Assembly: GCF_051622035.1 (NCBI RefSeq)
Contig: NC_135366.1
Span: 11,117,501 to 11,181,500, forward strand
Length of the DNA: 64,000 nucleotides
Direction of reading: 5' to 3'
Origin: Arctopsyche grandis
Taxonomy: Eukaryota > Arthropoda > Insecta > Trichoptera > Hydropsychidae
The position numbers were made by a program, and so were the translations under genes. Shown piece after piece: positions 1 to 64,000 of this stretch. Position 1 is the stretch's first letter. Each line of letters starts with the position of its first letter. The notes beneath the pieces are model-generated. The model did no database searches. It worked only from the letters and a program-made list of their open reading frames with translations, and was not told the origin of the DNA.

Positions 1-956
1 TAAAGAAACTGGCTTATTTTATACCCATTGATTTTCAACTAGCAATACAGTGTAAAAAAAGTCCCCTTTTTATTCTACGAATGTTGCATCAATTCAAATG
101 GCGCATGAATCTATATTAATTAAACTAATGAGAGCGATAGATTCACAAGAGACCCATCGGCGAAAAGGTCCCGACGGATAAATCGCACTTCGAAGGTGGG
201 ATCAGGAGGTGGGTGGGTGGGAAGAGGTCGGGCGGTCCATTTGTCCGTTTTTCCGGTCCTCACAAGGTCCCTACACCCTTTTTATTTCGCACGCACCGCG
301 AGTAATGAATTCACCCCCACCATATCTGGACCGGAGGCTCGTTCCGCAAGTTTATTAAGGCGATTCCACTTTAAAACCGCAAGGCGGTTGGTATTCGAGC
401 GGCGTGGTAGCCACCCACCTCACCCACCCACCCACCCACCCACCCACCCACCGGGACATTACCATTCTCGGGGCGAGACGTGATCCCATAATGTGCTGGA
501 CGGGCCAACATCCGACCTCGTTCCTCCCAAACACACGTCGGATTAACGGAACGTCTTTTGGATGTGTTTGCTCTAAGGTTGAGACGGTGGGTCGCTACGT
601 AAATACGCTTGGAGATACACTACGTGTACGCCACGTACGAGAATCATTGGTTTTGAGTATATTTATTATGAGACTTTCTGATTTTCTGATACATACACTA
701 AATCAATAACACCCTACTGAAACTGAAATTCAATATAAATAAATAAAATTGAACCATCTTCAAATTTTCCGACAAATTAACGTTCATTTGAGCTATTAAA
801 CTAAATCAATAGGAGCCGTAATTACAAACATCGATATTAATAACTTGCAGCAATAAAATATACGAACGAGTAATTTCGACTTGGCTCCAGCATTGTACTT
901 GGTCATTTCGACTTGGCTCCAGTGTTGTACGTCCGAAGATTTTTTAATTTTTAATT
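1..956. other. Intergenic DNA, no gene seen
   Basis: No coding region is supported. Positions 180-660 are richer in GC than their surroundings. Two inverted G/C tracts occur: (GGGT) repeats near 205-222 and a (CCCA) run near 415-452. A 24-bp direct repeat containing TTTCGACTTGGCTCCAG occurs at about 873-896 and 905-928. Open frames here exist only because of the CCCA repeat. Confidence 0.6.
415..452. repeat. (CCCA)n microsatellite
   Basis: About nine tandem CCCA units. The complementary strand reads (GGGT)n and has more than four G3 runs, enough in principle for a G-quadruplex. A shorter run of the opposite strand sense lies at 205-222. Confidence 0.9.
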
Positions 957-1440
957 TCGTAGATTAGCGGATATTATTTTAACATATTTATCTGGTAACC
1001 TGCGCTCATCATTACTTTCTTAAGTTGAATGTGATGTATGAGTGGAATCTTAATCTACTCTCTTCCATTTGGGCCTCGCTGTGATTTTATTTTTTATTCA
1101 TATTTTGTTTTATTTTATTTTACTTTTTCTTTCTCCTTTGTACATTTTTATATACTATTTTAATTTTATTCAGTGTAAACAAAGAATGGGATTTATGGAT
1201 TTTATTTTTGATTTTTACACTTTTGTTATTTTTTTTTTCCTCTCTGAATGATGTATTATTTTCCTTTTGTTACTTTTTTTATTATTTTATTTTACCATGT
1301 TTTCTGCTTTTGCTTTTTTCCTATATTTACAGTTTACTTGTTTTTATATCATGTTTTTATATATTTTTCAATTGTAGGCCATTGTGGCGCATTAGGTTCT
1401 TCCTGTAATGCCACAATGGTCCAAAACTATTAAATAAAAT
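957..1440 (+). mobile_element. LINE 3' end, 5'-truncated
   Basis: This block matches, in inverted orientation, the 3' end of the LINE at 28882-29582. The shared part includes the tail of the reverse-transcriptase frame (TATTTATCTGGTAACCTGCG region), a T-rich 3' UTR and the terminal hairpin. The hairpin arms are CCATTGTGGC (1379-1388) and GCCACAATGG (1410-1419), followed by a short TAAA-type tail. It is 5'-truncated, as is usual for retroposed LINE copies. The short open frames inside it are low-complexity UTR, not genes. Confidence 0.85.
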
Positions 1441-1859
1441 GTAAAATTTTTCCTTCAAATAACCATTAATTATAATTTTTTTTCAAAAATGAGCAATTCC
1501 TGTTTACATTAAAAATAAATACAAGATAAAAAAAAATAGATTCTGATTCTATTCTGAAGTGTGCATTGTTAAAAAATAAAATAACTACAAATATTCCAAA
1601 AATATATTCACCGTTTCTTTTAATTGCAAAAACTACATATGTGTAAATTTAAATTTTCATTTGTAAAGTTTTAATTTTTTTTTTTGTTAAGTAATATAAT
1701 TTTACCAGAACGTACCCTTCTTTAAAGGAAGAAAATGTAACAAGATAAAAAATTAAATATAATATAATATTTATTATATGTATTTTACAGTTATCTAAAA
1801 ATAATTATGACGAAAATAAAAGCACAAAGCGGCCTGTGTGTCTGCGCCTTAATTATTCG
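1441..1859. other. AT-rich intergenic DNA
   Basis: Very AT-rich with poly-T and poly-A runs. I see no gene or recognisable repeat. Confidence 0.5.
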
Positions 1860-2215
1860 ATCAAAATAAGCTTCTGATAAGATTTGGTTGGTTAACGTCT
1901 TAATTTGAGTTGACTCGCCTCTCGTTCTCTAAAAATAATTTGAAAAGGCTTTGAATTGTCAACTACATATTAATATTCATATGGATTTATATTGGTTTGG
2001 ATTTATTTAATCTAAAATATACTGATCTGGGTGTGGGATTGTTTAGTTTGGGATCGTAGCATGTTATATTTTTTTATATTTATCCTTATTTGTTTTTAAT
2101 TATGGTTACTTTTATTTTTTCACCTTAGTGTACATTTTTTTCTTTTTGTGTAGCCATAGTGACGACTTACAGCTAATCTGTAATTTCACTATAGCGAAAT
2201 TGTAAATAAATAAAT
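1860..2215 (+). mobile_element. Probable LINE/SINE 3' tail
   Basis: T-rich sequence ends in the same kind of terminal hairpin as the other LINE tails: ATAGTGA (2156-2162) pairs with TCACTAT (2186-2192), the inner part reads AATCTGTAAT, and an (AAAT)n tail follows. The 5' limit is a guess. The next LINE starts directly after the tail, so that element probably inserted into it. Confidence 0.5.
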
Positions 2216-2267
2216 ATGATTCGGCGTTCGGCGTTCGCTCGAGTCGCACGTCGCACTGTGCTGTGTT

Positions 2268-3802
2268 TTGAACAAAATTACAACTACTTCTACCATGGAG
2301 GATATTATATCTTTGAGCCGGACGATACTTGCTGACCTTTCAAAGAAGGGTTCTGGTGCCAATGTCCTTACCAGGGACAGGGTGCAATTTATCAGCGCCT
2401 CCATTAACAGTATAGTATCTATCGCACGCGTCGCTTTTGACAGTCTGGCCTCGCTGAAACAGTCTGTGGAGTTCCTCCAGACTGTCCACTCAGATATCGG
2501 CAAAATTAGGAGGATGATGTGTCGTTCTTCTCCGGCAGCAATCCTGGCTCCAGCTGTTTCTGGCGTACCTACGACTCTGCAATCGGGTGAGGTAACATTA
2601 CATGTACTCTCCACTTCGACAACACACATGGAATGCAACAATACCAGCAGCGTGGCTCGGTCGTTAAGCTTCTGCTTAACACTGAGAGGCGCCGAGTTCG
2701 ATCCCTTGAGCTGACCTCGATTGAAAAGAATTTTTCTGAGTATATCTGTAATGCTGCTGGTCAGACCAGGATTTGTGACTCCTGGTTGATCGTTTCCTAT
2801 CAGAGTTTGCCAATTTTCTCTGATTTCATTGTTGAAACGATTCCCGATTAAAAATTGGCTAAAAATCCTTCCTACCCACTATGTCACCACTATTTGAGTA
2901 TGATTAATGTAAATATTACAATAAAAATGTATGTACAATTCATAGATGTCTCGTTAATTGTCGAGTTTAAGTCAGTGTCTCGTAATTTAGCGACTTATAT
3001 AATAAAAAATGCTGTATTGTTTGTAATTTGGCCAGGAAGGCGCATTGGGGTTTACCTGTAATGCCTTCCTGGTATGAAATTAAATAAAATAAAATAAATA
3101 AAATAAAATACCACTGTGTGTAAACAAACACCTGTCAGTGGCCAGTATGAAGTTTCAGCGGTATCCTCTGCCACTTCACCTCAGCATTCTTCAGCTTCAA
3201 CTTCACTTGCATCTGCTTCAGCTTCAGCATTTACTCCTGGTTGTGCTACTGTTTCTGCTTCTCCTTCTTCTCCTATAAAACCCGCGAAATCTTACAGTCA
3301 AGTCGCAGCGCTATCTTCTTCTTCTTCACATCTGCCATCTTCAGCTTTAGGCACACTTACATCAGCTTCTGCTCCAGCATCTGCTTGTGTTCCTGTTTCT
3401 TGTGCTCCTGCTTCTGCTTCTACACCTGATAATATTCTACAGAACACCGCACTATCTTCGTCTCCAGGAACATCATCTCGTCCTTCTCGACAGTTATTTA
3501 CTGGTACCGGTTCTACTAGGAACCTCTTATTGCCAGCACAACATAGGAAGTTTGTTCATGTTATTTATCTTCACAATGACACCACCATTGACTCATTAAC
3601 TAATTACGTAAACATGAAATTGCCATCCAGTGATGCTACAGCTGTAAAATTAAACTCGAAGGGTCCTAAAGTTTACTCTTCTTTCAAATTATCTGTCATC
3701 GAAGCTGTCTATACTAGTGTCTTGAATCCGAACTTTTGGCCCGCTGGTATAGCTTTCAACCCATGGAAATTTCGTCGGAGCCCGGCACCCTATAACAAAT
3801 AG
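2268..3802 (+). pseudogene. LINE ORF1 (gag-like), split by a SINE
   Basis: The first part (2268 to about 2646) encodes a 126-residue N-terminal region with a DIISLSRTILADLSKK segment. The second part (from about 3107) has a long Ser/Ala/Pro-rich linker. It ends in a domain containing SSFKLSV and NPNFWPAGI, which resembles the C-terminal nucleic-acid-binding domain of ORF1p in CR1/Jockey-type LINEs. The two parts are separated by the SINE at 2647-3106. Codon phase is the same on both sides of the 7-bp target duplication, so the frame was open before the SINE landed. The start codon at 2268 is uncertain; another ATG lies at 2295. Confidence 0.8.
2647..3106 (+). mobile_element. tRNA-headed SINE nested in LINE ORF1
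   Basis: The head carries pol III promoter-like boxes: A box in GTGGCTCGGTCGTTAAGC and B box in GAGTTCGATCC (about 2693-2703). A family core follows (GTGACTCC...GATCGTTTC...CAGAGTTTGCCAATTTT), shared with the other SINEs here. The tail is a hairpin, CCAGGAAGGC (3032-3041) with GCCTTCCTGG (3063-3072), then (AAAT)n. A perfect 7-bp duplication AATACCA flanks it (2640-2646 and 3107-3113). Confidence 0.9.
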
Positions 3803-3821
3803 GGTTCGCAAGATTCGCAAG

Positions 3822-4340
3822 ATGACAATGCTGTACCAAAATGTTAGGGGTCTTAACTCCAAAACTGTTGATTGCCTTTCTTCTGTTCTGGTACAGCATC
3901 ATGACTTCATTGCACTTACGGAGACTTGGCTAAATGAATCTGTTTGCGACTTCGAGATATTCGATGATAGATACTTAGTTTTTAGAAGAGATAGAGGCAG
4001 CAGAGGAGGCGGTGTTTTACTGGCTGTTCGTGCCGATCGTGTGCGGTATGCTCAACAAATTCACCGTCTTCAATCAGTTGGTGAACATCTTTGGGTTCGA
4101 GTTGATCTTCCGCGGTGTTCCATCTATATTTGTGTAGTATATTTTCCTCCAAATCAAAACGATAAGATCTCTGAAGTTTTTTTTTTTTTTTTTTTTAATA
4201 AGTTACAAGAGGAATTTAACTTTTTAAAGAGTAAAAATATTTTGATTGTAGGGGACTTAAACACTGTTTCTTTGAAGAATGTAAGCATGGAACTGTCGCA
4301 TATGTGCAAGCTTTTTAATTTACTTTTAATTCAATTTTAA
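3822..4340 (+). pseudogene. LINE ORF2 fragment: AP-endonuclease domain, truncated
   Basis: A 172-residue frame begins YQNVRGLNSKT, continues ALTETWL, then RRDRGSRGGG and VVYFPPNQ, and reaches ILIVGDLN. These are the ordered motifs of the apurinic-like endonuclease that nicks target DNA in non-LTR retrotransposons. After GDLN the similarity stops and the frame ends within 23 residues, so the rest of the endonuclease and all of the reverse transcriptase are deleted. An approximately 20-base T run at 4177-4196 makes a phenylalanine stretch. Confidence 0.88.
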
Positions 4341-4635
4341 CTATTTATATATTTATATATATATGTGATTTTTGTTTATTATTTTCAATTTGTAATTTTT
4401 AATTTTTTTTTAATTTTTGATTTTTCAATTTTTTTTTAATTCTCAATTTTTCAATATTTAATTTTTATTTACAATTTTTTTTAATGTTTTATTTTATTTG
4501 TTTTTCTATTATTATTGTTTTATTTTTTCTTATGTTTTTGATCTTTTATGTATTGTCTGGCTACAGTATCATATTGGGGTGACCTGTAAAGACACTGTGG
4601 TATACTTGTATATTAAATAAATAAATAAATAAATG

Positions 4636-6083
4636 TTGGAAAAATTACATACATATATTCATATGGTTTCCGCATTGATTAATAAACATTCTGCACTTGC
4701 GTTATAAAAGTTTTTGCTAATATGCCATATTATTTATACATTTAAGAGCCGAAAAATTAAAATGTGGAAATATAAAACAAGACTGATTAATTTTTAAGTA
4801 CATATGTAGGTAGTCAGCCACTGCAATCGCCGGAAAGATTCTCATCTGATATTCCTGTATAGAATGTTAAATTCTAGCATGGAAACATTTGTTTTGTTTT
4901 GTTGTACTTTAATATTGAAAGACGGTTCATAAGATCCATTAATCCATTTCCTTTGTCAGTATTTAATAGCGATGTATCGTATAATAGTAATATAATTTCT
5001 TATTGATGGTATTTATGATTGCGTAAGTTCATGTACGTTTTTCATACACAGTGCACAGTGTAGAGGTTTGCAGATTCACGATTTTCAAAATTTTATATTG
5101 TCAGATATCTGAAATTTTAAGCACTGTAGTAAATTTTCATTTACATAGTAGCGTCACACGTGAACAAACTAGTGACTCGCTACAAACAACGAGACACATT
5201 TGTACCGGGCGCATTTGTGACTTGTAGAATGGAGCTCACTTTTCATCTATTCAAATATGATATTGATCAGTGATTAAATGGATATTATTGAGAGAGGTAT
5301 GTAAAAAAATATTTTATTAAAATTTTACACATACTAACTACTTTTAGTTGTATGTGTACTTCGAGTTTTTTTGGAAAAATAAAATGGTTTATGAAGCTTT
5401 TCTTACATGTGCATTCGAATATACCCCTATAATACTATACAATTATCAAATTTGAACTGTTAGACCATGAGAAACTGCAAAAAAAAGTAGCAAATACTTC
5501 ATCGACCGACATCATGATTATCACCGTCAAATTTTTGTCTTTATTTTATTATTTGTTGCACTGATTAACAAATTTCAACTTTGTTCATATCATTGAAATA
5601 CAGTTTTTTTAATATATTTTTGACTACTGAATACGAATATGATAAAAATATAAGCTTGTGCAATCATCTAATACTTTCATAGGCAAAGTAACAAATCATA
5701 ATTAAGTAACTACATAATTTTTTTTGTTACCATTTGATAGGTTCGTATTTATTTTACATTTTGTTCGCATGCCTTTTCAAATTTATTTATTTATTAATTT
5801 AAAATACTTGGGGAATGCGACAAAGCCGTTAGACCTAAAGGGTTTCACTTGAGAGAGAAAAATAATAAAACATTCAAAATAACAGTAACTAAAAGATAAC
5901 AAAAATATAGAAAGAAATGAAGATATTGAAAAAAAAAAGAATTTTAAAATTCCTTTAAGCTTAAGACAGACATTTAGTTTGTTTTTAAAAATATTAACGT
6001 TTTCAGAATTCACTAGATTGTTGGGAAGAAGAAGATTGATTGAAGAGTTGAAAAATAATGTTAAAACACATAAAACTTTGAAT
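4636..6083. other. AT-rich intergenic DNA
   Basis: No gene, transposon end or RNA gene recognised. A slightly GC-richer patch lies at 5150-5240. Confidence 0.5.
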
Positions 6084-6091
6084 GTACGTAT

Positions 6092-6829
6092 TATGGCTTC
6101 CAATCCCGGGATCCCGGTGTTTTCTGGTACCGTGAATCCCGGTGCTGAAACTAGTCTGAATACCGGGATTACGGTGCTGGCAGTGTCTTTAAAAATATTA
6201 TTTTTACAAAAGTAATATGGAAAAAAAACATAAAACAACATTATATAATGAACGATGGTGGGATGAGCAAAGACAGTCATAATCCATTTGTTTGCCACTC
6301 GTTTTGACGCCAGCTTGCCGTTTCCACGAAATGGCATGAATTGTGTCGCAGATATTGTGCTCAACCACAATGATATTTGAAGCATATTTTAACTGATTCG
6401 AACTCAGAATCGACCACTGATTACGTTTTTGTGATCTAGAAGAAATGTGTGTGTGTATGAGTTTCTGTGTGAGTGTCTGTATGTTTATTGTGTATCAGTG
6501 TATTTTGGGGATTTTTTGAACACTGTTTGTCCTATCGAACTGGAACTTAGTATTATTGGTTACTGAAATTTTTATAAATACCCCGTAATTTATTTTCAAA
6601 TTTTTAAGTTGACCGGAAATGGTACCTCCCCTTATAGGTATATGGGAGTATTTTTTGCGTGAAACATCGGTAGAGTTTGCAAAATGCAATTGAACGTTTT
6701 TGAAATATGAAAACATGCTTTTTTTCTTATACATTTGAAATCCCGGTGCTAGCGCCGGGATCCCGGGATCGGAAATTCCCAGCACCGCAATCCCGGTGCT
6801 GAAGTAACCTTCCGGGATTGGAAGCACTA
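6092..6829. mobile_element. hAT-like element with inverted ends
   Basis: The ends are inverted: TATGGCTTCCAATCCCGG on the left, and TAGTGCTTCCAATCCCGG as the reverse complement of the right end. Several subterminal GGGATC and CCGGTGCT words occur in both orientations. Flanking octamers GTACGTAT (6084-6091) and GTATGTAT (6830-6837) match at seven of eight positions, as expected for an 8-bp hAT duplication. I could not recognise a transposase inside. Confidence 0.7.
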
Positions 6830-6837
6830 GTATGTAT

Positions 6838-8221
6838 GTATACGTGTATATAACTGAATAACGATCCAATTCAAAGGCACCTATTCTGACCTTATAAAAA
6901 TAGTCTGTCTTAAAATAAGCCAAAAACAATGTCAAGAGTTCAACATCAAACCGTACGCACACACACATACGATAAGCTTTGTTTAGTCTTTGTTTCACTA
7001 ATTCGAGCTCAAATTACCCTCCCCGAATAAACGAAATCCGATACGAATCGATGCCAACTTGTCTAAAGTGGTCGTATTTTAACGTCAACGATTATTACGC
7101 CGTCATTTTCGACGAACTTTGTCTGCCTGCCTATATCCGAGTTTCATTTTTGAAAGCACTTCGTCGTCAGCGTAAGTTACGCCGCCCGTATCCGTTTACT
7201 TGTTCTTTTCACTTTGCGAATGCGGCTGTTTAATATTTCACGGATGACTCGCCGCCGATATTAACATGACGAAAATTCGCCCAAAGATTCCGAAACCGGA
7301 TAATTCGCGAAATTTTCCAAAGCGGAAGAGTTTTCCCGACTTTATATTGTCTTAATTTCGACACAAAGTCGACGACGACCTCCGTGCCCGCTTCAGACTC
7401 TCGGCTCAATGTAATATTAAAAGAAATATTTTGACAAGCGAAATGGGGTGGTTAATTTATTATAAAAACAGTTATTAAATATTTCATGGTTTTATAATTT
7501 TAATAAAGTTCTCAAAACCACAGAAGAGTCTGGCATTTATTTTTCTTCGAAAATTTTCTTTATATATGTACATGTAATATAATATTTAATGCGAATAAAC
7601 GATATACATACGTCTATTTACTTTATATTATACTAACATAATGAACTAATTTAAACGGAATGAATCATTGTATGCACTGTAAAATTTTATACAAATTAGC
7701 CGATGCCTATACCGAGTCATTATATTTGAAAGTGGCAAAAATTCTAATTTTCAGTTCCAAAAACACTATTTCTGTTTGACTTAATTCACAAATTGTTATT
7801 ACTTAGCAAATAAACTATTGAATAGCAAAATAAACGTATTACAGGCCACCAGTATTTTTAAATATTTTTAAACGTAAAACATTATATTTAATGCTTTGCG
7901 AAATGTTTCTCAAAATGAAGAAAAATGGACTCTTGCCACATTCAAATAAAACGGCTCATACGAGTATATTGATAATACGATATGCGAAAAGATTTGTAAT
8001 ATTAACTTTATATTATATATCCAAACAATATATGTAAATTACGTGTTGATATCCATCAAATATTATTGCATAACTTGTTTAATTAAGTCGCTCCAATAAT
8101 TTGATCCATTTATAAATACCAAAGCGGAAAACACTTGAACAAGACCACACACCCAATTAACCACAATATTAAATAATATTTCAACATTTTATTAACTTCT
8201 TCTTCTATATATACACATATA
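6838..8221. other. Intergenic DNA with a CpG-richer island
   Basis: Positions 6980-7430 are clearly richer in GC and CpG than the flanks and show no tandem structure. A short open frame there (6979-7233) has no recognisable domain. The remainder is AT-rich. The island could be a regulatory or conserved non-coding element; nothing in the sequence proves it. Confidence 0.45.
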
Positions 8222-8235
8222 TATCATCATCATCA

Positions 8236-9882
8236 TCATTTACAGCCATTCGCCATCCACTGCTGGATGAAGGCCTCTCCAACACGCTTCCACTCGTCTC
8301 TGTTTTGCGCAACACTCATCCATCTCATTCCGCACATTTTCCTAATTTCGTTCACCCATCTTCCTTGCGGTCTTCCTTTTACTCTTTTGCCTTCTCTCGG
8401 GTACCATTCAAGCACTTCTTTTGTCCACCTTTCGTCCATCCTCCTAGCTACGTGACCCGCCCATTGCCATTTCAATCTCTTCACTCTATCCACTATGTCC
8501 ACTACCCTTGTCATATTTCTCACCCACGTGTTCCGCTTCCTGTCTTTCCTCGTTATGCCAAGCATACAGCGTTCCATACTTCTTTGAGTGCATTGGATTT
8601 TATTTTGCATCTTGGCGTTCAGTGTCCAAGTTTCACATCCATACGTCATCACTGGCAAAACGCATTGATCAAAGATCCTTTTCTTCAGGCAGAGTGGCAT
8701 TTTTGATTTAAAAACAGCATTCATCCGTCCAAATGCACTCCACCCTAATTTCATACGTCTCTTTATCTCTTCATTTTTACTACCAGACATGTCAATTATT
8801 TGACCTAAATATAAATAATTATTTACTACTTCTACTGGTTTATCATCTAAGGGGATGCTATCAGGCATGCAATAACTATTGAACATTAGTTTAGTCTTAT
8901 CTACGTTAATTTTTAATCCTACTTTTCTACTTTCCCTGTCCAGCTGTGTTAGTCTGATAAGTAGGTCAGCTGAATCACGAGCTACTAAAACTATATCGTC
9001 TGCGAACCGAAGGTGACTCAAAAAGCGACCATTGATGCTTACTCCGGCTGTATCCCAATCCAATTTCCTGAAAACTCCCTCAAGCACCGCATTGAATAAC
9101 TTGGGCGAGATTGTATCTCCTTGTCTTACTCCTTTTCCTATGCTAAATCTATCTGTACCTGAAAAAATTTTAACCGAAGCTGTGGCATTCTTATATATTG
9201 CAGCTAACAGTCCCACATAGGGTTCCGGCACTCCCTGTGTTTTTAGAGCGTTAAGTACTGCATTATGACTAACTGTATCGAAGGCTTTCTCATAATCGAC
9301 GAAACCTAGGCACAATGGCCGTTGATATTCGTTGGCGCGCTCGATTAGTTCGCCAACTACTTGGAGGTGGTCCATTGTGCTGAAATTTGCCCTAAACCCT
9401 GCCTGCTCTATAGGTTGGTTCTCGTCGAGGATATTTTTCAGCCTTTCTGTAATAACCTTCGTGAAGAGCTTGTAGACCGCTGAAAGTAGACTAATGGGTC
9501 GGTAGTTCTTGATATCGCTTTTGTCGCCTTTTTTGTGTATTAAAATGATAGTTGCGTTATTCCATCCTTCTGGTATAGCTTGGTTCTGGATGCATTTGCT
9601 GAAAAGCCTAGCTAAGATATTAATTAGGGGGGGGCCGCCACATTTTAGTAAGTCAATGGGAATATTATCTTCCCCTGGGGTTTTACCGTTCTTTGCAGTT
9701 TTTAGCGCGGCCTCTACTTCGCTAGGCAATACTGCAGGAACCCTTTGGCCGTGTGTCGATTCCAGAGCGGGGAATTGGCCGTTGTCGTTCTCGTATAGTT
9801 TTGCATAGAACGTGTAAACTCTGTCTATGATTTCTTCTCTATTCCTAATTATTACTCCGCTCTCTGATCTGATTGCGATCAT
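8236..9882 (-). pseudogene. RTE reverse transcriptase and C-terminal domain
   Basis: 548 residues. The palm/fingers motifs are in order: NGKTPGEDNIP (65-75), KNYRPISLLS (125-134), FVDYEKAFD (194-202), GVRQGD (251-256) and the catalytic LRFADDIVLV (291-300). The C-terminal part has the WQWAGHVARR segment typical of RTE-like elements and ends WMANGCK just before the (TCA)n tail. The frame continues upstream of the first methionine in the same phase for about 40 codons, so the listed start is not a real one. The domain itself appears intact. Confidence 0.92.
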
Positions 9883-10006
9883 TTGGTTTTTGCCTAAGAA
9901 AAGATCCTGTTTGCACTTTTTCAGGCTACGGTTATTCTTAATGGTATTTTCTATTAGCTTGCTGTTAAAATCCCTGACATCCCTGACTATTCTCTTTTTA
10001 ATTTCC

Positions 10007-11158
10007 TTATTTACTAGATTGTATTTTATTATCCCTATCTAAATTCCTTTTATGCTTAATTAGGTTTTTTGTTTCCGCTGAAATTTTGCTTAATTTAATC
10101 TGTTTCCTGAATCCACCTAATTTCTTACCTGTTGAGGTTAGAACCGAACTAATTACAGTGTTCAATTCCTCGATGTCTGCTTCTGGGTTTAATTTCCCGT
10201 ATCGATTTCCAAGTTCGAGTTCGAATTCCTTTTTCCTAGACCTTAGTTGAGCGAAATCTGGAGAGTTACTGCATCCTTTTATTAATTTCCTTCGTTCGCA
10301 ATTTATATTAATGGCCATCTTGGCACGGACTAATCTGTGATCGCTACCTATATCTACTTTACTTAAAACACTAACGTCTTTAACGGAGTGCAGGGCATTT
10401 GTTAGGATGAAATCGATCTCGTTTCTGTCTCCTTTAGGACTCTCCCAAGTCCACTTATTGTTGGTGTTTTTCCTGAAAAATGAATTAGTGATAAAGAGCC
10501 TGTTGTGTTCTGCGAATTCTATGAGGCGATCGCCTCTGTCGTTTCTTTGGCCGGTACCAAAATTGCCTACTGCTCTTTCTGTATTTGCCTTTTGTCCTAT
10601 TTTTGCGTTAAAGTCGCCCATGATTATTTTAAAGTGGTGACGGCTATTATCGTATGCGTCCTGTATTTTTTCGTAGAAGTCTTCTATTTCCTCGTCTGGG
10701 TGGCTAGATGTGGGGGCGTACACTTGGAAGATTTGACAAGTGTACCTGCTCGAGATTCTTAATACTATATAGCATATACGTTCCGATATGTCGCGTATTT
10801 CTATAATATTTCTTTCTATTCTCTTATTGATAAGAAACCCTACTCCTCCTATTCTACCATTTGGTAGCCCTCTCCAGTAGAGACAGTTACCACTTTTTAG
10901 GATTATTTGGTTTTGCTGTTTTCGTCTTACTTCACTAAGTCCTACTATATCCCATTTGATATTTTCTAATTCATTCTCTAATGCAAGCACACTTCCTTCA
11001 CTCGATAACGTTCTTACATTGTACGTGGCTAAATACAGGTTTCTATTAGCTAAGCTATCATTCATCGTCACTCTTACCTTGTTGGAGGTTTGGATATTAT
11101 TTCTCGCATTTATCCAAGATGTGTTGAGAAAAAGGCGGTACCTGAGAGAGATTTCCAT
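10007..11158 (-). pseudogene. RTE endonuclease domain, frame broken at its end
   Basis: 383 residues. Motifs: ATYNVRTL (44-51), SEVRR (75-79), VYAPTS (146-151), GDFNAK (181-186), EIDFILTN (247-254) and GSDHRL (271-276), which are the catalytic signatures of AP-like endonucleases. The stop at 10007-10009 appears because the phase is one base off from the following reverse transcriptase. In the other phase the reading continues ...LVNKEIKKR and joins the RT. A single-base indel near 10010-10050 is the simplest explanation. Confidence 0.88.
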
Positions 11159-11216
11159 TCAAGGAGTGAGTTCTTACCGCCATAGACTCTTCTCTGTGGT
11201 CAGCTTTGACAGATAG

Positions 11217-12235
<1,019 letters not shown>

Positions 12236-14027
12236 GTACCAACATATACATAGCATCCTCGAAACTTTTCATGAAATATAAGAACCTCGAAACTTTTTAC
12301 ATACCCAAAAGAAATCGATCAAAAGTAATAATGAAAATCCAATAATCGGAACAATACATTAATTTGTTGTATATTTTTTTATCCAATTATAAGTTTCTTA
12401 TGGCTGTTTAACATTATTATAATACAAGAAAAATTAATAAAAAAATAACATTTCTATGCTAAACAAACTATGCGTTATCCATATATCCATAACCGTGTGA
12501 ATGGGGAGGCTAATGGGAGCCTTAAGCAGGGGGGGCCAAAATCGTAAAAATTGAATATGAATTTTAAATGCATACCTGAGTAATGTGTACTAACCCACTT
12601 AAAAAAGTGATTTCCCAGAAACATAACACGGCGAGATTCCAATGAGTTGAAGCCTAACGCTTCTAATAGGAATGCACTGGGATATAGCGACGATAATAAC
12701 CATACAATTTCATATAAAGATATCTGAGAAACCGTTTTTGGATTCTTTTTATTTTCAATGAATGAGTCATATGAGTAAGACTCTATATAATGGAAGAAAA
12801 TCCTAGAATGCTACGTATGTATTAGAGCTTCATATGTCCATACGTTTATTCATTTTCATATGTATAAATATGTCCATATGTATAAATGTTAAATCTAACA
12901 AAACAAATTCAATTCCAGAACGTAAGTACATAAAACTTTCATTCTTCGAAAGACCTCCCCTAAATTATGTACCATGAGCTGTGAATCAACCTGTATGTAC
13001 ATATGTACATACATATGAATGTTTGCCTGTATCCTTTGCACTTGTATGAATACAGAACGCGTTACAAAGAATTATATAGGATTTTGAAACGACGCTGAAA
13101 GCTCAACGAATTTCCAAAGCCGAAGAGGAGACCTCCACCAAAGTAAATCGCGCAAAATACACGTATATTTTCATAATGGGATGGGCGAAAGAAAAAATTA
13201 GGTCACGTTTTCGCAATAAAAACTTTACACGTACGTTAACGTCCGCGTTCACGCTCGTACGTACCGAAACAAAAGTACTTTACGTTCAAAAGTAAATACA
13301 CCGAAAATCTACATACATACAAGCGCTCTCTCGCATACGATAAATCTCCGTGCACATAAAATTCCACGTGTTAAATACGAATCGGAAATATGCGGAAAAT
13401 GGGGAAGTGACGTTGGCGTCGAATGCGCCACAGACTCGCGAAATCAGTGACGCTCGGAAAACTGCAAATCTGAATGTGTTGCAAATCCGCAATCCGGTGT
13501 GCTTTTTGCGGATGCTGTCACGTATATATGTATGTACATACATACATACGTACGTATCGTATGTCGCTTAAACGCCATCCAATTTTACGACGTATGCTAA
13601 ATAAAATCCGCATAGGTTTTAAGCCTAATGCAAATGTGCGAGCGTGAGCAATTCGCCGCGAGGAAAGTACATACGCGCGTACACGGGATTTTATCTCAGG
13701 GCCGTGCCGTGGCGTACGGAGCAGGGGGTTCATCCTTCAAAATATTTTACTTAAAATTTATGGAGCCGACATTTCGCTTTTATTGAGGTATAAATATGCT
13801 GACCCCCAGATTTCGGATGCTAAGTAAATCCGAACCTTATCGTAAGAAACGAAGGTTCATAAAATATTTCAGACTCTGACCGCTTTCAAAATCTATGGAA
13901 AAGGAAAGATATGACTTTTTTATTTTAAATTTTTTTGACTCAAAGGAATTTCTACATAGTGCTGGATAAAAAAATTGAAAGTACTAACATACATAATACA
14001 TAAACATATGTATATACATATATGTTA
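12236..14027. other. Intergenic DNA with a CpG-richer island
   Basis: Mostly AT-rich. Positions 13080-13735 are richer in CpG (repeated CGTACG, GCGCG words) and contain (GTAC/ATAC) blocks at 13525-13558. Open frames on both strands there have no recognisable domain and are probably compositional. Confidence 0.45.
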
Positions 14028-14488
14028 CAGTCGAAGTATATTTTCAGTTGTAATATATTCCAACTGGCGTATTAGGCCATTCATATTTTAATACAATTCA
14101 ACTAGTACCTTATCTACAAGCCGTTGTAATACAATAGTTAAGTTTTGACAGTTCTGATGTTTTTACGAATGCCTTAAAATTCAATAATGCGTTTATATTT
14201 GCTAGGTATTACAAATAAAAGTAATGAGTACCGTATTACGATAACTCGAAGAATGTTCAAAACAAAAATATTACTTTCCTACTCAATTTATTAGTCGAGT
14301 GACTTTTTCTCAAAAACCTAACCTCTCTATCTTATCTGGTTCCAAACTTATAGTTGAACTGTATTATCAGTTGTAATATATTTTGACCAGATGGCATGTA
14401 ATTCGCCATATGAATCAATTTAAGTGGGTCAGACGGAATATATTCCAACTAGTCAGAGTATATTACAACTGAAAATACACTTCAACTA
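14028..14488. mobile_element. TA-flanked MITE cluster
   Basis: Three copies of one terminus are seen. CAGTCGAAGTATATTTTCAG starts at 14028, TAGTTGAACTGTATTATCAG starts at 14351, and the inverse of TAGTTGAAGTGTATTTTCAG ends at 14488. All continue as TTGTAATATA. The 14351-14488 unit is a compact foldback of about 138 bp with TA on both sides, which fits a Tc1/mariner-type target. The extra left end implies an older or nested copy. Confidence 0.65.
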
Positions 14489-16261
14489 TAACGGTAGTTA
14501 GTACCAGCTTACATATATAGAATATATTCGCGTTGGAAACAAGTATAAACGTGCCGGAAACGGACGGTTCTGTATAGCATGAATAAAAGTAATCTTTTCC
14601 GTGCAGTGCTATGCCGAGCCGTGACGTGAAGTGCTGGATAATATAAACGGACCTTTACATATACACTCGATCTCAAACAAAATTACTTAACAGCGTTTTA
14701 CTGGTTTATTTTCCATTTATGTATATTATATTAAAATTAGAGTGTATAGCAAAAAAAATAAAATTAATTAATTAAAAAATAAATTATTAGAAAAATTAAA
14801 TTAAATAAAAAAGTCCATAAATGTTTATTATTATATAATGAGATTCGACTGTACGTATTGTAAAAAAACATTAAAAGGCTTTTAAAAGTATTTGTTTCAA
14901 TATAAAAAAATACTCACTTAGTAAAAGTCCATTTTAACCAAAAAAAATATTAAAATAATTAAGTATCATAAAATATGAGCTAAAAGCAACATTACTCTAA
15001 ATTATGATATAAAAATATATATATGTATAAATGTACGCAAATACGTTTTCATTTCAATAACTTGTATATAATCTAATCACATATTCATAACAATATAATC
15101 ACATATGTATTTATAATAATATCATCACATTTTTATCTACAAAAATATAGAATTAATTAATTTTTAAATTTAAAATATTTCAAATTTAACTTTACAAATA
15201 AATCTAAAAACATAAGGGCCTGGTCTATGGACGAGCACATCTAATTTCACTGAAAAGTTTTTGAAGCATAAGTTTAAAGCTTATTGTTTTGAAAGTCAAC
15301 TTAACAATGATAAATTGCCATTCAAAATACTATAAAACTATATAGTAATTGAAATTTATTTCTGAAAAAACTATTTTCGAATAGAATTTTAAACCTCACC
15401 AGCTCCATCTTCGGGGCGCGACCTCCAGAGATACAATCGTATAAATCAACCGTTAAATTTAAATCAACAATATCGAAGTTCAGTCTAGAATATACACACA
15501 TATGTACATACATGCATACATATATAGAGAGTTTGTGACAGTCTACAAAAATTATCAGCGAGTTCAATGAAGTTGTTGCGGCTTACTGGCTCGTTTGCGG
15601 TGCGGAAACGAGCCGAAGCGAAACTGGATCAACGTTTCCGTAGTGACTTCGTGCTGGGCCATATGTCGCATGCTTCGAATGCGAAAACTACCTACCCTCT
15701 GCGAAAGGACTCCTCTTCTTCTTCTCCTCATCCGAGGACTTTAATGGAGTTACAGTTTGGCCGAGATATCGCGCAGTCGACTCGTTGCCAGAGCCCACGA
15801 TGCAACTTCTGAAACCCTCCCCTTGCTCTAAAATCTCGCTACGAGCTAGTATTGCGCACGACAATTAGGATATGATTTGTTGCTCGCTCGTTTCGCGACT
15901 ATAAATACGGCAAAACGTCGATTTAAAGGACCGATAAGTCATACGTTAAAAAAAGAATATGCGTAAAATAACGTGAAAATACATTTTACTTTTAATTTAA
16001 GACTATAAATTACGCATGAGTTTTTTCATATTCCAAATATCATATTTTTTTCCAAGTTTGATGATTTATATTAACTGAACCATTATTAAAAAAATGCAAT
16101 ACACCACCATTTATAACAGTGGTAGCAAACCTGTGTCCTCTTTTTAATTTCTAATAGCCACAATAAAGAGGTGGTGGGTTCAAATATGTATCGCAGCTGG
16201 CAAGAAATGTTTAATCCAAATCAATAGTTTCCTGTTTGCCCTATTTATTTATTGTAAGTTG
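14489..16261. other. Intergenic DNA with a GC-richer island
   Basis: AT-rich except for 15400-15900, which has higher GC content and short open frames with no recognisable domain. No gene is supported. Confidence 0.45.
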
Positions 16262-17245
16262 CAACTGACCTACTTAACAGACTAACACAGCTAGACAAGG
16301 AAAGTAGAAAAGTAGGATTAAAAATTAACCTAGATAATACCAAACTAATGCTCAATAGTTATTGCATGCCTGATAGCATCCCATTAGATGATAAACCAGT
16401 AGAAGTAGTAAATAGTTATTTATATTTAGGTCAAATAATTGACATGTCTGGTTGTAAAGATGAAGAGATAAAGAGACGTATGAAATTAGGGTGGAATGCA
16501 TTTGGACGGATGAATGCTGTTTTTAAATAAAAAATGCCACTTTACCTAAAGAAAAAGATATTCGATCAATGCGTTTTGCCAGTGATGAGGAATGGATGCG
16601 AAACTTGGATATTTAACGCCAGAATGCTGTATAAAGTCTAGTGCACTCAAAGAAGTATGAAACGCTGTATGCTTAGCATAACGAGGAGAGATAGAAAACG
16701 GAATATGTTGGTTATAAGTATGACAAAGGTGGTAAATGTAATGGTTAGAGCATTGATGTATAATACACTAGATCCGCCCTCACGCTTTATACTGGTCTCC
16801 CTTTTGGCGCATGCAAAATACATGGCGCATGCACAGTTTCTCTCCGTAGGTGGGTAGGTACCGCTGCGTCGTAGGGAAAAAAAACCTTTTTTTTCCCAAC
16901 TTCCCCGCTAGTTAAACCCCCACACCCCTCAGTTAGTGAAGACAAGATCTCCGACCAAAATCACACGTCAGGGCCCATCTATGTGTATTATATATCTATG
17001 GGTTAGAGTAAAGAAATTTAAATGGTAATGGGCAGGTCACATAGGTAGAATAACGGACGATAGATGGACGAAAGAAGTCTTCGAATAGTAGCCGAGAGAA
17101 TGTAAACGGGTACAAGAAATGCCACATGGGAATTAGGTGGATGAAATCAGAAAAATGGATGGAGTTCCTCAAAACAGCGACGAATGGAAGCGTGTTGAAG
17201 AGGCTTTCATACAGTGGATGACGAATGGCTGTGAATGATGATGAT
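16262..17245 (+). pseudogene. RTE LINE 3' fragment, split by a MITE
   Basis: This matches the C-terminal half of the RTE reverse transcriptase at 8236-9882: LDKESRKVGLKIN, then LMLNSYCMPDSIPLDDKPVEVVN and KRRMKLGWNAFGRMNAVFK. It ends in a GATGATGATG tail after the terminal Gly-Cys codons. It carries several stops (for example near 16528 and 16638) and is interrupted at 16751-17000 by a hAT-type MITE. The copy is dead. Confidence 0.9.
16751..17000. mobile_element. hAT-type MITE (copy A) inside the RTE remnant
   Basis: 250 bp with inverted ends CATTGATGTATAATACAC and CATAGATATATAATACAC (right end, reverse complement). A perfect 8-bp duplication GGTTAGAG flanks it (16743-16750 and 17001-17008), indicating hAT-type insertion. 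The inside contains TTCCCCGCTAGTTAAACCCC and CCCCTCAGTTAGTG, shared with the longer copy at 52927-53504. Relative to that copy it lacks one arm of the internal inverted repeat. Confidence 0.92.
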
Positions 17246-17904
17246 GAATTGTTGGCTATTGTATGAATATACATATGTATATGTATATATGTAGGTATAT
17301 ACATATATTTATTGTGGCTTTTAAAAAATAGAGCAGTGATGTAAGGTTGATCTGGTGCAATCTAGCTAGACAACCGTCTCGTCTCCGACCAAAGGGTCTT
17401 TCAGACTGTATTCGTTGGGAGGGTGGTAGCTTCATGTTGAAGGTTTTATACGTTAACTTCATTGACCTTTAAAATAAAATTGTGACGATTCCAATAAAAT
17501 CGATATCCCCCACCGCTTATACTCTCTCTGAAATTCGGCTAGTCCAAATTTGTCGATCGTTGCATATATGTACATACATACGTATGCTTAGGATTTTTTA
17601 TTTACATATATCTGTTTAGCTACATTGCATAATGTGTTTGGATGTGTACACAGTTAGCCATAGTTTCATAAAACTGGCACGATATATAAAATATTGAGTT
17701 ATATTTGATAAAAATTCCATCTGGTGATTTTAATTATTTTCTTTATCTCTAAATGATAAAGATAATAATTAAAAATTCACTTATATTTCTTACATATAAC
17801 ATTTCATTATTACCATAAGTGCCATGATAGGTTGCCCCCAAAGCGACATATGTACATATACATATTGTTCAAACTTTTACATAAACACATTCTAAAATAT
17901 AAAT
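17246..17904. other. AT-rich intergenic DNA
   Basis: Contains ACATATGT-type microsatellite blocks (17270-17310, 17565-17585). No gene seen. Confidence 0.5.
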
Positions 17905-18178
17905 ACATACACATATTTAACAATCAGCAAACTTGGATTTGCATGAAACGGAGAGAGAGAGGATGTCGATTTCATCGAATCCGTCACAGCAATTAAGTTG
18001 ACACAAAATGACAAACAGGAGACGGACAAAAAAAGACAGGAGACGGATGATATGGATTGAATAACGATCTAGATCTTGCCAGCAGCGTATATAAATCGAA
18101 TAACTACTCGATTCCGGCCGGGATTTGAACCCTCGAACTATCAAGCAATGGCTTTACCAGAGAGCTACGCTGTTTTAT
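17905..18178 (-). mobile_element. tRNA-headed SINE, second family
   Basis: Read on the minus strand, the head starts near 18178 with GTAGCTCTCTGGTAAAGC (A box) and has GGGTTCAAATCCCGG (B box) about 30 bases on. The body (CGTCTCCTG repeats, then ATGCAAATCC) does not match the other SINE family in this window. The head mimics a tRNA, but the anticodon arm cannot be folded convincingly, so it is not called a tRNA gene. Confidence 0.7.
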
Positions 18179-18644
18179 AAAACTATTCTATGTATAGGTA
18201 TATTTATGTAGGAGGGAATGTTCGTTACGAAACATTCGAAATTTTAGGTAAAATTTGCATTTAAATATTAACCCTTAGCTATTACAGGAGTGCCACTGAG
18301 TTCAGTAATAATTTTATTGAAAAAGTTTGAACCATTTCGGCATTATAGGCAACCTTTTCGCGTCACAATGGTCAAATTAAAATATAAAATAATACAATAA
18401 AAATTTAAAAAAAAGCAAATGAATAATATTTAATATAAAATAAATGTTAATGCAGATGTACAGTTAATATAAATGATGAAAGAAAGGAAGGGGGGGTATC
18501 CTAATCCCATACCAAGCACCAATGTATCAGCAACGTCTGGAAGCGAAAATATTTACAAATCATATGCTTTTATAATACTATTCTGTGTGTGTGTGTATGT
18601 GTGTGTGTGTATGTGTATGTATGTGTGTTTCAGTGTGTTTACCT
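18179..18644. other. Intergenic DNA with a GT microsatellite
   Basis: AT-rich; a (GT)n/(TATG)n tract lies at about 18582-18655. No gene. Confidence 0.5.
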
Positions 18645-18960
18645 GTGTGCAATAACGCTCGCCGTACTATAATAGTCGTTTTGATTCGACATATGTACAT
18701 CACAGCTACAACACTGCCAACAAAACGTACGAATATACATATAATAATACGAACATAACTGTTATTATATCAACAAAAAATTTCAATATATATTGTTTGC
18801 TACCAATTTTTCCTCTAGGCCCTAGGGTAATAAGTGTCTGAACATTTAGCGCCATCTATTCAAAAATTATTTTATTAAGTAATTTTTCTATTGGTGTTTT
18901 ATATTGTTTATATGTATGTAAGTAGTTGCTAGTTTTCACCTTATTTTTAATATTAAACAA
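18645..18960 (+). repeat. Dispersed repeat, copy 1
   Basis: Shares with the inverted copy at 30791-31085 the segments CGCTCGCCG, CTATAATAGTCGTTT, ATTCGACATAT, CACAGCTA, CAACAAAACGTACGAAT and GCCATCTATT, in the same order. It is probably a transposon, but no duplication could be fixed. Confidence 0.75.
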
Positions 18961-20654
18961 TTGGATATAAATATTAAATTAAATATATTTAAAAGGTATT
19001 TAAAAAAATACGACCGCGCGCGGATCGAACACAGGAACGACACATTTCTTTTATCTTTTTTTATTTAATAACTTAATATTCCATAACCCATGCGATGATA
19101 TTTCATCGAGCACAACACTAGTATATACATAGGTACATATTTTTGATCAAAACGATAAGCCACCTCTGGTCTACATATGTATGGTACATATATAATAGTA
19201 TGTAATACAAAATGAATAAAATATTTCAATCATGAATATATGTATCGATATTTTAGATACAGCACGTCTTAAATAATATTAAACAAGCAATATATTACAA
19301 TAATAATAGCACGTATAATTTTTTCGCTCCGACGGTGAACGTTCATTGCACTACATGTGTAGGTACATACATATGTACATCCATAGGTACGGTAAAAGCA
19401 TCTTTATTGTACGAAAAAAATATATTATATAAAGTAAAGTTTTTTTCTTTTCGTCTGTGGAGAAAGAAAATAAAGTTTCTCCTTTTATGGGGGGGGGACG
19501 GTAGAGGAAAGTAAAATCGCAAACCACCTAGGCGGTGGTAAGGCACTGTATTAATAAGCGGTATTTCCCATCTCTTCTTTTTTGTCGCGATTCGAAACGC
19601 CAGAGTAAATCACCGGTCGCATTATTATAATACGAATATGTGAATTTAGTGGCGATAAAGCGACGCCGAGGAAATCAAGGGACCGTTAAGAGATAAGAAT
19701 AAATGTGGCCCCGGACGCTAAGCGTAGAGAGACGCCCCACGCCTGAGACTTACGCAGTTTTCCACCCACCCGACCCACCCACCGAGCTAACACCCCATAG
19801 TGGAGGAAAACCGGCCGTATAAAAGATACTATAAGGTCAAATTCCATAGCGCCGCATGAATTTGTCAAAACATGCATACACAGGTATTACATATAATACA
19901 TACATACATACATGTAATGCCTATCAAACGGATTATACATACATACATATGTACATATCCATTACATATATAAATCATAAATAACGTTGAGAATATCCTA
20001 TATTTTTTTTCCGTTTATACTATTTCGTGTTTTTAGATTACATTAGAATAATAAATTTATACGTGAAGTTTTTATTACAGAAAACTCGTATCAGACGAAT
20101 ATCTAATAAAAACACTGTGAATCGAGATTTCTTTGAATTATATTTTTGAAACATTTGAAAACATTACTCGCAAAGAAAACAAAGTTATTTGTTTGTTCAA
20201 AAATATGAAAAGTCAAACAATAAAAAATCTCTGTTATGAAAGCGATCAATTTTGTAAGGAAATTAATGGAGTATAGCAACTTATCAAAAGTATTCATTAT
20301 TATGTACATACATACATACATTGACAATTAGACTAGTGTTTCCCAACATTTTTGTGCCACTCTCTTTAATGCTTGAAAAATATTCATGTGCCCATCCCCC
20401 CCCCCCCCCCTTCTGCTCTCTATTATAATTATATAGCTCACCAAATTCTAAAAATAAATAAAGGTCATAAGCTATTAAAACAGCCATCATAAGCCATCAA
20501 TACAGCCTCATTGTTCCTTATAATTCATCCATCTGTATTGAGAATTTTCTTGTTCTCAACTTTATAATAAATTGTATTTCTATATCCTTATTTATATCAT
20601 CTATTCTATTAATTTCTTGTACTTGAACTTGTTGGGAACTTGTTTCTGTCATCA
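18961..20654. other. Intergenic DNA
   Basis: Mostly AT-rich with ACATATGT-type blocks (19355-19390, 19890-19960). Positions 19560-19870 are GC-richer, hold a CCCACCC cluster (19757-19783) and a TATA-box-like GTATAAAAG (19817-19825, plus strand), but no gene follows. A run of about 16 C lies at 20396-20411. Confidence 0.45.
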
Positions 20655-20915
20655 AACGGAGAAAGATGCAGTACCTCGGACACATGATACGGGGTCCAAA
20701 ATACGAATTTCTCCGTTTGATAACCATGGGGAAAATAGAAGGAAAAAAATGGATTGGCAGTAAAAAGTTATCTTGGCTTCGAAACATGAGCATGTGGACC
20801 GATATGAGCGCCGACGATTTGTTCCGAGCCTCTGAAGGCCGATGCGGATATCTTCAAATAATCGACGAAGTGGTTGCCAACGTCCGGATGCGGACAAGGC
20901 ATTAACAAGAAGAAG
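20655..20915 (+). pseudogene. Non-LTR retrotransposon C-terminal fragment
   Basis: About 80 codons: MQYLGHMIRGPKYEFLRL, then GKIEGKKWIGSKKLSWLRN, MWTD, and a DLFRASEGR...VVANVR end. This is the recognisable C-terminal segment downstream of the reverse transcriptase in many RTE-like insect LINEs, of a different lineage from the element at 8222-11216. The reading frame is intact but truncated at the 5' side. Confidence 0.85.
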
Positions 20916-22130
20916 AATTAATAAAATTATAATATTATTGCTCAGTGGAAATTCTTAGAAATCTTTGTCATATATGTATGTTTAGAAATTTTTTGGAAAA
21001 AAGTGATATAATTGTTTTAAGTAAATCCTCCTCTATAGTATGATTTTTTTCCGGACTTAGCTATGAGAAGAAAAATATTTCAATAGATATTTCTCAATGT
21101 GCAGTATCAAAAATAAATTTCTGCAACTTAACATTTGCAACTTAAAATTTGTAACATATGCATGTACATACATATATTAATGATTTGGTCATTACCTCCT
21201 GGTGCCCACGTAGGAAAACACTAAATTAGACGATTAGTAAAATAGTATTTTGATTAAAAAGTAAATTGTATTCGCAAACTATAAAGTATATACATATATA
21301 CATACATATGTACATATATATGATGTAAAATGTCGTCAAACATTTTCCATCACTTTCATACGATAAATTCCTTCTACAATATTTAAATTTTAGCTCGACA
21401 ATATAGACTAAAAAGCAAATGCATCCTCCTGAATATTAACTTAAAAACGCTAGTTTTAAGCGAAATATAAAGTCGAGAACGGAAAATACGGAACTGCTAT
21501 TTTATTTTTTGTTCAAATTTACATATTTTACTTTGCGACGCGCGCGGTGCAAGCGAAAAAACTTATATTTGATTATACGTATTGTATTTTTGTTGGAAAA
21601 TTTTATTTTTTACACGGAAATATTTACAAATAAGCGATGCAGGCTCACAACTCTATGTATACTAGTCTACAAATGCATTAAATCACGGCAACGCTTTATT
21701 AATTTCTCCACAGACAATTTTTATTCGGTCGTTCGTATTTTACTTTAGTTTGCTGTACAAATATGCGTACACATTCATTCAACATATAAAATCATCAAAC
21801 GGAATATACGCTCATATTAAATAAATAAACTTGAATATTTGCCAACATGAACATTTACGATCACAACACAATTTTCCATCAAAATTTGATTTGACCCACT
21901 CAAAACATTACTTAAATTTTTTTAAACTTAAAGTCTTAATCGTTATCGAGTATGCAAGCAAATGATTTTTGAATGACTTGGTTACCATATAAATTATTCA
22001 ATAGTCAGTATTTGCATCGTAAAATATGTCATTTTCATTATATGTACATACATATGTACATATAATATTTTATTGTTGAACCATGTAGCTTAAAAAGTGT
22101 TTTTATACTATATCTTCGATGATTAGAATG
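20916..22130. other. AT-rich intergenic DNA
   Basis: ACATATGT-type blocks at 21160, 21285-21320 and 22040-22065. No gene recognised. Confidence 0.5.
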
Positions 22131-22132
22131 TA

Positions 22133-22470
22133 TTGTTGCGTGGGGTGGGTTCAGGGTCCAAATGAAAGGCCAAAGTCGCTTCACAGCATTCAAGAGGTCC
22201 ACACGGAATCACCGCTCACTCCAGAATTCTGATCTACAAGTTGCACAGCACAGCTTCCCCTATCCATCAATGTGTCCATTGTCTAGACACGTAAAAGTCT
22301 TTGTTTAGAGTATATTGTTTACGCATGCACTCGCCCAGGTCTCTGAGAACTCCAGCGTAGCGTTTATTTGGGCACTAACTGTGTCCCGTTAAATTAATTT
22401 GAGGTCTCTATTGTTCACCCATGATTGAATTTAGACAGTAGATACTCTCTCTCATGTTCCCACGTTACAA
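22133..22470 (+). mobile_element. MITE-like repeat, copy 1
   Basis: Inverted ends TTGTTGCGTGGG and TTGTAACGTGGG (right end, reverse complement), flanked by TA on both sides. An inverted second copy lies at 25638-26005. Shared inner words include GGGTTCAGG, CCAAAGTCGCTTCACAGCAT, GTCTAGACACGT/GTCTAAACAATAG and GGTCTCTATTGTT. Confidence 0.75.
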
Positions 22471-22487
22471 TATAATATATACACCAA

Positions 22488-22750
22488 TAGCGTGTACTAG
22501 TGGTTAGCATATTATGCTTTTGAACAGAGTGGTCAAGGTTCGATTCCCAATAGTAGCTGCTGGCCAGACGTTAATTTGTAACTCCAGTTCGATAATTTCT
22601 ATCATTGAAACGGTTCCTGTAAAATCTTCTTTCCAATCTCTCTTGCAAATCTCGAGTTATTCACCGTCTTGAGACTCGCTAATTTGTATAATAAAATGCT
22701 GCATAAACTTCTCCATAGACTGTGGATAATGTTTATATGAATTCGCATTG
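22488..22750 (+). mobile_element. tRNA-headed SINE
   Basis: Head with TAGTGGTTAGC (A box) and GGTTCGATTCC (B box, about 22538-22548), then GCTGGCCAGACG and a shortened version of the family core (AACTCCAGTTCGAT...TTGAAACGGTTCC). It runs into TTTATT repeats shared with the oppositely oriented SINE that follows, giving a tail-to-tail pair. Confidence 0.8.
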
Positions 22751-23197
22751 TATTTTATTTATTTATTTTATTTTATTGTCACAAATCAATACACACTCGC
22801 CATTACAGATTTGCTCCAATGCGACGGGTGTACGTTAATGAAATACATAAACAATCAGAAATCAGAAATACAGTAATACATACATATACAATCAGAATAT
22901 ATAGAATATAACAATTAATCAGAAATAATAATCATAGTGACATCTATGGATTTCAGATTACTGTGTATAATTAATACATATTATACACAGGCAGATTTTT
23001 GTGACAACAGGATTAGATTTTTTAATACCAATTTTCAGGAACCGTTTCAGCAATGATCAGATAAAATTGGCAAACTCTGATAGAGAAACGATCGATTTGG
23101 AGTCACAAAACCCCCAAATCTAACCAGCAGTGGCGAGGACACGAACCTATGACCTCAGTGATGCTAAATATATACGCTATCACTAAGCCTTGTTTTG
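22751..23197 (-). mobile_element. tRNA-headed SINE, opposite strand
   Basis: On the minus strand the head lies near 23197-23110 and the core reads GTGACTCCAAATCGATCGTT then CAGAGTTTGCCAATTTTATC. The tail has the hairpin with loop GGAGCAAATCTGT between imperfect arms around 22790-22832, then (AAAT)n at 22750-22780. It is the same family as the SINE at 2647-3106 with a different tail stem. Confidence 0.85.
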
Positions 23198-23600
23198 TAT
23201 AAATCTTGTTTTGATTATTTATCAGATTGTATCTGTATTAGTACACTCTTAGCTTTTGGAGCGATCTGTGTACATGTTCCATTGAAATAAAAAAAATAAT
23301 TATATGCGTGGTAGACATCATCCTTTGTAAACCCCCCCCCCCCCCCGCACAAATCTTTATAGGATGGCTCCTATTTCAAGATCTATTCGACTTATTGATG
23401 AAATCGTTGCTTCCCTGTCTGAATGTGATATTTTTCATCTCAGTGGGCGTGGGCTATCAGAAATTATTTTAACCTGTTTGTCTGATAGCCTAGGCTCATC
23501 ATTATTTTCATAGCTGGGTGGTAATATATGAGTGAATTTTGATTTTATTTGAGCCCCACGGGAATGTTTTGTTATTCACGGCTGGGTCTATATACATATG
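23198..23600 (+). mobile_element. LINE 3' fragments
   Basis: 23198-23295 resembles a LINE tail (GTACACTCTTAGC...GGAGCGATCTG). 23296-23590 encodes, around a 16-base C run, the last part of a CR1/Jockey-like reverse transcriptase: MAPISRSIRLIDEIVASLSE, CDIFHLSGRGLSEIILTCLS. This is collinear with the frame at 29310-29585 on the other strand. It is 5'-truncated. Confidence 0.8.
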
Positions 23601-23945
23601 TATGTTTGTGTATTGCTGCTGACTGTTTTTTCAAGACATTTTTCTCCTTATATTTAACTATTTTCATATGTTTTGTGACTATTTTATTTCTGTATAATTA
23701 GGTAAACTACCGGTAGTACTGAAATATATTAATTTCGTTTTTATGTTAGTTGAATTTTTATCAATTCAGAAAAACGCTATGTAGACTAGTTTGTAGTGAT
23801 TAGTCAAGAAATGAGTCGAAATCCTTTTTGACCTGCTATTCAAAGGAGCCACTACGCGTGTCATAAATTTAAAATCAAAGTATATATGTATGTTTAAAAT
23901 ATCCCACTCATTCCATAAACTACTTCCGAATACTTACATATTACA
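23601..23945. other. Intergenic DNA
   Basis: Likely the decayed LINE 3' UTR, then AT-rich unique sequence. No gene. Confidence 0.4.
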
Positions 23946-24475
23946 AGCGAGTGGTTTGGCTTAGTGTTAGCGTATATGTTTAGCCCCATGCGATCACTAG
24001 TTCGATCCGCCATAACTGCTGGTTAGATTTGGGGGTTTTGTGACTCCAAATCGATCGTTTCTCTATCAGAGTTTGCCAATTTTATCTGATCATTGTTGAA
24101 ATGGTTCCTCAAATTGGCAAAATAAATCCTTTCCTGTTGTCACAAAAAATCGTATGTATTATTGTGTATAATTTGTAAAAATTATGCACAAAATCTAAAT
24201 CTATAGATGTCTCAATAATCAACTGTATTTATTATGTGTATAAATTGTAATAATTGTGCACAAAATCTAAATTCATAGATGTCTCAATGGATTAATTAAT
24301 TTAAATTAATTCAATGGTCTTTGCGGCCGTATATACATACATATGTATGTAAAATAAAAATGTCTGGCCGTATATTTCATGTTTGGTTTCGAATTATGTA
24401 ATGATTACGCATTGGAGCGATCTGTAATGACGAGTGAACTTTGATTGATTGAATAAAATAAATAAATATATGTAC
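23946..24475 (+). mobile_element. tRNA-headed SINE with internal duplication
   Basis: Head GGCTTAGTGTTAGC (A box) and TAGTTCGATCCG (B box). The core matches the other SINEs (GTGACTCCAAATCGATCGTT, CAGAGTTTGCCAATTTTATC). A segment of about 65 bp (TATTGTGTATAATTTGT...CATAGATGTCTCAAT) is present twice in tandem. The tail has GCATTGGAGCGATCTGTAATG and ends in (AATA)n. Confidence 0.85.
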
Positions 24476-25637
24476 GTATGTACATATACATATTTATTTA
24501 TAGCTGGCTGTTAACAATGCCAAGCATTCCAATTTTTTTGAAGTTTTGAATCTCATCTCAAAAATAAATCACAAAAGAAATCAGTATCGGTTGTAACCGG
24601 TGCCACTGGTAGTGGATTTTTTTTCGGTAATACCGGTAGTAAAAAATGACGGTATTTTTATAGTATACTCCTCTCAGCTAAAATGGCATCCTATGCAGTT
24701 TGTTTCATTAAAGATATAATTTTCTAAAATGCAGACGCGATGCACTACAACTTCGTTTTCAATTAAGACCGCGCTCTATGCAGCTGTGTTGAGCTTTTTT
24801 TAATGCACTATTTATGCGCCAAGAACGTCTTGTAAATGCGCAATTTGCATCTTGAGTCACCCCATTATAATTTCATTCCTGATGTTAAAAGACTTAAAAG
24901 CTTTCAGCGCTCTTTCTTCAAATAAAAATATAAGCACTTGTCAGACACAAAGAGGCGCACTGAGCTAAACATGAATAAATCAAACTAGAAAAAAATAACG
25001 GTGGCAATTTGAATTTCCCCTTTTGACTGCTCGGTGCAGATATGCAAGGCAATCAACGGTGTGGCTCAAAAATCGACGAAATATAACGCAATCAACGCGG
25101 ACCGCTTCCGGATTCCGCGCAAAACGCGTAAAATATGCATTTCCGATTTTGTATGCAAACCGACATTTAAACTGAATCAACACACAATGATCGCTCTTTC
25201 ATTGTCTTTTTTTCCCCCCCGATGCGAATATTGCACGTTAAAATAAATCGAAACCGTGCGATTATTTAAATGTCAAATTGATATTTCGCACACTTCGGAT
25301 ATAAATCAGGGATGTGTTTAATTAAAACGTCCGCAAACATTGAAATAAAATTGACATTCAGCAAATTTTAATGGCAATGAAAATAAATGTATGTATTATA
25401 TTTTATGTACTCACAAATATGTATGATAAATCCGTTGATTGAATATATCATTGATGTCTTCTGAAAATATTAATTAAATCACTTATACCAAATGTAATTA
25501 ATTCATATTAAAATACATGTTTTTAATTTCAGAATGTTCGACACCTCCATGACAACTGGTTCATTTTGCCGAAAATTGACGACACTTATTAAAGGTATCA
25601 CTATACATGAAATACATTTTAAGTCCAATCTAAAATT
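24476..25637. other. Intergenic DNA with a CpG-richer island
   Basis: 24595-24660 has inverted ACCGGT words, possibly a decayed transposon end. 24950-25330 is CpG-richer with no recognisable coding domain. Confidence 0.45.
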
Positions 25638-26005
25638 TTGAACATGGGAATATGGGAGAGAATATCCACTGTTTAAGTGCATTCATGGGTAAACAATAGA
25701 GACCCCGTATTAGGCTAACGGGACGCAGTAAGTGCCCGAACAAAGGATACGCTGGGGTTTTCACATTACGGGGCGAGTGCAGGTAGATCTATGTACGTGT
25801 CTAAACAATAGACACGCTAACTGATCGGGGATGCTATGCTGGGCAACTTGTCCTTTATAAGCATCGATTACCGATTATTACCGATAACACGGTATATCGA
25901 TTATTCTGAAGTGGTGGTTTCGTGTAGACTTCCCCAATCGTTGAATGCATGCTGTGAAGCGACTTTGGCTTTCATTTCGATCCTGAACCCACCACTACGT
26001 AACAA
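25638..26005 (-). mobile_element. MITE-like repeat, copy 2
   Basis: Inverted relative to the copy at 22133-22470. The right side ends CTACGTAACAA followed by TA; the left end is eroded (TTGAACATGGG). Inner matches are listed under copy 1. It carries an extra GATTACCGATTATTACCGAT tract near 25863-25882. Confidence 0.75.
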
Positions 26006-28285
26006 TACTTATTTTTGATTTAAATTTATGCACTGCGGACGATTTTAATTACTTCAAATTACTTAAAATGAACTCAAGACTGTTATGTTGTATGCACATA
26101 CTAACTACAGTATTTTATTCAAATTATTTTTTCGAATGCAGAAGAAGACTTTTATATAATAATTCAAAAAAATGTATTGAAAACATGTGTATAGCATTAT
26201 TGATGTTTATATTTCCAGCAAATATCAAAGACAGATTGCCCTTTGTAGATTATTCCATCAGAAAAATCCAGCCAAATGTATACATATGTACATACATATA
26301 TAGCATGAAAGCCATCACTGATTACACATCAAAAATCTGGAATATGTGTATGAAAATATATTATTACATTTAGATTGCGAATTTCATCAAATGTATGTAT
26401 TTGTGTTATGCTTATAGGAAATTAGTGATTACATCGAGCAAATTCGAATTATACTCTGTGTTTAATACCACAGCATCAACCAAATGTAGATATATCAAGT
26501 TAACATTATTCAAATCTAATGATTGAAGATAAACAGCACTATTTCGTCCTATAACAACTAAATGTATACACTACATATTGTAGAAACAAAGGGCCAAACT
26601 TCAAACGTAACCTAATATTCACTATTAGCCGCCAAATTATCGAGGAAACATTTAACCGCAATGTAATTTTATTACAATATACATGTGGGTGGGCACCTCT
26701 ATAGCGAGCAAGCGTTGTAAAAATTTCAACCGGCGAAAATATATAATTTTCCGACCGGATAACAAACACTTTGTTCGCCCTCGACAAAATTTTCATCGTC
26801 GAACTTTTCGACCTCGAATTAAAAACTTTTTATTGCGTCGAGAAGGTTTCGCACTTGGACACTCGGTCAGATGTGAATTTTGATACGCAAATTCCTAATT
26901 CATTGCCAGATTTTGCGAAGGAGAGATTTCGTCAAGTGTGCGCGTGGTAATGCATCAAATTCGTCGAAGTCAGGGGAGGAGGGTGAGAGTTTGAAGGATG
27001 AGTTAACCGAATTTTTGGATAATATTCTCGAGTTGGTTTGGCGATCGCGAGTTTGAAGTGATTTAAAACTTTCGCCGAAATTTGACGAAAAACCGTTTTT
27101 ACGGATAATCCGTTGACGGGCAAATCATAATTTTAATTATAAACTTTTCACCGCGTCTACCTACCCCCGTAGCGATCGACAACGTTTTCAATATTTGCCG
27201 AAATCTCATCAAACAGGACTTGATTAAAAAAATTATAATCAAAAATTGTTTTGCACGCGCGCTGGTTCGTGTTGTATTGTTGGAACTTTTCAATTAATTA
27301 CACTCTATTCAGAAAACATTACTAACGCTTCGAATCTCCAAAATGTTTTTAAATTAATCCAGCTAACGACTGAAAACATTAAATATTTTCTTATAACAAT
27401 TTAGCCACAGTATAGCTCATCGATTAATACCGAATTGACGCAATACTCAAACGTTGCCACGTTACGGATAACATCCGTGTGACCAAATTAGAGGACTCAG
27501 TCTGAGTGCAGTCGTATCGTGCCAACTCCCAAAAAGCCATTGTTTACCAGTAGAAATCCTAGTCAGAATTAAGTAATCATTTGATTTATATTTTATTTTT
27601 AACATATTAGTAGAGAAACGTATTTTGGGCATTTTGACATAAATGCTAAAATTCAGAATAGATGCTAATAAATGCTAAATTCGTAAAATCAGCGAATAGA
27701 TGCTAAAATAACAAATAAATGTAAAATTTGTTTGTTATTTAAAAATGCAGCCGCCGAGGGTGCAGACGCCGGATTTTGGTATGCATATAATTTCGAAAAA
27801 GACAGTATATATGTATGTTTGTTTGTTCGTGACAGTCAATTTAATAAAAAAAACAAATGAGTATTCAAATAAATTGATATAAAATAAAACTATTCAAATA
27901 AATTGATATAAAATAAAACTATTCAAATAAATTGAATAAAATGTTTACTATGTATTAGATTAGTCATGTTTGATTTTGATTTTTAAATGCTTTTTATTAT
28001 TACGAAATTATGTTCACAATACATCTTATATCTATTTTAATAGCTACTGATCTACTGATCATTTTCTATTTTACAATTTAATTTAATTTGGTTAGTAATC
28101 ATAGTATTATATTATTCTAATGTTAATCTACAGCATAATAGGAAAAAGAGCTCAAAAACCTATTTACAATCCTTATAAATGTTCATAATACATCTAATAC
28201 ATAATATTAATTAAAGACTCTCTAAAGTCGATGACCTAAAGCAGATTGTGTTTAGGTAATCTCTGTATTAGTCATGTTTAAGTTT
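26006..28285. other. Intergenic DNA
   Basis: 26680-27500 is a CpG-richer island with no recognised gene. 27863-27941 holds a tandem repeat of about 29 bp (ATTCAAATAAATTGATATAA unit start), 2.5 copies. 27630-27730 repeats the word GATGCTAAA or ATGCTAAA several times. The rest is AT-rich. Confidence 0.45.
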
Positions 28286-28315
28286 ATCCAACAGTATATA
28301 AGGTTAACAAGGTTA

Positions 28316-28881
28316 ACAATCTGTGTGTTGCTCTGCCTCAAGAATGCTTGGGTTTGTTTTTCGTAATTCTCGACACTTCCATACTCCCACTGTTTTGAGG
28401 CTGCTGTACAATGCTCTAGTTAGAAGTATCTTGGAATACCCCTCTATACGATCTGGAGTCCTTCAACCAAATCTCTATCTATCAAATTCGAACTTATTCA
28501 AAGACACTTCTTTATAAGAAGCAATATGGGATTTACCCATATTTATTTCCTTCGCAATTCGTCATGGGTATGGTCGGCTACACTTTTCTTGAACACGGAA
28601 GGAGTGTTGCCCTCATCAAGTTCTTGTTTTCCATATTTAGAGGTTTTATCTCCTGCCCGTCTATCCTGGCTGAGTTGGGCCTTCATTCTCCGGAGAGTTT
28701 GATATGGACCCGCCATCGTCCCCTTTTTCACACTCCTACAACTACAACTGTGGCTTATAGCAATTCTCCCATTCTTCGTGGCCTCGGTTTCTTAAATTCA
28801 CTGGATGGTGCCATTGACATTTGTCACATCTCTCGTCATTTTCTGCACCACTTCCTAGGTTACAGAGGTCGCGACCAATTA
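28316..28881 (+). pseudogene. LINE reverse-transcriptase C-terminal fragment
   Basis: Motifs SRMLGFVFRN, LRLLYNALVRSILEY and, in another frame, IRSNMGFTHIYFLRN and ARLSWLSW. Frame changes near 28450 and 28620 show it is decayed. These are the thumb and post-thumb segments of the CR1/Jockey group; the catalytic core is absent by 5' truncation. Confidence 0.82.
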
Positions 28882-29582
28882 TTTATTTATTTATTTATTT
28901 AATAGTTTTGGACCATTGTGGCATTACAGGAAGAACCTAATGCGCCACAATGGCCTACATTTGAAAAAGATATAAAAACATGATATAAAAACAAGTAAAC
29001 TGTAAATAAAGGAAAAAAGCAAAAGCAGAAAACATGGTAAAATAAAATAATAAAAAAAAAAGTAACAAAAGGAAAATAATACATCATTCAGAGAGAAAAA
29101 AAAATAACAAAAGTGTAAAAATTAAAAATAAAATCAAAAAATCCCATTCTTTGTTTACACTGAGCAAAATTAAAATAGTATATAAAAATGTACAAAGGAG
29201 AAAGAAAAAATAAAATAAAATAAAACAAAATATGAATAAAAAATAAAATCACAGCGAGGCCCAAATGGAAGAGAGTAGATTAAGATTCCACTCATTCATC
29301 ACATTCAAATTAAGAAAGTAATGATGAGCGCAGGTTACCAGATAAATATGTTAAGATAATATCCGACAATCTGCGCTCCCCAAGGTGGAATATATCACAT
29401 TCAGGGACAGCAGCAACGATTTCATTGAGAAGTCGAATAGCTCTTGGAATAGGAGCCATTCGAAAAAGAACTGTGCGAGCAGCAGGTACAACCATTAAAT
29501 GATGATGTCTACCACGCACATAATTATTAGGGACATAAAGTCCCAACTGTTCCAGCAACAACGGGCATGACGTATTACTACG
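28882..29582 (-). mobile_element. LINE 3' end nested in another LINE
   Basis: 701 bp on the minus strand. It carries the end of a reverse-transcriptase frame (29585-29310; LGLYVPNNYVRGRHHHLMVV, MAPIPRAIRLLNEIVA, YLSGNLRSSLLS), an A-rich 3' UTR, the hairpin CCATTGTGGC with GCCACAATGG (28912-28952 region) and a (TAAA)n tail next to 28881. It is flanked by CAATTA (28876-28881 and 29583-29588), a 6-bp target duplication. It is a close inverted relative of 957-1440. Confidence 0.9.
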
Positions 29583-29790
29583 CAATTAGAACTGCTGAGT
29601 AAGTTTGATCAGTTAAGAATTTTATGTCATCTTTATTTATTTTTCTTTTCTTCTATTTATGTATTTTTACTTGTATTTCGTGTACTTTTTGATTTTTTAA
29701 TCTTTTTAGCACACTCTTCGCTTTGGAACAATTTGTTAGACGAGTGTGCTTGATTAATTTATGTATAATAAAATTAAATTAAATAAATAA

Positions 29791-30790
29791 ATATATATGT
29801 ACAAATTAAATATCATATGTATCACGTAATGGCATCATGGGAAAATATAAATTTTTAAAATAAATTAATAGTTCATTTAAAGGAAACACAAACTACACTC
29901 ACCTACTGACCTACTAATAACACAATAGAAAAATAATTTCATTTGCCATAACATCACAGCTTAATATACAATATTTCGACAGAAAAAAATACCTCGAAAC
30001 CTTTGGTTGAACAATACTTTTGACATTAAAGAAAAAAAAAAGAAGAAAGACCACCACCGAGGTCAATTTCAATTTCAGAATCCGCTCTCAATCAATCACC
30101 AACTAAGGGCAGACTTGATTGACACCCTAACGATTGTAGGCGACACCCCAGGACGTCAAAAATAATAATAAAAAATAGACGCCTTCGATTAAATTGGAAA
30201 ACTAAAGAGCGATTGTTGTGAGGGAAATTTGAAAAGTTTACTCCCGTCTTGACGTTTGTCATTCCAAAGACGTCTCGTCGTACTTACGCCTATGTAATAT
30301 CGACATAACGACTCCTTCAACCTCCCCAATGTTGAACGGGCGATTTTCACCCCTTATATATACATATATCGCTGCCGATGACGTAATTTATATTTCGCCG
30401 TGGTCGCAGGCAAACTAGCTTATTTCGTGCTTCACGTACGACAAATGAAGCGTGCCTGAAAAATGAAACACACCGGCTGGAAAACGCGGCACGTCGGATA
30501 GACGTGCTGAAAAAATATGTATATGTATATGCCTATAGATATACGAATATACATATAAAAAAGCGCAGAGGAAACTTCGGAAACGGAACACGCGACTTTC
30601 GAATAAGCCGTCGCTTTGCAAAGCTGTCGTACATAATATGTTATGCAATATATTTCAGTCAAAAATTAAAGTCTATTTTAGTACACATTTGCATGCTCCT
30701 ATGCATGTTGATAATAGTACTAATAAGAGGTAAGTAAAAATAGCATGGACGATACTAAAAATTTCGATGAATTGAGTCTCAGTACATAGT
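29791..30790. other. Intergenic DNA with a GC-richer island
   Basis: 30040-30640 is GC-richer with short overlapping open frames on both strands and no recognisable domain. No gene supported. Confidence 0.45.
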
Positions 30791-31085
30791 CATCAGTGGT
30801 GTGCCGAGACTTTTGAATCAAGGGAACAGGAAAAATGTGTAAAAACTACCTACAAACCTACCTACATATAAACAAAATAAAACACGAACAGAAAAATTAA
30901 TTGATTAATTAAATAAATTTTCAATAGATGGCGGAAAATACTCGGAAACTTAGCGAACAGCATATATAGAAGTTTTTTTCTTTTGTTATTACATTCGTAC
31001 GTTTTGTTGACAGTGGTTTAGCTGTGACGTAAATATATATGTCGAATCGAAACGACTATTATAGTGCGGCGAGCGTTATCTCAGA
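30791..31085 (-). repeat. Dispersed repeat, copy 2
   Basis: Inverted copy of 18645-18960. The left edge reads CAGTGGTGTGCCGAGAC, which looks like a hAT-type end (CAGTG...), but no matching right end was found. Adjacent on the right is a hairpin, ACACAGACACA (31087-31097) with TGTGTCTGTGT (31104-31114). Confidence 0.7.
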
Positions 31086-31114
31086 TACACAGACACAGAA
31101 ATTTGTGTCTGTGT

Positions 31115-33104
31115 ACTCAAAATGAACTCAATAATAAGTGAACTCAAAATGTTAAATGAAAATAAATTCTTCTACTATTTCAACGATATGTGTTTCATTC
31201 AGTTTGGTGTGAATGTAAAAGCGTCATTTTATTTTCATAGTGCGTAATATCAATTAATAATTGAATCGTTAAGCATTCTATAAAATAATCTTTAATTGGT
31301 GTTTCACTATCATTCAACTGTAAAAAATTATAATTTCACTAATAGAGGCCAGTGAATATGTAATTTCCGTAGTGAGAATATAACTATACCCAGTGAATGT
31401 GTTGTAAAATTGGATTTAACTTCACTAAAACATCAGTGTAATTATGATTTCACTGCTGTTATAATTTCACTGAACATATATTCATATCTTATACGTATGT
31501 ATGTGCTGTCAAACTCCGCGTGACGGCGTTAAAATTATATCAAAATATATTTATTATAAAATATAACACTCGAAGTAGATTGTATATTATTTTTGTCGAA
31601 AGCTATTATAGTCTAAAACGCAAGAAAATTTTCTAAAATAAATCATCCTGTTACGTAATACATATTTTTGTGCTGAACTTGACAGATGCCAATCACCGGA
31701 GAAATAACAATTTTTCCAGTACAGTAGAACATTTTAAATTGAAAATATATAGTCAAAATCATATAATACGTATGTACGTGTTTTTTAAATAGGTCTTAAA
31801 ATCATCGAAAAGTGTGATTAAATAAAACATTCGATCTGCAGCAAAGTTAATTCTGTTCAAGTCAGGCTCCCAGAAATCAAACGGTCGTTAAAAAAGTCAG
31901 ATGAAACAAAGTTGTAAAATCTTTAGGTACATATGTGTATGTATATGATAGTAAAAATCTGTTTGAATTGAACTTGAATTCAAGCTCAATATTTTTCAAG
32001 ATGTTTCGGAAAAATTCATAAATTTTCACGTCAGGGGAGAAAAGTTTGAAAAAGAAAGTAATTTTTGTGGAAACTCAACAAGACTTTCCTCTCAAGCCCG
32101 TGCGATAAATAAATATTCATCCGAAAAAGAATTTCGTCTATTCGAATGATACTTGAAGTATTTTTAGTCGAATACATTTTTACTGATTCATATTTATGCA
32201 TACGTTTTGCATATTATTTACGTATATTCGTAAAATTTTATTAACTGTGTATAATCTCATAATAATTTATTCAAAATAAAAATAAAATATTAATAGATAA
32301 AATAGTTAACGATAAAATCACGTTTTATTACTTCAAAGTTTATGATTAAATGTTTTAAGAAAACAGATAGTGTTGATTTAAAATAATTTCAATATTGAAC
32401 TTTCAACTTTTTATTTGTCTTTACAAATTTTATTATATGGATATATGTATGTATACATATAATTTGTGAATATGTATGTATATAATATATCTAAGCTAAA
32501 GATTAATAAGAGATTTACAATTTATCTATATATATTTATATTATAATTAACAAAAAATAATATATAATTTTGCTCTATTTCAACAATCTGAGAATCTGAG
32601 CGAAATAACATAATCATATGCTTACAATATATGTACATGTTATCGACATCAGCATAAATCCAATTCAATAAAAAATTAATGCACATGGCATTTTAAGTGT
32701 AAATTTTATAAAAATATCTTTCATATTAAAATAATAAACCTTATGAAGGTACTATTGTGTACATTCCAATATGATAGACAAAAGGTTTGATTTCTATTCG
32801 AATATAAAAACAGCGTTTCACCTAATGAATCCATTGTTATTTAATAATTAGTTTATATAATGTAAAATTTAAATTTATTCAAGCATAGAAAATTCTATAA
32901 TCAATAGTATAGAATCTTATATAGAACAATAGCATAAGTTATGTAAAAATTAAATTGATAATAGCACAGTACAAAACAAAAGGCTTTAGCAACCACACAA
33001 TGGAAAAATTGGAGAATATTTTACAAAGAGGAATAGAATTGAAATATTATATTATATGAAATATTATAAATTCAATATAATATATTATATTTTACTTTTA
33101 AAAG
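31115..33104. other. AT-rich intergenic DNA
   Basis: 31300-31480 contains eight or so TTTCACT/AGTGAAA words in both orientations, possibly the remains of a small TIR element. The rest is AT-rich without recognisable features. Confidence 0.45.
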
Positions 33105-33745
33105 GATTTTTTGCCAGTGTCTTTACATTTGCCCAAAACGACACTGGGGCCAAACATAAAAATATAAACGAAAAAGAAAAAAGACTGAAAATAAGAAAAA
33201 AAATAAAGAACATGTTAACATTTTAAAATTGTAATGCAAAAACAAATAAATAAAAACAAGTAAACAAATTTTTAATTTTTGAAAATGTAATAAAATCGGA
33301 AAGTTTAGTTGAAAAGACGTCTATGTGATTCGCTATCAGGTTGAAGCAATGAGTAGCTCGAACAATGGTGAATCAGCCAGGATCACCATTGTTCGCCTTA
33401 ACCTCCTAGAACAAGAGACGGGCGCGAGACTCGCGGAAGCATATGGAGGCCCAATGTTTCATCTCTTCCAGTACCGAAGAGTTGTCAATCTCACCTTTCA
33501 ATAATTTACAGAAGTGAGATACCAGCAGTAAATCTCTACGAGAAGATAAGGATCCATAACCCACAGCTCCCTGAACAAATGCACTTGGAAATAGTAGGGC
33601 ATAGTAGCCAAACTCTCTCACGTACAAATAACGAAGAAACTTTCTTTGTATTCGTTCAATCTGTAGAGAATATGTTACCTCCCTAGGAATCCAATTTAAG
33701 GATCCATAGTCTAATATGCTACGTACTAAACTGCTAACGTATTAT
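33105..33745 (-). mobile_element. LINE 3' end, another subfamily
   Basis: On the minus strand the coding part reads SLVRSILDYGSLNWIPREV, LQIERIQRKFLRYLYVREF, FVQGAVGYGSLSSRRDLLLV (33740-33406), the C-terminal reverse-transcriptase region of a CR1/Jockey-group LINE. The A-rich 3' UTR ends in hairpin CCAGTGTC (33114-33121, plus-strand coordinates) with GACACTGG (33140-33147). The catalytic core is lost by 5' truncation. The reading frame is open over this stretch, so the copy is relatively young. Confidence 0.85.
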
Positions 33746-35798
33746 AAAGAAGACGAACTATTCTCATATTGTTAAAATATAATAGAAGCCTTGTGGTATT
33801 ATCATATTAAAATACACAAATGTGTTTACAAAAAATGTTTATCTAAGTTTATTTCTAATTATGTACCAACCTTAAATATTTTACATAATAAAAAAATATT
33901 TCTGAATAATTGGTACATTTTTTATGAAAAAAAAGTCAAATTACCTACCGCTACTTAGGCGGGTGAAAGTTGGAAAAAAAGTAAAAAACGAAACTTTTTG
34001 TAATTTGCACCTTAAAGCTATGGGTGCCATGAGATAGTATACCAAATGGTTCCCGGAAGAATGTACCCAAATGCACTCAATAGTGGCGCAGTCTCGAGAA
34101 ATCCTAATTTTCAAAGGTACTTAATAGAATATTATACAATAGAATGCCAGAAAAAAGGATCAGCACTCTCGGATAGCATATAAATACCCATTGACATTGA
34201 CAAACTATGTATAATTTCTTAGATTGATTACTCTCCATGGATGTGAAAATTTTCTTTCTTGACTTTCTTGACCACTGAAATTTGTAAAATATTCTTAAAA
34301 ATTTATTATAACTGAATACAAGTAGAAGTTGTTCAGTGAGAGCATATTATTTTTTGAAACATACTGTAATTTAAACATCTTAAATATAAGAAAAACATGC
34401 TGTCACTAAACAAATCTTTATACATCACATTCAGACTAAATATTTATGGTCAATAATTCAAAATTTAATGCAACAAAATACTGATTATATTATATTTAAT
34501 ATTAATATGCAGACATAGTTATAAATATACACACCTTCCAGATCAGCATAAATATTTTTCAACATACAATTCAATGTGAATTCAGAATTGATTTAACTTA
34601 TCTCTGTAAATAGATGTTATATTATTAATGTCCATTAAATTATTATAATAACAGTACATACAAAATTGTTCATACCATAGCATCTTCTTACTAAAACTGC
34701 ATAAGTTCATAATACATACGCGTTAAATTTAAGTCAGTTTCCTTTCAAAATTTTTAATTTCATTGTAATGTCAACCAATTTCAGCACAAAATTTTAAACA
34801 TTGCAGAATATCATAGACACCGTCCATTTTTTTAATACAAAACCTATGAAAATGCTTAATATAAAGATCATCTTGAAGGTCAATGAAACTAAACAAATAT
34901 ATTTTTTTCATTCTAATGCTGTTCCAATACCGAAAAATTGGTGTAAATGTCATTATAAAATTACACAATTTATAATCCATAATAATGGTATTGCGTTCAA
35001 ATGAATATTTAGTCACTTTAGAGAGACTCATTTTATATATCATTCACCACATGATTATTCATGTGGTGAATGGTGGTGCAGTCTTAAATTTCCAGTATGT
35101 TCAATCGTCAAATGAAACAATACACATGATAATACCCAATTGTGTATTAGTCTGCTAAGAATTTGATAAATCACACATGTATGACCTTTCTGACATTAAT
35201 ATTGAAATTGAATATTAAAAAGAAACGTGATATCAGACGTTTTTCCAATGTTTCAGCAGTTAACCGTACACAAACGTCAAATTGCATTTGACATTTGTTT
35301 GATCGTTTGAATGTAATATACGACCATGTCGAGAAAACTGGAAACGGTTAAACAAATTAATAAACTCAGATTTATGATAATATAAACTTATCCATATATA
35401 TATTGTGTATAAAATATAATGATATTTATGTTTTTAATTGATTTGTTTTTATAAAACGTCTTTTTTTCACTTTTCTTATTAGAATCTAATTGAATACAAA
35501 ATAATTTGATTAGTTTTTCAAAATTGACCTTGATTACAGTCAAAAGAAAATTATTATAATCGTCATTTTTTACATTGATTTGTCATTAAAAAAAAACTTT
35601 TTGAAATGCGTCTTATTATGAAATACTGACATTTTTTATCTGTATGTTAAATTAAAGTTTTCTATAGTATGTATATTAAATTAAATCAAATCAATTTTTC
35701 AAATTAAATCAAATTTGACCAAATATGTATTGCGATGGGCTCTTCTATAGTAACAAATCTTCATCTGGCCGAATCCAGAAACGAATGGAAGCAACAAG
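33746..35798. other. AT-rich intergenic DNA
   Basis: No gene. A near-perfect palindrome, CATTCACCACATGA and its complement with a 4-base loop, lies at 35041-35072. Confidence 0.5.
35041..35072. repeat. Perfect 14-bp inverted repeat
   Basis: Arms 35041-35054 and 35059-35072 are exact reverse complements around TTAT. The sequence could form a hairpin; no terminator or gene context is visible. Confidence 0.9.
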
Positions 35799-35802
35799 TT
35801 AA

Positions 35803-36020
35803 GGTCTGTTCATACCTATCCAACACGACCCGTATCTTGCAGATGTCCTGCAAGTGCGGATAGTATTCTTTGGTACATTATATGGACGTATTCATACTCC
35901 ATTCGAACATGCGCATTTACGCATTCATGCGCGTCCATATAGAATGTACTAAAGAATACTGTCCGTACTTGCAGGATACTTGCAGGATTCGGGTCGTGCT
36001 GGATAGGTATGAAGAGACCT
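35803..36020. mobile_element. TTAA-flanked foldback MITE
   Basis: 218 bp that is almost one long inverted repeat. Left end GGTCTGTTCATACCTATCC; right end, reverse complement, AGGTCTCTTCATACCTATCC. Both sides are bordered by TTAA (35799-35802 and 36021-36024), the piggyBac-type target. The inner arms repeat CTTGCAGGA-like words. It is too short to code for a transposase. Confidence 0.8.
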
Positions 36021-36024
36021 TTAA

Positions 36025-37155
36025 TCAGACATCATCGTCACAATCCTCAGTGATGAGGTATACGACTCTATATATACATATATTAAATTAAATTGCTTAA
36101 AACTGTTGATACAAAACAGAATTTATGTTATAGATGGGAATGTGAAAATAAATTAATAGCATCCAAAGGCAGTCCAGAGTGAAGCTATTGATTTTGGCCG
36201 GCACCCGAGCTGTTACGGCCGCGATTCAGCAACGACCAATAGAATTGCAGTCCAGCGATCAGTCGCTTTCCGGACGCGCGAGAGGTGTCGTGTACACCTC
36301 CACGGTATATTCAACTCATTTCAATAATAATCATTTGAATATCGAATTTGACACGGTCGAAAAGCTCAATTCATAATTGTAGAATCGTTTATGAAATGCA
36401 CAATTATCGATGAACCACACGGCGCATCGCAGAATCAGGTAAATTGCCAATAAAATATTAATTGAGCTAATTTATCGGGTGGCTCGTCGGAAACGCATCG
36501 CGTTTTCCGGACGTGTCGTTTTGCGCCAATCAATATTGGCGTTTGTCGGTCGGTTCCGGTTGCAATCGGTTAATCGGTTAATCGGTTCCGGTGCACTCGA
36601 CCGAACCCCGATTTGCATCGATTTTTCATACTTTACGCAGCTCTCCAATTATGCAATTTTACAAAATTGCGTGTTGCAAGGAAATGTCGCCGGAAGCGCA
36701 CGTGATTCAATTGCGCGCCACTTCACAGTCAATTTACCCGCGAAATTTCGCCTAACGAGCATTTTCCGCTTGGAAAAATGGAAAATTTTTGTCGAAATAT
36801 TTTAGTTAGTTTGATTTTAATTCATTTGAATATGTTGAAAATTAAGTAAATTTGCAGGTGGAATATTTTTTATAAATTTAATTTAATATTCAATCAATTT
36901 TGAATAGAACATTATCAAAAGGTAAATCTAGTTTAATCCATACGTTATATGTAGAATTGTCATACTTAAATAAAACTTAACAATGATAAATATTTTGAGT
37001 ATGATCGTATATTGAAAATCACTGCTTTGTGAAAACATGCATATTGAATAATTAATTTGCTGTGTAATACGCACACAAAAAAATTATTATACATTCCAAT
37101 TTTATCTGTATTTTAATTAATAACCATAAGTAATCAGCTACTTACAATTTACTCT
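36025..37155. other. Intergenic DNA with a CpG-richer island
   Basis: 36170-36800 is CpG-richer, with a small tandem GGTTAATCGGTTAATCGGTT block near 36570. Short open frames show no recognisable domain. The flanks are AT-rich. Confidence 0.45.
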
Positions 37156-37590
37156 CACTTATTTATTTATTTATTTTACTTTACATAGATATATACCAGG
37201 AAGGCCTGACAAACAGACCCCAATGGGCCTTCCTAGACAATTAGTTACAAACATTGCAGCATTTTCATTACATAAATCACTGTATTTTGGGAGATTGAAG
37301 CACACGAAATTAACAATTATTTAATTAATCCATTGAGACATCTTATCAGACTTGTACATAATTTTTTACATGTTGTACATAAATCAAATTCAGATATTTG
37401 TTAATGCGGGTAGGATGATTTTTGCCAATTTGAGGAACCGTTTCAACAATGAAAATCAGATAAATTGGCAAACTCTGATGAGAAACGATTTACTTGGAGT
37501 CACAAATATCCTAGTATAACCAGCAGCATTAAAGATTAGCACAGGATCGAACCCAGTAATCTCTCGGTGCTAAACATAAACTCAACCTCA
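37156..37590 (-). mobile_element. tRNA-headed SINE
   Basis: On the minus strand the B box is GGGTTCGATCC (37544-37554). The core reads GTGACTCCAAGTAAATCGTT then CAGAGTTTGCCAATTTATC, and the tail hairpin pairs AGGAAGGCC (37198-37206) with GGCCTTCCT (37226-37234), followed by TAAA repeats at 37157-37180. It is the same family and tail type as 2647-3106. Confidence 0.85.
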
Positions 37591-38041
37591 ACATCTGAAA
37601 AATTATGTTGTGATTTGTTGTAAAGTCTCAAATGTTTCGAAACACATATACTTAAATTTAGTTTATTCCGATTTGTATTAATATTATCTTATATTTTAAA
37701 TCTTCCCTGAATAAGAGTCTATGTATGCCGTTAGTCCTAAAGCCGTCTGTGAGGTTGAATTTATTACAAGTTGAATAAGGCCTGTTGTAAGGTTTGGTTT
37801 AACTGAGTAATTCTAACCGGTCAACCAACATATTGAATTTATCAATAATTTTAAGGAATTTTCACATCATGGGAAAGAAGGTCACTACAACCAGTTTTGT
37901 ACATACAAAAAGTTAATTTTCTACGCGAACTCAACTCCATTAGAATCTTAATGTATATATGTACATACATATATTAATGCTAGATAGTGTGTATTTAATA
38001 TTCAATACGGCCACCTAACGTGATGTTAATAATTATTTCAG
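37591..38041. other. Upstream of the small gene
   Basis: No promoter motif can be named. A good acceptor (TAATTATTTCAG) ends at 38041, so the first visible exon of the next gene is probably preceded by an untranslated exon outside this stretch. Confidence 0.45.
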
Positions 38042-38120
38042 GTTTTTTGCGGTTGTGTTGAAGTGAATTGAGAGGAAAAATTTAATATTAACAGCTCAGT
38101 CAGCAAAAGAAGGCATCGAG

Positions 38121-39697
38121 ATGAAATCTGAAATGAATTTGGATTTGACATCGCCCGAACAAGTCACCCTGGAAGATAAAGTAGCACAATTTAAAAATGA
38201 TCCGGAAAAAATGAAAGAGGCCAACGAGTTTGTGGACGAACTTTTGGAAAAGGCTAAAATCGACGCAGAAGCCAAAGCGAAAGAACAAGACAGAGCTAAG
38301 GCGGTAAATATATCATATTTATAAATTTATCTTATATGAAACATGGTTTAAATCGACTCTCGCATACGTTTAATAGATAAAGTTGTATTTTTATCTTGAT
38401 TCTGTTTACTGAAACACGCCGTTTACTTTTATTGCAGGAGGCAGAGGCTGAACAAGGTGAGATATTTCAAACTTGTTTCTCAACTTCAAGTTTTTGAACA
38501 TTTCTTTATTGAATTCTCACAAGTGATGTTCATTTACATTTCCTCATTTAAATAACTAACAGGCACATCCTTGACTCGGGCGAAACTCGTTCTACACTGC
38601 CTAAATCATACACATACAACCTGTTTTGATGAAGTTAATCGATTGAAAAAAACATTATAAAAAAATGCACATTAAATACATAATATAAGCAAGTACATTA
38701 TCAAATTTGTAAAATACTTTGATTGAATACCTTCTTCGTACCAATGTTGGAATTTATTTTTAATCAGTAGGTGAACCTATAACGTATGTCTTCATTATCT
38801 ATAATGTATGCATTTCACTCCAATGTACTATGTGTATGTAATTTGTATGCTTAGTGTGTATATTTATATATTCTTGCAACCACAACTCATACACTTGTAA
38901 TGGGTCTCCGTCACGGGCCCGAATGTGAAACGCCTGAAACGCAAATATCGGAAGGCAAAGATCGAAAATCGAAAAAGTTGAAAGATCAAAAAAAAAGGGT
39001 GCATGGTAAACGGTACATACTCACGTACATACTCACTTAATTTGCGCGAACAGGATACAACAGGAACAAGAGGAACAGGCTTTTCCTCCCATATTCTGCG
39101 CGCACACATTAATACGGGAGGAAAAGCCTGTTCCTATTGTATCCTGCTCGCGCAGGATACAATATAGGATCAAGTGAGTATGTATGTACCGTTTACCATG
39201 CATCCTTTTTTTTATCTTTCGACTTAAGATCTTTCGATTTTCGATCTTTGCCTTCCGATATTTGCGTTTTCAGGCGTTTCACATTCGGGCCCATTACGGA
39301 GACCGACTTGTAATATCTGTATTCTGTCAATCGAGTAACTTGTCAACCTTGCATATTATATATCTTTGATTCATTGAGAAACAGTAGACTAACCATACCG
39401 TATTACATAATTAATCTCACTTATAAAAATAAATACTCTCTCTTGTGTATTATACTTTTCGATATGGTAATCAACTAATGAAATTTCAGTATTAGTGTAA
39501 ATTTCCCTGGAGGATTGTTCATTTATTTATTTTTCCTTTTTTAATATATGGCATTAATTTTATTAACGGTTTCAGGTATGAAACGACGTATTGGAACCAG
39601 AGCCCGAGGTTTCATTGTCAGACTGTTTGAAGCGATTTGCAATTGCACTCATACTGGACCGGCTGCTGCTAGACCCGCCACTCCGAGCAAAAAGTAA
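38121..39697 (+). CDS. Small charged protein of unknown function, three coding exons
   Basis: Coding exons 38121-38303, 38438-38456 and 39576-39697 join in consistent phases (0, then 1) at GT/AG sites and give 107 residues. The first exon follows a TTTCAG acceptor at 38041; an in-frame TGA at 38064 with no earlier ATG supports the start at 38121. If a later acceptor such as the one at 38094 is used, the frame stays open and coding could extend upstream. Residues 1-68 are acidic/basic and helix-prone (KMKEANEFVDELLEKAK, AEAKAKEQDRAKAEAEAEQ). The C-terminal part is basic with a hydrophobic helix-like segment RARGFIVRLFEAICNC and ends PATPSKK. No signal peptide is seen. The CNC pair could be lipidated, which is speculation. 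A 19-base microexon joins the two halves. I do not recognise the family. It is transcribed towards the helicase gene. Confidence 0.7.
38902..39305. mobile_element. Mutator-like foldback MITE in intron 2
   Basis: 404 bp whose two halves are inverted copies. The ends are GGGTCTCCGTCACGGGCCCG and, for the reverse complement of the right end, CGGTCTCCGTAATGGGCCCG. A perfect 9-bp duplication ACTTGTAAT flanks it (38893-38901 and 39306-39314), which is typical of Mutator-like elements. The centre has a second nested inverted repeat (GAGGAACAGGCTTTTCCTCC and its complement). Confidence 0.9.
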
Positions 39698-40459
39698 ATT
39701 CAAAATAACATGCGGGCATACAATACTATTGCCTTTTAATGTATTCCATCGCATTATACGCTTATCTCGTATATTTAACTGAACCGTTTGAAATCCAATC
39801 ACATTCGGCATGTAAAATGTTGTTCACTGGAATTTTTCCCCGACGGTGGGCTGGTAACGCGTGACATGGAAATTTTTTTCCCAAATAAGAATGCTTACAA
39901 TTTACAACATTTTATAAATGTACATCTATATTTTGAACCGTCATCAAAATTTATACATAAAGAATAAATAATTTCAAGACCAATTTATGTACGTAAATCT
40001 TAGTAGAATTTTTTTCTTGTGTTAAATTTCGTCATAAAACTTTGAAAAGTTTCGCGACTTTGGATGTATGGAAATAATTATCGCATTCAATATGTGAATG
40101 TTGAAAATTATATTTGACGCATTGCAGGATATAATGTTATATAGGAATATCATTACATATGAATTGTTATGTTTTTGTTTTAATATCTATTTGTTATTAT
40201 TGGTTTAAGTATTTCTAAGACTCATTTTCAATTAACTCATTTCATTTTTGTAAAATAAATACCGTCAAATTTTTTATTGATTTTAAAATAACTTTTTAAA
40301 GAATTTTAATAATCGAATTTTATTTATTGTTTATTTTTTTATAAAATAAAATTTTATTGAAAATACATGCTTTTATACGTATGTTGTGTAAATAAAATCT
40401 CTTTATCTCATTGAAAGATCTTCTGTATTAAAAAAAACACACCTGAAAGATGAATTTGG
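39698..40459 (+). other. 3' UTR-like region after the small gene
   Basis: AT-rich. The first AATAAA after the stop is at about 39963 and could be a polyadenylation signal. No other feature. Confidence 0.4.
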
Positions 40460-40729
40460 TAGGGCTATGGAGTCGTTAAAAGAAAAGAAGGTTCCAAATG
40501 TGACAGACTCCGAATTTAATATTAAATAAATCTGAAATTTAATACCGCACATACATATAATATATTGAGCTGATGTAAATGTTATATTTTAAATTTGAAT
40601 TCATCTTTTTTTCAATATTTTGTATTTATATTAAAGCGAAATCGAAGTCGGAGTTGCTCAAATTTTTAACGGCTCTGACTCCAGCCAAAAATCCACAGCT
40701 CCAACTTTGATTCTGACTCCACAGCCCTG
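40460..40729. mobile_element. Decayed hAT-like MITE
   Basis: Left end TAGGGCTATGGAGTCG and right end, reverse complement, CAGGGCTGTGGAGTCAG; the interior has GACTCC and AAGTCGGAG words. This matches the widespread CAGGGCTGTGGAGTCGG type of hAT terminus. The flanking octamers match at only five of eight positions, so the insertion is old. Confidence 0.65.
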
Positions 40730-43138
40730 GATTTTAATATAAACTATACTTGAATCTCGTCTAGATATTTTTTTTATGTTATAAGAGGGCTAAAAATATC
40801 CCCTCCTATACATACATATTATATTGTATCATTAATTAAGACTCTTTATTTTACTAACCATATCGTAATCATTGGCAGTCTATTAAATGAAACGTCCTTA
40901 TTGAAGATGAAGCTATTTAAAAAAAAACTTTCATATCAATTACATATTATATTTACATATATGGAATTCAAAATGAGAATAGATTTTTTGCACAAATTCC
41001 AATTAAAAAAAATAGTATTACAAATACATAGTACACGCAACTTATTATAAAGCACAACTGAATTTTGTAATAAAATCTTAATAATTTTAGTTTGTAATTT
41101 CTGTGATATTTTTTTATTAATTTGCAATAGTAAGTATACAAATTGATCAATTGAAAAATCTCGTTTTTCATATTTATTTATATGAATTTGCACAAATATT
41201 TTTATAACTACAATTATTGTAAATTACATATTATATATTCAATAATGCGATATGTTTTGACAAGATATATTTTGTTATAATACAAATTCTTAAAATATAT
41301 TACCAATTTTCACTGTATTTTAATGACGATAATCGATGACATTTATAATCATATTAAGTGTGATTACTCTCTACAAAGGAAACTGCACACCGTACTATGC
41401 TCTACGTAACGCCTAGGAATTGGAGAAAAAATCAATATGTAATTGATCTTTACGTAAATCAGTTTAACCCATTTTATTCACAGATTTTCAATGTATGATA
41501 TGTCCATAAATTATTCAATATGAACTGGTGTTTAAATATAAGATATGTTGTATATTATAGATGTGTTCAGGTTCAGTTTCTGTGTAATAAATGTGTTGCT
41601 GTTTAATGGGATATTGTAACAATTCAAACCAATATTAGCAATGTGCTCCCGTTGTCTTTAAATTCCCTTAATTAAATGTATCTAAGCTGTTTGTAATCAT
41701 ATTCAATGTGTAAAACAATACAGTGCGCTCAAATTGAACAGATATAAATTTGAACATGTGTTTGTGTTTTGGTAATACCTTATTATTTGTATCTGTCTAA
41801 ATTTTTAAATAATTTATGTATGTATGTGAGCGCATTGTAATAAAAGTCTCAACTTTTTAAAATTGCTGTTAAATGTCTATAAATATATTATATATCACTG
41901 TCAACCTGAGAGCAATACTATTAGCATTGTTTTTCGTTTTTCATTTGTGTGAATGATGATTTTAATGCACAATGTGAACCCTTATATGTCGACAATCAGT
42001 GAATTTTGAGTTTGTCACTTGTAATGAATAATATATTTTATACTTACATGATATTTATCCTTCTGGCCTTTATTAAGATCTAAATACAAGAAACTTGTCA
42101 CTTTAGTAACGTTATGTAATTTAAGATTTACAAAATGTATTTTTACCTATACATATTTTTACCTATTTATTATATGAAAAAAACACTTAGCCAATTACGT
42201 TACATTATATATATACATATATATATATTGGAGATTTATTTTATATATTTTACAATAAAATGTAACCATTTATCACTATCGTACATGTATGTATGTATAA
42301 AGCTTATTAACTTCCATTTTTTTTTTTATAAATTTCTTATATTAATTGACAACATTCCTAACATACATACATACTTCCAAAAATTATACTTTTGTGAACT
42401 TTTTGGTATTACAAATACTTTCTAATTCTGATTATTTATAAGTATATTTGTTTTGTGTACGTATACTTGCCTTTGATGAATTTAAAGACTGATGCTTTTT
42501 CAAATGCATCAAAATCTTTAATAAGATTATAGTTACATATGTAAATAATTATTTTCGACATGCATGAAGTTATTGAGAACCCCTTCCTTGTCCTTACCCT
42601 CGTAGGTTGTATGTGAACACAGTGTAATAATTGATATTATACATATATATATAATAAATTGATGATTGTGAAATTAAAAATAAAATATATCTTCAAATTG
42701 TATCACGGTGATTCTGTTTATTTGTCCCAAATTAAAAAAAAATCCTTTTCAACAAATTGGATGGTAGTCTTCCTCAATTTTTTCAAACTTAATATCAATA
42801 CGTGGTACAATTTGACAGAACATTTATTATAATTTGTGACGGTATTACAATAATTAAAAGTAAGAATTAGTCAATTTCGTTTTGTACTTTGACTTGATTA
42901 TTGTAATATTATTGTCATTGAATGTGACCTTATTACGTAAATCTTATCGTTAAATGTGGGAACATGAGCTTTCACTTAAAAACTATATTCTGTGAATCCC
43001 TATTTCTATTTATGGTATAAGACATCCCTGAATGAACTTTATTATAAAATTGTAAGTTTGTGTTTATTTGTTTGATAATAATTTATTAAAATAATGTGAA
43101 CAACAGAACAAAGAAAATATTGTTTTTTTTTTGTATTA
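40730..43138. other. AT-rich convergent intergenic/UTR region
   Basis: Lies between the ends of the small plus-strand gene and the minus-strand helicase. It is AT-rich with scattered AATAAA (for example near 42680). It could be a long 3' UTR of the small gene. No coding sequence recognised. Confidence 0.4.
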
Positions 43139-43144
43139 TTTATT
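43139..43144 (-). terminator. Candidate poly(A) signal of the DHX34 gene
   Basis: AATAAA on the minus strand about 35 bases after the stop codon at 43179-43181. Confidence 0.55.
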
Positions 43145-43178
43145 ACTTTTTAATGACACATTTTACATTACAAATAAT

Positions 43179-45049
43179 TCACACTGAACAATTCTTTTTA
43201 TGCTTTAAGACTTCAACCGGCGTCAAGAACAATTTCTTCTTACATTTAGCACAATTGTATTCTTTGGCGTTTGGATTGCTAGATTTCACTTTATCCTCAA
43301 CATTATCATCTGCATTACTTTGAGCATTTTTAGGACTCTTTAAACAAGTGAAAAATTTGTGTTGCATTTTCTCTAAAGGTGGCAAACACATAGTCATGTC
43401 GCACTGATTACATATCCATGGCGTTTGACTGATTTGTTGATAGATTTCGTCGCTCCAATCGTTTTCAACAAGACTGCAAAAAATAATTACAATTACACAC
43501 TCTTTTATCAATAATATTTAAAGTAGTCAAAAGAGAAAGCATACCTTCCAAACACAATATGATCTGTCAACCAAACTCCTCCCTTCTTATCGTGAACTGT
43601 ACATTTAAAATCCTCGTCAAACGGATTCGGGTTCACGTCGGGATAAATCACATCATCTTCTAGACTATTGTAGAGCAGCTTCAAATCTGCCGGTAATAGA
43701 CGTTTGATGGTATAACTCACTTCAGTCGCCATATACGATGCTAAATTGATCGATAGCTCATATTGTAACTGTTGGTTTGATGTACTTTTTGGCTTCGATT
43801 TACTCTTTTCGAGTGAACTTTCAACGCTCACCTCTACAGCTGTATAATAAAAAAGACAAACAATAATAATACATAATAAATTATAAAAAAGAATTGGAAA
43901 GGTAAGAATTTAAATGTTAACTAACCTCCTAAACGATCGTTAATCAAACTGTCCCATTGTTTCCTCAGTTTTGAAGCTTTTAACAGTAATTGAAGCCCTG
44001 TTTCCGGCGTTGGAAACTCCAATTGCAACCACGAATCACACACCAATCTATAAATAAAGAGGTCAAAAGTAATCAAAAAGGTCAAACACGTGACCTGTAT
44101 CAAAAAAGATTTACTTATACCTTGAAAATGCCATGTTTGTATCAATACAGTGTGCAAATAATAGCAAAGTTTGAGCCGCAGGCATTCTCATTGAATTCAT
44201 CAAGTAAGGTTTTGTCGTTTCTAATAAAGATCTGAAATCATAAACCTTATCATTTCTTCAAAATCTTACATAAATGCATCATATGCACATCAGCACATGC
44301 ATCATATGTACATACATATGTATGTATAATATGGTTCAGTGATTATTGCTCACAAAGTGCTCGCCCAAAATCTCTATAGCGGAACATCTGGCAGCCGAAA
44401 AGTCCATCATAATAACGAGAACTCGAGTGCCAAATATTTCGTATTCGCGATTTTCATGGCAAAAATTGTCTTTTGGGCGATCGCAATGTGCGTAAGAATC
44501 CAATTACCGTATAATACATGTGAGCACTTACAAATAACAAATTATCTGATGTTTGGAACTAATGGGTAGTTTTGATTTAAATCCTGGAACACTGCTTTCT
44601 ATATTGTTTTCTTCTAGCTGCAAAACTTGAGGATGATTTCCAAACACACTCATTGGATGTAAAGACACGAAAGCTTTACTTGATGTATGAAATAGTTGTT
44701 CAGATACACTCTAAAATATAATACAAAAACATTTATATTTTATTGAATTATTAAAAGTTAATAAAACCAACAGAGAAAAATACTCATCATAGTTTACAAA
44801 CAAGGAATATTTTACGGTATAGCGAATATAAATAAATACTTTCAGTATATACAAAATTGATAACAACCTTACAATGGTTAAATTCATCAGCTACAGCCAC
44901 TTGAGGGTACAAAGCTCTGCACAGAATTAATTTAAGGGTAGACATGTCGCGATGACTTGTAGCACTACTACCAGATATTAAATCCTGCATTGTAAAATTT
45001 TCACATTATTATTTTTCACCATTAAATATACAATATATGTAGTTAATAT

Positions 45050-45110
<61 letters not shown>

Positions 45111-48100
45111 TCATAGATAATGAATCAAAAAATTACCTGCACTTTACGCATATCATTATCGAGACGAAACTCAACGTCTTTGATATCTATAGTATTAGGA
45201 TCCGTATTTCCTTCATTAAACTCATCTTCTAATTCCCACATTTGCATTTTCAATCTTTTTCTTTTGCGACTATCTTCAGCTGATTGATTTCGATGCTTAC
45301 TGTGAAAAATATTATTATGTAAATAAGTGCTTGCATCATCTTTTTAATGCACAAAATTGCACGAGTTCATTGAACTTGTAGCATATATGACATACATGTT
45401 TGTAGGTATTGTATATGTACACAGATTACAAATCGGTAACAATAAATATAGAGTTGTTACAAATTGTAAAAATCTTTCAATAAAATGTCTATTTATGACA
45501 GTATTTATACGTACTTTGGGTTGGGCTATAGTCATGTGTGGACGTATGCAAATGTGAATAATAATATAATTGTGATAATAATAAAATAAGAAATATCAAA
45601 AGATAGTATTACAAGATAAAATTAGAGAAGTTATAATTAAAAAAAGTGATAATAGACTCGTTAAAACAATTAGTGATAAGAAGAAGTGTGTGATAGAACA
45701 ATTTAATGATATTTTAAATGAATTAAAAATAAGGTACTAAGCAAATGTAAAAAGTAATGAGGTTGCATTACTAATAACAAAGAATAAGGAAGAACCTAAA
45801 TAAAGACAAAAGTGAAATGTAGAAAACTTATTAACCCTTTGACTGCTACAACAACGATAAATCGTTGTTTTGAAATCGGCGAAGATTGCTACGACGATCG
45901 TTGTTGACGTCATTAATTGTCGTATTTCAATACTTTCTTTGAGCCACCAGCGCATCAGTGGCACGAAACATTTTTTTTATATACGTATTTATATTTATTT
46001 TTCAATCAAGCTTTATAAATATTTATCAATTTTTTAAATAAAAGCTCTTCAATTTCGGGTTCATCATCAAAGTAAATTTCGGGTTCGTTGTCAATGTCAT
46101 ATAAGGAGTTATTACTTGGGAATTGATTATTATCGATAAATTCATTTTCAGAATCAGTAGAGCTGCTGATTTGTCGAGTTCCTCGGCGAGGAGCTATTAT
46201 TTCGCTTTCATCACTTTCACTGTCCGATATCATTTTGCAGAGTTAAAATAAATGGCAAAAAACAATAGAAATCCGCTTTCAATTATATAGGTCACGAGAC
46301 GTCACGAATTCATGCAATCAATCAAATGCAACTGAAATGCATACAAAATGTTTATGATACATGTTGAAAAATTATTTGATTATTAGAAACTTCGCATCCT
46401 TGTGTGTCTCGCTCACACGTACACAATTAAAACCAAGAAAGAAAGAGAGAGAGACCGCTACCTGTTTCGAATATATCGCATGTTGTAAGGATACATCGAT
46501 ATCTAAAAATAGATTATTGAAAAGAATAAAGCCTCGGAAAACAATCGTCAAAACTTATTTAGTGTATATATGTAGGTATCTCTTTCGCACGCACGCATGT
46601 AAAAGCAAGACAGAAAGAGAGAGCACGAGTCCACGACTGCTTCTTAAAAATGTATATAAAGTATTATAAAAATTACGAGTGTTCGGCGAAGTAAGTATGT
46701 AAAAAAAAATATTATATTTATTTTTTTTCAAAATAATTACAAATGTTAGCATTTTTCGCTTGGACATTGAAAAACCTCGTAGCAGCCAAAGGGTTAAGTT
46801 CGATCAACTACAAAAGCATGTAAAAATAAGAATAACGGGTTCAAAAATAAGTATGTTTTAAGAACAAGGAGTAAGTCAATAAACTGAGGGAGGAAGTACG
46901 CAATTCAAGTCTGGAGACAACTATATATTATGATGTTGAGACAAAGATGAAAAGAAATCCCATGGTAAAAACAATTATAGGTGAAAATTTGTAAATGGAT
47001 TCTTGACATACTGAAACATGATATCTTTGTTATTTGTGAGTTTTCCTAAAATAAATAAATAAATTGATATGAGTGGGGAATTAGATATGAATAAATAAAA
47101 TATGTGATGAGTGGAATAAAATCTGGTAAACCAGTAATTGAACAAAATAAAACATAAATTATAAAAATAAAAATGGAACATTTAATGCCGCCATAACAAA
47201 ATAAAGCAGCTAAAATATTGCAACATTTGGAATATTTGAGACGAAGTCTATGCCTATTCAAATTCTAAATCACATGAAAAAATGCTGTCAAACAGCTTTG
47301 ATCTTTTATTGGATCCTGAACCCATCCCTAATGCAACATTAATAATATGATTCATCAGTTCAAACTAAAAATGCTATAACATACCGTCTCATATCTTTCA
47401 GTTGTTTCAATTGCCCGTGTCTTAAAGCACGATCAGCCGACGACATTGATTCCGGCTGAGCAGCTTCCAATAATCCACAATCCTACGAAATTACAGACAC
47501 GTCAATATAAAATTTTACATTTGAAATTTCAATAAAAATTATACGTATATATGTATACTTGTAAAAGATCTTTAAACTGAGTCCTCAATTTGGTTACTTC
47601 GTAAAACCTCTGTTCTTCGAGCCCCCGTTTCTTACACCACTGCCGAGATCCTCCACTCCTTGGCTTGTCTTTATTTTTATCATACGATTTTGAAAGAGAA
47701 GACTCTTGTTTGACTTCCAACCATGCAGCATACGTGTTCAGAAGCGTCAATGGATCTCCATGATCGGACTGTAACGGCTTTCGTGCTGTCTACAATGTAA
47801 TTAATATAACGTAACTCTATTATTTAAGCTATTATGTATATGCATATCCAACAAATCAATCGAATAAACAAACCTCGCAATCGATGTCTCTATGAGCTCT
47901 ATTTGTATATGGAGACTGCACCGACAAAGCAGCAGCTAAAGATAAAGCTGTTTCCGATTGAAGCAGTACAGAACCCAACACCAACATTTTTCCGAGGACT
48001 ATTTCGACTGGTAACTTTGAAAGTGCTTTTCCCAGTGGTGTCATACGTTCATTAGATGTCACTGCATACTAAATTAGAAAATATATATCTGTATAAGTAT

Positions 48101-51100
48101 AATAATAAGGTTTGTAACTATAATGAATGCTATATGTATGTATTTAACAATAAACATTTTGAATATTATCAAATTTGTTTTAGTACGTATGATGAAATAA
48201 GTTTTTACATGTTGTTTCAACTCCAACAATGAATTTTCAACACTCTCCGGTTGAGGTGCGTCAAGAAATGGAAATTTCCTAACATCGTTAAGTCCCAAAG
48301 ATATCATCAACAGAAGTAAACTATCCAGAGGTACTCGCAGAAGTTCCGGTGTTCCGAAGGATTCCAACGAAGCATATTCCTTTTCTGAATATATACGATA
48401 ACATACTCCAGGCCCTGCAAAGATATATAATAATAATATAAACATTTTATCATTCATTATATAATTAGTGAAGTAAAAATATATGAGAGAAAATTGGTAG
48501 TATACTAATATAACCTTTAACATATTTAATTATTAATTTGTCGAGTGAAAATGATAATATTCTTAAATTATTTATAAATATGTATATAGAATCTTTTGTT
48601 TTTGATATTTCTAATAGGTTTCTCAATTCCTCATTTTACATTGAAGAATTCAAAATACTACATATTACAAATCTTAAATTTTTTTTACTAGCTTTATTTT
48701 GGCTATATTTGTTTTCCATTTAAATACATATTTATATCATTTATTATCAAATTATCTATTAATAGGTATTCATTAATTGTAAAAAATTATACCTGTTCTT
48801 CCAGCTCGACCTTTCCGTTGTTCGGCACTGGATTTCGGTATCCAAAACTCTTTGAGTCGCTGCATTTTTGACGATGGATCATAACTCATCTCTTTAACCT
48901 TAAAAATTAAATACAACAAATGCATACAATGTATGTACATAGTTACGTACATTATGTACATATCATCATCATCATCTACAGCCATTCGCCATCACTGCTG
49001 GATGAAGGTTTCTCGCAACTCTCATCCATCTCACTACACACATTTTCCTAATTTCGTCTACCAATCTTCCCTGCGGTCTTCCTTTTACCCTTTTGCATTC
49101 TCTCGGCACTCCCTTCTAGCACTTCTTTTGTCCACCTTTCGTCCATTCTTCTAGCCACGTGACCCACCTATTGCTATTTCAATTTCTTAACTCTATCCAC
49201 TACCACTACCCTTGTCATACTTCTCACCCACATATTCTGTTTCCTGTATTTCCTCATTACGCCAAGCATACAACGTTTCCTACTTCTTTGAGTGCATTGG
49301 ATTTTGTGACATGTCAATTATTTGACCTAAATATAAATAATGATTTACTACTTCTACTATTTTATCATCTAATGAAATGCTATTAGGCATGCAATAACTA
49401 TTGAACATTAGTTCAGTCTTATCTACTTTAATTTTTAATCCTACTTTCCCTGTCCAGCTGTATTAGTCTGTTAAGTAAGTCAGCTGGATCGCGAGCTATT
49501 AAACCGAGTCATCTTCCGTTCGCAGACGATAGTACATATATAATATAATATAATATATATTCAGCATAGAAAGATCATTGGTTCATGAATAACGAGACCT
49601 TTTTGACTGTTATGTGAAACCACCGGGGCCTTTTCTAGAGCTAATTAACTAATGGTCGACGAGCATCAATCGCCTAATCTTCAAATTACAATATCTACAA
49701 CTATTCAAAATCAATAAAATTTTTATAAATAGACTTTTGCCTTTATTTTGTAAAATATGAATATGGGAAAATAGTCAACTTAGTAGATATGATACCTTTC
49801 CAGAATCAACAACAAATCTAATTCCATCTATGGTGACTGAAGTTTCAGCAATATTAGTTGACACAATACATTTTCTAACACCATCAGGAGGATAATCAAA
49901 AACCTAAAAAAATAATAATAAATTTTGATTAAATATAATATAAACCGTCAAAGAAATACCCATGAATTAAAAATGGATGTACTTTATCCTGATCAGCTAT
50001 AGACAGACTACTGTGTAAAGGTAAAACGATCCATCCCTGACTTTTTTCAGCATATTGATTTGCAGCATCAACGACTGACGTTATTTCTTGCAATCCCGAT
50101 AAGAATATTAAAAGATCTCCCTTTTCAGTCTCTGGAAAATAGTATTATAACATATATAATTTACTTTTAAAATAGATAAACACACTAACTACGATAATAT
50201 AAATTCCACTAGGTATGTATTACATTATCCTAGTGAATCAACGACTTGACACAACTGACAGAATAATGTCTTAATTAATATTAATAATGATATTATAAGT
50301 TTTATACATATTACAAGCAATGAATATGAAGGAAAAAAATTCATTACAACATACATATTTTGCCGACATATACCTATACATATTTTGAATGTATAGGTCA
50401 AACTAGAGTCAACCTAAAATATAGTATAGTCGGTCTAAATAAAACAAAACTCAAATATAGTAATCAGATTACAACTAAATTACAGATATTGTGAGAAAAT
50501 GGCAGTTATTGGAAATTAAAATTTCATTGCTGTTACATAGACACACTAATTGTCTCGTCAACTAAATCTCGTCACGGTAGTTAAATGAAGGTTGTGACAC
50601 ACTGACAGGATTTTACCACTCCAATATGATAAGAATTATGTAGATTTGGTATCCATTGCTTCCAGATGCTGCAGTCCAAACTGTCTTTTGACCACTTGTA
50701 TTGAACAAGGGTTTGAAATTTGTAACGCAACATCTGTGTACAATAAGTACCTTAGTGCAGTTTCGGTTGCAAAATATAAAAGTAAATTCAAAAACAACAA
50801 TTGCTATAAAATGATTAAATATCACTTCCACGTTAATGTACACAATTGATTGTGTTTGTTAAGCTTTTAGTACAATTTATAGATGAACCCACGATTTATA
50901 TGTATATTAAACATATGAAATATTTGCTAACTTGGATATTTCGTGTCTATAATTTGCATTATTTGAAGATACGGCTGTGCATCCAATCGTTCATGTTTTG
51001 ACGTTCTACCTTCAGCCATCGGTCTATAAAATAGCTCTATAGGATAAAGTCTACCTGGAACCTATAAAATTGAATTCGTTTATTTTTAAATCAATGTCTA

Positions 51101-52505
51101 TTTATTTAATTCCAATCAGTTGTAAATACTACCTCGATAACTACAGCACTTTCATTTGAAAAATAGTCTTCAAATAATTTAATATTGATAGTAGCTGACA
51201 TCAAGACCAACTTCAAATCATGTCTGGTTTGTATCAAACATTTGAGAATACCGAGTAGAAAGTCTCCGTGAAGATGCCGTTCGTGAATTTCATCCAAAAT
51301 TATTACATCATAGTTTGAAAGTGAAGATTCTGAAGCAACCTACACAAATGCATACAATCATAAGAAAATAAACAATTGCTCGTAGACTTATTTCAATAAA
51401 TATACATATATTGTATATCTGTACCTGTCTTAAGAGTAGTCCTTCTGTTATGAAACAAATTTTAGTTCCCTGATTTCTATTCTTTTCGAATCTGATCTGA
51501 TAACCGACATCTGTTCCATATTTACACATATTCTCATAAGACACTCGTTTGGCAAGTGAAATACAAGCTATTCGCCTCGGTTGAGTACAAGCTGAAAGTT
51601 TATATGTTAAATTTAATGTGCACTAAAAATTATTTTATATTATTGATACAAAAATTATCCTAGTTACCAATACTGTTGAAACCAGCTTCGCTTAAATACT
51701 GCGGAACTTGAGTTGATTTACCGCATCCCGTATCACCGGCAATAATAACAACCCTCTCATTCTTCACAGTTTCGATAATCTTATCCCTATAAATAATACA
51801 TTAATTAACAAATTGATCAAGGTATGTCTATAAAAATAATAACTATGCCTACTTATATTCAGCAACCGGTAACTCCGATTGTGCTTTTCTTAACTTCTTC
51901 AATACATTGAATTTTTCCTTATTTTTAAAATCCATATACAGCAATAATACATCAACGAATTGACTAATAATATCTCTAGTGAGACGTCTTTTCTTGTAAT
52001 CATAATCTTCATCATACGGTGGAATTCTCGAATACAAATCATCCACAGTTGATTTCAATGAAATGTTGACGCAGTATAATTTATTGTGCACGATTGGTAA
52101 ACCTGCACCGTTTAATTTATCCTCGTCTTTAACCGAAGGTTGCAATACGGGTTTTTTATTCTTCTTCAAAACCGACTCGTACTTGTTGAGGAACTGCCAA
52201 AAATCATTCACATCCAAAACAAGCTTGTCGTCGTCATTATCAGCAAATATAAGCCGATTGAAATCACCTTTATAATCAGTGAAACTAAAGTCGACCAACT
52301 GCTCTGAAGAAACATTAGGTTTATCCTTTTTAAGCTCTTTGCTGGAGCTTGATGGCTGTCCACTCGGCGGATTATTGTGACTTTTCTTATGCTTGTGGTG
52401 AGACTTTGGTGATGGACTTTTACGCTTTCGTCGGTTTTTATCGTCATCATTGCCACTTCGCGATCGGCTACGCTTCCTTTTGTGATGCTTCGAATCTTTG
52501 CCCAT
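43179..52505 (-). CDS. DHX34: DHX34-family DEAH-box RNA helicase, 19 exons
   Basis: ATP-dependent RNA helicase of the DHX34 family, known from other animals as a nonsense-mediated decay factor that contacts UPF1 and SMG1. Exons (minus strand): 52505-51853, 51786-51668, 51591-51425, 51339-51133, 51061-50932, 50131-49983, 49903-49796, 48898-48793, 48414-48209, 48068-47874, 47789-47559, 47482-47385, 45299-45137, 44984-44868, 44710-44532, 44231-44121, 44047-43926, 43839-43545, 43473-43179. All have GT/AG borders and matching phases and give 1216 residues (human about 1140). The Lys/Arg/Ser-rich N terminus is followed by motif [10 protein letters not shown] (235-243), Ia TQPRRIA (260-266), DEIH (329-332), SAT (361-363), V TNIAET (491-496) and [10 protein letters not shown] (538-545). 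WH/HA2/OB-like regions follow. The C terminus has two zinc-finger-like C-x2-C-x13-H-x3/4-C units (1140-1162 and 1193-1214). Two introns are swollen by transposons. The gene looks intact. Confidence 0.95.
45056..45106. repeat. (TA)n in a DHX34 intron
   Basis: About 50 bp of TA repeats in the intron between exons 13 and 14. Confidence 0.95.
45835..46793 (-). mobile_element. piggyBac-like element remnant in DHX34 intron 12
   Basis: 959 bp with inverted ends CCCTTTGACTGCTAC and CCCTTTGGCTGCTAC (right end, reverse complement), each bordered by TTAA (45831-45834 and 46794-46797). These are hallmark features of piggyBac. Only the start of a transposase-like frame remains (46233-46006). It explains most of the 2.1-kb length of this intron. 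Confidence 0.88.
46006..46233 (-). pseudogene. piggyBac transposase N-terminal fragment
   Basis: 75 residues: [18 protein letters not shown], then [10 protein letters not shown] and a run of Asp/Glu. Acidic Ser/Asp-rich N termini of this kind are usual for piggyBac transposases. The DDD catalytic domain is missing. Confidence 0.65.
48960..49536 (-). pseudogene. RTE LINE 3' fragment in DHX34 intron 7
   Basis: Same strand as the host gene. It starts at a (TCA)n tail (48964-48976) and reads back through the C-terminal RTE domain to the region of the FADD motif near 49530, with deletions (for example around 49300, where the VFKSKMPLCLKK region is missing). It matches the element at 8222-11216. 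Confidence 0.9.
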
Positions 52506-52918
52506 TATTTTATATCGAAATTTATATTCGAATATTGAATGGTGTTAGGAGAGGTTATGAATTATTGTTAGTTCTCATGTTACACTAAAGTAACTGCTTT
52601 CCATTTATCTCACATTTTTTCATAAATCAACGTTGGTTTCACTGTAATTAATGCTTAACGCAAAAAAAATGACTTGCCGAATGAACCGGCATGTTTACAT
52701 CACTGACAGTATAGATGACTGCCTTGCCGACATGTAAATTGTGACAATTTTGATCATAAACCGCAAATTCATAGCCATTATATGTACAATGTACATTTAA
52801 AATCTCATCTCTAAATGCATATTTGAATGTTTCTTACTGAAAATTTGTCAGAATAAAAATGGATAAAACCACAAAACTTCAAAACTAAATTAAATTTGTT
52901 CGAGTGTGAAATGTATGC
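52506..52918. other. 5' flank of the DHX34 gene
   Basis: Probable promoter and 5' UTR of the helicase. No TATA box or divergent gene is visible. Confidence 0.4.
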
Positions 52919-52926
52919 GTTATATA

Positions 52927-53504
52927 CATAGATATATAATACATAGATGGGCCCTGACCAGTGCTGGTTTTAGGGGGGGGCTGGGTCGGGTGGTGCCCGA
53001 GGGCGCCAAATAAATTAGGGCGCCACACGATGCGCCAAAAGCGCTCTAAAATTTAAAATTAGAGCGCCAAAAGCCATACAAAATTTTAGATTAGAGCGCT
53101 TAAGGCGAAATTGTTTTCTAAGAGTGCTTAGAAAAAATTGCCCGAGGGCGCCATTGGGTGTAAGGCCGGCACTGGCCCTGACGCCTGCTTTTGGTCGGGG
53201 ATCTTGTCGTCACTAACTGAGGGGTGCGGGGGGTTTAACTACCAGGGAAGTTGGGAAAAAAAAAGGTTTATTTTCCTACAACGCAGCGGTCGTCGGTTTT
53301 TTCACCACTTCCCCGCTAGTCAAACCCCCCGCACCCCTCAGTTAGTGACAACAAGATCTCCGCAATATCTATGCAATATCGACCTTCCGACTTAGAAGCT
53401 AACTAGTTACTGAGAGAAAGTGTGCATGCGCCATGTATGTTGCATGCGCCAACAGGGAGACTGGCATAAAACGTGAGGGCGTATCTATGTATTATACATC
53501 TATG
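52927..53504. mobile_element. hAT-type MITE (copy B) with a nested MITE
   Basis: Ends CATAGATATATAATACATAG and CATAGATGTATAATACATAG (right end, reverse complement), with a perfect 8-bp duplication GTTATATA (52919-52926 and 53505-53512). Internally two long arms containing CCCCTCAGTTAGTGAC are inverted around 53255-53315. It is the inverse orientation of copy A (16751-17000) and carries a second MITE at 52959-53174. Confidence 0.92.
52959..53174. mobile_element. Second hAT-type MITE nested in the first
   Basis: 216 bp, ends CAGTGCTGG and CAGTGCCGG (right end, reverse complement), with a perfect 8-bp duplication GCCCTGAC (52951-52958 and 53175-53182). The inside has paired GAGGGCGCCA words (near 52999 and 53144) and AGAGCGC repeats. 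The terminus type matches common non-autonomous hAT families. Confidence 0.92.
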
Positions 53505-53512
53505 GTTATATA

Positions 53513-54423
53513 CATATATATAAGTTGACCATTTTTTTCAAATTTAAAACCAAGACATTTAAATCAGACCAGTCAACGTAAGTAATAGTCGTTTTCGTAA
53601 GAACAAAAATATTGCGGAATATACTAATCGTTATTCTCTTAACCTTTCCCATACGGTGCTAAAAAATTACACGTGCACCTATGGTGTCGACAGAATACAA
53701 AATAAATGTAGGCATTTCTTTCATTTATACCATATATTATCAAATTAATTTTGCGAAAAAAATTATTTTTGATAAGTTACGGTAAAATCAAACTAAAATA
53801 TATCGATAAAATTGATTTAAGACTGGTTTATGTATCTTAAACTCGGTAGCATGCTGTGAAAATCTCTCTGTTCTTATTGCACAGCCTTGGAGCGAAATCA
53901 CACAGAGAGGCACGTGGCACGTATTTCTTTTTATTAGATGAAAAAAATGCTTGAAAAAAACCCAAGCATGCCTAGCCATTCCTGAGGTACGCAGTCCCAA
54001 AAATCACTCCCTCGAGTGTTTTCAGTGATATTTTGTCCTTGTATTGCTATTAATAAGCTTGACAGTGATTAATAACAGCTAATCCCATATTTAAAGAAAT
54101 GTAGGAAAAACTTGTAGAAATAATAAGATCGTACGAATTAACAATGAACTTAAGATCGTATGAATTAACAATGAACGCTCTTTCTTGACTGGAAGCCATG
54201 AAGACGTGCCGTGTCGTTCATTTGAATGTGTTTACATGTGCGCAAGTAGGATACAAGGGAACTAGGAGATATCACACCAAATCCCTTTGAATCCTGCTCG
54301 AGCACATGTAAATAAGCCTGTGCGATAAAAACATTGATATTTCCACGGCACGCCAATGTAAGCTGTTTTACCAGACCATTGTCCAAAACAATTATTTTTG
54401 AACTGGCAAAACCAGTATGAATG
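53513..54423. other. Intergenic DNA
   Basis: Unique-looking, with short open frames and no recognisable gene. A direct repeat (ATTAACAATGAAC) lies at 54136-54176. Confidence 0.45.
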
Positions 54424-54431
54424 GTTACTTC

Positions 54432-54668
54432 CAGTGGCGGCTCGTCTATATGGGCTGGTATTTTTGTCGTTCATTATTGGCTTTGCCGCCTTCCCCATGT
54501 ATTCTAATAAATAAATATGGTATGTGGGCTGCGGGCCTACTAGTTTAGTACATATATATGCTATTTTTGTTTGCATTTGATCACCAGTATGATCAATGAG
54601 CTACTGCAGCCCGATTCATCATCATCCCCCCCCCCCCCCCCACTGGGAATTCTCGCGAGCCGCTACTG
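54432..54668. mobile_element. hAT-type MITE, third family
   Basis: 237 bp with ends CAGTGGCGGCTCG and CAGTAGCGGCTCG (right end, reverse complement), flanked by GTTACTTC (54424-54431) and GCTACTTC (54669-54676), seven of eight matching. A C run of about 18 lies at 54624-54643. Confidence 0.88.
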
Positions 54669-54903
54669 GCTACTTCATATAAGTCCGAAAATATTTGAAA
54701 GACATTATATACATACTTAGTAATGTCATAATTCTTTTTTTTTTCATTTTAAAATTCAAGTACCTGCTCTCTAATTGTTTTGATATGGCCAACGGCTGTA
54801 ATGTTGTCCATATATTACAATTTTAATTTCAAAATAATAAATTAACAAATGAATAATGATTCGGATACGAAATACTATATATAAAAACGGACTGTCGCTA
54901 AAT

Positions 54904-54970
54904 ATATTTGTATATTTGTATATTTGTATATTTGTATATTTGTATATTTGTATATTTGTATATTTGTATG
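54904..54970. repeat. 8-bp tandem repeat (GTATATTT)n
   Basis: About eight units, the first internal array of the Helitron. Confidence 0.93.
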
Positions 54971-55009
54971 TGACGGACGATCAACCATCAACCAGTATGG
55001 GGAACAAAT

Positions 55010-55478
55010 TTTTTTTTTTTTCATATTTTTCAGTTTTTTAATTTTTTTCATTTTTTCAGTTTTTTCATTTTTTTCATTTTTTCAGTTTTTTCATTTTTTT
55101 CATTTTTTTCATTTTTTCAGTTATTTCATTTTTTTCATTTTTTCAGTTTTTTCATTTTTTTCATTTTTTTCATTTTTTCAGTTTTTTCATTTTTTTCATT
55201 TTTTCAGTTTTTTCATTTTTTTCATTTTTTTCATTTTTTCAGTTTTTTCATTTTTTTCATTTTTTTCATTTTTTCAGTTTTTTCATTTTTTTCATTTTTT
55301 TCATTTTTTCAGTTTTTTCATTTTTTTCATTTTTTCAGTTTTTTCATTTTTTTCATTTTTTCAGTTTTTTCATTTTTTTCATTTTTTTCATTTTTTTCAT
55401 TTTTTCAGTTTTTTCATTTTTTTCATTTTTTCAGTTTTTCATTTTTTTCATTTTTTTCATTTTTTCAGTTTTTTCATT
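55010..55478 (+). repeat. T-rich minisatellite (TTTTTTCA/TTTTTTCAG)
   Basis: Higher-order unit of about 26 to 35 bp made of TTTTTTCAT steps and one TTTTTTCAG. I count 15 CAG ends. It is open in frame (Phe/His/Gln) only because of the repeat. Confidence 0.95.
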
Positions 55479-55482
55479 GCCG

Positions 55483-55930
55483 GGGGCGCTGGCGGCGCTG
55501 GGGGCGAAGCCCCCGGGGTGCCAAAGGCATCGGGGCGCTGGGGGCGCCGGAGGCGTCGGCGGCGCTGGGGGCGAAGCCCACGGGATGCCGAAGGCATCGG
55601 GGACGCTGGGGGCGAAGCCCCCGGGGTGCCGAAGGCATCGGGGGGGCTGGGGGCGACGGGATGCCGAAGGCATCGGGGACGCTGGGGGCGAAGCCCCCGG
55701 GGTGCCGAAGGCATCGGGGGGGCTGGGGGCGCCGGAGGCGTCGGCGGCGCTGGGGGCGAAGCCCCCGGGGTGCCGAAGGCATCGGGGGTGCTGGGGGCGC
55801 CGGAGGCGTCGGCGGCGCTGGGGGCGAAGCCCCCGGGGTGCCGAAGGCGTCGGGGGCGCCGGAGGCGTCGGCGGCGCTGGGGCCGAAGGCCCCGGAGCGA
55901 CGGAGGCATCGGGGGCAAAGGCGTCAGGAG
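55483..55930. repeat. GC-rich hairpin minisatellite
   Basis: Alternating units of about 42 bp (GCTGGGGGCGAAGCCCCC then GGGGTGCCGAAGGCATCGGG) and about 24 bp (GGGGGCGCCGGAGGCGTCGG). Almost every segment is a hairpin with a GAA or GGA loop. The GC content is far above the rest of the window. Long open frames on both strands (Gly/Ala/Arg or Pro/Arg-rich) follow from the lack of stops and are not called genes. Confidence 0.95.
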
Positions 55931-56092
55931 GTCGGCGATGCACAAAACGTAGTTCGTAATTCGTAATCACTTCGTAATTCGTGCATCAATTTCTTTCCGA
56001 AACCAGTCGATTCAATATCTTTAACTTTATTTTTATTCGAGTTTCAATTCCTTTTCGAAACCACCCGTTGAAATCAACGGGTCCAACACTAG

Positions 56093-56559
56093 TTTCTTAT
56101 ATTATTTTACTATTTCATTATCTTGTGTAACAGTGGCGACTCGGAAAATAAATTTTTAGTTTTTGAACATGTATCAATACATTACTCGTCAATCGTGTTT
56201 TCGTACAAAATCGGTTCGAGTGTTTGTGCTACAGTTTCTAAAGAAGATCTGCCACTGAGACGGAACATTTAAGTCGTGCAAATTGACAATCGATTTTGCA
56301 TAGAAAGGTGAGTGCAAAAAAATCAATATAGATTATCGATGATGATTTCACCGATGAAATAACAATCTTTTATTTTTTTTCAGCATCCAGCAAAGGTTTG
56401 TGACTTGAAATCAACTGAAATAACACGAAGAGTATTTTCAAAATTTGACAAAAATGATTAACTTTTATGAATGCAGATGTCTCTACATAAAAATAAGCAT
56501 ATAAGTTTTTAAATTTTTCTATAGATGACTCAATATATATATTTTCAATTGTTTACTTA
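56093..56559. other. AT-rich intergenic DNA
   Basis: No gene or transposon end recognised. Confidence 0.5.
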
Positions 56560-56567
56560 TTATTTAT

Positions 56568-57424
56568 CAAGAAACCCGAACCCGAACCGTACTGAAAATC
56601 GAGATAACCGTTATTTTTGCCTAAACGAAAACCGAAATCAAACCGATATTTTTTTCGGCTCGGTAAAATTAATATATATACTTTGGAAGTTATATAATTA
56701 ATGGACAAACATACAGGAATGTATATTAAAAATATGTTTAAAATTATAAAAAAATATCGATATCAAGAAAAAATCTACTTTTTTACAACAGATAATGTAG
56801 GTAATATGATCAAATTATCAACTTGTTATAAACCAAAATAGAAGAAGAAAACCGGAATATTAATTATTAAAAAACATTATGAAGCAAATAGGCTACCTTC
56901 CATTGAGAACTGTTCTTTCCCTCATTTTATCGGAATAAAATGTGTCGCACATACTTAACAATTAGCAATCAAAGATTCTATTAACGATTCCGATTTAAAT
57001 ACGACTATATGTGGAGCTCGCGAGTTGTCATTATATATCATAGATATCAATGAACACATTATAAATTGGGTATTAAAAAGCAGGGACCCGAAGCGTTATT
57101 TTTTTCGTTTCGGTTTTCGGTTTGCAGTTCTCTTGTATTAAAACATTAGCAATTTGACAAATTTGATAATATCAGCTCCATTATCTGTTGTAATTGTAAC
57201 ACTTGTAACACAGTAGATTTATTTGATATCGATATTATATTTTTTAAAAGTTTCAAAAACACATTTTTAATTGACATTACTGTATGTTTGTCCATTAATC
57301 ATTCCCAAAGTATATATATTAATTTTACCGAACCGAAAAAACGAACTGAAAAGAATATCGGTACGGTTTCGGTTTTCGTTCCAGTACAAATAGTGGTTGA
57401 ATCGGTTTTCGGTTCGGGTCCCTG
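56568..57424. mobile_element. Decayed hAT element
   Basis: 857 bp with long inverted ends. The right end, reverse complement, is CAGGGACCCGAACCGAAAAC; the left is CAAGAAACCCGAACCCGAAC. Flanks TTATTTAT (56560-56567 and 57425-57432) match perfectly but are low in complexity. Inside, reading plus strand, are hAT transposase remnants TTDNVGNMIK (about 56788) and GIKCVAHT followed by a stop and QLAIKDSIND (about 56930-56995). A second terminus CAGGGACCCGAAGCG at about 57083 shows a further rearranged or nested end, with an inverted TTDNGADII copy at about 57175. Confidence 0.82.
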
Positions 57425-57645
57425 TTATTTATTATAGTAATTTATTTTTAGTTTAATCGCCGTTTCATAGATGGCACTGCATAAAATATTTTATTATTTT
57501 AATGCAAATTTAAATTACTGGAAATTTATATATGTATGTATGTAGATCATCTTTTCATTATTATTATAGGTACATATTTTCTTTTGCACGGAAAAACGTA
57601 ATTGTTATATGTAATTACGAACGTACACATTTTTATGTATATAAT

Positions 57646-58097
57646 GGTGGCACGACAAATCAGCGCAAACCAACTTAGCGCCGACCTTTCGGCGCAGACA
57701 ACTCAGCGCAACGACAACTCATCGGATGACAATTCAGCGCATGGACTATTCAGCGCAAAATCAATTTTTTCAATAAGTTTCAAATGTGTTTTCAAAAATA
57801 ATTACAGTATTGAAATTGTCGGTCATATCTTCATGATAATTTTATAAATGCGAATAAATTTATTTGATACCCTTTGTGCCCGGTTTAGAAACCCTTTAAA
57901 TTTATTCGCATTTATGAATTTATCATGTAGATATGACCGACAATTTCAATACAGTAATTATTTCTGAAAACGCATTTGAAAGTTATTGAAAAAATTGATT
58001 TTGCGCTGAATAGTCCATGCGCTGAATTGTCATCCGCTGAGTTGTCTGCGCCGAAAGGTCGACGCTAAGTTGGTTTGCGTTGAGATGTCGGTGCGCC
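57646..58097. mobile_element. 452-bp Mutator-like palindromic element
   Basis: Two arms of about 215 bp are inverted copies around a 30-bp centre (about 57865-57895). Ends GGTGGCACGACA and GGCGCACCGACA (right end, reverse complement). A perfect 9-bp duplication GTATATAAT flanks it (57637-57645 and 58098-58106), a length typical of Mutator-like elements. Each arm has a tandem of about seven degenerate ACAACTCAGCGCA motifs at 14 to 18 bp spacing. No transposase. Confidence 0.9.
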
Positions 58098-58106
58098 GTA
58101 TATAAT

Positions 58107-58625
58107 AAATAATAATAGATAGATAATTCAGTTAGGACAACACTTCCAAACATTTTTAAAGGACCTGAAGCCCATTAAAATTTTGTAGGGAAATTATTTT
58201 TCCCTTCGCTCCATAAACGATTCCCGGAGCGCACGGCGCGTTATCCCGTGGGAAAGTGCGGTTATGCTTTTTGTGTGAATAACAATATAATGCTGCAGAG
58301 TTGAGGCGTGGTAGCGTGTAACGAGATGTCCCGGCGCTATTAGAGGATAACGAGCCGGCCGGTACATATCGATCAGGGCTTGTGAAGGCGGGGGCCGCGG
58401 GGGCGAATTAAGGCTCGCAGGAGGGGGCGGGCGCCGCTTGACGGCCCCTGACGCCGACCCATAACTCACCGGAAGGCTGACGCTGCACCGCCGCAACCTA
58501 ATTACCACTACGGGACAGGGGTACTCAACCGGGCCAATCTCAGATTAGAGTGCCCCCCCCCCCTCCCCCCCAATCCGCGACACCGCGTTTGAGCACCCCT
58601 AATGGAGGACACACTTGACACACTT
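58107..58625. other. GC-rich block
   Basis: 58190-58620 is strongly GC- and CpG-rich (GGCGGGGGCCGCGGGGGCG, GGCGGGCGCCGC) and ends in a C-rich run (58552-58571). It is not tandem. Open frames on the minus strand have no recognisable domain. It could be a CpG-rich regulatory element. Confidence 0.45.
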
Positions 58626-58885
58626 GATACGAGGACACGCTTGAGCCAGTATTCGGTCGTGTGTGTGGATTTCATCTCATTTCGGCTAATCAGCTTTAAT
58701 TGGTTGGAGAATCGACGACTTTTCAAAATTTTCCTTAGAAAATTTTCTCGGCTTTTCCGAATCAGCCAAGTAAGTCAAAGTGAATTCGCTTGCTGAATTC
58801 GTGTATTTAGTATATGTATGTCGATATTGCATTAATGCATTTGGTTTTTCCCAATGAAAATATCTCATGACTCGTATTTTTTAAT

Positions 58886-59760
58886 GGTCAGGTATTATAA
58901 GAATTTCCCTTTTCGGTCAGTAAATTAATTAAGTTGTCAGTAATACATGAAAATAGTCAGTTGGTATTATAAATGGTTTGTATCCATTGATCAGTATGTT
59001 TGTGGTCAGTTAATAGATTATATGCTGTGTAAGTAATTTACATACATATGTATTAGTATTAATATTGAAATTGAATGGTCGATAATTTAATTCCGGTAAA
59101 AAAATATATGAACTATTAGAAAAGGGCTTCAAGCGAAATACGAAGATGATAATAATTTGTGACAGTATTAAATAAAATATTATTTGATAGTTTTAATAAA
59201 ATAATATGTACGGAAATTAAAATCAAAATTAGTCGTGATCAAGTAGAACAGTGGTGTTTTGGATGATTCCAAGATAATAATACATGTATTATAGAATCAG
59301 ACAATTCAGCATATATATGTATAGGTACATATGTATGTATGTATGTGGTTTTTCATAGGGTAAAGTATTGATTTTTACTGACCGTATATTGTTTTTTAGT
59401 GACCGTTTATTATTTTACTGGCCGTTTGTTATTTTTATTTAACATTTAATACATTTAATGAATACTTACTGAACAATTTGTGATTTAGTTACTGACCGTT
59501 TTAGCATTTAGTAACCGACCAAAAAATTTGTTGCAATTTTATGAAGGCAACAATTTAAGTGTTTAGCTCTTTTATATAAACGATCGGAAAATTTTGTGAC
59601 AATAGTGTTATATTGCCAAAATATTGATAATTAATCAAAAATTAAGGGTCAGTAGATCGATTATTGTTTTAAGTTTTTTTTGACAAATAGTCAAGCAGTC
59701 AGTGACCGATAATATAACTTGATGATGAAACGAAGTTACTGACCAAATAAATACCGACCC
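58886..59760. mobile_element. Probable TIR transposon rich in GGTCAGTAA motifs
   Basis: Left end GGTCAGGTATTAT (58886) and right end, reverse complement, GGGTCGGTATTTAT (59760) are similar. The left 120 bp contain GGTCAGTAA-type words in plus orientation (58886, 58915, 58937, 58954, 59004). The right 390 bp contain the inverse TTACTGACC type (59376, 59398, 59489, 59511, 59699, 59736). No target duplication was found and no transposase recognised. Confidence 0.55.
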
Positions 59761-60534
59761 TTTCATGAATGTTCTTTATGTTATGTATACTCAATAAACA
59801 AATTAAGTTCATTTGGCATTCCGGCATTATTGAATTATGTAAAGAGAAAATATCGATATTTCACATTCGTATGGTATTCATATCAGCGGTAAATATTTCA
59901 GTAATACAGTGGATTCGTTTGGTGCTTTAGGATTTTGGATTTTTTTTAGAAACGTAAATACCAGAGTTGCTATTTTACAAGGATTCGTTTATGACATCCT
60001 TATCACCGTTCCTTGTACGTTTGCTTTGACATCATGATCTCCACTAAGAAACGAAACTATTCTTGATTCCAAATGGAATCAAGAATAATTTCGCTTAAGA
60101 ACATATTGTTTCAATGAGCTAAAAATCGATTGTTTAAAAATTTAACCATATTTCCATATCCCTGAATTGTTTAAAGAAAAAAATTAAACATATTTGTTGG
60201 GTGTACGTCGTATAATCATATTGCGAGGTTCATTTTGCACGGGTGAAAAAATTTAGAACGTGCCTGTAAAATTTTCCGTAAGAACGCGCGCATCTATAAA
60301 TCAAGCCTTATTAAAATTGAAACGTCACTGATATTGTACCGCATACTTTTTTTACTTTTAAACGTATAAAATAATCATTTCTTTTTGAAAAATATATGTA
60401 TGTAGATATATGTACATACATACATACACTAAAGCTGTCGAATCAATCTGTGATATTCGTTTCACGTAACATTTCGTTCGGTGGATGAGCGCATATGATT
60501 TGTGATTTTTGATTAATTTACCGGTGGGCGTAGT
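59761..60534. other. AT-rich intergenic DNA
   Basis: Contains an inverted repeat at 60052-60092: 14-bp perfect arms (TATTCTTGATTCCA and complement) around AA, extended by CGAAA/TTTCG after one mismatch. No gene. Confidence 0.5.
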
Positions 60535-60710
60535 GTGAGCAGCTGTCTATGGGGGAGGGATTGAGGACCCATTGTTAAGGCTCACCTGGCCCTTACCCCG
60601 AGGGCTACAGGGCCTCTGCGAAAGGTCGCATCTGCCTCTCGTCATTTACCCTCCTCAAGCGGAGGCTTAACATTTTCCACCGACAACGCCGAAGATGTGA
60701 CAGAGCGAGA
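60535..60710. other. GC-richer block of unknown nature
   Basis: GGCTCACCTGGCCCTTACCCC and GAGGGCTACAGGGCCTCTGC stand out, with CCTCCTCAAGCGGAGG forming a short hairpin near 60650. It is not coding in any frame of useful length and could be a structured RNA or a SINE remnant. Confidence 0.35.
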
Positions 60711-61036
60711 CAGTCGTATCTATCATCTATGTACATACGTACAAATTGAATAGTTTTCCCAGTATCTTTTCATTCTGAAGTAGGTATATTATTTTCATTG
60801 GAATTTTCCTCACAATTTCATATTTTAATAAGTTAGACATTCTTATTAAAAATGCAAAGGAAATTCAATATCTTGTCCTTATTTTATGTTACGCAATATT
60901 TAAATAAAAAAAAAACAAAAGCAAAACAGTTTTATAATTAAAAAAAACGGATCTTTTTTGTTTTCGACTCTTTTGTAATTTAAATCATTTTATATGAATA
61001 TCCAATATGTACCAAATTTTAGAAAATAAAATATGT
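60711..61036. other. AT-rich intergenic DNA
   Basis: Poly-A and poly-T runs; nothing recognised. Confidence 0.5.
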
Positions 61037-61345
61037 CCAGTGCACTCAAATAAATATAGAACGCTGCATGCTTATTAGCATAATGAGGAGAGATAGAAAA
61101 CGGAATACGTGGGTTGGAATTGAAATGACAAATACTGTTGATGTAATTAATAGTGAGGGTAAAGAGATTGAAATTACAATGGGCGGGTCACCTGATTGGA
61201 AGAATGGACGATAGATGGACGAAAGAAGTGCTCGAACGGTACCCGAGAGATTGTAAAAACGTGCAAGGAAGGTCGCAAGGGAGATGGGAGAATGAAATCA
61301 GAAAAATATATATGGCTGTGAATGATGACTATATAATCATCATTT
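61037..61345 (+). pseudogene. RTE LINE 3' fragment
   Basis: Matches the C-terminal RTE domain ([44 protein letters not shown]) and ends near the Gly/Cys-type terminus with an ATGATGA remnant. It is 5'-truncated, with the WMSVAQNRDEW region deleted. Confidence 0.88.
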
Positions 61346-63530
61346 AAAGCCACGTATATAATATTTTAAATATTTATTGGTATTTTTATATTTTAAAATA
61401 TTTCCTAGTACTCCTCAGACTGAAATTTCCCGAAAACAATTTTTTTTATACTTTTCATAAGCGTAATATTTTTTACATAACATTTCCTAGTAGGCAACCG
61501 TAATTTTTCGATGAAATGTCAAAATCATAATATATTATATTATTTTCATGTACTACCTTGTTTTTTGTACTATGTATTTTATGTTTTGAAGTCTATTTTT
61601 TATCTGATTGCATATATATATATATGTACATATGTATATTTAGATTGAATTCGTGGCACATTACGTTTACATTTTTCTAAAATTTCTAAAGTGAGAATTG
61701 ATTTTTTTATTATTTTATTGGAATTATTTTAAATAAATTATTGATCGGACTAGTATCAGAACTTTTTCTTAAAAAGTGTTAATCATATTTTTAATGAAGT
61801 AACCGTTCACGTGTATATAGTACAACGTTTCAGTTATCGAAGACAGATCAGATAGATACTAGTTAACTCTTTATTTGACCCGTAAATCGATTCCTATTGA
61901 AAGTAAATTTTAAAGTACCCTTTGATCGTACATATTTGAGAAGTTTGTCGATCGATTTCCGTTTTGTTTGAAATCGAACGGGTAATAACCGTGAAACGTG
62001 CCTTCATTGTGACGCAATTCCTCACTTGTTTATTACTCGCCCCGTTCAGGTGCTATTTTCACTTACAATAGACAATCTCTCGTTTTGTGCAAAACTTTTA
62101 TATTTATTGTAATAACGATTTCGCAGATCGAGTTATCGAGCGACCTTTAGAAGACTTATAACAATCGCAAAGTGGCATTACTTTACAATCGAACCCAATT
62201 TATCGTCCGACCGATTTGCTCGATTATAATGGGAACCATGGGCAGTACATACATACATATAGGAATGGATACAAAACAACATCATAACACTTTTTCAACA
62301 CAATCGAAACGAATCTCGGATTTTCGCATCTTGTGGATACTTTAGCCTTTATTAAGCGACTCTGTGGCGCGGTTAGTATAAATACTTAGATATAAATTGT
62401 GCAAAGGTTAAAAATTTATGGGTTGCAAGCTTTTTGACGTGGGGGGGTTTCTGTGCAACGGCCGAGACATTCCTAATGGCCTCCACTTAATTTCGAGCCC
62501 AGAAACTTGCAATTATGTATTTGGCACACGGCAATTACCGTTTTCGGTCTTGTGCTGTGCAGATTGTTTGTTGCTTTGGCGAAAATACGACATGCTAACC
62601 GCGTTTATCTGCGCACATCGCGAGCTTCGAACCTGCGAGAGACACGCGATTTTTCCCAGAAGTAAAACACTGCACAATGCTTAAAAGACCCCCCTCAAAA
62701 CAAATAGTGTTTGCCTTAATTTAGTCGAAAGCGCGTCTGAAATTCGATTCGGACCTCCTTTGACGTTCCTCTCAATCGCTCAACTCAATGGGTGAAAATT
62801 TCGAAAGCAGGTACCTACATAGTATAACGGAAGGAAAAACAATTTCAAAAAGTCTACATGTACACGTTTGGCTCGCATTCAAGAAACGGTTCATTTATTT
62901 TTCGAGGAGATAAGAGGGAATTTCGACCGGTAACGGCTTCTACTCGCGCCACGTATCTACCGGCGTGCAGAGGTCAATTATTGCCATTTTTGGGCAAAAT
63001 GGGGTGATGATACCGTAAAGGAAACGGATAGAACGCGCTCGCAAAGCGAAGATCGTATCAAACTCTTTGCGGACCGAAGCAGGATCAGATACGGATTGGT
63101 CACGATGCGTCATCGTAAAGTGCACCCAGTACGGTTACGATCGCATGTTTCGCACACACAACTGGTCAACTTAACACTTTCGAGCTGTATGTTTTCTTTT
63201 TTATAACTTCTTTATTCTAATTCTGTTTAGCGAGCCTCAATTTGGAATGGTTTTTTTATCACTTACACGGCCCGAAGAAAACCTAAATTCTTCAGTTTTA
63301 AATTGACTTTTAGATATAAATTGATACGTACATTCATCGGTATATAAATTAGAAAGAAAAATTTATAGTTTCATGATCAAAATGTAAGTCAAACAAATAG
63401 GCATTTGTGTATCATAAAAATATATTTGAAATCAATTTGGCATCTACATTTTTTCAATTTGTTTTGGACTTGAAAAATTATATTTTCTTATAAAATAAAT
63501 TGTATCGAATCTTTATTACCAGAAACATAA
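61346..63530. other. Intergenic DNA with a GC-richer island
   Basis: AT-rich to about 61800. 61850-63180 is CpG-richer with short open frames (for example 62418-62684) lacking any recognisable domain. No gene supported. Confidence 0.45.
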
Positions 63531-63610
63531 AATGCTCAGCGGTATAGTGCAAAAAAACTATGGGGTCCTGGGTTCGAGCCCAGATTCAGTGTTGCTGGCC
63601 AGACCTTATA
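63531..63610 (+). mobile_element. SINE head fragment
   Basis: GCTCAGCGGTATAGTGC (A box) and GGGTTCGAGCCC (B box) followed by TTGCTGGCCAGACCTT, then cut off by TA-rich repeats. It faces the SINE at 63650-64000. Confidence 0.7.
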
Positions 63611-63649
63611 TACATACATATATGTATTTATTTTATTTTATTTTACACA

Positions 63650-64000
63650 TATGTATTTATTTTATTTTATTTTACCAGGAAAGCCTAACGGGTAAACTCA
63701 ATGCGCTTTTCTGGCCAGAAACATTGTACATTTGAAACACGTATCATTAGTATTATACAAAGTAAATATATAACAATTAACATCCACAGAGACGTTTATA
63801 GTTAGATTTATAAATTTGCAGCATTTTATGCAATTCAGCGAAATTCGAGATTGCTGAAAACTCAAGATTAGCGAAAATGGGTAAGGTTGTCAATTTGTTG
63901 GAACCGTTTGAATTAAGATTAGATAAATTGGCTTAGATAACTCTGATAGAAAACGATCGACCTGGAGTCACAAATCCAAGGTCTGGCCAGCAGAAACCAG
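63650..64000 (-). mobile_element. SINE, partial at window edge
   Basis: On the minus strand the core reads GTGACTCCAGGTCGATCGTT and the tail hairpin pairs CCAGGAAAGC (63675-63684) with GCTTTTCTGG (63705-63714, one wobble), then TAAA repeats. The head lies beyond the window. Confidence 0.85.

What the first reader, a model, noticed from the sequence alone, without database searches (positions are those of the whole stretch)
957..64000. One 3'-terminal hairpin architecture shared by several LINE and SINE families, with covarying stems
At least nine retroelement ends in the window finish with a hairpin just before an (AAAT)n-like tail. Lower stems differ in sequence but stay paired: CCAGGAAGGC/GCCTTCCTGG (3032-3072), CCATTGTGGC/GCCACAATGG (1379-1419, and 28912-28952), GCACACTC/GAGTGTGC (29709-29749), CCAGTGTC/GACACTGG (33114-33147), ATAGTGA/TCACTAT (2156-2192), AGGAAGGCC/GGCCTTCCT (37198-37234). 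Most close with ATT:AAT and have a 12-13 base loop that starts (A/G)GG and ends CTGT. Stem change with loop conservation implies selection on RNA structure. Established parallel: stringent-type LINEs such as eel UnaL2 share a 3' stem-loop with their partner SINEs. Here, one SINE core is fused to at least two tail types, suggesting repeated capture of different LINE tails.
Basis: partly seen in the sequence, partly recalled or inferred. Interest (0 to 1): 0.8.

Follow-up and report, generated by a model that had tools for sequence, protein, structure and literature searches.

The report
Shared tail hairpins of insect retroelements
Several families of jumping elements in this insect-like genome end in the same kind of RNA hairpin, whose stem letters change in matched pairs while its inner part stays the same, and one short parasitic element has picked up several versions of it; this is a clear new example of a known LINE-SINE arrangement.

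Summary
The hairpins are real. A covariance model marks 11 in the window (ten trained it, the eleventh is an identical copy). The six quoted stem pairs are present at their seven places. On ten window tails 84.7% of cells pair (shuffled 64.1%) and 37 cells change on both sides (13.5); no shuffle of 500 reaches either. With genome copies, 32 rows: 87.8% and 132 against 47. Lower stems of ten families are 48% identical; the inner loop and upper stem 70%.

One SINE core carries four tails: I (CCAGGAAGGC), II (TACACTCGTC), III (TCACAGTGAC), IV (CCAGAGTGTC); III and IV rest on one copy each. Tail IV matches the 3' end of the window LINE at 2217-4635 (90.5% over 84 bp): a LINE-SINE pair. Tail II resembles the LINE tail at 29710. 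No LINE with tail I was seen, but the genome search answered only twice. Two exact loop patterns occur 638 and 685 times, controls 0.

The design matches stringent LINE/SINE tails of eel, zebrafish and monocots, where covarying stems with kept loops are published. New member of a known kind; function untested.

The parts
1379..1419 (+). Tail hairpin of LINE family A, copy 1 (element 958-1438, 5'-truncated)
   Evidence: 10-bp stem; R1 46.4 bits; fold z -4.96
28913..28953 (-). Tail hairpin of LINE family A, copy 2 (element about 28870-29583), inserted in LINE L3; short repeat CAATTA at both ends, read by eye
   Evidence: 96% to copy 1; LINE C-terminal peptide and empty-site reading
2154..2194 (+). 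Tail hairpin of family B, AAAT tail to about 2212; no coding body identified
   Evidence: R1 37.2 bits; z -1.98
2217..4635 (+). LINE 'L1': 5' end, ORF1 (2220-2645 and 3113-3802, split by a SINE), part of the endonuclease (3753-4262), only about 300 bp before the hairpin and so no reverse transcriptase, 3' end with hairpin and AAAT tail
   Evidence: Pfam Exo_endo_phos E 2.1e-4, 21.6 bits, below cut-off 24.5; joined ORF1 open; 58 protein relatives of the endonuclease piece
4561..4600 (+). Tail hairpin of LINE L1; its 3' end is shared with a SINE at L032:1317-1356
   Evidence: 84 bp at 90.5%; R1 41.2 bits
2646..3112 (+). SINE type I copy S1a nested in ORF1 of LINE L1; short repeat AATACC
   Evidence: Empty site gives one open ORF1; 27 of 30 sampled genome copies match from its first base
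3032..3072 (+). Tail hairpin, SINE type I
   Evidence: 10-bp stem, R1 51.2 bits, z -4.89
37196..37236 (-). Tail hairpin, SINE type I (SINE about 37162-37600)
   Evidence: z -2.68
63675..63714 (-). Decayed tail hairpin, SINE type I (runs into the window end)
   Evidence: z -0.91
22792..22832 (-). Tail hairpin, SINE type II (SINE about 22755-23200)
   Evidence: R1 42.7 bits, found blind by R2 at E=1.4e-4; z -0.98
24399..24438 (+). Decayed tail, SINE type II (SINE about 23958-24460); loop kept, lower stem broken (3 of 10 pairs)
   Evidence: z +0.73
29710..29748 (+). Tail hairpin of LINE L3 (body 28420-28880 and 29589 on, split by the family A element)
   Evidence: R1 37.3 bits, missed by R2; z -2.43; ORF reading
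33112..33149 (-). Tail hairpin of LINE L2 (C-terminal ORF piece 33406-33741)
   Evidence: 8 of 10 pairs, 10-nt loop; R1 34.2 bits; z -0.70
23239..23282 (+). Fragment resembling the L3/type II tail with the 3' arm missing
   Evidence: alignment, by eye; not found by the models

Best explanation
These are the 3' recognition hairpins of a group of stringent-type LINEs and of the SINEs that use them. Shown: the elements end in a lower stem of up to 10 bp, an internal loop (GC.ATT facing AAT), a 3-bp upper stem with a 2-6 nt apical loop, then an A-rich or (AAAT)n stretch; the lower stem keeps its pairing through matched changes; the inner part is better kept; one SINE core is found with four tails, one of which matches a LINE end in this window. 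Inferred: the LINE ORF2 protein binds this hairpin in the RNA and starts target-primed reverse transcription from the short repeats behind it, reading mainly the inner part and only the helical shape of the stem, so stems drift while loops stay. SINEs that gain a LINE 3' end, probably by template switching during reverse transcription, gain that LINE's machinery; this has happened repeatedly on one core.
For: Hairpin excess over shuffles. Covariation: 37 both-side cells vs 13.5, score 0.608 vs 0.223, slid frames 0.278 or less; 132 vs 47.1, 0.634 vs 0.218, slid 0.250 or less. Whole-arm exchange among eight window tails, the decayed 24399 included: 66 of 80 pairs own, mean 43.9, 4 of 40,320 permutations as good; among ten families, intact genome copies standing in for decayed window ones: 88 of 100, mean 61.5, 7 of 300,000 as good, best 90. 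Third upper-stem pair GC:17, AU:12, GU:1, other 2. Five window SINE copies share a core but have two tails; tails III and IV on the same core, one copy each. LINE L1 and SINE IV share 84 bp at 90.5%, A-rich tail included, and 53 of 57 bases from the hairpin start. 638 and 685 exact loop matches, controls 0. 27 of 30 type I copies match S1a from its first base, 26 of 30 at 97.5% or more (places chosen by an exact loop, so intact copies are favoured). The RTE-type element at 8236-11158 and its relatives have no model hit at E<=0.01 near their ends. Published: in ZfL2-1 a loop swap cut retrotransposition sharply, a stem swap left about half (PMC4176376, passages).
Against: Fold z-scores are weak for 5 of 10 tails (between -0.98 and +0.73). 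On the 32-row set two measures are not clearly above shuffles: pairs with both-side change 47 of 500, further pair types 415 of 500; rows there are related copies picked by me, and the decayed 24399 tail was left out. The shuffle control does not keep relatedness. The blind model R2 misses L3 and separates type I copies poorly from antisense strands. Target-site repeats are poor: longest shared flank 5.8 nt vs 4.9 in swapped controls (27 copies). No LINE partner for tail I was seen. LINE L1 has no reverse transcriptase. Tails III and IV on the SINE core rest on one copy each. No function was tested.
Confidence: 0.87

Rival explanations
1. Common descent only: the tails descend from a few ancestral hairpins and differ by whole-arm replacement or drift, with no present selection on pairing.
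For: Stem types fall into a few groups (A/B; L1/L2/S3; L3/S2; S1), and arms of related families are partly interchangeable. Old copies lose their stems (24399-24438).
Against: Matched both-side changes occur between close groups: A and B at pairs 5 and 9, S2 and L3 at pairs 1 and 10, and among type I copies at pair 8 (63675-63714). Pairing is kept across ten families with 48% stem identity.
Confidence: 0.08
2. The hairpins act in RNA stability, 3'-end formation or transcription of the elements rather than in recognition by reverse transcriptase.
For: They sit just before the 3' end, and hairpins can affect polymerases or exonucleases (general knowledge, recalled).
Against: The inner part is more conserved than the stem (70% vs 48%), which suggests a sequence-reading partner; a LINE and a SINE, normally made by different polymerases (recalled), share the end.
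Confidence: 0.05
3. Chance inverted repeats in AT-rich DNA.
For: AT-rich sequence (33% GC) and weak z-scores in half the tails.
Against: 0 of 200 shuffles give even one motif-bearing hairpin before a tail; hundreds of exact genome matches with zero controls.
Confidence: 0

Closest known systems
Eel UnaL2 LINE with its partner SINE, and zebrafish ZfL2-1/ZfL2-2 (stringent-type L2 clade LINEs; PMC4176376, abstract, outline and passages seen)
   Same: 3' stem-loop just before short tandem repeats, shared by LINE and SINE; loop read specifically, stem generally.
   Different: Other host; AAAT-like tail instead of the TGTAA repeats of UnaL2 (PMC3747384, passage); loop letters were not compared by a tool; clade of these LINEs not settled.
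Monocot L1-clade LINEs and SINEs (Ohshima, PMC3747384, passages seen)
   Same: 3' hairpin shared by LINEs and SINEs, compensatory stem changes, conserved loop bases.
   Different: Plant L1 clade; here ten tail families from one genome and four tails on one SINE core.
HaSE1/HaSE2/HaSE3 SINEs of Helicoverpa (PMC3272025, abstract and outline seen)
   Same: SINEs sharing head and core with different 3' regions, one from a LINE.
   Different: HaSE1 tail is like an RTE LINE's and HaSE2's 3' region like a mariner-like element; here all four tails are hairpins of one design.
ZenoSINE and Zenon LINEs of heliconiine butterflies (PMC6685494, passages seen)
   Same: Insect SINE/LINE pairs sharing the 3' tail.
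   Different: No hairpin in the main text ('hairpin' and 'stem' 0 occurrences).

Membership tests
Stringent-type LINE/SINE pair (UnaL2-like in working) | LINE and SINE share the 3' end sequence | tested here: met
   LINE L1 end vs SINE at L032: 90.5% over 84 bp; ungapped identity of the 57 bases upstream 26 of 57. For tail II resemblance only; for tail I no LINE seen.
Stringent-type LINE/SINE pair (UnaL2-like in working) | Stem-loop near the 3' terminus | tested here: met
Stringent-type LINE/SINE pair (UnaL2-like in working) | Terminal short tandem repeats rather than plain poly(A) | tested here: inconclusive
   AAAT-like repeats behind most window tails, but several type I genome copies end in near-pure A runs
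Stringent-type LINE/SINE pair (UnaL2-like in working) | Hairpin required for retrotransposition and bound by ORF2 between endonuclease and reverse transcriptase | not testable with these tools
   needs cell and binding assays; no intact ORF2 of these families in the window
L2 clade of LINEs | Reverse transcriptase falls in the L2 clade | not tested
   no reverse transcriptase domain of these families was obtained; two C-terminal pieces have no Pfam match and one gave no relatives
tRNA-derived SINE | 5' head with tRNA A and B boxes | tested here: inconclusive
   B-box-like GTTCGATCC read by eye in heads; the motif is recalled; A box and transcription not tested, find_trnas not run

The most novel reading that the evidence does not exclude
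One inner-loop module works as a common pass-key for a whole set of LINE families in this genome, the lower stem being a freely drifting spacer helix, and a single SINE core has captured at least four of these tails one after another, switching hosts as LINE families rise and die. The genome would then hold a natural series of experiments on which loop letters set reverse-transcriptase specificity.
Probability: 0.35. Interest if true: 0.6.

Novelty: new member of a known kind. Interest (0 to 1): 0.42.

Why it matters
How strictly a LINE enzyme chooses its RNA decides which SINEs can spread. Here one genome offers ten tail families around one loop design and one SINE core with several tails, so the published idea that the enzyme reads the loop and not the stem letters can be tested by comparison and then at the bench. 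The sampled type I SINE copies are close to the window copy (26 of 30 at 97.5% or more), so this system may be recent or active.

Tried and rejected
Chance inverted repeats: rejected by shuffles and genome counts. Known RNA family: no Rfam match at gathering score; the four weak matches at E<=1 lie elsewhere. Relatives in viral contigs: one match to the loop pattern, in what reads as phage coding sequence; a stricter pattern and three protein scans found none. Loop pattern in genome contigs: none. Protein relatives: the L3 C-terminal piece none; the endonuclease piece 58 of 81 candidates, best named one from the caddisfly Arctopsyche grandis, 54% over 75%; the clade was not settled. NCBIfam and PDB searches of LINE pieces gave nothing of use. 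Target-site repeats across 27 genome copies are too weak to use; 23 of the 27 show GCC just before the first base that I took, so my 5' end may be a few bases short. Sampling of 9 stretches of 10 kb, places set by me on C1, C2 and C12, gave 4 tails at E<=0.01, roughly one per 22 kb. Model hit 17814-17854 (E=0.055) was read and judged chance. On A6 MAFFT shifted the L3 row, so the family count was made by hand alignment; A6 was not used for counts.

Full report
What was checked. The window (64,000 bases, 33% GC) lies in an assembly of 475,669,232 bases in 189 contigs. The six quoted stem pairs exist at their seven places. A strict scan finds 5 perfect-stem hairpins before A-rich tails against 0.5 expected; 4 carry the loop motif against 0 in 200 shuffles. 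A covariance model of ten window tails scores 11 places at E 2.1e-6 or better (ten are its training rows, the eleventh is identical to one). A model from five tails recovers one tail of an untrained family clearly (22792-22832, E=1.4e-4), another in part (0.078), misses L3, and scores two more copies of a trained family (0.003, 0.008) about as antisense strands score.

Anatomy. Ten window tails align in 41 columns without manual help: a lower stem of 10 pairs, GC on the 5' side, ATT facing AAT, an upper stem of 3 pairs, an apical loop, GT, then the 3' arm. RNAalifold on its own predicts the 10-pair lower stem and a 4-pair upper stem with a 4 by 4 internal loop. With the named structure, 84.7% of 157 cells pair (shuffled 64.1), 37 cells change on both sides (13.5), covariation score 0.608 (0.223); no shuffle of 500 reaches these; pairs with both-side change (11) are reached by 11 and further pair types (26) by 14 of 500; frames slid by 1-3 columns stay at or below 0.278. 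A second set has 32 rows: 9 window tails (24399 and the identical second A copy left out) and 23 genome tails picked by me as non-identical from the 72 genome hits then at hand (67, 1, 2 each). It gives 87.8%, 132 (47.1) and 0.634 (0.218); pairs with both-side change are reached by 47 and further pair types by 415 of 500 shuffles. One row per family: eight window tails form 66 of 80 lower-stem pairs, exchanged arms 43.9 on average, 4 of 40,320 exchanges as good; ten families, with intact genome copies for L1, L3 and type II and single copies for three new families, form 88 of 100, exchanged 61.5, 7 of 300,000 as good, best 90. Mean identity between families is 48% in the lower stem and 70% in the inner part. 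The upper stem varies in step in most families (AGG/CCT, GGG/CCT, GGA/TCT, AGA/TCT); in B, L2 and L3 it is not fully paired.

The elements. S1a (2646-3112) is a SINE inserted in ORF1 of a LINE: removing it joins one open ORF1 reading. The LINE (2217-4635) has its 5' end, ORF1, a piece of endonuclease (Pfam E 2.1e-4, below the curated cut-off) and its 3' end, but no room for a reverse transcriptase. Family A (two window copies, 96%) is a 5'-truncated LINE with a readable C-terminal peptide; its copy at 28870-29583 interrupts LINE L3. L2 and L3 C-terminal peptides look related by eye and both match the same stretches of L007, L014 and L015. The five window SINE copies share a core (GTGACTCC..ATCGATCGTTT..ATCAGAGTTTGCCAATTT); four pairs compared are 87-98% alike over the central 60 columns, but the copies end in two tails.

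Genome copies. The exact type I loop pattern occurs 638 times and the type II pattern 685 times; the backwards control gives 0 for both. Of the first 30 type I places, all carry the CCAGGAAGGC/GCCTTCCTGG stem type with small changes, 28 of 30 fully paired with GU allowed, and 29 of 30 show the SINE core upstream. Of 20 type II places, 10 are fully paired and 15 show the core by motif. Of the 30 type I copies, 27 match S1a from its first base. Model R1 over these 50 loci gave 67 tails at E<=0.001: the 50 pattern places and 17 others. One of the 17, L032:1317-1356, joins the SINE core to tail IV. A separately fetched stretch, L052, joins the core to tail III at 1312-1351. Tail IV is the tail of the window LINE: 84 bp at 90.5% including the A-rich end, 53 of 57 bases from the hairpin start, against 26 of 57 ungapped just upstream. 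L043:1985-2023 is a second tail of the L3 type; the sequence behind it (GATTGATTGAAT) also stands behind the type II tail at 24399.

Mechanism. Target-primed reverse transcription by stringent LINEs needs recognition of the 3' tail. In zebrafish ZfL2-1 and ZfL2-2 the ORF2 protein reads the loop specifically and the stem in a general way; in ZfL2-1 a stem swap left about half of the activity and a loop swap cut it sharply (PMC4176376, abstract and passages). In monocot L1-clade LINEs and SINEs the stems carry compensatory changes while loop bases are kept (PMC3747384, passages). The window fits that rule. The SINE gains mobility by taking a LINE 3' end; several tails on one core argue for repeated capture. 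Steps shown: structure, covariation, a shared LINE-SINE end, several tails on one core. Steps inferred: protein binding, mobilisation, template switching.

Limits. The genome search answered two of 42 requests, so the LINE partner of the abundant tail I and copy numbers for tails III and IV are missing. Fold z-scores are weak for 5 of 10 tails. Target-site repeats do not stand out. The LINE clade is unsettled. The listed titles and abstract starts of six paper searches (long lists were cut) show no report of this insect system; that does not prove there is none.

On recount these were mended: apical loop length, core identity range, the blind-model wording, the make-up of the 32-row set, the ZfL2-1 wording, and the tail-repeat membership row (now inconclusive).

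Noticed in passing
8236-11158 (-): RTE-like LINE (label recalled) with endonuclease and RVT_1 domains in two ORFs (Pfam E 3.8e-13 and 9.2e-34) and an ATG-repeat end read by eye; related pieces at 16262-17247, 48962-49503, 61023-61307. No tail hairpin near them at E<=0.01.
   Followed up: partly
38903-39304 and 57653-58090: Long inverted repeats (79% over 428 bp, 83% over 462 bp), perhaps small DNA transposons; the first gives weak miRNA-family matches below gathering score.
   Followed up: no
55478-55915: Repeated stretch open in several frames on both strands.
   Followed up: no
2154-2220: LINE L1 begins directly behind the AAAT tail of element B, as if it inserted into that tail (by eye).
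   Followed up: no
23295-23512 (+): Diverged fragment of a family A-like LINE C-terminus (74% over 218 bp to 29311-29528; peptide), without a tail.
   Followed up: no
L002-L031: Several type I tails in genome copies are near-pure A runs, whereas some window LINE tails are regular AAAT repeats.
   Followed up: no
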